Virus record (IMG/VR): IMGVR_UViG_3300022939_001431
Coordinates: 1 to 34,536 of that record
Reading direction: 5' to 3' (one strand)
Length of the DNA: 34,536 bases
DNA from: a virus
A program made the position numbers and the translations under genes. Positions 1 to 34,536 of the stretch are shown piece after piece; positions within the stretch are counted from its first letter, which is position 1, and each line of letters begins with the position of its first letter. Under the pieces are notes generated by a model. It was not told where the DNA came from. It did not search any database and worked only from the letters and a program-made list of their open reading frames with translations.

Positions 1-1
1 A

Positions 2-3000
2 TATGGTTCTGTTGATTTAGATACAGTCAGTGCGATAAACAAAGTTGAAATCACTGTACAGACAGCTGGTGCAAGATCAATGCTAGGTAACGACTTTACA
101 CAAGTTAACGACTTAGGATACGGATTAATTGTTAACAACGGTGGCTTATCAGAAATGGTGTCACAGTTTACTTACTATTGTTGGACAGCATACTACGCTA
201 ACAATGGTGGTGAAATTAGATCACTTAATGGTTCTAACGCATATGGTGAATACGGTCTAGTTGCAAACGGTTCAGATCCAAATGAAATTCCAGATGCTGT
301 AACACTACGTGATAATATGGTTAAACCAGCTAAGATTGCTTTAGCCGAAACAATATTAGAATTTAGTACAGCAATTGGAAGCGTTCCTGCTATTGCGGAA
401 AAAGGACACCAAGTAACACAAGGATCTGCAACAGGTACAGTAGTTTTTGAAACAGCAGGTAAAAAATTATATCTTAAAGATGTGTCAGGTGGATTGTTTG
501 ATATAAATGCTGATGTAATATTAAACGGAAGTACTAACCTAGGACAACCAGTTGATGTAAGTAACCCAAGTTTACGAGCAGATGCAGAACAAATTAACAT
601 CTATGTATTTGATTTTGAATCAAAACCACAGAACAGAGGTGAACTTAATATCCTGCACACAAATGGTACTATTGCCAGATATGAAGCTTCTAGTATCAAC
701 CTAGTAAAAGATTTTAGAGTAGACGGACATATTGATGTACCATTTACACCAACAGCAACAGGTACTAATGCAGAATTTGACATTCAAAAAATACTTTCAA
801 ACAAAGATAGTACAGGAACAGGCGACTATGTAGCAATCATTAGAAATGGTGGTATTAACTATACAGTTGGTGATACATTTGTTGTAGATGGTATTAATCT
901 AGATGGTGCTAGTAGTACTAATGATGCAACTATCACAGTAGACACTGTAGACACAAATGGTCAAATAAAAACTGTAACAACTACAGGTACTATAGTGCCT
1001 ACAGCAGACACACCGATCTTTGATGGACAAGTTTACAAAGTTAACTTTAGTACTGCTACAGCAGGATATAGTAATGACGGACTTGTAGAACAACTAGAAG
1101 AAGGTCATTTAATTGACTACAGACAAAACCAAGTTTTTGTAATGGACAATGTCCTTGATACAAATAGATTAACAATACGTCCAAGTACAGCATTTGAGTT
1201 TGATGAAAAAGACGGCTATACCTATAGAACAACAACATTTACAACAACAGAATCAACTGGAGAAGATTTACCTACTGATAATCAAATTTTAATGGGTCTT
1301 GATTCTACATTTGATTATGTAAGATGTATTGTAGATGAAACATATACAAATGTTGTTGTTGAACCAGGGTTTGGCGGCACAACACTAGGTGATACAAAAG
1401 GCGATGTTGGTATTGCTATTGAACCTATTACAGATGTTCAAGACGTTGCACGTTTGCGTAGAGGCGGAATGGGCTTTACATGGAACGGTAAGACCCATAT
1501 GGTTACAGACTATATACCAAGATCAGGCTACGCAATCCTAAAATTCTTTGACGTGATGGATCCATATACTCCAAGTGGTTATATTGATCTAAACAAAACA
1601 GGAAACGCAAGAGGCTTACATAGTCCTGTGAACTTATCTGGTACACAAGCATTAACTATACGTGTTGGCTTACTTAAAGATGCGCCTGGTGATATTACAA
1701 TTCAAATTTCTTTGACAAGAGCTACAGGACACGACTTCTTAGATATTGGTACAGGATCTTATAACCAAACAAACTATCCAACAGTACTATTAGGACAAGG
1801 TAGACAGAACAACCAATCCTACGAAGTTCAAGAACGTAGTAAGGGACGTGTGTTCTACGTGTCAACTGACCAAGATGGTTTCTTCCGTGTAGGTAGATTC
1901 TTTACAGTTGACCAAGGTACTGGTACAGTTACTTTTGCAGGTAGTATTGCGCTATCTAACTTAGATGGTATTGGATTTAAACGAGGTGTTGTCGTTGCTG
2001 AATTTAGTACAGACGATGGTATGACTCAAAATGCTTCAGACATTGTCCCTACACAAAACGCTGTACGTGGTTATGTAAACAGACGTTTAGGTTGGGATCA
2101 CAACGGTGTTGCTATTGGTAATATTATTGGTGGTGGTGCTATTGCTAGAGATGGCCATGCCGCAATGGTAGGAAATTTAAACCTAGGTAGTAATAGAATT
2201 GTTAACGTAAGTGCTCCAGATCAAGGATCAGATGCGGCAAACAAAAACTATGTTGATCAAGTAGCATCTAGTTCAAACAGTTTAGACTTATTACGCGATG
2301 TAATGGTTAGAAAACCTGCTTCAGATAGTGCAATACCTGATAGAGATTATTACAGTGGACAACTTTTACACTATACAGGAAACAAAATTTTACTTTTAGA
2401 TTCTTCTACTATACAAGATGGACCGTTTGATACAACCTTCCAAGGTAGTATTATTGAAGCAGGAAGTGCTAAGGGTTGGGTTCAAAGAGTTGAAACTATT
2501 GTAGACGCTGTTGTAGGTAATGCAATTAGAGTAACCTATAATGAAATATTTGGCGGTAGTGCTTTTAGTGGAAGCGGTGCAGTAACACAAAAAACTCTTA
2601 TTAGAGCATTGTCATCGCCAGGTATAACTTATAACGCTGAAGTAGGTGGTAACGGTATTGACGCGGCATTCTGGGTTAGTAAAGGTTTAGCATACGATGT
2701 TGAACTCATAACAAATGCAGGTACTGGTTATGATGCCACTGAAACATTTACTGTACCAGGAACTTTATTAGGTGGTGCTACTCCTGCAAACGATGCAACT
2801 ATTACTATTGCAACAGTTGACGGAAATGGTGCTATTACAAGTGTAACTGTATCTGGTGCCACAGGTAATACAACTGTTCCAATTTGTGATCAAGCAGATG
2901 TTGCTCCGTTGCTAGAACATGCCAACGGTAGAGATGATGGAACAAGTCAAATTGAGTTTATAACTTCTACGCAAAGCGATCACTATAGTGTAGGATATAT

Positions 3001-4234
3001 GATTAAAGACGACACTATAGTAAATGCTGATGTTAAGAGTGATGCAGGAATACTACAAAGTAAACTTGCAATGAACGCGGCAACTACTAGAGCAGATGCA
3101 GTTGGTATTGCTCAAGCAGATCTAGGACTTGCAAGTTTTGATAGTGACGACTTTGATGTAACTGACGGCTGGGTTACACTTAAAGGTGGTGCAGTCGACT
3201 TAGCTGACATACAAGAGATTGCTAACCTTACTGCACTAGGTAATATAAGTGGTGCAAGTGCTACTCCAACAGAAGTTCCAATTACTACAACTGGCGGTAG
3301 TGATAGTTTAGTAATGACAAAAAGCGATGGAAAAATTAGAACAACTGGTTTAATAGTTGGTGCTAATGATTCTTATACTATTTTACAACCTAAGTCAGGC
3401 GCGGCAACAACAATTGAAATGCTTACACCAGGTGGTGCTCAAATTTTTGAAGCAACTGGTACTAGTGCAATTACAGCTGAATTTGCGGCAAGTATTGATA
3501 TTGATAATAGTGGTGCAAATACACAAAGTACACTACAAACAAATTCAACTTTTAACAATGCAGGACGTTTAAGTTCAGATTGGATTTACACACAATTTAT
3601 TGAAGCGGCAAACGAAAAAGGCACAGGTTCAACAGGTATAGCAATAGGTGCTGGTACTGGTAAAACAAATGCAGGTGAAATTAGTTTATTGGTTGCAGAT
3701 GCGGCCGCAACTAAAGCGCCATTTAAATTTAGTAACGTAGGAGTTGTTCCTGATGTTGATAATGTATACAACATTGGACAGGGCGGCGGCTCACCTTTAA
3801 GATATAACACAGTATATGCAAGTGTATTTGATGGTACTGCAACTAAAGCTCGTTATGCTGACTTGGCAGAAAACTATCTAGCAGATGCTGAATATGAAAT
3901 AGGAACTGTTGTTGTACTAGGAGGAACAAAAGAAGTTACTTCTACTACAACCAAAGGTGATACAAGAGTGTTCGGAGTAGTTTCAGAAAATCCTGCATAC
4001 TTAATGAACAGTGAATTGCAAGGTGATTACGTAACACCTGTAGCACTAACAGGACGAGTAAAATGTAAAGTAATCGGAAATGTTAATCCGGGTGACATGC
4101 TTGTAGCAAGTGCTATTGAAGGTTATGCAATAGCTAATAACAATCCTGGTATAGGAAGTGTTATTGGTAAAGCACTAGAAGCTAAAGAAGGCGATGGCAA
4201 AGGAACAATTGAAATAGTTGTGGGGAAAGTGTAA
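2..4234 (+). CDS. Large tail-fibre-like virion structural protein (5' partial)
   Basis: The frame is open back to the left edge, so the true start lies outside the window; the first internal ATG is at 80. The segment starting SMLGNDFTQVNDLGYG (from about 77), with the following FTYYCWTAYY and IRSLNGSNAYGEYGL, is typical of large structural proteins of marine T4-like phages. Further on are fibre-type motifs such as VPTQNAVRGYVNRRLG and DAANKNYVDQ. A module of about 50 residues (DATIT.. with a VD.NG.I motif) occurs twice. The C-terminal segment from about 3838 (ARYADLAENY, EIGTVVVLGG, GRVKCKVIGNVNPGDML) resembles terminal domains of phage fibres that carry a peptidase/chaperone-like fold. It probably belongs to the tail fibre or baseplate periphery. 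Its stop overlaps the next start (TAATG), implying coupled translation. The virion role is fairly sure; the exact fibre identity is not. Confidence 0.8.
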   Translation, partial: YGSVDLDTVSAINKVEITVQTAGARSMLGNDFTQVNDLGYGLIVNNGGLSEMVSQFTYYCWTAYYANNGGEIRSLNGSNAYGEYGLVANGSDPNEIPDAVTLRDNMVKPAKIALAETILEFSTAIGSVPAIAEKGHQVTQGSATGTVVFETAGKKLYLKDVSGGLFDINADVILNGSTNLGQPVDVSNPSLRADAEQINIYVFDFESKPQNRGELNILHTNGTIARYEASSINLVKDFRVDGHIDVPFTPTATGTNAEFDIQKILSNKDSTGTGDYVAIIRNGGINYTVGDTFVVDGINLDGASSTNDATITVDTVDTNGQIKTVTTTGTIVPTADTPIFDGQVYKVNFSTATAGYSNDGLVEQLEEGHLIDYRQNQVFVMDNVLDTNRLTIRPSTAFEFDEKDGYTYRTTTFTTTESTGEDLPTDNQILMGLDSTFDYVRCIVDETYTNVVVEPGFGGTTLGDTKGDVGIAIEPITDVQDVARLRRGGMGFTWNGKTHMVTDYIPRSGYAILKFFDVMDPYTPSGYIDLNKTGNARGLHSPVNLSGTQALTIRVGLLKDAPGDITIQISLTRATGHDFLDIGTGSYNQTNYPTVLLGQGRQNNQSYEVQERSKGRVFYVSTDQDGFFRVGRFFTVDQGTGTVTFAGSIALSNLDGIGFKRGVVVAEFSTDDGMTQNASDIVPTQNAVRGYVNRRLGWDHNGVAIGNIIGGGAIARDGHAAMVGNLNLGSNRIVNVSAPDQGSDAANKNYVDQVASSSNSLDLLRDVMVRKPASDSAIPDRDYYSGQLLHYTGNKILLLDSSTIQDGPFDTTFQGSIIEAGSAKGWVQRVETIVDAVVGNAIRVTYNEIFGGSAFSGSGAVTQKTLIRALSSPGITYNAEVGGNGIDAAFWVSKGLAYDVELITNAGTGYDATETFTVPGTLLGGATPANDATITIATVDGNGAITSVTVSGATGNTTVPICDQADVAPLLEHANGRDDGTSQIEFITSTQSDHYSVGYMIKDDTIVNADVKSDAGILQSKLAMNAATTRADAVGIAQADLGLASFDSDDFDVTDGWVTLKGGAVDLADIQEIANLTALGNISGASATPTEVPITTTGGSDSLVMTKSDGKIRTTGLIVGANDSYTILQPKSGAATTIEMLTPGGAQIFEATGTSAITAEFAASIDIDNSGANTQSTLQTNSTFNNAGRLSSDWIYTQFIEAANEKGTGSTGIAIGAGTGKTNAGEISLLVADAAATKAPFKFSNVGVVPDVDNVYNIGQGGGSPLRYNTVYASVFDGTATKARYADLAENYLADAEYEIGTVVVLGGTKEVTSTTTKGDTRVFGVVSENPAYLMNSELQGDYVTPVALTGRVKCKVIGNVNPGDMLVASAIEGYAIANNNPGIGSVIGKALEAKEGDGKGTIEIVVGKV
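878..1000 (+). repeat. First copy of a duplicated beta-rich module in the fibre protein
   Basis: The encoded segment has the order G-T/D-TF-V-x-G, an L-x-GA step, NDATIT, a VD-x-NG-x-I motif and a closing V-x-x-x-G. It recurs at about 2731-2862 in the same gene (TFTVPGTLLGGATPANDATI). Similarity is clear at protein level and weak at DNA level, so this looks like an old internal duplication of a fibre module. Confidence 0.55.
2731..2862 (+). repeat. Second copy of the duplicated beta-rich module
   Basis: Encodes GTGYDATETFTVPGT followed by ANDATITIATVDGNGAI, matching the module at about 878-1000. The two are separated by roughly 1.8 kb of other fibre sequence, so this is a dispersed repeat and not a tandem one. 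Confidence 0.5.
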
Positions 4235-6183
4235 TGACTAAACAAGTAGTAAACATAGGAACTAGTGCTAACAAAGGTGATGGCGATCCATTACGCACAG
4301 CGTTTAGGAAAATAAACGAAAACTTTGATGAAGTTTACAGTGATGTAAAACAGCTTAACAGTGTAAACTTTGGTGGTGGAACTATCACAAGTGATATTAT
4401 AGGTACTGTAAGCGGTACTGACAGTACAATGCTTGTTGATGGTAACAACAGTAAAGTTGTTGGTCCTATTGAAAGTTCTACTTGGACAAGGCCTACAGGA
4501 GATATTGAAATAGAAGCAACAGCAGACAATGTTGTAATTGAAGCTGGAACCACAGTGACAATGCAACACGTATCTGCACAAGATTATGTTCAAGTATCTA
4601 ACAATGGTACAGTGATATACAGCGATAGTTCAATACAACTAAAAACAGCAGGACAAGACATACAAATAGGATATGATGTAGCAAGTGGTGATGTACAAAT
4701 AGGACACAGCAGTTCACAACTTTTTGTAAATGGAACACTAACTGTAAACGAATTTGCAAAAATTGTTCCACCAGACTATGACACAGTCGCGAGAGACGGT
4801 TTAGCTGGCCTGTCAGACGGTTCATTAATTTTTAACACTGATTCAAATAATTTAGAAATGTATGTAGGCGGTGTATGGAAAAATGCAACTGCAACAGACA
4901 TAGGCGATTTAACAGATAACGGAAGTTTAATTCCAGCAGATGTAAGTGATTTAACAGATACAACGAATATTATTCCAGCAGACGTAAGTGATTTAACAGA
5001 TACAACTAGTATAATTCCAAACGATATTGGAGATCTATTAGCAGGTGGTAACACAGGAGATGTTGTTACAAAAACAGCAATAGGCTATGGATGGACAGCA
5101 CCGAACTATTTTGGAGGTGCATTTTCAGATCTAACATCAACACCAACCACATTAGCAGGTTATGGAATTACAGACGCAGTTGCTCTTACAGGATTAAGTG
5201 TATCAACAGCAAGTGCAGGCACAGCCGCACTAGCATATAATAATTTAACAGGTGCATTTACATTTACTCCACCAGATTTAAGTTCATACTTAACAAGTTA
5301 CACAGAAACAGACCCAGTAGTAGGTGCAATCACAGGAATAGTAAAAGCAGATGGTGCAGGTAATATATCAGCGGCAGTTGCAGGAACTGACTATTTGGCA
5401 AGTGTTGCATTTGGTGATTTAACTAGCACACCAACTACACTTGTTGGTTATGGCATTACAGATGCGGCAACATTAAACAATATGGCTCCAACAGGTGCAG
5501 TTGACTTTACAGGTGCAACAAGTGTAGACTTTACTGGTGCAACAATTACAGCATTAGACTCATCAGGACTTACTAAACCTATTGACCTTGACGATAATGA
5601 GGAAGTTAGGTTTGGCACTGATAATGATATGAGAATATATCACAGTGGCACAACAGGTAACATCGATAACAACACAGGCACTTTAATCATAAGCGGTCCA
5701 ACTGTTAGAATACAAGATGGCGCATTGGCAAATACTGCTATATCAGCCGCAAACGGTATTGCTACACTTTATCACACAAACACAGCAGTTTTAAACACAA
5801 CAGCAGGTGGCATACAGATAGAAAAAGGTGTTAGAGAAAAGTTTGCTACAACCAACGGTGCTACAGGAGTTACAGCATTAGATTGTTCAACAGGACACGT
5901 TCATTATCTAACAGCACCAGCAGGTGATATTACAGCAAACTTTACTAATTTAGATTTAACAGCAGAATACGCAACCAATGTAACTGTTGTAATTGATCAA
6001 GGTGGAACAGAATACGAAATCACAGCAGTACAAATTGGTGGTGTAGCACAAACAATAGTTTGGCAAGGCAACAGTGCGCCAACAGGAACAGCAAACGGAG
6101 TAGACAGTTTTTCATTCACAATATTAAACGATGGCGGAACATATGTTGTGCTAGGACAAATGGTAGCATTTGGAGGAGTTTAA
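4234..6183 (+). CDS. Tail-fibre protein with N-terminal anchoring module
   Basis: A 649-residue protein. Residues about 6-36 carry the module NIGTSANKGDGDPL..AFRKINENFDEVY, which recurs in the gene at 14459 and is typical of marine T4-like tail and baseplate proteins; its likely job is attachment to the baseplate or a neighbouring fibre. The middle has short repeats (DVSDLTDTT.IIP, nt about 4904-5035) and two fibre-type motifs with the pattern DLTSTPTTL.GYGITDA (nt about 5128-5180 and 5416-5468). The C-terminal 110 residues form a beta-rich domain ending YVVLGQMVAFGGV, common at the tips of phage appendages. The start overlaps the previous stop by one base and is followed three bases after its own stop by the next gene. 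The fibre assignment is by motif; receptor specificity cannot be read. Confidence 0.8.
   Translation: MTKQVVNIGTSANKGDGDPLRTAFRKINENFDEVYSDVKQLNSVNFGGGTITSDIIGTVSGTDSTMLVDGNNSKVVGPIESSTWTRPTGDIEIEATADNVVIEAGTTVTMQHVSAQDYVQVSNNGTVIYSDSSIQLKTAGQDIQIGYDVASGDVQIGHSSSQLFVNGTLTVNEFAKIVPPDYDTVARDGLAGLSDGSLIFNTDSNNLEMYVGGVWKNATATDIGDLTDNGSLIPADVSDLTDTTNIIPADVSDLTDTTSIIPNDIGDLLAGGNTGDVVTKTAIGYGWTAPNYFGGAFSDLTSTPTTLAGYGITDAVALTGLSVSTASAGTAALAYNNLTGAFTFTPPDLSSYLTSYTETDPVVGAITGIVKADGAGNISAAVAGTDYLASVAFGDLTSTPTTLVGYGITDAATLNNMAPTGAVDFTGATSVDFTGATITALDSSGLTKPIDLDDNEEVRFGTDNDMRIYHSGTTGNIDNNTGTLIISGPTVRIQDGALANTAISAANGIATLYHTNTAVLNTTAGGIQIEKGVREKFATTNGATGVTALDCSTGHVHYLTAPAGDITANFTNLDLTAEYATNVTVVIDQGGTEYEITAVQIGGVAQTIVWQGNSAPTGTANGVDSFSFTILNDGGTYVVLGQMVAFGGV
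4904..5035 (+). repeat. Short tandem repeats in fibre gene
   Basis: About three imperfect units of roughly 45 bases encode DIGDLTDNGSLIPA, DVSDLTDTTNIIPA and DVSDLTDTTSIIPN, ending in DIGDL. The DNA repeat core is gtaagtgatttaacagata. Such units form elongated shaft segments in fibres and may vary in number between strains. Confidence 0.65.
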
Positions 6184-6186
6184 TAG

Positions 6187-7044
6187 ATGCCTTTGATATC
6201 TACAGTAACAGGTAGTTTTACAGCAGGACGTAGAGCAAACTCATTTAGTTCGCCACCGGCGGCTTGGTCTCCTTCAACAGATATATCTCCTGCTATTTGG
6301 CTAGATGCATCAGACGCTGGCTATTACACGCTCAATGTACCAAGTGGAAACACTGTTACAGGAGTTGCAGACAAAGCAGGCAATGCCGTTGTAACAGTTA
6401 CTGGCCTACCCGATAAAGCAAATACACTGGACGGCAAAACTGTTTTTACATTTACGTCAGGGGAAGATTTAACCACCAACGAAGTTGCACAAGCCAGCAG
6501 TGGCAATCACTGGGCAGTTGGAGTATTTCAATGGAATCAGATCAACGACACACAGGATAGTTTCTGGAGTACAGAGACTACAGGTAGTCCAAAAAGAGAC
6601 TATGCTGTAAGTTCAGGCAATGCAAGTGCATTTGATGGGGAGTTGGACCTGGACGCTTTGAGTTCCAACAGGATATCATCAACCATAGGAAACAAACAAG
6701 ACTTTGATTCAGGTATAGCACAGGACACTTGGGTTATTATTGGTGCTATATTCAACAAGACAGGCAACCAGATTGCTGTTAGAGTAAATGGTGATAATGC
6801 ATTTACACCTGTGAATGACTATGACAAGAGTCTACAAACAAATATGGATTTAAGAATATTTAAAAACCGATCCAACGAACGAATGCAAGGTCGAATGGCA
6901 GAGTTTTTTACAGTAGCAGACGTTCCTGGCACAGGCGGAACAGACATAACAGATTTTGAAAAAGCAGAAGGTTATCTTGCTCACAAGTGGGCACTAACAG
7001 GCAATTTACCTGTAAGTCATCCATATAAGAGTTCAGCACCATAA
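6187..7044 (+). CDS. Concanavalin A/LamG-like lectin-domain tail protein
   Basis: A 285-residue protein. An IWLDASDAGYYT segment near residue 37 and the ending KAEGYLAHKWALTGNLP with HPYK are characteristic of ConA-like/LamG jelly-roll domains found in marine phage and bacterial surface proteins. Such domains bind carbohydrates, so a glycan-binding adhesin on the tail is the natural reading. No signal peptide or membrane segment is visible, as expected for a virion protein. It sits between a fibre protein and the large protease-adhesin, with tight spacing (3 and 9 bases), so all three are likely co-transcribed late. Ligand and exact position on the virion are unknown. Confidence 0.7.
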   Translation: MPLISTVTGSFTAGRRANSFSSPPAAWSPSTDISPAIWLDASDAGYYTLNVPSGNTVTGVADKAGNAVVTVTGLPDKANTLDGKTVFTFTSGEDLTTNEVAQASSGNHWAVGVFQWNQINDTQDSFWSTETTGSPKRDYAVSSGNASAFDGELDLDALSSNRISSTIGNKQDFDSGIAQDTWVIIGAIFNKTGNQIAVRVNGDNAFTPVNDYDKSLQTNMDLRIFKNRSNERMQGRMAEFFTVADVPGTGGTDITDFEKAEGYLAHKWALTGNLPVSHPYKSSAP

Positions 7045-7053
7045 GGATAAGAA

Positions 7054-10000
7054 ATGGAAAAAGAATATATTGTAACACTTAAAAAAGGTATAGATCCAGT
7101 AAGTTTTCAAAAGGAAATGGTAGCAAATAATATGTTACCTTATATTCCTGAAAGACCTGTTACTATTGCAAACGCTCGCCCAGGATCAATAAGGAATACA
7201 CATTATCTTTTAACAGAAGAGGAAGCTGAACAACTTAAAAAAGATGCAAGAGTTTTTGCAGTTGAACTAGATATAGCTGATAGAACAGATATTATTATTA
7301 CACCACACACTACTCAAACAGGAGACTTTACAAAAACTACATTAGATTCAGGAGATTTTGTAAACTGGGGATTGCGTAGAATGATTGCATTATCTAATCC
7401 TTATTTAAGTGATGGTACTGTTACAGGCGGCTTTGATCATACTTTAACTGGAGAAGGCGTAGATTTTATTGTTCAAGACTCGGGTATACAAGCAGATCAT
7501 CCAGAATTCCAAGATACTAATGGTAACAGTAGAGTACAAGAAATAGATTGGTATGCGGCTAGTGGGCTTTCAGGAACAATGCCAGAAGGTCATTATACAG
7601 ATTATGACGGACACGGTACCCATTGTGCAGGTATTGCGGCAGGAAAAACATATGGTTGGGCAAAGAACGCAAGAATTTACAGTATAAAAATTGCAGGACT
7701 AGAAGGTTCCAGCGATCCAAATACTGGAATTCCTATTTCTGATATTTTTGATATTATTAAATTATGGCATAGAAATAAACCAATAGATCCATCAACAGGT
7801 GTAAAAAGACCAACTGTGGTTAACATGAGCTGGGGTTACTTTAGTAGATATCAATTTATAAGTGGAGGTAATTATAGAGGCACAAACTGGACTGGAAGTT
7901 CACGTAATACAGCATATGGCATGACAGGAGTGTTTGATGGTATCGGCTACCAACATCCTATTAGAATAGCAAGTGTTGATGCAGATGTAGAAGAACTAAT
8001 TGACGAAGGTGTAAATGTTGTAATTGCCGCAGGTAATAGTTATCATAAAATAGCTGACGAAAACGATCCGGATTATAACAACTATTATAATAGTACTTTT
8101 TACGGTCAGCGTTATTATCATAGAGGCGCTTCACCATATAGCACAGAAGCAATTATTGTAGGTGCAATTGACAGCGCATTAGATGGCGACGGTAATGAAC
8201 AAAAAGCTACGTTTTCTAATGCAGGACCGGGTGTAGATGTTTATGCTCCAGGCGTAGATATTATGAGTGCAACAAGTACCACTAACAAATTCACTGATGG
8301 TGCATATCCACTTAATAATGCTTTTAGAATTACAAACATAAGTGGTACTAGTATGGCCGCTCCACAAATAGCAGGTATTGTTGCTACCTACGGAGAAGTC
8401 CAACCAAATGCAACACCTGCAAATAATAAAACTTGGGTAACATCAAATTCAAAAGCACAAATTGATGTGAACGGAAACACTGGTAGTGATTACACTAACC
8501 AAAGAAGTTTATGGGGTGGATATAATAGATACGCATTCCAAGAATTTAACGATCCAAATGTTGTAACTATTGCAGGTGAAGAAACAATTACTTTAGTTCA
8601 AGAAGATGCAACCCCAACTTATGCGTTAACTACATCAACAACAAGTGTAAACGAAGGGCAAAGTTTTACCATTACTCTACAAACAACAAACCTAGTCAAT
8701 GGTACTATCATACCTTACACAATATCAGGTGTATCAACTGAAGACATAGGCGGAGAATTGCTATCAGGTAATTTTATTGTAGGTGTAACTATGGTAAAAA
8801 CATTTACTGCTACTGAAGATAATACATTTGACGACGGTAACGAAACTTTTACTTTATCTATTGATGGTACATCAACAAGTGTTAATGTTACAATAGCTGA
8901 TACTAGTTCACCTGATCCTTCTTATGCTCTTAGTGCTACTAGAACAAATCTTGGAGAAGGTGAGTCAACAACAATTACTCTTACAGCAGATAACGTGTTG
9001 TCAGGGACTTCTATACCTTATACAATTACAGGCGTAAGTTCAGAAGATATAAGCGGTGAACCTTTAACAGGTAACTTTACTGTAGGCAGTGATATGTCAA
9101 GGACGTATCAAATAGCGGCAGATGGACAACTTGAAGGATTAGAAACTTTAAATTTCGCACTAAATGTACAAGGTATTGATATTGATATTACTATTAATGA
9201 TACCAGTAATAGTCCAACAACTTATAATCTAGTAGCAAGTGTAGGAGCAGTTAACGAAGGTCAATCATTTACTGTTGATCTTATTGTTGATAATCCAATA
9301 AACGGAGTACAACAAGATTATATTATTACAGGTGTTGATAGCACAGACATAGGTGGTGCATCTCTAACAGGTTCCTTTATAGTAGGCAGTGCAACACAAG
9401 TTACAATTAATGTAAGTGAAGACTTTACTACAGAAGGCGAAGAAACATTTGTAATAAGTTTAGCAAGTGTAACAGGTGTTAGTGCTAGTGTTACCATAAA
9501 TGATACAAGTACAACACTTGTGCAAGGACAAGAACCGATTACTACACCAGGTAGCGGTACTTTTACAGTTCCACAAGGTGTTACAAGTTTGAGCATACTT
9601 GCAGTTGGTGGAGGAGCAGGTTCTGGTTCAACTGCCGCTCTAGGTGCAGGACAGCTAACTGGCGGAGGAGGTGCAGGAGGTACAGGCTGGCTTAATAATA
9701 TTACAGTAACAGCAGGGCAAGTTATTTCTTATACTGTAGGTGCAGGAGGAATTGGTGCAAACAATGGCGGAGACACTTCTTTTACAATTGGTAGTAATAC
9801 ATATACAATAGAAGGTGGAAAAATAAGTTCCGCACAGAATAAAAACGGATATGGTAGTGAAGCACCTATGCTTGATGCAGGTGTAGCTGGAGGACTTGGA
9901 GGCTCAGTAGCAACTGGATCATCTGCATTTACTGGTTATCAACAAGGAGGCCAAGGTGGTTGGTCGTATCCTTACGCACATGGCAAAATGGTTATAGGTG

Positions 10001-13000
10001 GCGGAGGCGGCGGATCTGGAACAGGAGGCGTTGGTGATCAAGGTTTTCCTCAAACTGAAGTAATAGATGGTGTTAGTAAAAATAGATATCAAATACTAAA
10101 TGTTGATATAGGTGCAAATGATGGAAACTGGAAATTAGCACCAGGTGCAAGATCAACTACAGGTACACAGTCTACAAAAATGTTTCAAGTTGATGATTAC
10201 AATGGCGGATCTCAATTTTTAGGTGTCAAATTAGACAACAGACCTTCAGGCACAGCAGACTATGATGTTTCATATCCTGGATTTTTTATGGAAAGAATCA
10301 ATAGATTCTTTGCTGATAATGTTACTTCTACTTGGGATATTTATGATTCTATATACATTGTGTTCAAACAAGGCGCAGGTGCTACTACACCAAGGTATGT
10401 TGCAAGATTAGAAAAGACTTCTGGAAGAAGTGTTCTCGATGCTAATACAATGAAGTTCCAAGATTATAGTGCAGATGCATCTCTTCCGCAAATGACTTAT
10501 TACATCAAACACCATGTTGAAGCAACAGGATGTACTTTTGAAAGTGTGCCTTACACAGTTGGTAATGGAGGTAGTGCAGGATATATTGAAAGTGCAGGTG
10601 AAACTATCTATAGTATTGAATACAGAGGTGGCGCTAACACAGGAGCAACTTATGCAAACACTACATCGTTAGGAGAATTTTTAGTAGCTCAAGGAGATCA
10701 AACAGTAGATTTAAATACTGCTACAGTAGGAAGTGGTGGTGGACACACGTTCATTGAAAATTGGCAAAGTGGCACAGGGACAGTAAGAGGCGGACACGGT
10801 GGTGGTGCCAACCTTACAAGAGGACTTAGTGGATTATCAGGAGCAAGAGGTACAAGTAGAGCTATACTATCAATTACAGGTGCAGGTGATGTTTATCAAA
10901 CAGCAGACGGTGCCGTTGGTAATGAAGTTTCAAGTGTTTCAGCATATGAAGTTGGTGCTGGAGCAGGTGGAATAGGTATTATGGGTCTTGCACCAGCAGG
11001 ATCACAAAGTAGAGCTGAAACTGGACAAGACGGTGGATTATTATTTGTGTATCCAGGATCACAAAGACAATTCAATGCTCCTACATTTACTCTTAATAAA
11101 AGTAAAGACAGTGTAAATGAAGGTAGCCAAGTTAGTGTATCTATAACAAATAATCTTACAGAAGATGCAACACAGTTACCTATTAGAATTTCTGGCATAC
11201 AACAAGCTGACACAAGTTCGTTCACTCCATCAGTTACTTGGACTGGAGATGTAGCAACTACAGCATTAAATGTCTTGTCCAACAGTATCAATATAGGAAT
11301 AGCCGCAGATAATTTATTTGACGGAATAGAAACTATGACTGTTGATTTATATAATCCTGGTGATACAAATTATAGTGGAGATGTTGTAGCTACAACTAGC
11401 ATAGTTATAAATGATACAAGTGACGGCACACAGGTTAATCATACAGGAACAGTAGTAAATAGTGGTAATACAGGTTATACATGGACAGCAGGAAGTGATA
11501 GAAATGGAATTATTAGTGGTCTTAATCCTAATATTGTTATAGATCAAGGTGATACAATATCTTGGACTGTAAATGCGCCTAGTCATCCGTTTTACTTGAA
11601 GGAAAACCAAGTAACAGGAACTGCATCAGCTGTAAACAATGTTCAAAATAACGGTACTACAAGTGCTGTGATAGAATACACACCTACAGTAGATGGAAGA
11701 AAATACTATCAGTGTTCTGTGCATAATAGTATGCACGGAGAAATTTATATATCTAAAGATCACTGGATAACTTTAGGACTTTATACTCCTACAGAAAATA
11801 GAGAAATAAACAAAATTGCACTTGCAGGTAGAGGATATACAATTACTGCACACAGATCGAGATTAGGATCCGGTAACAGACATTTTTGGGAAAAAGTATC
11901 TGATAGAGGATCGACAATCTATAATAGGACAGGAACTGATAATATTATTCCAGGACAATCTGTTACTGATGCGTCGGAAAATCACTATCTTGCATATACA
12001 GGAGAATGGAATTGGAAAACACAAACTCCAGCAGTTGACTATCCTAGTAAATTATATGTAACTAAAACAAATTCTTCTGGCGCAAATCTTTGGTATAGAA
12101 CTTATGCAGATTCAGACGGGTATGCATACAAAGCACACGACATAAAAATTAACAGTTCGGGTAACTTAATAGTTGTTGGAACGTTGTTAAACAACTCTGC
12201 TACACAAAGCGCAATGTTTATTATGGAGTTAGACATTACAAATGGTGATGTTGTAAGACAATACAAAGCACCTCCTTCAGATAGACTTATGGAAGGTTAC
12301 TTTGTTGAATGCGATGGCTTAAATGATCAGTATGTAGTATATGGTAGAGAAAAACAACCAAGTGGCACTAATAACGAAGAATTTGCTACAAGACTATGGA
12401 AATTTAGTTCTACTTTTGCTCTACTATTTGCAAGATGGTATTATCTAAATGACGATGCAGAACCAAGTGGTCTTGCATTAAAATTAGCTGAAAACGGATC
12501 TATTGATTCCATTTACATCGGAGTAACAGATCCAAACACTTGGAGATCACATGTAATTAAATTAGACGGTACAACTGGTTTAAGAACAAACGAGTGGCAA
12601 CTTAATAGCACAACAAGAACATCTACTTATCCTGTTGTAAATGACATAGCTTATGATAGTGTAAACGATAAAGTTTTTGCTGTAGGAAAAATTAGAAGTA
12701 CAGCTACTGGATCAGACAAAATGTTAGTTACAGGATTCAATGACAGTTTAACTGAAAATGAAGTTGGTATATATACAACTGATCAAGGAGGCGGACATTA
12801 TTTAATCGCTAATACCTGTGCAATAGATAATACTCTTGATCCAAATAATAGATTGTTTGTAGGCGGATACGGTATTAGTGTATACAACAATACAGCGCAA
12901 CAAGCCTTAGTTGCTAGTGTTCCTATAAATCCAGCACCAACACCAGATGATCAATTTGATCAATTTACTTATACAGAAGTAGGTCAATGGTCAAGTGTTA

Positions 13001-13398
13001 ATATTGCAACCAGTTCAATAGACGAATTAACTGTAGTAGGTATAACTATTGGAGAATCAGTATTCCCTACAACAGCAGGCGCAACTAATGGAACTGTTAC
13101 AAATTCAAGCGATTACACATGGCGTAAGATGCCTTTAGATTATTCTACAAACATTCAACCAGAAGCACCTACACCAACGTATGCACTATCAGCAAGTGCA
13201 ACTTCAGTGAACGAAGGACAGAGTTTCACAGTTACACTTGACACAACAAATGTTCCTGATGGTACAAATGTTCCTTATACAATTACTGGTGTAAGTAGTG
13301 CTGACATAGGAGGTGTAAGTTTAACTGGTACATTTACAGTACTGAGTAATTCTGCAAGTGTTACAATCAATGTTACAGCTGACAATACAACTGATTAA
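7054..13398 (+). CDS. Giant virion-associated S8 subtilase with Calx-beta, glycine-rich and cupredoxin domains
   Basis: A 2114-residue mosaic. Residues 1-75 resemble an I9 inhibitor propeptide. The subtilase domain (about 100-450) has the full triad: D142 (VQDSG), H187 (DGHGTHCAG) and S433 (SGTSMAAP), plus oxyanion N328 (AAGN). Three Calx-beta repeats follow (about 520-820; SVNEGQSF..., VTINDTS). A glycine-rich segment (about 825-1335) is interrupted by a non-glycine insert, then comes a fourth Calx-beta (about 1343-1459). Next is a type I copper domain (about 1460-1568; H1511, C1554, H1557, M1560) and a beta-propeller-like region. The final Calx-beta repeat breaks off at DNTTD with a stop. 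It probably acts outside the cell, on the tail, cutting or gripping host surface protein; Calx-beta domains often bind calcium. Start and SD (AAGGA) are clear. The protease assignment is strong, the target unknown. Confidence 0.88.
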   Translation: MEKEYIVTLKKGIDPVSFQKEMVANNMLPYIPERPVTIANARPGSIRNTHYLLTEEEAEQLKKDARVFAVELDIADRTDIIITPHTTQTGDFTKTTLDSGDFVNWGLRRMIALSNPYLSDGTVTGGFDHTLTGEGVDFIVQDSGIQADHPEFQDTNGNSRVQEIDWYAASGLSGTMPEGHYTDYDGHGTHCAGIAAGKTYGWAKNARIYSIKIAGLEGSSDPNTGIPISDIFDIIKLWHRNKPIDPSTGVKRPTVVNMSWGYFSRYQFISGGNYRGTNWTGSSRNTAYGMTGVFDGIGYQHPIRIASVDADVEELIDEGVNVVIAAGNSYHKIADENDPDYNNYYNSTFYGQRYYHRGASPYSTEAIIVGAIDSALDGDGNEQKATFSNAGPGVDVYAPGVDIMSATSTTNKFTDGAYPLNNAFRITNISGTSMAAPQIAGIVATYGEVQPNATPANNKTWVTSNSKAQIDVNGNTGSDYTNQRSLWGGYNRYAFQEFNDPNVVTIAGEETITLVQEDATPTYALTTSTTSVNEGQSFTITLQTTNLVNGTIIPYTISGVSTEDIGGELLSGNFIVGVTMVKTFTATEDNTFDDGNETFTLSIDGTSTSVNVTIADTSSPDPSYALSATRTNLGEGESTTITLTADNVLSGTSIPYTITGVSSEDISGEPLTGNFTVGSDMSRTYQIAADGQLEGLETLNFALNVQGIDIDITINDTSNSPTTYNLVASVGAVNEGQSFTVDLIVDNPINGVQQDYIITGVDSTDIGGASLTGSFIVGSATQVTINVSEDFTTEGEETFVISLASVTGVSASVTINDTSTTLVQGQEPITTPGSGTFTVPQGVTSLSILAVGGGAGSGSTAALGAGQLTGGGGAGGTGWLNNITVTAGQVISYTVGAGGIGANNGGDTSFTIGSNTYTIEGGKISSAQNKNGYGSEAPMLDAGVAGGLGGSVATGSSAFTGYQQGGQGGWSYPYAHGKMVIGGGGGGSGTGGVGDQGFPQTEVIDGVSKNRYQILNVDIGANDGNWKLAPGARSTTGTQSTKMFQVDDYNGGSQFLGVKLDNRPSGTADYDVSYPGFFMERINRFFADNVTSTWDIYDSIYIVFKQGAGATTPRYVARLEKTSGRSVLDANTMKFQDYSADASLPQMTYYIKHHVEATGCTFESVPYTVGNGGSAGYIESAGETIYSIEYRGGANTGATYANTTSLGEFLVAQGDQTVDLNTATVGSGGGHTFIENWQSGTGTVRGGHGGGANLTRGLSGLSGARGTSRAILSITGAGDVYQTADGAVGNEVSSVSAYEVGAGAGGIGIMGLAPAGSQSRAETGQDGGLLFVYPGSQRQFNAPTFTLNKSKDSVNEGSQVSVSITNNLTEDATQLPIRISGIQQADTSSFTPSVTWTGDVATTALNVLSNSINIGIAADNLFDGIETMTVDLYNPGDTNYSGDVVATTSIVINDTSDGTQVNHTGTVVNSGNTGYTWTAGSDRNGIISGLNPNIVIDQGDTISWTVNAPSHPFYLKENQVTGTASAVNNVQNNGTTSAVIEYTPTVDGRKYYQCSVHNSMHGEIYISKDHWITLGLYTPTENREINKIALAGRGYTITAHRSRLGSGNRHFWEKVSDRGSTIYNRTGTDNIIPGQSVTDASENHYLAYTGEWNWKTQTPAVDYPSKLYVTKTNSSGANLWYRTYADSDGYAYKAHDIKINSSGNLIVVGTLLNNSATQSAMFIMELDITNGDVVRQYKAPPSDRLMEGYFVECDGLNDQYVVYGREKQPSGTNNEEFATRLWKFSSTFALLFARWYYLNDDAEPSGLALKLAENGSIDSIYIGVTDPNTWRSHVIKLDGTTGLRTNEWQLNSTTRTSTYPVVNDIAYDSVNDKVFAVGKIRSTATGSDKMLVTGFNDSLTENEVGIYTTDQGGGHYLIANTCAIDNTLDPNNRLFVGGYGISVYNNTAQQALVASVPINPAPTPDDQFDQFTYTEVGQWSSVNIATSSIDELTVVGITIGESVFPTTAGATNGTVTNSSDYTWRKMPLDYSTNIQPEAPTPTYALSASATSVNEGQSFTVTLDTTNVPDGTNVPYTITGVSSADIGGVSLTGTFTVLSNSASVTINVTADNTTD

Positions 13399-13409
13399 AG
13401 GATTAAGAA

Positions 13410-14429
13410 ATGGGAGCAGAAACTTTTACACTTACATTAGATGATCAAGGTAACTCCATAGCTGTTACAATAAATGACACTTCTATAACTCCTCCAACAG
13501 GGGAAGAAGTTTTTACAACAAATGGCACTTTCACTGTTCCAGACGATATATACGTATTAGATATTTTTATGGTAGGTGGCGGTGGTGGTGGACAACCCGG
13601 ACAATATTCCTACGGATCAGGTGGAGGCGGCGGTGGCGGCAATTGGACACACTATGAAGGTGTTTCTGTTCAACCTGGAGATACGTTTACTGTAGTAGTA
13701 GGTCAAGGCGGAAGTGGAGGTAGTGTTAGCACAAACTCACCTTTTGAAATTGTGACTACATCAAGTAGTTCAGGTTCAACAAAATATCCACAAGCAGGAA
13801 CAGTAACAAATGCTACTAACGGAGGAAACACTACAATAAAACACAATGTTGCGGAAGAAACAGACAGTGTTTCCGGAACAGCAGGTGGCGGATTAGCGGC
13901 AAGCGGTACAGGTGGTACTGGCGGCTCTGGTGGAGCAGGAGCTGTTACAAGTTTACATTTACTTAGTATTACAACTACTATACACACTACAATAGGGTCA
14001 GGCACAGGAAGAAATAAAGCTGATGAAGTTAGACCAGGAGGCGGCGGTGGACCAAGGACTGCTGGAGATGGTGGTTACGGTCGTGGTGATTTTTATAGAA
14101 GCTCAGGTGGATTTAATTATTATAAAGCATCTCCAGGTGGAGATGGTGGTGGAGTATATTTAAACGACGGTACAAATCAAGGCGCTAATGGTACAGATGC
14201 TCCGCCTTTGGGTACAAGTAATTACAACTATACAGGTGCAGGAGATGGTGGTAATGGCGGTACTGCTGTTGGTAATGCGTATGGCGCTGGAGGAGGCGGT
14301 GGCGCTGGTGGTCGTATCCGTAACCAAACTATTATCAGTGGTGGAACAAACTATTACTACAGATGGTTTTTATCACATGCTGGACAAAATGGCGGAAATG
14401 GTGCTGTACGATTCGCATGGGGAGCGTAA
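13410..14429 (+). CDS. Glycine-rich tail adhesin beginning with the second half of a Calx-beta repeat
   Basis: A 339-residue protein. Its first 25 residues (GAETFTLTLDDQGNS, then IAVTINDTS) are the missing second half of the Calx-beta repeat that ends the preceding gene. The rest is a glycine-rich domain starting with an EEVFTTNGTFTVPDDI strand, then runs of G with S, T and N, ending GAVRFAWGA. This family of glycine-rich domains is common at the tips of phage fibres. An AAAGGA Shine-Dalgarno sits 6 bases before the ATG, in the 11 bases between the genes, so it can be translated on its own or by re-initiation. It might also be the amputated C-terminus of the upstream protein. The virion role is likely; whether the two chains assemble together is unknown. 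Confidence 0.72.
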   Translation: MGAETFTLTLDDQGNSIAVTINDTSITPPTGEEVFTTNGTFTVPDDIYVLDIFMVGGGGGGQPGQYSYGSGGGGGGGNWTHYEGVSVQPGDTFTVVVGQGGSGGSVSTNSPFEIVTTSSSSGSTKYPQAGTVTNATNGGNTTIKHNVAEETDSVSGTAGGGLAASGTGGTGGSGGAGAVTSLHLLSITTTIHTTIGSGTGRNKADEVRPGGGGGPRTAGDGGYGRGDFYRSSGGFNYYKASPGGDGGGVYLNDGTNQGANGTDAPPLGTSNYNYTGAGDGGNGGTAVGNAYGAGGGGGAGGRIRNQTIISGGTNYYYRWFLSHAGQNGGNGAVRFAWGA

Positions 14430-14432
14430 CCT

Positions 14433-14440
14433 GATAAATA
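14433..14440 (+). promoter_or_regulatory. Late-promoter-like octamer GATAAATA
   Basis: GATAAATAC lies between genes, 18 bases before the ATG at 14459, with a GAAGGA ribosome site in between. It matches the T4 late promoter octamer TATAAATA except for the first base. Sister copies occur upstream of several other late genes in this window. Initiation is inferred, not shown. Confidence 0.5.
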
Positions 14441-14458
14441 CATACGAAGGATACTGAT

Positions 14459-15019
14459 ATGACTATTCAAACTATAAACATAGGACAAATTGCAAATGAC
14501 GGGACAGGTGACGATTTACGAGAAGCGTTCCGCAAAGTAAATGAAAATTTTGACGAACTAGATTTACGTCAACCTGAATCAACTACTGGATCAAACTTAG
14601 GATCGGGAGAAGCAATTTTTGCAGGCAAGGTTGGAGATGCACTAACTTTTAATAATATTACTACAAGTGGTGCTTTAACAATATCAACTGTTGCAGGGAA
14701 TAATGTACAAATAAGTACAAATTTACAAGGCGTTTTATATGTATCAGACCAGGGTAGTAGCAATATCGATGACGGTGATGTTTTCAATATAAACGGTGGT
14801 CCAGGCATACAAACAACTTTAGTTGGAAACACTCTTACAATTACAAATACCGGCGGTACTGGTGGCGGCGTATCAGCTTTTGATTCAGATTTAGATTTTG
14901 GCGAAATTATAATGACTGTTCAGTCACACGCTGATTACCTACGTTTAACCACAGATGTTGATTACGGAACTGTAACAAGTCCAGTACAAGGTATAAGCAG
15001 TGATATGAATGGCATTTAA
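14459..15019 (+). CDS. Small tail/baseplate protein with N-terminal anchoring module
   Basis: A 186-residue protein. Residues about 5-36 (NIGQIANDGTGDDLREAF, then RKVNENFDELD) are the best copy in this window of the module shared with the fibre protein at 4234. After that comes a beta-rich body with no enzyme motif. The short length suggests an adaptor or minor baseplate component carrying the connector plus a small domain. It follows a late-type octamer and an SD (GAAGGA), and its stop is two bases before the next ATG, so both genes are probably one unit. Confidence 0.72.
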   Translation: MTIQTINIGQIANDGTGDDLREAFRKVNENFDELDLRQPESTTGSNLGSGEAIFAGKVGDALTFNNITTSGALTISTVAGNNVQISTNLQGVLYVSDQGSSNIDDGDVFNINGGPGIQTTLVGNTLTITNTGGTGGGVSAFDSDLDFGEIIMTVQSHADYLRLTTDVDYGTVTSPVQGISSDMNGI

Positions 15020-15021
15020 TT

Positions 15022-17511
15022 ATGGCAGATTTTTGGACAATAGAAACAGGACAAACAATAGCAACTGTTGAAGAGGAAACAACAGTAAGTATAGGTTTAC
15101 CTTTAGTTCCAAATACTAATCCTAGTCTTAAAATTATTTCGGGAGAACTACCTCCTGGTTTAAGACTAAAAGACAATCAAATAATAGGCACACCTTACCA
15201 AGTTAATAGAACACAAACTTTTAGTTTTGTTATTAGAGCAACTGTAGATGATAATATTGAAGACCGTACATATCGTATTATTGTAAACGGCCCTGATTCA
15301 CCTGTATGGACTACACCTGAAGGAATTCTTAAAGCTGGTGGAGATAACCCTTTAAACAATAGGTATTTTATATTAGATAATGAAGTTGTTGATTTCCAAT
15401 TAATGGCAAAAGATGATGATTTTCCAACAGGAGAAACATTAGAATATTACATTGACAAAGGAGATGGTGTACTACCTCCAGGTATAACTTTATCAAAAAC
15501 AGGAAAGTTAAGCGGAGTTGTAGAACCATTACTTGCATTAGATAAGGACAGTAAACTAGGACAGTATGATACAGGAAATTACGATATGTATCTACATGAT
15601 TTTAGTAATGTGTCTAGTTTATTTTATCAAGGTCAAGTTATACAAAATTATATCTACAATCCACCAAAAAAATTAAATAGATACTATGAATTTAGAGTTA
15701 GTGTAACAGATGGATATACAATAGTTAAAAGAAACTTTATATTGTATGTTGTAGGAGAAGATTTTTTACGAGCAGACAACGTAATTGTTCAAGTTGGTAC
15801 TGGTGTATTTACAGCTGACAATACCTATATTAGATGGCCTATTTGGGTAACTCCGCCAGACTTAGGTTATCGAAGAGCTAATAATTATATCACTTTGTTT
15901 TTAGACGTATTAAAAAACGAAAATCAAAGAGGTGCAATACAATATGAATTGTTAACAACTAACGATGATAATACAGCAAGCCAAGTACCTCCCGGAATGG
16001 CATTAGATTCTAGCACAGGAGAAGTTGCAGGCAGAGTAGGATATCAACCTGCTGTTACTAGAGAATACAAATTTACAGTAAGAGCTAACTTAATATTATC
16101 TGAAAACAATGTTGTTGATGTTGTAGCATATAGAGATAGAACATTCACTGTAAAGTTATTAGGTGATATTGATAGTAAAATAACTTGGTTAACTCAAACA
16201 AATCTAGGCACTATTCCTGCAAACTTCGGTAGTGTATTTAGAGTAGAAGCTAGTACGACTGTAGCTGACGCTCCATTAATTTATACACTTGTAGGAGGTA
16301 GATTACCTCCAGGACTAACACTACAATACAACGGAGAAATCACAGGTAGAGTAGTGCAGTTTGGCGACAGTGAAAAAGACGGACTAACTATTTTTGATAA
16401 TGATGATCTTACATTTGATGGAGACACTACAAGCGTAGATAGAATATACAAATTTACAGCAGAAGCAAAAGATAGATTTGGTTACAGTGCAGAAACTAAA
16501 GAATTTTCAATTGAAGTTATTGACGATGATGATAGACAGTATAGTAATTTATACATGAAGCCGTTCTTAAAAGAAGATAAGCGTGATAGATTTAGTCAAT
16601 ATATAAATGATCCTGCAAACTTTCCACCTAGCTTAGTTTATAGACCTAATGATCCAAATTATGGACTACAAAGAGATATCAAAATATTAGCATATGCAGG
16701 TATAGAAACATCTACACTAGAACAAGTATTTGGGGCTAGTCAAAAGTGGCATAAGAAACGCAGATATAGAATCGGAGATGTAAAGTCAGCTATTGCGAAA
16801 ACACCAGGCACCCAAAATGAAGTTTATGAAATAATTTATTTAGAAGTAATAGACCCTGCTAAACCATCTGTAGGAACAGCTAGAGATTCTTTTAAAATTA
16901 AAAATAATCAAAAAATTACAGCTGATACTATGACTTATGATACAAATAGAAAATACACAAGTCAACAAGAAGGTTATCCTACGCTAACTGCTAGTGGCGA
17001 TCCAACAAACAGAAACAACGAACAATACAAATTTACAACTAGTGATACACAACTAGATCTTGGAGATACAGTTTTAAGTGAAGATGGTAGTACTGTTTTA
17101 ACTGCTACTGCTCATACAGATAGCGATCCATTTAAGTTTGGAGAAAGAAATGCTCCAAAAGCTGACGACGGTGGTTTTTTAGTAAGCGGCGGTGGAGGCA
17201 AAAAATACCTTGCAAATATTGATAATATGCAAAATAGTATCAAAACTTTAGGTAGAACAGAGTATGACTTTTTACCGTTATGGATGCGTACTCCTCAAGA
17301 ATCAGGCACACAAGAACCTGGATTTGTATTGGCAATACCATTATGCTATTTGAAGCCAGGAAATAGTCAAACTGTGCTTACAAATTTAAAAAATAGTTCA
17401 TATGATTTAAAAGATTTGGACTTAGAAATTGACAGATATCTGATTGATAGCACTACAGGTAACAGTAATGAACAATATGTGCTATTCAATAATTTTGCAT
17501 ACAATGCCTAA
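15022..17511 (+). CDS. Large virion structural protein with putative-Ig (He_PIG-like) repeats
   Basis: An 829-residue protein. At least four copies of the He_PIG-type motif LPPGL.L...G.I.G occur: LPPGLRLKDNQIIGTP near residue 43, LPPGITLSKTGKLSGV near 151, VPPGMALDSSTGEVAGRV near 322 and LPPGLTLQYNGEITGRV near 427. Each sits in an Ig-like beta domain. Such repeats are found in large tail and baseplate-associated proteins of marine T4-like phages. The C-terminal 250 residues are less repetitive and include a glycine patch (SGGGGKKYL). No enzyme motif is seen. Position between two proteins with connector-type N-termini supports a baseplate or fibre-linking role. The structural role is well supported; a named T4 counterpart cannot be assigned. 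Confidence 0.75.
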   Translation: MADFWTIETGQTIATVEEETTVSIGLPLVPNTNPSLKIISGELPPGLRLKDNQIIGTPYQVNRTQTFSFVIRATVDDNIEDRTYRIIVNGPDSPVWTTPEGILKAGGDNPLNNRYFILDNEVVDFQLMAKDDDFPTGETLEYYIDKGDGVLPPGITLSKTGKLSGVVEPLLALDKDSKLGQYDTGNYDMYLHDFSNVSSLFYQGQVIQNYIYNPPKKLNRYYEFRVSVTDGYTIVKRNFILYVVGEDFLRADNVIVQVGTGVFTADNTYIRWPIWVTPPDLGYRRANNYITLFLDVLKNENQRGAIQYELLTTNDDNTASQVPPGMALDSSTGEVAGRVGYQPAVTREYKFTVRANLILSENNVVDVVAYRDRTFTVKLLGDIDSKITWLTQTNLGTIPANFGSVFRVEASTTVADAPLIYTLVGGRLPPGLTLQYNGEITGRVVQFGDSEKDGLTIFDNDDLTFDGDTTSVDRIYKFTAEAKDRFGYSAETKEFSIEVIDDDDRQYSNLYMKPFLKEDKRDRFSQYINDPANFPPSLVYRPNDPNYGLQRDIKILAYAGIETSTLEQVFGASQKWHKKRRYRIGDVKSAIAKTPGTQNEVYEIIYLEVIDPAKPSVGTARDSFKIKNNQKITADTMTYDTNRKYTSQQEGYPTLTASGDPTNRNNEQYKFTTSDTQLDLGDTVLSEDGSTVLTATAHTDSDPFKFGERNAPKADDGGFLVSGGGGKKYLANIDNMQNSIKTLGRTEYDFLPLWMRTPQESGTQEPGFVLAIPLCYLKPGNSQTVLTNLKNSSYDLKDLDLEIDRYLIDSTTGNSNEQYVLFNNFAYNA

Positions 17512-17514
17512 TAC

Positions 17515-17522
17515 GATAAATA
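17515..17522 (+). promoter_or_regulatory. Late-promoter-like octamer GATAAATA
   Basis: GATAAATAT starts 4 bases after the stop of the preceding gene and 24 bases before the ATG at 17539, with AGGAG between. Same octamer family as at 14433, 25140 and 33336. Confidence 0.5.
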
Positions 17523-17538
17523 TATGTAGGAGAAAAAT

Positions 17539-18120
17539 ATGGCCAGTAATATAGTATATGAAGGAATAGATGAAAACTATCCTCAAGCAGGTAAAGACAA
17601 CGACTCTCAAGGTTTTAGAGATAACTTTGGATTAGTCAAAACAGGTTTACAAACTGCACAAAGCGAAATTTCAAGTTTGCAAACTACAAGAGCAAGATTA
17701 GATCAAGCTAACGATTTTGGTGGTAATAATATTACCAATGCAAATACACTTAAAGGTACATCAACAATGTATAATGGTGGTGTATTGCAGATCAATACAA
17801 ACATAAGTTTTGAAAGCGGCCATTATCAAAACTTTACTATTGCTCCTTCAACCGGATCTAACCTTACACTAACACTTACAGATTGGCCTGCAAGTGGTAG
17901 ATATGCGTTAATCAGAGTATCATTGTTTGGCAGAGATCAAGCAGACACGGTAACTTGGGAAACAGAAGGTGCAGGAACATTCCTAAAAGTACCTACAGGA
18001 TTTCCAAACACACCAACTATAGATACATCTGCACATCCGTATATCTTTGAATTTTGGACATATGATGGTGGTACAACTGTATTTGGTGAATACAAAGGCC
18101 ACTTCAACAATGTCATTTAA
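17539..18120 (+). CDS. Tail/baseplate protein with FRDNF-type N-terminus
   Basis: A 193-residue protein. Its N-terminus (IDENYPQAGKDNDSQGFRDN, residues 9-28) is a second variety of connector module well known in marine T4-like tail proteins. It is followed by a short helical stretch (QSEISSLQTTRARLDQ), suggesting a trimeric coil, then a beta-rich domain with alternating polar residues (NLTLTLTDWPASGRYALIRV). It likely anchors to the baseplate. A late octamer and AGGAG precede the ATG. The end overlaps the next start by 11 bases. Confidence 0.72.
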   Translation: MASNIVYEGIDENYPQAGKDNDSQGFRDNFGLVKTGLQTAQSEISSLQTTRARLDQANDFGGNNITNANTLKGTSTMYNGGVLQINTNISFESGHYQNFTIAPSTGSNLTLTLTDWPASGRYALIRVSLFGRDQADTVTWETEGAGTFLKVPTGFPNTPTIDTSAHPYIFEFWTYDGGTTVFGEYKGHFNNVI

Positions 18121-18346
18121 TCCATTAATTGATGATTTAAGTAGTTTCTCTGATAAAGAAATAGAAGATAAAATATTTGAATTGAATAAAAAATATTGGA
18201 TGACACAAAATCCACAGGTTAGAGACCAAATTACAACTGTTCTAGAAACATATAAGATTGAAGCAGAAACACGTAGAGTAAAAGAACGTTCTAAAATGAA
18301 TGAAAAAGGCGATTCTCCTCTTGACAATTTGATTAATATCAGTTAA
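18110..18346 (+). CDS. Small conserved helical protein
   Basis: A 78-residue protein (MSFNPLIDDLSSFSDKEIED...). I chose the ATG at 18110 over the upstream one at 18047, because the upstream start would overlap the preceding gene by 74 bases and encode an atypical sequence. The product is charged and predicted helical (KIFELNKKYWMT, TRRVKERSKMNEK), with no membrane segment or Cys. Similar short proteins follow baseplate genes in marine T4-like phages, but I know no function. The overlap suggests translational coupling to the tail gene before it. Confidence 0.6.
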   Translation: MSFNPLIDDLSSFSDKEIEDKIFELNKKYWMTQNPQVRDQITTVLETYKIEAETRRVKERSKMNEKGDSPLDNLINIS

Positions 18347-18355
18347 TATACATAT

Positions 18356-18913
18356 ATGCTAATGAAAACAGATGAACTAGGTATTCCTCGTTTTACAAAT
18401 AAAGATCTTATGAATATGATCTATTCAGGTCATTCGGATAAAGTTCATGTGGTTCTGTGTGACCCAAGTGATGAAGTAGATAAATTTAACAATGCAATGG
18501 AAGAACAAGGACTATCTCCATTACAAAAATATATTCCATTAGATGTAGATCAAAAGACTTTTGACGGTGTATGTCAAAGTGAATGGTTTATGCCTGATGA
18601 ATACAAAACGTTAAATGTATTAAACTGGCTACAAGCAACTTTAATGGAAAAACTACAAGATCCAGACGATAATAATATTTTAACAACAAAAGAATGGACT
18701 AGAGTTTCTGAAGAGTATGAAGAATATAGACAGCGTGGTATGATTGACTTACTACGCTATATGGTTTATCTTGTAGACTTTATGCGTGAGAACAATATTG
18801 TATGGGGCGTAGGACGCGGATCAAGTGTTGCTAGTTATGTGTTGTATTTGATAGGCGTACATAGAATCGATTCAATCCAATATGGCCTGGATTGGCGAGA
18901 GTTCATGAGATAA
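18356..18913 (+). CDS. DNA polymerase III alpha (DnaE/PolC)-like fragment
   Basis: A 185-residue protein. The C-terminal third (ELEEYE-type helix, DFMRENNIVWGVGRGSSVAS, then YVLYLIGV..ID.IQYGLDWREFM) closely parallels the DnaE segment with VGPGRGSGAGSLVAY, ALG.TDIDPL.YGL and F(L/M). GVGRGSS is at residues 151-157. The polymerase's catalytic aspartates and the rest of the enzyme are absent, so it cannot be a polymerase by itself. The N-terminal half (DELGIPRFTNKDLMNMIYSG) is not one I can place. No clear SD precedes the ATG at 18356; a second in-frame ATG is at 18362. Possible roles are a decoy or binding protein for the host replisome, or a domain borrowed for nucleotide binding. The similarity is fairly sure, the function unknown. 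Confidence 0.65.
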   Translation: MLMKTDELGIPRFTNKDLMNMIYSGHSDKVHVVLCDPSDEVDKFNNAMEEQGLSPLQKYIPLDVDQKTFDGVCQSEWFMPDEYKTLNVLNWLQATLMEKLQDPDDNNILTTKEWTRVSEEYEEYRQRGMIDLLRYMVYLVDFMRENNIVWGVGRGSSVASYVLYLIGVHRIDSIQYGLDWREFMR

Positions 18914-18935
18914 GTATTAGACAAAGGAGAACGTT

Positions 18936-19316
18936 ATGGCAGTTAGACAAACAGGTAGAAAAACCTATAGAACAATGCAAGGCAAGCAAATCGATATGGA
19001 TATGCTTCGTCAACGTAACGAACTCACTCCAGCAGTAGGAAATGCTCGTGTAAATGCACGTGGCGATGAATTGGGTGCAGGTGGTAAAATTTCACGTAAA
19101 AGAGAAGATATTTTACGTGACTACTATGCAGACAATCCTGCGGCGGCTCCAGATGAAGTAATCACTAGAGAGCAAAGAAAAGCAGAAGAAACTCCTGTTC
19201 CTAAAACAAGAGCGCAAAAGAAAGCCGCGCAAATTGCAAAGGAACAAGAACAAGCTGATGCACAGGATGAGTGGGTCGAAGACGAAGACGGCAATTTTGT
19301 TAAAAGAGGTGAATAA
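18936..19316 (+). CDS. Conserved charged phage protein
   Basis: A 126-residue protein. It begins with a basic segment (RQTGRKTYRTMQGKQIDM), then the motif RNELTPAVGNARVNARGDEL, which I recognise as typical of a conserved protein family in marine T4-like phages. The C-terminal half is an Ala/Lys/Glu-rich helix (RAQKKAAQIAKEQEQA) ending in an acidic tail (DEWVEDEDGNF). The layout of basic head and acidic tail would suit a scaffold, internal head protein or nucleic-acid-binding protein; none can be shown. SD AAAGGAGA is 6-7 bases before the ATG. The stop overlaps the next start (TAATG). Confidence 0.6.
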   Translation: MAVRQTGRKTYRTMQGKQIDMDMLRQRNELTPAVGNARVNARGDELGAGGKISRKREDILRDYYADNPAAAPDEVITREQRKAEETPVPKTRAQKKAAQIAKEQEQADAQDEWVEDEDGNFVKRGE

Positions 19317-19630
19317 TGTCAGTACACTTGAAAACTTTTGAAGGTAAACTTACAGCCATCGGAGATAGAGTTATTGTTAGTGATATGTTTTTTGGTGAAC
19401 AAAAAACTAAAGGAGGTATCATACTAACAACAGACGATGGAAATGTAAGAGGCATTTATCCTAGATGGGGTAAAGTATATTCTAAAGGACCTAAAAACAA
19501 AGACATTTATAATGTTGGAGATTGGGTGCTTGTAGAACATGGTCGTTGGACCAGAGGTGTTTCAATCAAAGACGGAGAAGAAGAACTAGAACTACGTATG
19601 GTTGAAACAGAAAGTATTCTTGCATGGTAA
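19316..19630 (+). CDS. GroES-like co-chaperonin (T4 gp31-type role)
   Basis: A 104-residue protein, close to GroES (97) and T4 gp31 (111). It aligns well with GroES: IGDRVIVSDMFFGEQKTKGG then IIL corresponds to [21 protein letters not shown]. This puts GGIIL (33-37) at the tip of the mobile loop that contacts GroEL. YNVGDWVLVEHGRW corresponds to VGDIVIFNDGYG, and VETESILAW to SESDILAIV. It presumably caps host GroEL to fold phage capsid or other proteins, as gp31 does in T4. The start overlaps the previous stop. A TAA ends it at W104, but the same frame stays open for 29 more codons. The fold assignment is good; in vivo function is inferred. Confidence 0.72.
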   Translation: MSVHLKTFEGKLTAIGDRVIVSDMFFGEQKTKGGIILTTDDGNVRGIYPRWGKVYSKGPKNKDIYNVGDWVLVEHGRWTRGVSIKDGEEELELRMVETESILAW

Positions 19631-19654
19631 GAAGAAAAACAAAACGATGTACAA

Positions 19655-19720
19655 ATGGGTAAATCAAGTGTTGGAGATTTTTCACCTGACAAAATTAGTG
19701 CAGATGAATTTGCAAAGTAA
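19655..19720 (+). CDS. Possible mini-ORF or read-through tail after the GroES-like gene
   Basis: Between 19631 and 19720 the frame of the GroES-like gene stays open after its stop (EEKQNDVQMGKSSVGDFSPD, then KISADEFAK). An internal ATG at 19655 would give a 21-residue peptide. The composition looks protein-like, but the SD is weak. It could be a tiny gene, a remnant C-terminal extension lost by a nonsense change, or a read-through product. Low confidence as a gene. Confidence 0.3.
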   Translation: MGKSSVGDFSPDKISADEFAK

Positions 19721-19729
19721 GAGGTTAAA

Positions 19730-20137
19730 TTGAATAAAGTAGATCTAAATTCGTACATGGATTTTGTACAAGAAGTAACTAGTAGTGAAAGTAATGCTTT
19801 TGGTGCTATGAACAAACGCATGGAAGTATTAAGTGATGCAGGAATTAATCCATCATTGCTAATGACAGGTGCGATTGGTATTGCAAGTGAAGGAGGAGAA
19901 TTTGCAGAAATTGTTAAAAAATGTATCTTCCAAGGTAAACCTATGGACGATGAAACTGTATTTCATTGCAAACGAGAACTTGGTGACATTATGTGGTATT
20001 GGATTAATAGTTGCCGCGCTCTTGGTATCGATCCTAACGATGTAGTAGCAGAAAATGTTAATAAATTAAAAGCACGTTATCCAGGTGGCGAGTTTGATGT
20101 ATTTTACAGTGAAAATAGAAAAGAAGGTGATTTATGA
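19730..20137 (+). CDS. mazG: MazG-like nucleotide pyrophosphohydrolase
   Basis: A 135-residue protein. It has the MazG/NTP-PPase metal-binding pattern: E54-G-G-E57 with E60 (SEGGEFAE), then E83-L-G-D86 (KRELGDIMWYW), on an all-alpha scaffold. These enzymes hydrolyse (d)NTPs, or possibly ppGpp-type alarmones, to monophosphates; mazG genes are common in marine phages and are thought to tune host nucleotide pools. The length matches single-domain MazG-like enzymes and is shorter than E. coli MazG. The start is a TTG at 19730 behind TAAGAGGTTAAA, the same leader that precedes the TTG start at 20823. The end overlaps the BI-1 gene. Confidence 0.75.
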   Translation: MNKVDLNSYMDFVQEVTSSESNAFGAMNKRMEVLSDAGINPSLLMTGAIGIASEGGEFAEIVKKCIFQGKPMDDETVFHCKRELGDIMWYWINSCRALGIDPNDVVAENVNKLKARYPGGEFDVFYSENRKEGDL

Positions 20138-20811
20138 TGAGTACAGAAGCACTTAGACAACAAAAATTATATGATGAAGGATTGCGTGAATTCATGCTTA
20201 ATATGTATAACCACACAGCGGCAGGACTAGCTGTAAGTGGAGTGGTGGCATGGTTTGTTTATTCTTCAGGCTTGCTTTTTGCTATGGCAGGCTCTTTATG
20301 GCTTTTTGCACTTGCTCCATTAGGAATGATTCTTTGGTATTCATTTGCAGGACGCAATTGGGCATATGAAAAACTACGTAATTTTTATTACGCATTCACA
20401 GCAGTTATGGGAGTTGGACTTGCTCCTATTTTTGCAGTTTATACTGGTGCAAGTATTACACAAGTATTTTTTATTACCGCCGCAACCTTTGGCGGTGCAA
20501 GTCTTTGGGGTTACACAACAAAGCGTGACCTAACAGGCTTCGGACATTTCTTGTTCATGGGCTTAATTGGTATTATTATTGCAAGTATTGTAAACTTGTT
20601 TATGGCAAGTTCTGCACTAATGTTTACTATTAGTATTTTAGGTGTGTTTATCTTTACAGGATTAACTGCTTGGGATACACAAAACGCAAAAAACATTTAT
20701 CTTTCACATGGTGGCGATCCACGTTATGGCATACAATTTGCTATTAGCTTGTATCTAAACTTTATCAATCTATTTCAAATGCTACTTGCATTGTTAGGAA
20801 ATAGAGAATAA
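20134..20811 (+). CDS. Bax inhibitor-1/YccA family membrane protein
   Basis: A 225-residue multi-pass membrane protein with about seven hydrophobic segments. DEGLREFMLNMYNHTAAGLA at the start, TKRDLTGFGHFLFMGLIGII in the middle and SLYLNFINLFQMLLALLGNR at the end match bacterial BI-1/YccA proteins, with the alphaproteobacterial style of N-terminus (D.GLR.YM...YN.MA.GLA). In E. coli, YccA inhibits the membrane protease FtsH; other BI-1 members leak calcium or protons. In a phage it could shield membrane proteins from FtsH, delay host death or tune membrane state. The gene overlaps mazG by four bases. The family is clear, the role in infection inferred, and host origin likely. Confidence 0.88.
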   Translation: MMSTEALRQQKLYDEGLREFMLNMYNHTAAGLAVSGVVAWFVYSSGLLFAMAGSLWLFALAPLGMILWYSFAGRNWAYEKLRNFYYAFTAVMGVGLAPIFAVYTGASITQVFFITAATFGGASLWGYTTKRDLTGFGHFLFMGLIGIIIASIVNLFMASSALMFTISILGVFIFTGLTAWDTQNAKNIYLSHGGDPRYGIQFAISLYLNFINLFQMLLALLGNRE

Positions 20812-20822
20812 GAGGTTAAAAA

Positions 20823-21407
20823 TTGAATTACGAACGGAACCGTAAGATTCTTGCGGATGTTGATGGTGTCCTTTTAGATTGGGAAACGTCATTTGATGCA
20901 TGGATGCAAACACGTGGCTATGCAGTAGTTGAACCTACAAATTACAAACAATTTGTTAGATACGGAATTACCAAAGAAGAGTCAGACCAAAATGTTAAAA
21001 TCTTTAATGAAAGTGCATGGATTGGCTACTTAAAGCCATTGCGTGATGCAGTAGATGTAATTCATAAATTTGCTAGTTATCATTGGCACATAGAATGTAT
21101 TACTAGTTTGAGTACAGATAAATTTGCTGGTATGCTACGCACAACTAATTTAGAAGAAATTTTTGGACGAGGAACTATTAGACGGGTAAGATGTATTGAC
21201 ACTGGTGCAGACAAAGACGACATTCTTAAGGAATACGAGCCAGGTCATTGGTGGATTGAAGACAAGCCCGAAAACTGTGAAGCTGGTTTAAGAGCAGGAC
21301 ATAAACCTATATTGATGTCCCATAGATACAATGAAGATTATAACGGTTGTATTAGAGTCCAAAATTGGCAAGAAATTTTCAATATAATTACTGCTAAAAG
21401 TACTTGA
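20823..21407 (+). CDS. HAD-superfamily hydrolase, 5'-nucleotidase-like
   Basis: A 194-residue protein. HAD motif I is DVDGVLLDW (nucleophile D12, acid D14). A CITSLSTD segment can serve as motif II, and WWIEDKPENCEAG carries the acidic motif near the C-terminus. The pattern resembles 5'(3')-deoxyribonucleotidases and other phage HAD proteins that dephosphorylate nucleotides, in keeping with the nearby mazG and thyX. The start is TTG at 20823, behind the same TAAGAGGTTAAA leader seen before mazG. The stop overlaps the -35 box of the next promoter. Substrate is a guess from context. Confidence 0.68.
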   Translation: MNYERNRKILADVDGVLLDWETSFDAWMQTRGYAVVEPTNYKQFVRYGITKEESDQNVKIFNESAWIGYLKPLRDAVDVIHKFASYHWHIECITSLSTDKFAGMLRTTNLEEIFGRGTIRRVRCIDTGADKDDILKEYEPGHWWIEDKPENCEAGLRAGHKPILMSHRYNEDYNGCIRVQNWQEIFNIITAKST

Positions 21408-21432
21408 CTTTTATAATAATATCCTATATACT
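21404..21432 (+). promoter_or_regulatory. Consensus sigma70-type promoter
   Basis: TTGACT (21404-21409) and TATACT (21427-21432) are separated by exactly 17 bases of A/T-rich DNA. The small membrane protein starts 21 bases downstream after AGGAG. A second promoter with identical hexamers and spacing precedes the ClpA-like gene. It would be read by unmodified host RNA polymerase, pointing to early or middle expression of the gp44 operon. It overlaps the stop of the HAD gene. Confidence 0.75.
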
Positions 21433-21453
21433 AAAAGACAATAGGAGTTTATA

Positions 21454-21618
21454 ATGAAGTTTCCAGAACAAAAAAACACTGGTGTTGGTACTGCTGGTTT
21501 GGCAGGAATAGCACTTATGGTATTACATGTAACAGGGCATCTCACAGGATGGGCTTGGCCTTTACTTTATGTATTCTTAATTTTAGTCGGAATAGGAATG
21601 GAAAATAATAAGAAATGA
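21454..21618 (+). CDS. Small two-segment membrane protein
   Basis: A 54-residue protein (MKFPEQKNTGVGTAGLAGIA...). Two hydrophobic stretches (about residues 13-28 and 33-48) flank a TGHLTGWAW turn, so it is probably an inner-membrane hairpin. It has an AGGAG site and lies directly behind the sigma70-type promoter as first gene of the gp44 operon; its stop overlaps the gp44 start (ATGA). No homologue is recognised. An early membrane peptide could alter host membrane functions or superinfection, but that is speculation. Confidence 0.65.
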   Translation: MKFPEQKNTGVGTAGLAGIALMVLHVTGHLTGWAWPLLYVFLILVGIGMENNKK

Positions 21619-22529
21619 AAGAATTATGGGTAGAGAAATATCGTCCTAAAACAGTAGACGGTTATGTATTTAGAGATGACGCACAAAGAAACCAAGTTAA
21701 AACATGGATCAAAGATAAAACTATTCCGCATTTGCTTTTTAGTGGCAATGCTGGTATTGGTAAAACTACTCTTGCTAAATTACTTTTTAATGAGCTTGAA
21801 GTAAACGATCTAGACATACTTGAAATCAATGCTAGTAGAACAAACAGTGTTGATGACGTTCGTGATAAAATTGTTAACTTTGTACAGATGATTCCATTTG
21901 GTGACTTTAAAGTTGTACTACTAGATGAGGCTGACTATTTGTCACCAAATGCACAAGCCGCACTACGTGGTGTTATGGAAGAATATCATACAACAAGTAG
22001 ATTTATTTTGACATGTAATTATCCAAACAGAATTATTCCTGCACTACATTCAAGATGTCAAGGCTTCCACATTGCAAAGATTGATCAAACAGAGTTTACT
22101 GCTCGTGTTGCAGAGATTTGTATTACAGAAGGTGTTACTCCTGATCTTGATATACTAGACACTTATGTAAAAGCAACTTATCCAGACTTGCGTAAGTGTA
22201 TCAACATGGTACAAATGAATTGTCAAGATGGTAGTTTGCTTGCTCCACATGAAGGAGATACAGGCGAAAGTGATTGGAAACTTGACATGGTGGAACTTTT
22301 CAAAGCAGGCAAGATTCACGATGCGCGGAAACTGCTTTGTGGAACAGTTCGTCCTGAAGAAATGGAAGAAATTTATCGTTGGTTATATGACAATATTGAA
22401 TTATTTGGTGATGAAGAAAAACAAGACACAGCAGTATTAACAATTAAACAAGGATTAGTAGATCATACACTTGTAGCTGATCCTGAAATAAATTTATCGG
22501 CAACACTAATTAGATTGGCAAGATTATGA
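21615..22529 (+). CDS. 44: Sliding-clamp loader ATPase, T4 gp44-like
   Basis: A 304-residue AAA+ protein, near T4 gp44 (319). WVEKYRPKTVDGYVF at the N-terminus is the usual RFC/gp44 opening. Walker A is SGNAGIGKT (43-51), Walker B is VVLLDEADYL (D104, E105) and the SRC motif (LHSRCQGF) carries the arginine finger. It loads the gp45 clamp on primed DNA for replication and, in T4, late transcription. The small subunit gp62, which follows gp44 in T4, is not next door here: a 2OG oxygenase follows instead by ATGA overlap. Identification is strong. Confidence 0.93.
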   Translation: MKELWVEKYRPKTVDGYVFRDDAQRNQVKTWIKDKTIPHLLFSGNAGIGKTTLAKLLFNELEVNDLDILEINASRTNSVDDVRDKIVNFVQMIPFGDFKVVLLDEADYLSPNAQAALRGVMEEYHTTSRFILTCNYPNRIIPALHSRCQGFHIAKIDQTEFTARVAEICITEGVTPDLDILDTYVKATYPDLRKCINMVQMNCQDGSLLAPHEGDTGESDWKLDMVELFKAGKIHDARKLLCGTVRPEEMEEIYRWLYDNIELFGDEEKQDTAVLTIKQGLVDHTLVADPEINLSATLIRLARL

Positions 22530-23101
22530 ATGTAGAATTTGATGGCTTTATAGGTCAGTTTGAAGATTTTTTTGATGAAAAATGGATTGATGAACTAATA
22601 AAATATTTTCACACGTTTAGTGATTTAGGTGCTTATCAAGGGCAATACATGCCAAAACATCTAAGAGATGATACGCAGTTATATTTTATGGATCCAATGC
22701 GGATACATGATGTACATCCACATTTTGCAGAATACTTTTTTCAAGTATTAAAAGACCAAATTTGTCCGCAATACTATGAAAAATTTAGTATACTACACGA
22801 AAGAGAATATCAAACTAAACAATTAAAAATGAAAATGATTGAAGAAGGTGGCGGATATCATCAGTGGCACTATGAAAGCACAAGTAGAGAAACAACACGT
22901 AAAATGGTAGTGCAACTTTACTTAAACACTATTGCAAACGGTGGAGAAACAGAATTCTTATATCAAAAGAAGCGTATTAACGCTCGTAAGAATAGATTGC
23001 TGATATGGCCTGCAGATTGGACATATACGCATAGGGGAAATACTCCTTTAAAAGGAGACAAATACATATTAACCACATGGTTAGAAGAGGTAATAAAATG
23101 A
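22526..23101 (+). CDS. 2-oxoglutarate/Fe(II)-dependent oxygenase
   Basis: A 191-residue protein of the prolyl-4-hydroxylase-like 2OG-Fe(II) class. The iron ligands appear as H115-Y-E117 (YHQWHYES) and H169 (YTHRGN), on a fold with LYLN near residue 131, GGETEF near 139, [14 protein letters not shown] near 158 and KYILTTW near 179, where a basic residue would bind 2OG. The iron motif has Glu in the usual Asp position, as is seen in some members. T4-like marine phages often carry such oxygenases; targets may be protein, nucleobase or small metabolites. ATGA overlaps link it to gp44 upstream and ferredoxin downstream. Class likely, substrate unknown. Confidence 0.8.
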
Positions 23102-23454
23102 CATATTTAGTTACAGATAACTGTATCAAATGCAAACACATGACTTGTGTTGAAGTTTGCCCGGTTGACTGTTTCTACGAAGGTGAAAATATGCTTGTAA
23201 TTAATCCAGATGAATGTATTGATTGCGGTGTATGTGAACCAGAATGTCCTGCTGATGCGATACTTCCAGACAATCAGCTAAAAGGTGACGAGCTTACTAA
23301 ATGGATGGGCATAAACAAAAAATATGCTGAAGTATGGCCTGTTGTAAGTGCAGTGCATGATGAAAAGCCTAGCGAAGAAGAAGCAAAAGAATGGGACGGT
23401 GTTCCTAATAAGTTTGAGGAACATTTTTCGGAGAAGCCAGGCCGTGGTGACTAA
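23098..23454 (+). CDS. fdxA: 7Fe-type ferredoxin (FdxA/FdI family)
   Basis: A 118-residue protein. I start it at ATG 23098 (MTYLVTDNC), which overlaps the previous stop by ATGA; an upstream ATG at 23077 would lie inside the oxygenase gene. Cysteines at 9, 12, 17, 21, 25, 40, 43, 46 and 50 follow the Azotobacter FdI/alphaproteobacterial FdxA pattern (C..C....C...C...[13 protein letters not shown]), which binds one [3Fe-4S] and one [4Fe-4S] cluster. The C-terminal extension ([20 protein letters not shown]) also matches the FdxA family. It carries low-potential electrons in the cytoplasm. Its neighbours are an iron oxygenase and flavin-dependent ThyX. Likely acquired from an alphaproteobacterial host. 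Family certain, phage role open. Confidence 0.93.
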
Positions 23455-23629
23455 AAATAAAAAACTTATAAATGATATTGTACGCATAAACGTACTAGAA
23501 GAAGAAATAGAATATTACAAAACACTAATCCAAGAGCATGACACTGGTCATATTCATACTACAATTAGTTTTTTGACTGACAGACTAAACATTTTAAAAG
23601 GAGCAAAAAAAGAATGGCCGTTCAATTAG
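23447..23629 (+). CDS. Small charged helical protein
   Basis: Encodes about 60 residues ([20 protein letters not shown], then [13 protein letters not shown]...). A GTG at 23447 is the likely start, after GGAG in the end of the ferredoxin gene. An upstream ATG at 23348 is rejected because it is deep inside that gene. The sequence is helix-forming and could be a short coiled coil. It overlaps the ferredoxin stop by 8 bases and thyX by 16, so it sits in the coupled run. No homologue is recognised and function is unknown. Confidence 0.58.
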
Positions 23630-24297
23630 TAAGTTACAGTAAGCCTAGCGATAACTTTAAAGCAGAAGGCATTGAAGATGTACAGGAACTCATAGCTTTT
23701 TGTGCAAGGGTAAGCAATCCAAGTAATCAAATGAATAAAGAAACAAGTGAAAAACTTATAAAATATTTGATTAAACATGCACACTGGTCTCCTTTAGAAA
23801 TGGTAAACGCTTGTTTAGAAATTGATACCACAAGAGATATTGCACATCAAATTGTGCGACATCGTAGTTTTGCATTCCAAGAGTTTAGCCAGCGTTATGC
23901 AGATCCAGCAGAATTTGGTAATCAATTTGTCCTTAGAGAAGCAAGATTACAAGACACAAAAAATCGTCAAAACAGCATAGACGTTGGTGATAGTGATAAA
24001 GATTTAGCACTAAAGCAACGTTGGGCAGAAGAACAACAAGATGTTATCTTTAGAGCAAAACGTGCATATGAATGGGCGATTGCTTCGGGAATAGCAAAAG
24101 AACAAGCTAGAGTAGTGCTTCCAGAAGGTCTAACAAAAACTAGATTGTATATGAATGGTACACTACGTAGCTGGATACATTACATTGAACTACGCGGTGC
24201 TAATGGCACACAAAAAGAACACATGGAAATTGCACATGAGTGTGCAAAAGTTATTTCGGAAATATTTCCATTAGCAGAAGAATTGAAAGGGGCATAA
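23614..24297 (+). CDS. thyX: Flavin-dependent thymidylate synthase ThyX
   Basis: A 227-residue protein. The ThyX signature RHRSFAFQEFSQRY is at residues 82-95 (consensus RHR..S...S.R). It also has LPEGLTKTRLYMNGTLRSWI and a C-terminal HMEIAHECA helix. It methylates dUMP to dTMP using methylene-tetrahydrofolate and FADH2, replacing T4's td-type enzyme, and supplies dTTP for an AT-rich genome. SD AAAGGAG is well placed before ATG 23614. It ends on a hairpin terminator. The ferredoxin two genes upstream raises the possibility of a dedicated electron source for its flavin, which is only inference. Confidence 0.95.
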   Translation: MAVQLVSYSKPSDNFKAEGIEDVQELIAFCARVSNPSNQMNKETSEKLIKYLIKHAHWSPLEMVNACLEIDTTRDIAHQIVRHRSFAFQEFSQRYADPAEFGNQFVLREARLQDTKNRQNSIDVGDSDKDLALKQRWAEEQQDVIFRAKRAYEWAIASGIAKEQARVVLPEGLTKTRLYMNGTLRSWIHYIELRGANGTQKEHMEIAHECAKVISEIFPLAEELKGA

Positions 24298-24309
24298 GCC
24301 CCTTTCTTT
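24286..24309 (+). terminator. Hairpin terminator between convergent thyX and phoH
   Basis: An 8-base stem AAAGGGGC / GCCCCTTT with ATAA loop is followed by CTTTA. It overlaps the thyX stop codon and directly abuts the end of phoH, which is on the other strand. The T-run is better on the + strand; the reverse read also gives a stem followed by TTT, so it may stop transcription from both sides. Confidence 0.75.
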
Positions 24310-25027
24310 ATGAATCTCCATATACGTGGAGCACTTCTTTAACTGCTTCGTGTCTTTCTATATCTCCTTTTGAAAAACGGACTATGTCCAAATGATCTGT
24401 ATGAATTGTTTCTAACAGTTTAGTAAAACTTATTAAACCGTTATCTTGAAGCCTATCTGCCTGCGCTAGATCGCCTGTAACTGCCATCATTGAATTTTCG
24501 CCTAATCGTGTTAGTAACATTTTCATTTGGTTGGGTGTGGCATTTTGCATTTCGTCTGCCAATATAAAGCTATGCTTAAATGTTCTGCCTCGCATGTATG
24601 CTAATGGTGCAATCTCAACTATTCCTTCTTCGATCATACCTTCTATTTCGCGAGCATTAAAGTATTCTCGTAGCACATCAAATATAGGCCTAGTCCATGG
24701 CGCCATTTTTTGTTCTAGCGTACCTGGTAAAAAGCCCAGATCTTCATCAACACTTACCGCAGGTCTAGTAACAATAATTTTGTCAACTTTGCCTTCTTTA
24801 AACATCTTTACTGCCACTTGTACTGCGAGCAGAGTTTTTCCCGTACCTGCCGGCCCAATGCCAAAGACTATGTCTTTAGTTGGATCTAGTAGCTTTAATA
24901 TGTATTCTTCTTGATGTTTATTACGGGGAATTAAATTTACGATCTTTTTCTTTTGAGTGAACGAATTAAAATCAACAATATTGTTGAAGTTTTTGTGCCG
25001 CTGTGCGGCTTTCCTTTTTGCTCCCAT
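24308..25027 (-). CDS. phoH: PhoH-family ATPase
   Basis: A 239-residue protein, the only minus-strand gene. Walker A is GPAGTGKT (58-65) after a GIGPAGTGKTLLAVQVA strand, and Walker B is FILADEMQNATPNQMK. Also present are TRPAVSVDEDLGFLPG and a GDLAQADR motif, all typical of PhoH. PhoH is common in marine phages; it is a RecA/helicase-like P-loop ATPase, phosphate-starvation-linked in E. coli and suggested to act on RNA, though its phage job is unsettled. AGGAGG sits before the ATG. It is convergent with thyX and divergent from the late gene at 25174, with a GC-rich palindrome in the 146-base gap. Confidence 0.93.
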   Translation of the reverse strand: MGAKRKAAQRHKNFNNIVDFNSFTQKKKIVNLIPRNKHQEEYILKLLDPTKDIVFGIGPAGTGKTLLAVQVAVKMFKEGKVDKIIVTRPAVSVDEDLGFLPGTLEQKMAPWTRPIFDVLREYFNAREIEGMIEEGIVEIAPLAYMRGRTFKHSFILADEMQNATPNQMKMLLTRLGENSMMAVTGDLAQADRLQDNGLISFTKLLETIHTDHLDIVRFSKGDIERHEAVKEVLHVYGDS

Positions 25028-25173
25028 CTAGTCCTCCTATATGGATATGGAGTAGAGCGTTGCCCGGAGGGCTATAGCCCTACACATATATTTACCTAAA
25101 AATGCAGAGAGAAAAAACTTCTGTTTGGTTTTGTTTTGCGATAAATAAGTGTAGTAACTTATGGAATTATAAA
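25028..25173. other. Divergent intergenic region with GC-rich palindrome
   Basis: This is the longest gene-free stretch (146 bases), between phoH (minus) and the gene at 25174 (plus). It contains the perfect 14-base palindrome AGGGCTATAGCCCT at 25068-25081 in a GC-rich patch unlike the AT-rich surroundings, and the late-type octamer GATAAATA at 25140-25147 for the + gene. I could not find clear minus-strand -35/-10 hexamers for phoH. The palindrome would form a hairpin in the phoH leader or bind a dimeric protein. Confidence 0.6.
25140..25147 (+). promoter_or_regulatory. Late-promoter-like octamer GATAAATA
   Basis: GCGATAAATAAG lies 26 bases before the ATG at 25174 in a divergent intergenic region, where a + strand promoter is expected. 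This is the best placed of the late-type octamers. Confidence 0.55.
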
Positions 25174-25710
25174 ATGTATGATATCGAAAATTTAATCAAA
25201 AATATAGAAACAGTATATGAAAGCAATACTGCATTTCAAGTGCTAAAAGACTATGAAAGAGTATTAGATACCCTTGATTTATATGTTTACGAGAATTGGA
25301 AAAACGGTGAACTATTAGAAGGTCCGAAAATTGATAGGCATTGGGTAACTGCAAAATTTATGTGGCCAAGAGAAAACATGCCGGATCCTATGGGTGGCAA
25401 AAGACTAGTTGATTATGACTGTAAAGTAAGTTACGCAAAAGACGATGTCATACAACCAAGAAGAATTAAGACACCTGATGATATTAGACCTGGTACTAAA
25501 AAAGGTAAACTAGACAAAAAGCCTATTTGGGTTGTAGAAATACAGATGCCTAAAAAATTAATTGCAGATATATATGAAGGTTATAGAGAATCTTTAGATA
25601 TAAACCAAGAACCTGCTGTTGATGCTACTGACACAGCTACAGCACCAGGAGTAGAGGCTCAACCCGCTGATCAAGTAGCGGCTGAAGTACCAGCTGAAGG
25701 AACAGTATAA
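25174..25710 (+). CDS. Conserved T4-like marine phage protein
   Basis: A 178-residue protein. I start at ATG 25174 (MYDIENLIKNIETVYESN); the longer upstream reading from 25102 would cross the promoter octamer and has an unlike composition. Segments VYESNTAFQVLKDYERVLD, LDLYVYENWKNGELLEGPKI, FMWPRENMPDPMGGKRLVDY and RPGTKKGKLDKKPIWVVEI are familiar from a conserved protein of marine T4-like phages that I cannot name. The last 30 residues are Ala/Pro/Glu-rich and look disordered. A late octamer suggests a structural or assembly role. It shares a base with the next gene (TAATG). Confidence 0.68.
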   Translation: MYDIENLIKNIETVYESNTAFQVLKDYERVLDTLDLYVYENWKNGELLEGPKIDRHWVTAKFMWPRENMPDPMGGKRLVDYDCKVSYAKDDVIQPRRIKTPDDIRPGTKKGKLDKKPIWVVEIQMPKKLIADIYEGYRESLDINQEPAVDATDTATAPGVEAQPADQVAAEVPAEGTV

Positions 25711-26426
25711 TGGGTTTGTTGAAACATGACTTAAAACATATGGTAGACCATATTTTTGAAATAGATGCTTTTAAATCAAAAATGGGTGAAGACCGAGACA
25801 TTGTTACTTTAAGTTTTAGTGTAAAAGATAACAATGCGGCTGTAGATCTAGAACAATTTATAGAAAAAGGTTATTCTTTTGTATTAGACGCTGACAAGAC
25901 TCCAGGCGAACAAAGAGACGGAACTTACAAAGTATTTGTTGAAATGGAAAGAAGCCATAGATCATATGATGAGATTATGGAAATTGTTGACGGTGTAGGA
26001 AAACTTGCTGATATTGAAAATTTTAAATTTAGATACTATAAAGATTTTACAAGCCGTCCATTAACTAGAGAAAATTTAGACGAATTTATGCCTACTGATC
26101 CAGCTGTATATGATCAAAAAGTAAATGAAAGTAATTTAAGTAATTATAAAAACTTTTTCAACCGTAGCTACGTTGAAGATGTAAACATGATAGATGATAT
26201 TTTAACAATCAAAAAAGCATACGCAGATCCTGTACATTTTAAATATATAGACTTTGGCGAAAAAGAAGCAATATTAGAAAGTTTAGAAGAAACTATAAAT
26301 GTAAATGATTTTGCTGAAATTATATTCCTTTCTAAATATGTAGGTGACTATAATATTACAAAATACGGTAATAAATTAACATTTGAAAATGCCGGAAAAA
26401 CTCTGGTAGTAGAACGTATATCATAA
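25710..26426 (+). CDS. Conserved T4-like marine phage protein
   Basis: A 238-residue acidic protein. Motifs HIFEIDAFKSKMGEDRDIVT, LEQFIEKGYSFVLDADKTPG, DGTYKVFVEMERSHRSYDEI and VDGVGKLADIENFKFRYYKD occur in a conserved family of marine T4-like phages, usually next to the preceding gene's family. I see no catalytic motif, signal or membrane segment. It begins on the previous stop (TAATG), so the two are probably co-translated and may act together. Position just before the lysis block and after a late octamer suggests late expression. Function unknown. Confidence 0.68.
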   Translation: MGLLKHDLKHMVDHIFEIDAFKSKMGEDRDIVTLSFSVKDNNAAVDLEQFIEKGYSFVLDADKTPGEQRDGTYKVFVEMERSHRSYDEIMEIVDGVGKLADIENFKFRYYKDFTSRPLTRENLDEFMPTDPAVYDQKVNESNLSNYKNFFNRSYVEDVNMIDDILTIKKAYADPVHFKYIDFGEKEAILESLEETINVNDFAEIIFLSKYVGDYNITKYGNKLTFENAGKTLVVERIS

Positions 26427-26429
26427 ATA
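26422..26429 (+). promoter_or_regulatory. Late-promoter-like octamer CATAAATA
   Basis: CATAAATAC overlaps the stop of the preceding gene and lies only five bases before ATG 26435. If transcription starts about 7 bases downstream, as at T4 late promoters, the first small ORF would be leaderless or skipped and the endolysin at 26580 would be the main product. Confidence 0.42.
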
Positions 26430-26434
26430 CCATT

Positions 26435-26587
26435 ATGCACACTTGTCAAAATTGCGGTCATCCATCACACTGCGGTATACCGTACCATAGACTTGAAACA
26501 GACTATAATGGTGCAACTTATCAAATAAAGGTATGTGACCATTGTAGATGCAAACAGTGCGAAAACAAGGATCAGGAAAATGGCTAA
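26435..26587 (+). CDS. Small Cys/His-rich putative zinc-binding protein
   Basis: A 50-residue protein. It starts MHTCQNCGHPSHCG and later has CDHCRCKQC, giving CxxC at 4/7, H9, H12, C13, H18, and CxxCxCxxC at 34/37/39/42. With eight cysteine or histidine candidates arranged in two clusters, it likely binds one or two zinc ions. It lies just before the endolysin, whose start it overlaps by 8 bases. A zinc ribbon of this size could be a transcription or translation modulator. I know no homologue; the ORF is short, but its composition argues for a real gene. Confidence 0.6.
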   Translation: MHTCQNCGHPSHCGIPYHRLETDYNGATYQIKVCDHCRCKQCENKDQENG

Positions 26588-27428
26588 AGAACATTTTAAA
26601 TTTGAATTTGAAGAATGGATGGCTGAAGAGCTTATTCATAGAGACGATTGGAAAGAATGGTATGAGGCAATGTGTGAGATATTACCTCTATGGGAAGTCG
26701 ATACAATCGAAAGGGTTGCAATGTTTCTTGCTCAGTGTGGGCACGAATCAGGCGGCTTTAGGGTACTAAGTGAAAACTTAAACTATAGCGCCGCGGCTCT
26801 AAATAAAATCTTCCCGAAATACTTTATCAGGGCAGGTAGAAATGCACAAGATTATCATAGACAGCCTGAAAGAATTGCAAACGTTATATATGCAGGTCGC
26901 ATGGATAACGGCGATACTGATAGTGGCGACGGTTGGCGTTTTAGGGGTGGTGGAATACTACAACTCACAGGACGTTATAACTATACAAAATTTGGTGAAG
27001 CAGTAGATATGTCACCAGAAGAAGCAGTTGACTATGTACGCACTAAAAAAGGCGCACTAGATTCAGCATGTTGGTTCTGGGATACAAATGGCATTAACAA
27101 ATACTGTGATGCAATGGACGTTGTTGGTGCAACTAAACGTATCAACGGCGGCACAATTGGTTTAGACGATCGTAAAAAACACTATCTACATGCAATTGAT
27201 GTACTTGGTGGCGATTATGAAGAACCAACTATCGATTATAACCAAACAGTGAAGCAAGGATCACGTGGTCCATTAGTAGCAGAAGTACAAGAGAAATTAA
27301 ATATTTCTCCTGCTGATGGCATCTTTGGTCCAGGTACTGCACGTATCGTCAAAGAATGGCAAGCAAGCCAAGGCTTAGTAGCTGACGGTATTGTAGGACC
27401 AAAAACACTGGGAAAATTACTAGGGTAG
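26580..27428 (+). CDS. Endolysin: GH19-type glycoside hydrolase with peptidoglycan-binding domain
   Basis: A 282-residue protein. I prefer ATG 26580 (MAKEHFKFEFEEW), which has AGGA upstream, to the longer frame from 26535 that overlaps the small zinc protein further. The GH19 core has CGHESGGFRVLSENLNYSA with catalytic E56 and second acidic E65, then FPKYF and WRFRGGGILQLTGRYNY. The C-terminal 70 residues hold a PG_binding_1 repeat (VKQGSRGPLVAEVQEKL, DGIFGPGTARIVKEWQA, DGIVGPKTLGKLL). It cuts the glycan strand of peptidoglycan at lysis. There is no signal peptide, so it needs a holin. It opens the lysis block. Confidence 0.9.
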   Translation: MAKEHFKFEFEEWMAEELIHRDDWKEWYEAMCEILPLWEVDTIERVAMFLAQCGHESGGFRVLSENLNYSAAALNKIFPKYFIRAGRNAQDYHRQPERIANVIYAGRMDNGDTDSGDGWRFRGGGILQLTGRYNYTKFGEAVDMSPEEAVDYVRTKKGALDSACWFWDTNGINKYCDAMDVVGATKRINGGTIGLDDRKKHYLHAIDVLGGDYEEPTIDYNQTVKQGSRGPLVAEVQEKLNISPADGIFGPGTARIVKEWQASQGLVADGIVGPKTLGKLLG

Positions 27429-27433
27429 GTGGT

Positions 27434-27931
27434 ATGGGTGCTAAATTAGCATTAGTAATGTTTGCTTTAATGTGTTTAATGGGTGGTGCAGGATATTGGT
27501 ACTACACAGACACACAAGAACGAATTCAAATCCTTACACAAAACAATGCTAAATTAGAAACAGCAGTACAAACTAATGAACAAGCGTTAGCGGCACAAAC
27601 TGCCGCTTTCGAATCTATGCAAAAAGAAAACACTAGACTACAAGCAGAATGGAATGATATAAACGATAGAAATCGTGCTTTAGAAAACAGACTTTCCAGA
27701 CATGATATTGGTGCGGCAGGTTTAGCAAGGCCTGATTCGACAGAACGTGTTTTGAATAATGCAACAAAAAATGCACAACGTTGTTTAGAAATATTTAGTG
27801 GAAGTCAACTTACAGAAAAAGAACTTAGTGCAACTAAACCAAGTGAGATAAATCCAGAGTGTTGGAGAGATGCAAATCCAAACTTTGATCCTAATATACA
27901 ATCAGATGCGTGGAAAAGGAAAAATCTATGA
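27434..27931 (+). CDS. Inner-membrane spanin candidate (Rz-like)
   Basis: A 165-residue protein. One N-terminal membrane segment (about 5-25, LALVMFALMCLMGGAGYWYY) is followed by a long coiled coil (about 28-92, QERIQILTQNNAKLETAVQT...) and a C-terminal part with two Cys (QRCLEIF and PECW). This is i-spanin architecture: an inner-membrane anchor and periplasmic coil that pairs with the lipoprotein encoded next, with which it overlaps by ATGA. Together they fuse inner and outer membranes in the last step of lysis. Gene order (endolysin, i-spanin, o-spanin) supports it. Sequence identity to known spanins cannot be judged by eye. Confidence 0.7.
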   Translation: MGAKLALVMFALMCLMGGAGYWYYTDTQERIQILTQNNAKLETAVQTNEQALAAQTAAFESMQKENTRLQAEWNDINDRNRALENRLSRHDIGAAGLARPDSTERVLNNATKNAQRCLEIFSGSQLTEKELSATKPSEINPECWRDANPNFDPNIQSDAWKRKNL

Positions 27932-28383
27932 AACACATTATAGTAGGTATAATTGCAGTAGCACTTTTAGCAGGTTGTACAGCAAAACCTAAAATGATTG
28001 AGATTAGTGCTAAGCCAATTGAAAAGCCTAAACTTGTTTTACCGCCAGCTGAAGAATTAAGACTAAAAGATTTAGAATGGGTAGTAATAAACGAAGAAAA
28101 TGCTCAAGAAGTTTGGGATAAATTAAAAGCAGATAAAAAAGATCCTGTGCTTATTGGACTAACAGATGACGGTTATGAAATACTTGCAATGAATATGAGT
28201 GATATTATGAAACTGTTACAACAACAAAAAGCAATCATTGCCGCTTATCAAAATTATTACGAAAATAGTGAGCAAGCACTTGAAAATGCAAATGCACAAA
28301 TAGAAGGCGCTCAAGCAGAAGTAGAGGCGCAAAATTCCGCTCCACAAGAATCAGTACTAGATAAATTAAATCCCTTCAAATAA
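27928..28383 (+). CDS. Outer-membrane lipoprotein, o-spanin candidate
   Basis: A 151-residue protein starting at ATG 27928 (MKHIIVGIIAVALLAGCTA), which overlaps the previous stop by ATGA. LLAGC is a textbook lipobox, so mature protein begins at Cys17 and is lipidated. After it comes a Pro-rich stretch (KPIEKPKLVLPPAEEL) typical of Rz1-like proteins, then an acidic domain and a helical tail (ANAQIEGAQAEVEAQ). It pairs naturally with the upstream Rz-like protein. It is longer than classical Rz1, so part may have another role. A late-type octamer overlaps its stop. Confidence 0.7.
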   Translation: MKHIIVGIIAVALLAGCTAKPKMIEISAKPIEKPKLVLPPAEELRLKDLEWVVINEENAQEVWDKLKADKKDPVLIGLTDDGYEILAMNMSDIMKLLQQQKAIIAAYQNYYENSEQALENANAQIEGAQAEVEAQNSAPQESVLDKLNPFK

Positions 28384-28386
28384 ATA
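28379..28386 (+). promoter_or_regulatory. Late-promoter-like octamer AATAAATA
   Basis: AATAAATATG overlaps the stop of the o-spanin gene, four bases before the ATG of the NlpC/P60-like gene. Weaker context than the GATAAATA sites, because AT-rich DNA makes such matches easy by chance. Confidence 0.35.
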
Positions 28387-28390
28387 TGTT

Positions 28391-28858
28391 ATGCAACATA
28401 AACATATTATATTTGCCATATTTTTGGCCTCTTGTTCTCCAACGACAGATATAGTCGCTACAGCAAGCGATTATATAGGTTTGAATGAATATCAAAATAG
28501 ACAACAGATAAAAGAATTCGTTGGAGTAGATCCTGTGCGTACAGAATGGTGTGCGGCTTTTGTAAATGCAATATTAGAACTAGAAGGAATACCTGGTTCT
28601 AATTCTATAAGTGATTCTCCTCTAATGGCTAGGAGTTTTTTACAATGGGGAGCACCTATAAATCCACAAGACATACAACGTGGAGATTTAGTTGTATTTC
28701 CTCGTGGCAATTCAGATTGGAAGGGGCATGTTGGATTCTATGTAGGACGCTCTAATGATGGACGTTATATTATCTTAGGTGGAAATCAATACAATACTGT
28801 AAGATATGACTATTATGACCCAAAGAAAGCTCTAGGAATTAGACGTTGGTCTGAATAA
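28391..28858 (+). CDS. NlpC/P60- or CHAP-like peptidoglycan hydrolase, lipoprotein
   Basis: A 155-residue protein. The N-terminus MQHKHIIFAIFLASCSPT has a lipobox (LASC), suggesting a lipidated protein. The body has EWCAAFVNAILELEG with the catalytic Cys, GDLVVFPRGNSDWKGHVGFY with the catalytic His, and IILGGNQYNTVR, an order typical of NlpC/P60-CHAP-type enzymes of about 130 residues. It would cleave peptide crosslinks of peptidoglycan, complementing the GH19 endolysin, which cuts glycan strands. As a lipoprotein it would sit on the periplasmic side of a membrane. It may act at lysis or, if carried in virions, at entry. Enzyme class likely; the timing is inferred. Confidence 0.75.
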   Translation: MQHKHIIFAIFLASCSPTTDIVATASDYIGLNEYQNRQQIKEFVGVDPVRTEWCAAFVNAILELEGIPGSNSISDSPLMARSFLQWGAPINPQDIQRGDLVVFPRGNSDWKGHVGFYVGRSNDGRYIILGGNQYNTVRYDYYDPKKALGIRRWSE

Positions 28859-28861
28859 ATA
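28854..28861 (+). promoter_or_regulatory. Late-promoter-like octamer AATAAATA
   Basis: GAATAAATACAC overlaps the preceding stop and lies 22 bases before ATG 28884, with GAAAGGA between, a spacing like the sites at 14433 and 17515. Confidence 0.45.
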
Positions 28862-28883
28862 CACATAGTAGAAAGGATATACT

Positions 28884-29180
28884 ATGTGGGAAATGATAGA
28901 ACGTATGGCAAGTGATCGTTTATGGATTTATACTGCACTTGTAGGTTCACTTTTTGGATTAGCATTTTCAACATATTTCAAAAGCACTAGACTAGGACTT
29001 TGGTTATATGCTAAATTTGATCTTTGTGTTGATTACCTAGTTGAACGTTGGGGTTGGACTTGGTTGCAACAACCAGATGATGCTTGGCGTAAAAAGTATC
29101 CTTTTGTAACAAAAAAAATAGACGAATTAGAAAAACGAATTGAAAAACTGGAGGGTAAAAATGCCAAGAAAAAGTCTTGA
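28884..29180 (+). CDS. Membrane-anchored phage protein, possible lysis role
   Basis: A 98-residue protein. One hydrophobic segment (about 13-30, LWIYTALVGSLFGLAF) is followed by a Trp-rich conserved stretch (LVERWGWTWLQQPDDAWRKK) and a C-terminal charged coil (KKIDELEKRIEKLEGK). Similar proteins with RWGWTWLQQP occur in marine T4-like phages, without a function I can name. The next gene overlaps its end and has two membrane segments, so both may act at the membrane in lysis or assembly. SD AAAGGA is well placed. Confidence 0.62.
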   Translation: MWEMIERMASDRLWIYTALVGSLFGLAFSTYFKSTRLGLWLYAKFDLCVDYLVERWGWTWLQQPDDAWRKKYPFVTKKIDELEKRIEKLEGKNAKKKS

Positions 29181-29535
29181 GGAATTAGAAGCAAAACAAC
29201 CTGCACCTAAAGCTGATGCAGAGATAGTAGTTCCTGCCGCAAGTGAAGGTGTAAGCAAAAAAGTTAAACTTGATTTAGAAGTAGATACAAGTGTTAAGGA
29301 CTTAGGACCTAATCCTTACGTTAAAGTTATACATATGGCAAAAGCTGTTGATAGTTGGAGAATTTTCCCTCGTATCTTTATAACAGTATACATTATTTTA
29401 TTGTACAAAGTTGTAATATGGTATATGGAACTACCTGATCCTACTATGGAACAATCAGGTTTAGTATCTATCGTAGTTGGTGCTGGCGCGGCATGGTTTG
29501 GCTTGTATACCGGATCTAGTAAATCTAACAAATAA
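29161..29535 (+). CDS. Two-segment membrane protein, holin candidate
   Basis: A 124-residue protein from ATG 29161 (MPRKSLEELEAKQP), with GGAGG before it. After a 65-residue polar N-terminus come two membrane segments (about 71-89, RIFITVYIILLYKVVIWYM; and 100-117, GLVSIVVGAGAAWFGLY) and a short polar tail. The last segment resembles that of holin-like proteins in marine T4-like phages. It lies right after the endolysin, spanins and NlpC/P60-like gene, so holin is a sensible call, though no holin family can be confirmed. It overlaps the previous gene by 20 bases. Confidence 0.62.
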   Translation: MPRKSLEELEAKQPAPKADAEIVVPAASEGVSKKVKLDLEVDTSVKDLGPNPYVKVIHMAKAVDSWRIFPRIFITVYIILLYKVVIWYMELPDPTMEQSGLVSIVVGAGAAWFGLYTGSSKSNK

Positions 29536-29539
29536 CTAC

Positions 29540-29547
29540 GATAAGTA
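29540..29547 (+). promoter_or_regulatory. Degenerate late-type octamer GATAAGTA
   Basis: GATAAGTA sits between the membrane protein and the DnaJ-like gene, 5 bases before its ATG. It differs from GATAAATA by one base. No SD is seen before this ATG. Weak site. Confidence 0.25.
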
Positions 29548-29552
29548 GATGT

Positions 29553-30398
29553 ATGGACTACTATCAAACCCTAGGTGTCAATAAAGATGCATCTCCAGAA
29601 CAATTAAAGAAAGCATACCGAAAACTTGCTATGGAAAACCATCCTGATAGAACAGGTGGTGATGATACTCGATTCAAACAAATCAACGAAGCATACGACA
29701 CACTAAAAGATCCTCAAAAAAGGCAAGCATATGATAATCCACAGCCAGACATGAATGGCTTTAGATATAGTACTGATGGATTTGACGGAGGTATGCCAGG
29801 AGGATTTGAAGATATATTCCAAGCGTTTGGGTTTAATCCGTTCCAAGCTCAAAGACAAAGGCAAAGAGCAGATATTACAATAGCAGTAAAAATAAATTTT
29901 GAAGAAGCATATAGAGGAAAGACAATAATAGGTACATACAGGCTTAGAACTGGTAGGGAAGAAACAGTAGAAATACAAATACCTAAAGGTGCCCAACATG
30001 GTAATAAAATTAGATACAGTGGTTTTGGTGAACAATTACCAAACGGACAAAGAGGAGATTTATATGTACAAATTAATGTCCAACCACACAGTAAATATAC
30101 ATTGAATGGATTAAATATTAATACAGTAATTAATATTGATATTTTTGACTTAATTACAGGGGGAGCAGTCAACTTAAAAACTTTAGATGGAAGTGTAATT
30201 AAGCTGAATATACCCCCAGGAACTAATCCAGGTACTAGATTAAGTGTTACTGGCCACGGTTGGCCTGATGTAAGAACAGGGTCAAAAGGTAACATGCTTG
30301 TACAAATTAACGCAATTATGCCTAAAAATTTAGGTATTACTGAAGTAGATGCTATTAGGAAGATAAAAAAGAGATTGGCAAAAAAAGGCATTGACTAA
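29553..30398 (+). CDS. dnaJ: DnaJ-like co-chaperone, CbpA type (no zinc finger)
   Basis: A 281-residue protein. The J domain (1-65) has YYQTLGVNKDASPEQLKKAY and the HPD motif at 30-32 (ENHPDRTGG). A Gly/Phe-rich linker with GGMPGGFEDIFQAFGFNP follows, then two C-terminal beta domains (IPKGAQHGNKIRYSGFGEQL; IPPGTNPGTRLSVTGHGWPD). The four CxxCxGxG zinc motifs of DnaJ are missing, so it is a class B/CbpA-like protein. It would stimulate the ATPase of host DnaK and steer its clients, as lambda O/P uses DnaJ. It precedes a ClpA-like unfoldase; the two may share a job. The ClpA promoter overlaps its end. Confidence 0.9.
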   Translation: MDYYQTLGVNKDASPEQLKKAYRKLAMENHPDRTGGDDTRFKQINEAYDTLKDPQKRQAYDNPQPDMNGFRYSTDGFDGGMPGGFEDIFQAFGFNPFQAQRQRQRADITIAVKINFEEAYRGKTIIGTYRLRTGREETVEIQIPKGAQHGNKIRYSGFGEQLPNGQRGDLYVQINVQPHSKYTLNGLNINTVINIDIFDLITGGAVNLKTLDGSVIKLNIPPGTNPGTRLSVTGHGWPDVRTGSKGNMLVQINAIMPKNLGITEVDAIRKIKKRLAKKGID

Positions 30399-30419
30399 TT
30401 GAAGAAAATTGTATATACT
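30391..30419 (+). promoter_or_regulatory. Consensus sigma70-type promoter
   Basis: TTGACT (30391-30396) and TATACT (30414-30419) are 17 bases apart, the same hexamers and spacing as the promoter at 21404. It overlaps the dnaJ stop and lies 31 bases before the ClpA-like ATG, with AAGGAG between. The repeated design suggests one early/middle class of promoters in this phage. Confidence 0.75.
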
Positions 30420-30450
30420 AAGGACTAGTTTAAGGAGATAATAAAATAAT

Positions 30451-32688
30451 ATGGTAGAACCGAGCGAAACATTACAGGTTGTATTTGAAAAAGCAATTAA
30501 AGATGCTAAAAAACTTAGTCATGAATATGTGACTGTAGAGCATTTATTGTTTGCAATGTTATGTGAAGAAAATTTTATTAATGTCATAAAAGGATATGGT
30601 GCTGATTTAGATTACCTAAAACAGAATCTTGAGCATCATTTGAAGAACAACTGTGACGAATTAAAGATTACAGATTCAAAATTCAAACCTAAAAAAACAC
30701 AGACTGTCGAACGGGTTCTAAATAGAGCGTTTACACAAGTTTTGTTTAGTGGACGAAGTGCAATTGAATTATCAGACGTACTTATAAGTATACTTGCAGA
30801 AAAGAAATGTGTAAGTGTTTATTATTTGCATAAATCAAAAGTTCAAAAAGATTCATTTGCAGAATATGTAAGTAGTGAAATTGAAGATCTACAAGATGAA
30901 GAAATGACCGGTGAAGCAACAAGAGCTTTACGTGCATTTACTACAAATTTAAATGAAGAAGTTAAAAAACAAAAAGTAGATCCAGTTATTGGTAGATCAG
31001 ATGAACTAGAAAGTATTGCACTAGCACTAGGTCGACGTGCAAAAAACAATGTTTTGTTAGTTGGTGATCCTGGTGTTGGTAAAACTGCTATTGCAGAGGG
31101 TATGGCTTATAATATTGTAATGGGTAATGTACCAGAATTCCTTAAAGAATACAATGTTTATAATTTAGATATTGGCGCAATGTTAGCAGGATCAAAATAC
31201 AGAGGTGATTTTGAAGAACGTTTTAAAATGATTTTACATGCTCTTAAAAAGAAGGGCAAAACAATTATGTTTGTTGACGAAGCACATATGATGAGTGGTG
31301 CAGGATCAGGCGGACAAGGTAATTCAAATGATCTAGCAAATATGTTAAAACCTGCACTTTCAAAAGGTGATCTAAAAGTCATTGCATCAACTACATGGGA
31401 AGAATTCCGCAAATATTTTGAAAAAGATAGAGCATTGATGCGCCGCTTCCAACGTGTTACAGTTGACGAACCTAGCAAAGATGTAACGAAAGATATTTTA
31501 AATGGAATTAAAAAATATTACGAAGATTATCATAAAACAAATATTACAGAAGAAGCAATTGAAGAAGCAATCAAGTTAAGCGTTAAGTATCAGCCTGACA
31601 AAAAACTGCCTGATAAAGCTATTGATTTGATAGACGTTGCATGTTCTAGATTTAATCTTAAAGACAAAGACGTAGAAAGAAAAATTGGCGTAGAAGAAAT
31701 ACAATTTGAACTTGCTAGAATTGTTAAAATGCCTGAAGAGCAGGTTGCTGAAAAAGAAACTGACAATCTAAAACACTTAGAAGAAAATTTAAAGAAAGCA
31801 GTATACGGACAAGACAAAGCAATTGAAGAAGTTGTTGATAAAATACTGGTTGCACAAGCAGGACTGAAGGCAGAAGACAAACCTATTGGATCGTTTGTGT
31901 TTATGGGTCCAACAGGTACAGGTAAAACTGAGACAGCAAAACAACTTGCAAAACAATTAGGTGTACAACTAGTACGTTTTGATATGAGTGAATATCAAGA
32001 GAAACACTCTGTGGCAAAACTAATTGGTTCGCCTCCAGGTTATGTAGGCTATGAAGAAAACCAAGGATTGTTAATTACAAAATTACAAGAAAATCCTAAT
32101 TGTGTGCTACTGCTAGACGAAGTTGAAAAAGCACATCCAGATGTTTCACAGATTTTATTACAAGTTATGGACAATGGTAAACTAACAGGTTCTAATGGTA
32201 AAGAAGCAGATGCAAGGAATTGTGTTTTGATTCTTACAACTAACTTAGGTGCACAAGAAGCTGAGAAAAATTCAATTGGTTTTGATGGTGGCGAAAAAGA
32301 TTATGAAGATACAGATCTAAAGAAATATTTTGCTCCAGAATTTAGAAACAGATTAGATGGAACAATTACTTTTGGTGCATTGACTAAAGAAGTAATGATG
32401 AAAATTGTAGGCAAGTTCTTAGTAGAACTTACAGATATGATTACACAAAAGAATATCAAAATTAATCTTGATAACGAAGCACTTGATGTATTAGTAGATA
32501 AAGGTTTTGATAAACGTATGGGCGCAAGACCGCTACAACGTGTAATTGACAAGGATATTAAACGTCCGTTGTCACGCATGATGTTATTTGGTGACCTTAA
32601 AAACGGTGGTTCTGTAAACATTACAGTTAAAGATAATGAAATATATTTAGATGTACAAACAAAGGAGCACGTTGTTGAAAACACTTGA
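30451..32688 (+). CDS. clpA: ClpA-like AAA+ unfoldase
   Basis: A 745-residue protein, close to E. coli ClpA (758). An N-terminal Clp repeat domain (VFEKAIKDAKKLSHEYVTVE, HLLFAML) is followed by AAA-1 with Walker A GDPGVGKT (205-212) and Walker B TIMFVDEAHMM, then AAA-2 with Walker A GPTGTGKT (486-493), Walker B LLLDEVEKAHPD and the GARPLQRVID sensor region. The ClpB middle coiled coil is absent, so it is ClpA/C type and not a disaggregase. The loop NSIGFDGGEKD carries IGF, which in ClpX docks ClpP; ClpA normally has IGL. No clpP is in this window, so it may use host ClpP. It follows a sigma70-type promoter, giving early or middle expression. Confidence 0.92.
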   Translation: MVEPSETLQVVFEKAIKDAKKLSHEYVTVEHLLFAMLCEENFINVIKGYGADLDYLKQNLEHHLKNNCDELKITDSKFKPKKTQTVERVLNRAFTQVLFSGRSAIELSDVLISILAEKKCVSVYYLHKSKVQKDSFAEYVSSEIEDLQDEEMTGEATRALRAFTTNLNEEVKKQKVDPVIGRSDELESIALALGRRAKNNVLLVGDPGVGKTAIAEGMAYNIVMGNVPEFLKEYNVYNLDIGAMLAGSKYRGDFEERFKMILHALKKKGKTIMFVDEAHMMSGAGSGGQGNSNDLANMLKPALSKGDLKVIASTTWEEFRKYFEKDRALMRRFQRVTVDEPSKDVTKDILNGIKKYYEDYHKTNITEEAIEEAIKLSVKYQPDKKLPDKAIDLIDVACSRFNLKDKDVERKIGVEEIQFELARIVKMPEEQVAEKETDNLKHLEENLKKAVYGQDKAIEEVVDKILVAQAGLKAEDKPIGSFVFMGPTGTGKTETAKQLAKQLGVQLVRFDMSEYQEKHSVAKLIGSPPGYVGYEENQGLLITKLQENPNCVLLLDEVEKAHPDVSQILLQVMDNGKLTGSNGKEADARNCVLILTTNLGAQEAEKNSIGFDGGEKDYEDTDLKKYFAPEFRNRLDGTITFGALTKEVMMKIVGKFLVELTDMITQKNIKINLDNEALDVLVDKGFDKRMGARPLQRVIDKDIKRPLSRMMLFGDLKNGGSVNITVKDNEIYLDVQTKEHVVENT

Positions 32689-33337
32689 GACAACAAAACT
32701 TTTTTATGACATTTATCCGTACAAAATTGACCTAAGACTACAGCTTGCTCCAATATTTAGAGAAAAAAAGTTCGGATATACTAGAGAAGTTTTAGACTAT
32801 ATCCAATTAGATTACGAGCTTGGTAGACCTTTAATATGGAGGAAGGGTTATAGGACCACAGAGCCTCTAGAAATAAACTCTTTTTTAGATGCTAAATTAT
32901 TTTTCAATATTTGCCAAAGTTTAAATTATGAGGATTATAAATTAAGAGTTGAACAATCACATTTAGCTCTTTATACTAAAGAATATTCTATAGTAGATAA
33001 AATAAAAAACCTTATGCATGATAAAATTGTTAGTATTCATGAACCAAATAAGCAAGTTGATTTACAACCAAATACAATCTATACTGAAAAACCAATCGAA
33101 TACGAATACAAAGTTACACTAGGAAACAAAGTAAACCCTGGTGCAGGCAAATGGATAGAGAATAATCCATCACTAATTAAGGCTGGTCAAATTTGTATTG
33201 AAAATATTAAAAATGACGGTTATACACAGGGTTTTTACATATTTGCAAAAAACGAAAAGGTGCTTAACCTTTTATCTATCGCACTAGGTGGCAATATCAA
33301 GCGTGTCGACAAGTATATCAACATAACGCAAAGTTGA
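32675..33337 (+). CDS. Conserved phage protein of unknown function
   Basis: Encodes about 220 residues (LKTLETTKLFYDIYPYKIDL...). I prefer a TTG start at 32675 (or 32672), since AAAGGAG at 32661-32667 is well placed for it; the ATG at 32651 lies inside the ClpA-like gene before that site. The sequence is Lys/Tyr/Leu-rich with no membrane segment. The last third (YTQGFYIFAKNEKVLNLLSI, then ALGGNIKRVDKY) looks like a compact alpha/beta domain. It overlaps clpA by 14 bases, so it is probably co-translated and might be an adaptor or client of it. No family is recognised. Confidence 0.55.
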   Translation: MKTLETTKLFYDIYPYKIDLRLQLAPIFREKKFGYTREVLDYIQLDYELGRPLIWRKGYRTTEPLEINSFLDAKLFFNICQSLNYEDYKLRVEQSHLALYTKEYSIVDKIKNLMHDKIVSIHEPNKQVDLQPNTIYTEKPIEYEYKVTLGNKVNPGAGKWIENNPSLIKAGQICIENIKNDGYTQGFYIFAKNEKVLNLLSIALGGNIKRVDKYINITQS

Positions 33338-33343
33338 TAAATA
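33336..33343 (+). promoter_or_regulatory. Late-promoter-like octamer GATAAATA
   Basis: TTGATAAATACTG overlaps the stop of the preceding gene and lies 4 bases before the ATG at 33348. The exact GATAAATAC sequence also occurs at 14433. A leaderless message, or reading into the gene at 33699, would follow if it acts. Confidence 0.45.
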
Positions 33344-33347
33344 CTGT

Positions 33348-33689
33348 ATGCCAAGTAATAGTGAAACAATTTTAACACAACAAACGCATCCAGCGGATAG
33401 CTCTACTCAAACCGTAACTGGTGACAAGTATAAGGGCGACGGTTACTACGGACGTAGTGACGGAATACATACGATTCAGTATAATTATACTGATTTAATA
33501 GGTACGATTACAATACAAGGAACACTTGCAGTAACGCCTGCTAACGAAGATTGGTTTGATGTACATACATATACAGAAACTAGTGCTACAGATAGTAAAA
33601 TTGTAAACTTTACAGGAAATTACGTGTGGATCAGAGCAAAATTAGAGTATACACAAGGCACTGTACACCAAATTTTATTAAACCATTAA
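33348..33689 (+). CDS. Small virion-type beta-rich protein
   Basis: A 113-residue protein. TGDKYKGDGYYGRSDGIHTI, LIGTITIQGTLAVTPANEDW and NFTGNYVWIRAKLEYTQGTV are features of a small beta-sandwich protein I recognise from structural regions of marine T4-like phages. There are no Cys or membrane segments. A late-type octamer lies just upstream. A minor capsid or tail decoration protein is likely. Spacing to the next gene is nine bases with AAGGAAG. Confidence 0.65.
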   Translation: MPSNSETILTQQTHPADSSTQTVTGDKYKGDGYYGRSDGIHTIQYNYTDLIGTITIQGTLAVTPANEDWFDVHTYTETSATDSKIVNFTGNYVWIRAKLEYTQGTVHQILLNH

Positions 33690-33698
33690 GGAAGTATT

Positions 33699-34457
33699 AT
33701 GGAACATTTTATTAGAGTAGTAATGGAAAACACAGATGAACTTCATGAAGGACTAAATGAAGATGTATTTCCAGGTTGTGAATTTTTAGAATCTGAGCAG
33801 GGAGCATCAGTATTTCATATACCTTTAAATAGACAACTGACCGATGAAGAAGCAGACGAATATGCTGACAAACTTGTTGAATATGTAACAGGTTTAGGTT
33901 ATGAAGATTTTGATATCGAAATAAGCACAGATGAAGAAGCACCATTAGAAGAAACTTATGACGGTGATGATTTCTTTGAAGAATATGGTGTTATGTGGTT
34001 CAACGAAGATGAAGATGAAGGCTTAGACGAAAGATCAGAATTTGAAAAATACAGAAATATGCGTATTGTTTACGATCCAGAAACATTGGAAATAAAAAAA
34101 ACGTATCCGATGATGCATATCAAACAATCTACTGCTGACGCTGATAGAATGGGATTAGTAGCAACAGATGGTGCTCAATATTTAGAACTTAGAAAAAAAA
34201 GAAAAGCAATGGACGAAGCAGAATATCAAGGACGCAAAGTTAAACTTGGCAAACCTATGCGTGGAGATGTTAAGAAGTTCAAAGTATACGTAAGAGATCC
34301 AAAGACTAAAAACATAAAGAAAGTTAACTTTGGTGATCCTAATATGAAAATTAAAAAATCCAATCCTGCTAGACGCAGAAGTTTCCGTGCAAGACACAAC
34401 TGTGATAATCCAGGTCCAAGAACAAAAGCAAGGTACTGGAGTTGTAGGAAGTGGTAA
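33699..34457 (+). CDS. Conserved phage protein with acidic N-terminus and basic C-terminal domain
   Basis: A 252-residue protein in two parts. Residues 1-120 are strongly acidic (EEADEYADKL, STDEEAPLEETYDGDDF, NEDEDEGLDE). The last 75 residues are basic (GRKVKLGKPMRGDVKKFKVY, NPARRRSFRARHNCDNPGPR, TKARYWSCRKW) and form a domain that recurs in marine T4-like phages; C and H residues in RHNCD and YWSCR could bind metal or nucleic acid. The charge split suggests an assembly factor or an internal head protein. Not identified beyond that. The stop is followed at once by the next ATG. Confidence 0.62.
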   Translation: MEHFIRVVMENTDELHEGLNEDVFPGCEFLESEQGASVFHIPLNRQLTDEEADEYADKLVEYVTGLGYEDFDIEISTDEEAPLEETYDGDDFFEEYGVMWFNEDEDEGLDERSEFEKYRNMRIVYDPETLEIKKTYPMMHIKQSTADADRMGLVATDGAQYLELRKKRKAMDEAEYQGRKVKLGKPMRGDVKKFKVYVRDPKTKNIKKVNFGDPNMKIKKSNPARRRSFRARHNCDNPGPRTKARYWSCRKW

Positions 34458-34536
34458 ATGAAGTTCACTGATTTTAAAGTTCTCAACGAAGCTGGTATAA
34501 GTAAAGCACTGCTATTGAAACATAGCGGGAAGTACC
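34458..34536 (+). CDS. Start of a further gene (3' partial)
   Basis: ATG 34458 directly follows the previous stop (TAAATG) and opens MKFTDFKVLNEAGISKALLL, then KHSGKY, up to the window edge. Only 26 residues are visible. The helical start is of a kind seen in conserved marine T4-like phage proteins next to the preceding family, but nothing more can be said. Confidence 0.55.
   Translation, partial: MKFTDFKVLNEAGISKALLLKHSGKY

Follow-up and report, generated by a model that had tools for sequence, protein, structure and literature searches.

Complete elimination of Type II restriction sites is known from the genomes of prokaryotic viruses (Rusinov et al. 2018, PMC6286503). According to the parts of that survey drawn on here, elimination amounts to 7.1% for Type II sites and to less than 0.5% for sites of the other types; Type I and Type IIG sites are not avoided and Type III sites very little, the loss is strongest in non-temperate dsDNA phages, and about one-tenth of viral genomes show elimination. 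GCWGC is given there as a word of both modification-dependent (Type IIM) and orthodox Type II systems.

The window analysed here, a fragment of a marine jumbo phage in a virus record of 34,536 bases taken at its full length, contains no GCAGC and no GCTGC on either strand by machine count, as claimed in its preliminary description, and the variants GCGGC (39 copies) and GCCGC (18) are indeed common. GCWGC is the palindrome of TseI/ApeKI-type enzymes, and BbvI reads GCAGC, i.e. the same words over the two strands. A maximal-order Markov model predicted 24.4 GCAGC, 17.3 GCTGC, 21.4 GCGGC and 10.3 GCCGC, that is, 41.7 GCWGC sites against the 0 observed; a second Markov estimate gave 0/43.6 (observed/expected, as in the fractions for words below). 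When codons were shuffled synonymously within each gene (32 hand-chosen window ORFs, 11,128 codons), 36.7±2.7 GCWGC sites were expected (never fewer than 27 in 1000 draws), where there are 0. For GCSGC the same shuffle expected 13.8±3.5 sites and 57 are found, i.e. GCSGC is enriched. With 37–44 sites expected over all nulls, the earlier figure of roughly 20 was too low, and we reject the explanation that composition simply makes the word rare. Near-variants of the word were spared (GCSGC 57/31.9, GCAGT 72/71.1, ACAGC 82/72.2). What is missing from the window is a restriction recognition word, with its S-centred near-variants kept; the number of GCWGC sites is not normal, GCSGC is not equally avoided, and codon-pair bias does not suffice (see below). 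The parts of PMC6286503 consulted define site elimination as an observed/expected ratio below 0.1 with more than 15 sites expected; at 0/43.6 the window falls within this definition, though our Markov expectation may differ from the statistic used there.

As about 34 of the 37 GCWGC sites expected in coding sequence are Ala–Ala pairs, we looked at Ala codon choice. The window ORFs contain exactly 40 such pairs (about 40 had been reported as recoded), every one of which starts with GCG (24) or GCC (16). GCA and GCT make up 708 of the 803 Ala codons and, as had been stated, dominate outside the pairs: codons without a following Ala are GCA (474), GCT (234), GCG (35) and GCC (20). The examples given earlier were placed exactly at 20218 (GCGGC, 20218..20222, plus strand), 26790 (GCCGC, 26790..26794, plus strand) and 29488 in our position list, and the others were off by a few bases, 2235, 3406, 7552 and 8352 being corrected to 2234 (GCGGC, 2234..2238, plus strand), 3401, 7555 and 8356. 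The constraint is seen in the gene for a 1384-aa tail fibre-like protein (80..4234, plus strand; phrog_9851, tail fiber, 5e-48) and equally in that for a PhoH-like ATPase (24308..25027; phrog_170, 2e-73), the sole minus-strand ORF of the gene set used. The plus strand also encodes an endolysin (26535..27428; phrog_181, 3.6e-74), a ClpA-like ATP-dependent protease subunit (30451..32688; phrog_4871, 8e-252), which is 70–76% identical in six related records, and a T4 gp44-like sliding-clamp loader subunit (21615..22529; phrog_168, 1e-75), which served as the query for relatives.

The concentration of expected sites on Ala–Ala pairs would fit a codon-pair or translational bias against GCA-GC and GCT-GC. 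However, relatives with similar Ala usage start most of these pairs with GCA or GCT. In the 12 records tested, the ratio of W- to S-ending first codons was 0/40 (window), 0/62 (G003), 0/48 (G014) and 0/43 (G027) for GCWGC avoiders, 24/403 (J335), 10/90 (G013) and 95/124 (G018) for partial avoiders, and 161/39 (G049), 97/19 (G040), 94/31 (G043), 159/19 (G051) and 298/90 (G053) for other relatives. Certain relatives, moreover, purge different words instead. The relatives' Ala–Ala codons thus refute such a bias, to which we give practically no credence.

Many related marine phage contigs hold GCWGC at a normal frequency, i.e. its absence is specific to the lineage. The window and four relatives that lack GCWGC and not AGCT (G003, G027, G006, L001) together give GCWGC 0/184 in 163 kb; L001 carries the window's gp44 sequence, and the two are therefore near-duplicates in part. 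Part of the relatives with normal GCWGC have purged another word, for example CATG or ACWGT. Over eight records, CATG is 0/881 in 302 kb, and over eight records AGCT is 0/294 together with GCWGC 0/177 (both sets include near-identical pairs); ACWGT is 0/163 in G051, CTAG 0/128 in G007 and CTWAG 0/22 among relatives. The avoided motif is exact, as S-centred GCSGC, ACSGT and CTSAG are undepleted where GCWGC, ACWGT and CTWAG are at zero. Two avoided words, ACTGCD and DCGAAA, in G026 and G043/G062, are asymmetric and lost on both strands. We know of no enzyme that matches ACWGT, CTWAG, ACTGCD or DCGAAA. A scan for bipartite (Type I-like) words gave weaker depletions, such as TTCNGAA 10/67 in G051 and ACTNAGT 0/31 in K58. 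At the threshold used, no word was strongly depleted in 69 of 119 gp44 loci and, among the other loci (8 kb or longer), in 108 of 149, which partly reflects lack of power. The word counts cover loci of at least 7, 6, 8 or 20 kb, depending on the scan, and the cyanophage control scan comprised 80 loci, of which the 44 of at least 8 kb were counted, an earlier 4-locus scan having been dropped. Errors of sequencing or assembly are an unlikely cause, since contigs from a single metagenome lack different words: metagenome 3300023178 contains L009 (CTAG 0/128) and L029 (ACTGC 2/24), and 3300021964 contains L003 (GCWGC 0/66) and L014 (GCWGC 27/38.5).

We analysed how the sites were lost. On a protein tree of 124 records, with partial and underpowered records excluded from the counts, the fewest changes needed were 5 for GCWGC (19 records avoid it, 88 do not), 5 for CATG (12 and 111), 2 for AGCT (10 and 102) and 2 for ACWGT (3 and 119). 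In codon alignments of 17 avoider/relative pairs, which share genomes with one another, none of the relative's 614 sites survives in the avoider, and 28–50% of other words of equal length are identical. Between G050 and G040, 56 of 77 CATG sites were lost by one change and 50 of the 77 without protein change; the single changes were T3>C (20), C1>T (19), A2>T (5) and others fewer. In G003, A3>G or A3>C account for 10 of 13 single GCWGC changes; in the case of the window, no more than 2 orthologous GCWGC sites were available for comparison. The codon shuffle, the relatives' Ala–Ala codons and the substitution pattern, though thin for GCWGC itself, indicate selection on DNA rather than on codons or through mutation.

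The frequent C-to-T changes among CATG and CTAG losses raise the possibility that cytosines methylated in GCWGC, by host or phage, decayed by deamination. The losses, however, occur at several positions and in both directions, with T3>C about as frequent in CATG as C1>T, and deamination of C cannot produce the A3>G and A3>C changes of G003. No C5 methylase (PF00145) was found in 50 records, and decay would be expected to leave residual sites rather than zero of hundreds. Contradicted by the substitution pattern, mutational loss appears extremely improbable.

Intermediate states of GCWGC exist: the window has 0/44, J335 35/413 and G018 101/219. The 35 sites of J335 (335 kb) are spread evenly (χ2 16.4, df 21, p 0.75, over 330 kb), so its depletion is genome-wide and not confined to a patch. 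Such lines are probably regaining sites rather than still losing them.

Taken together, the difference of the avoided word between relatives, the intermediate states and the losses through many kinds of substitution support the earlier suggestion of selection against a factor that reads GCWGC. It is very probable that the window's line was selected by a DNA-cleaving defence with this specificity, likely a Type II restriction-modification system of the host; the host origin of the defence, as had been proposed, is what we infer. The likeliest agent is an orthodox Type II system of the usual bacterial host. Each unmodified site would lower the chance of survival of an entering genome, and cheap site-destroying substitutions would therefore be fixed, under long and strong selection, until none was left. 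Relatives meeting hosts with other systems would purge CATG, AGCT, CTAG, ACWGT, CTWAG, ACTGCD or DCGAAA, and once the pressure ended, sites would drift back. Eleven loci lie in cellular genome contigs, but all of these are MAG records of mixed phyla, maybe misbinned, and we did not use them as host evidence.

It is also conceivable, though unlikely, that another host factor reads GCWGC: a Type IIG, III or IV enzyme, a modification-dependent (BisI-like) nuclease or a repair enzyme. ACTGCD and DCGAAA are unlike the palindromes of orthodox Type II systems, the remaining GCAGC sites of J335 favour GGCAGC (24 of 35), and GCWGC is among the Type IIM words of PMC6286503; phiX174 is without GATC, which has been linked to escape from mismatch repair (PMC5014478). 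Yet the majority of avoided words are palindromes of 4–5 bp, the low elimination figure quoted above for systems other than Type II speaks against such agents, and modification-dependent enzymes would require modified phage DNA. The agent for the ACTGCD and DCGAAA lines may be of another type, since these words are asymmetric and Type I, IIG and III sites are barely avoided in the survey.

Zeros so nearly perfect, and a word that changes from one relative to the next, could likewise be accounted for if the phage itself encoded a GCWGC nuclease without methylase, directed against host or competitor DNA, its own genome being site-free and its relatives having other specificities. Modules of this sort do occur in phages: in Synechococcus phage S-H9-2, a gene with the annotation type II restriction enzyme adjoins one annotated as DNA methylase. 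However, the 8371 family ORFs contained no clear relative of this nuclease (best E 0.22), and in the genome parts sampled a gene–word association found no ORF cluster that tracks a word across independent lineages (for CATG, 25 avoiding records, with G080 set to 'avoid' by hand, versus 295 others); the best associated clusters stay in one clade or track the genome position sampled. The enriched clusters, which by their sequence resemble an oxygenase, a MazG-like protein, a structural protein and others, go with the clade or the region sampled. When 33 window proteins and 141 proteins of G040 and G075 were scanned with PADLOC, no Type II nuclease was among the best 25 of 37, 39 and 31 families; the best 25 per scan include two homing-endonuclease matches and ambiguous matches to other defence models, such as DndD, DndA/SspA, PbeC, mad2/mad3 and a weak DrmMII. 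N6/N4 methylase (PF01555) matched in 4 of 35 records and Dam-type methylase (PF02086) in 2 of 31, with a single match above the cut-off in each case, and a cluster of ORFs judged methylase-like from an SPPY motif is shared by 8 records whose words differ. We regard a phage-encoded nuclease as decidedly unlikely. That the marine clade carries an interchangeable, word-specific DNA-cutting weapon without methylase is highly doubtful. Each line would then owe its immunity solely to the rewriting of its whole genome to lack the word, a swap of weapon would force new rewriting, and the gene would have to sit outside the sampled portion of the ~335-kb genome or have diverged beyond recognition.

If host restriction is the cause, a single uncultivated phage fragment reveals a defence specificity of its host. 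The relatives would then form a recorder, in that every word they have purged points to a specificity that exists among marine bacteria in the wild, also where no enzyme known to us matches the word. The host of a CATG-free line, for instance, should carry a CATG system, and the intermediate lines may allow the gain and loss of defences to be timed.

A phage group to which the window can be compared is that of Pseudomonas phage PA5oct (Arenbergviridae), whose gp44 is 55% identical to the window's. In PA5oct the genes for gp44, PhoH, DnaJ and ClpA lie close together, as do those for gp44, PhoH and the ClpA-like protein in the window, but the marine clade is distant in sequence, and over the 30 kb tested neither PA5oct nor Phosso shows depletion of any word. 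TseI/ApeKI (GCWGC) or BbvI (GCAGC) systems would match the window in that their recognition word is the one purged and S-centred variants are spared; no enzyme of this kind turned up in the window, and only the phage's own sequence suggests one. The survey in PMC6286503 likewise describes a loss of Type II sites that is complete or nearly so, for viruses whose hosts and enzymes whose specificities were known, whereas our phages are uncultivated; as far as its consulted parts extend, it does not treat the purging of different words by close relatives, and the listings returned by our literature searches contained no paper on such switching. Textbook words are missing in two of four related isolates, the jumbo phages of Xanthomonas, XacN1 (GATC 0/116 and CCAGG 0/46 in 30 kb), and of Agrobacterium, Atu_ph07 (CCAGG 0/27 in 30 kb), with other words, known hosts and a gp44 just 43–47% identical. 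The window is thus a striking new example of a known phenomenon, the elimination of Type II sites already described in phages in the sections of PMC6286503 cited here.

GCWGC (W, A or T) is missing from the window, as the preliminary description had held. GCAGC and GCTGC both occur zero times in the 34,536 bases of this virus record. Their expected numbers under a maximal-order Markov model are 24.4 and 17.3, and per-gene synonymous shuffling of 32 ORFs gave 36.7±2.7 sites (minimum 27 in 1000 draws); both nulls had been proposed there, and the observed count is zero against either. All 40 Ala-Ala pairs are indeed recoded, beginning with GCG (24) or GCC (16), while GCA or GCT makes up 708 of the 763 Ala codons that are not followed by Ala. 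The constraint lies on GCWGC proper: GCSGC (S, G or C) was found 57 times in the same ORFs, versus 13.8 expected from the shuffle, and near-variants were mostly close to or over expectation (observed/expected: GCAGT 72/71.1, ACAGC 82/72.2, TCAGC 60/33.5), GGAGC (33/42) being the lowest of the other site variants counted. The absence is real and extreme, and the original observation is confirmed in detail.

The window encodes tail-fibre-like proteins, a T4-type clamp loader (gp44), PhoH, an endolysin and a ClpA-like protease. The closest cultivated gp44 (55% identity) is that of the Pseudomonas PA5oct group, where gp44, PhoH, DnaJ and ClpA are also grouped together. The best 80 loci of a viral-contig scan with gp44 were 90–100% identical to the window's, and two more gp44 scans, together with three placed elsewhere in the genome, enlarged the set of relatives. 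The reference genome was J335, a 335-kb contig from a MAG record (L249; gp44 92% identical). The window is part of a jumbo-phage line purged of GCWGC.

Codon-pair bias is excluded as the cause by the first codons of the relatives' Ala-Ala pairs, overall Ala usage being similar across the 12 records counted. The numbers of W- and S-ending first codons were 0 and 40 in the window, 0 and 62, 0 and 48, and 0 and 43 in the avoiders G003, G014 and G027, and 24 and 403, 10 and 90, and 95 and 124 in the partially depleted J335, G013 and G018; other relatives had 161 and 39 (G049), 97 and 19 (G040), 94 and 31 (G043), 159 and 19 (G051), and 298 and 90 (G053). GCWGC stands at 35/413 in J335, evenly spread (P=0.75 for uniformity, 330 kb), and at 101/219 in G018; these partial lines may be regaining sites after the end of the pressure. 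Surviving GCAGC is mostly GGCAGC in J335 (L260–L276; 24 of 35) and G037 (L138–L139; 8 of 13), compared with 43 of 245 sites in G049, which is not an avoider; the share is lower in G013 (5 of 12) and the effect absent in G045 (1 of 36). As with GGCAGT in G026, sites with a G on their 5′ side seem to be spared.

Among the relatives, GCWGC is missing in some, part-depleted in others and normal in many, and the purged word is lineage-specific. Where GCWGC was normal, CATG was absent from G040 (0/221) and from a pool of eight records (0/881), ACWGT from G051 (0/163) and G048 (0/81), and AGCT from G016 (0/66). AGCT (0/294) and GCWGC (0/177) were absent together over eight other pooled records; pooled counts include near-identical records, such as G047 and G059. 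G007 lacks CTAG (0/128) with GCWGC part-depleted (22/71), G004 lacks CTWAG (0/22; GCWGC 12/23), and G044, a CATG record, keeps one copy (1/119). A word with at least 14 copies expected and none observed was found in 26 of 119 gp44 loci and 28 of 149 loci from other genome positions (all at least 8 kb); these are floors, as short loci are low in power, and some loci share a contig. At a looser threshold, 50 and 41, respectively, had a strongly depleted word and the remainder none.

Further depletions were seen. AGCT and GCWGC are both absent or nearly so in more remote marine relatives from MAG records (L251–L253 and L277–L279; gp44 71–72% identical), which resemble several near-clade members. 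A number of the larger records are strongly depleted in GTGCAC (J335 2/64, G053 5/55; also G026, G049, G043 and G051), independently of which other word is purged. G053 (L229–L240) has AATT at 265/1200 in 237 kb and a Dam-type methylase at 140147–140848, with no obvious nuclease, by eye, among the adjoining genes.

In codon-level alignments of orthologous genes, we read the avoider's sequence wherever the relative has the word. Over 17 pairs, which share genomes so that sites are counted repeatedly, 0 of 614 sites survived, versus 28–50% identity for other words of the same length; examples are CATG in G040 versus G050 (0 of 77 kept; background 34%) and G047 versus G051 (0 of 88; 39%), and ACWGT in G051 versus G024 (0 of 97; 32%). 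A single change accounted for most CATG losses (56 of 77 and 69 of 88), about half of the ACWGT losses (49 of 97), and 9 of 24 and 7 of 14 AGCT losses; about half to four-fifths of losses in most pairs left the protein unchanged. The GCWGC spectrum is thin (2 comparable sites in the window, 11 and 11 in G003). Substitutions were spread over several positions and ran both ways, T3>C being about as frequent as C1>T for CATG. This is the pattern of selection against the word and not of methylated-base decay.

On a tree of 124 records from ten proteins, which synonymous recoding therefore does not shape, the fewest changes were 5 each for GCWGC and CATG and 2 each for AGCT and ACWGT, leaving aside partial and underpowered records; the counts are approximate, because the tree was quick and 25 of its 111 inner forks are open. 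A laboratory artefact is argued against by contigs of one metagenome that lack different words (L009 and L029 in 3300023178; L003 and L014 in 3300021964). Two otherwise CATG-free contigs carry CATG in one end patch (G075:100317–102508, L533, 8 sites; G080:865–7159, L539, 11 sites), reflecting either recent recombination or chimeric contig ends.

If the nuclease were phage-encoded, its gene should track the word. Clustering 8371 ORFs taken from 320 records turned up no such gene; for this test G080 was placed by hand in the CATG-avoiding class, as its 11 sites are confined to one end. The proteins scanned with PADLOC and Pfam were 33 of the window, 74 of G040 (CATG 0 in 72 kb) and 67 of G075 (CATG-free over the first 100 kb, with 8 copies in the final 4 kb), and no Type II nuclease was among the 25 families listed for each scan. 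The scans covered these contigs only, with 141 of the 155 listed ORFs of G040 and G075 (90–1500 aa, within 20-kb borders). The listed families include homing endonucleases and a UV endonuclease, and family-level matches to components of further defence systems (DndD, DndA/SspA, PbeC, mad2/mad3 and, weakly, DrmMII). The test is thus negative but incomplete. Among 51 proteins of G075 (L528–L533), eight have radical-SAM domains, two B12-binding domains and one is an IMP dehydrogenase; the set from G040 (L128–L131) and G075 also includes NifU-like, Fe-S assembly and class V aminotransferase proteins.

Purged words are not all palindromes. ACTGC is left 13 times of 198 expected in G026 (L091–L098), always as ACTGCC, and CGAAA 5 times of 101 in G043/G062 (L124–L127, L223–L224), always as CCGAAA. 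This makes ACTGCD and DCGAAA the true words, both asymmetric, six bases long and purged from both strands. We know of no enzyme of either specificity.

Outside the family, 20 of 44 cyanophage loci with a length of 8 kb or more had a zero word, a greater share than in the window's family, mostly CTCAG and often CTAAG too; CTNAG is the DdeI word. Marine cyanophage contigs in L545–L624 form a group without CTCAG, often without CTAAG, and four lack CCGG. In five stretches from isolates, Xanthomonas phage XacN1 had GATC 0/116, CCAGG 0/46 and CTGAAG 0/18, Agrobacterium phage Atu_ph07 had CCAGG 0/27, and Synechococcus phage S-H9-2 was low in CTAG (4/61) and AGCC (12/72); no depleted word was found in those scanned from PA5oct and Phosso. 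S-H9-2 also carries a gene annotated as a type II restriction enzyme (L540:5066–6336) that adjoins a DNA methylase, the pair sitting between the photosystem II D1 and D2 genes.

The zero words in cyanophages and isolates indicate that site elimination is common. Our literature search found no description of one purged word replaced by another among close relatives. Most likely, an inferred host Type II restriction system drove the GCWGC purge in the window's line. Site elimination as a kind is already known, one report placing it in about one-tenth of viral genomes (PMC6286503), and its commonness lowers the novelty of the present case and supports the restriction explanation.
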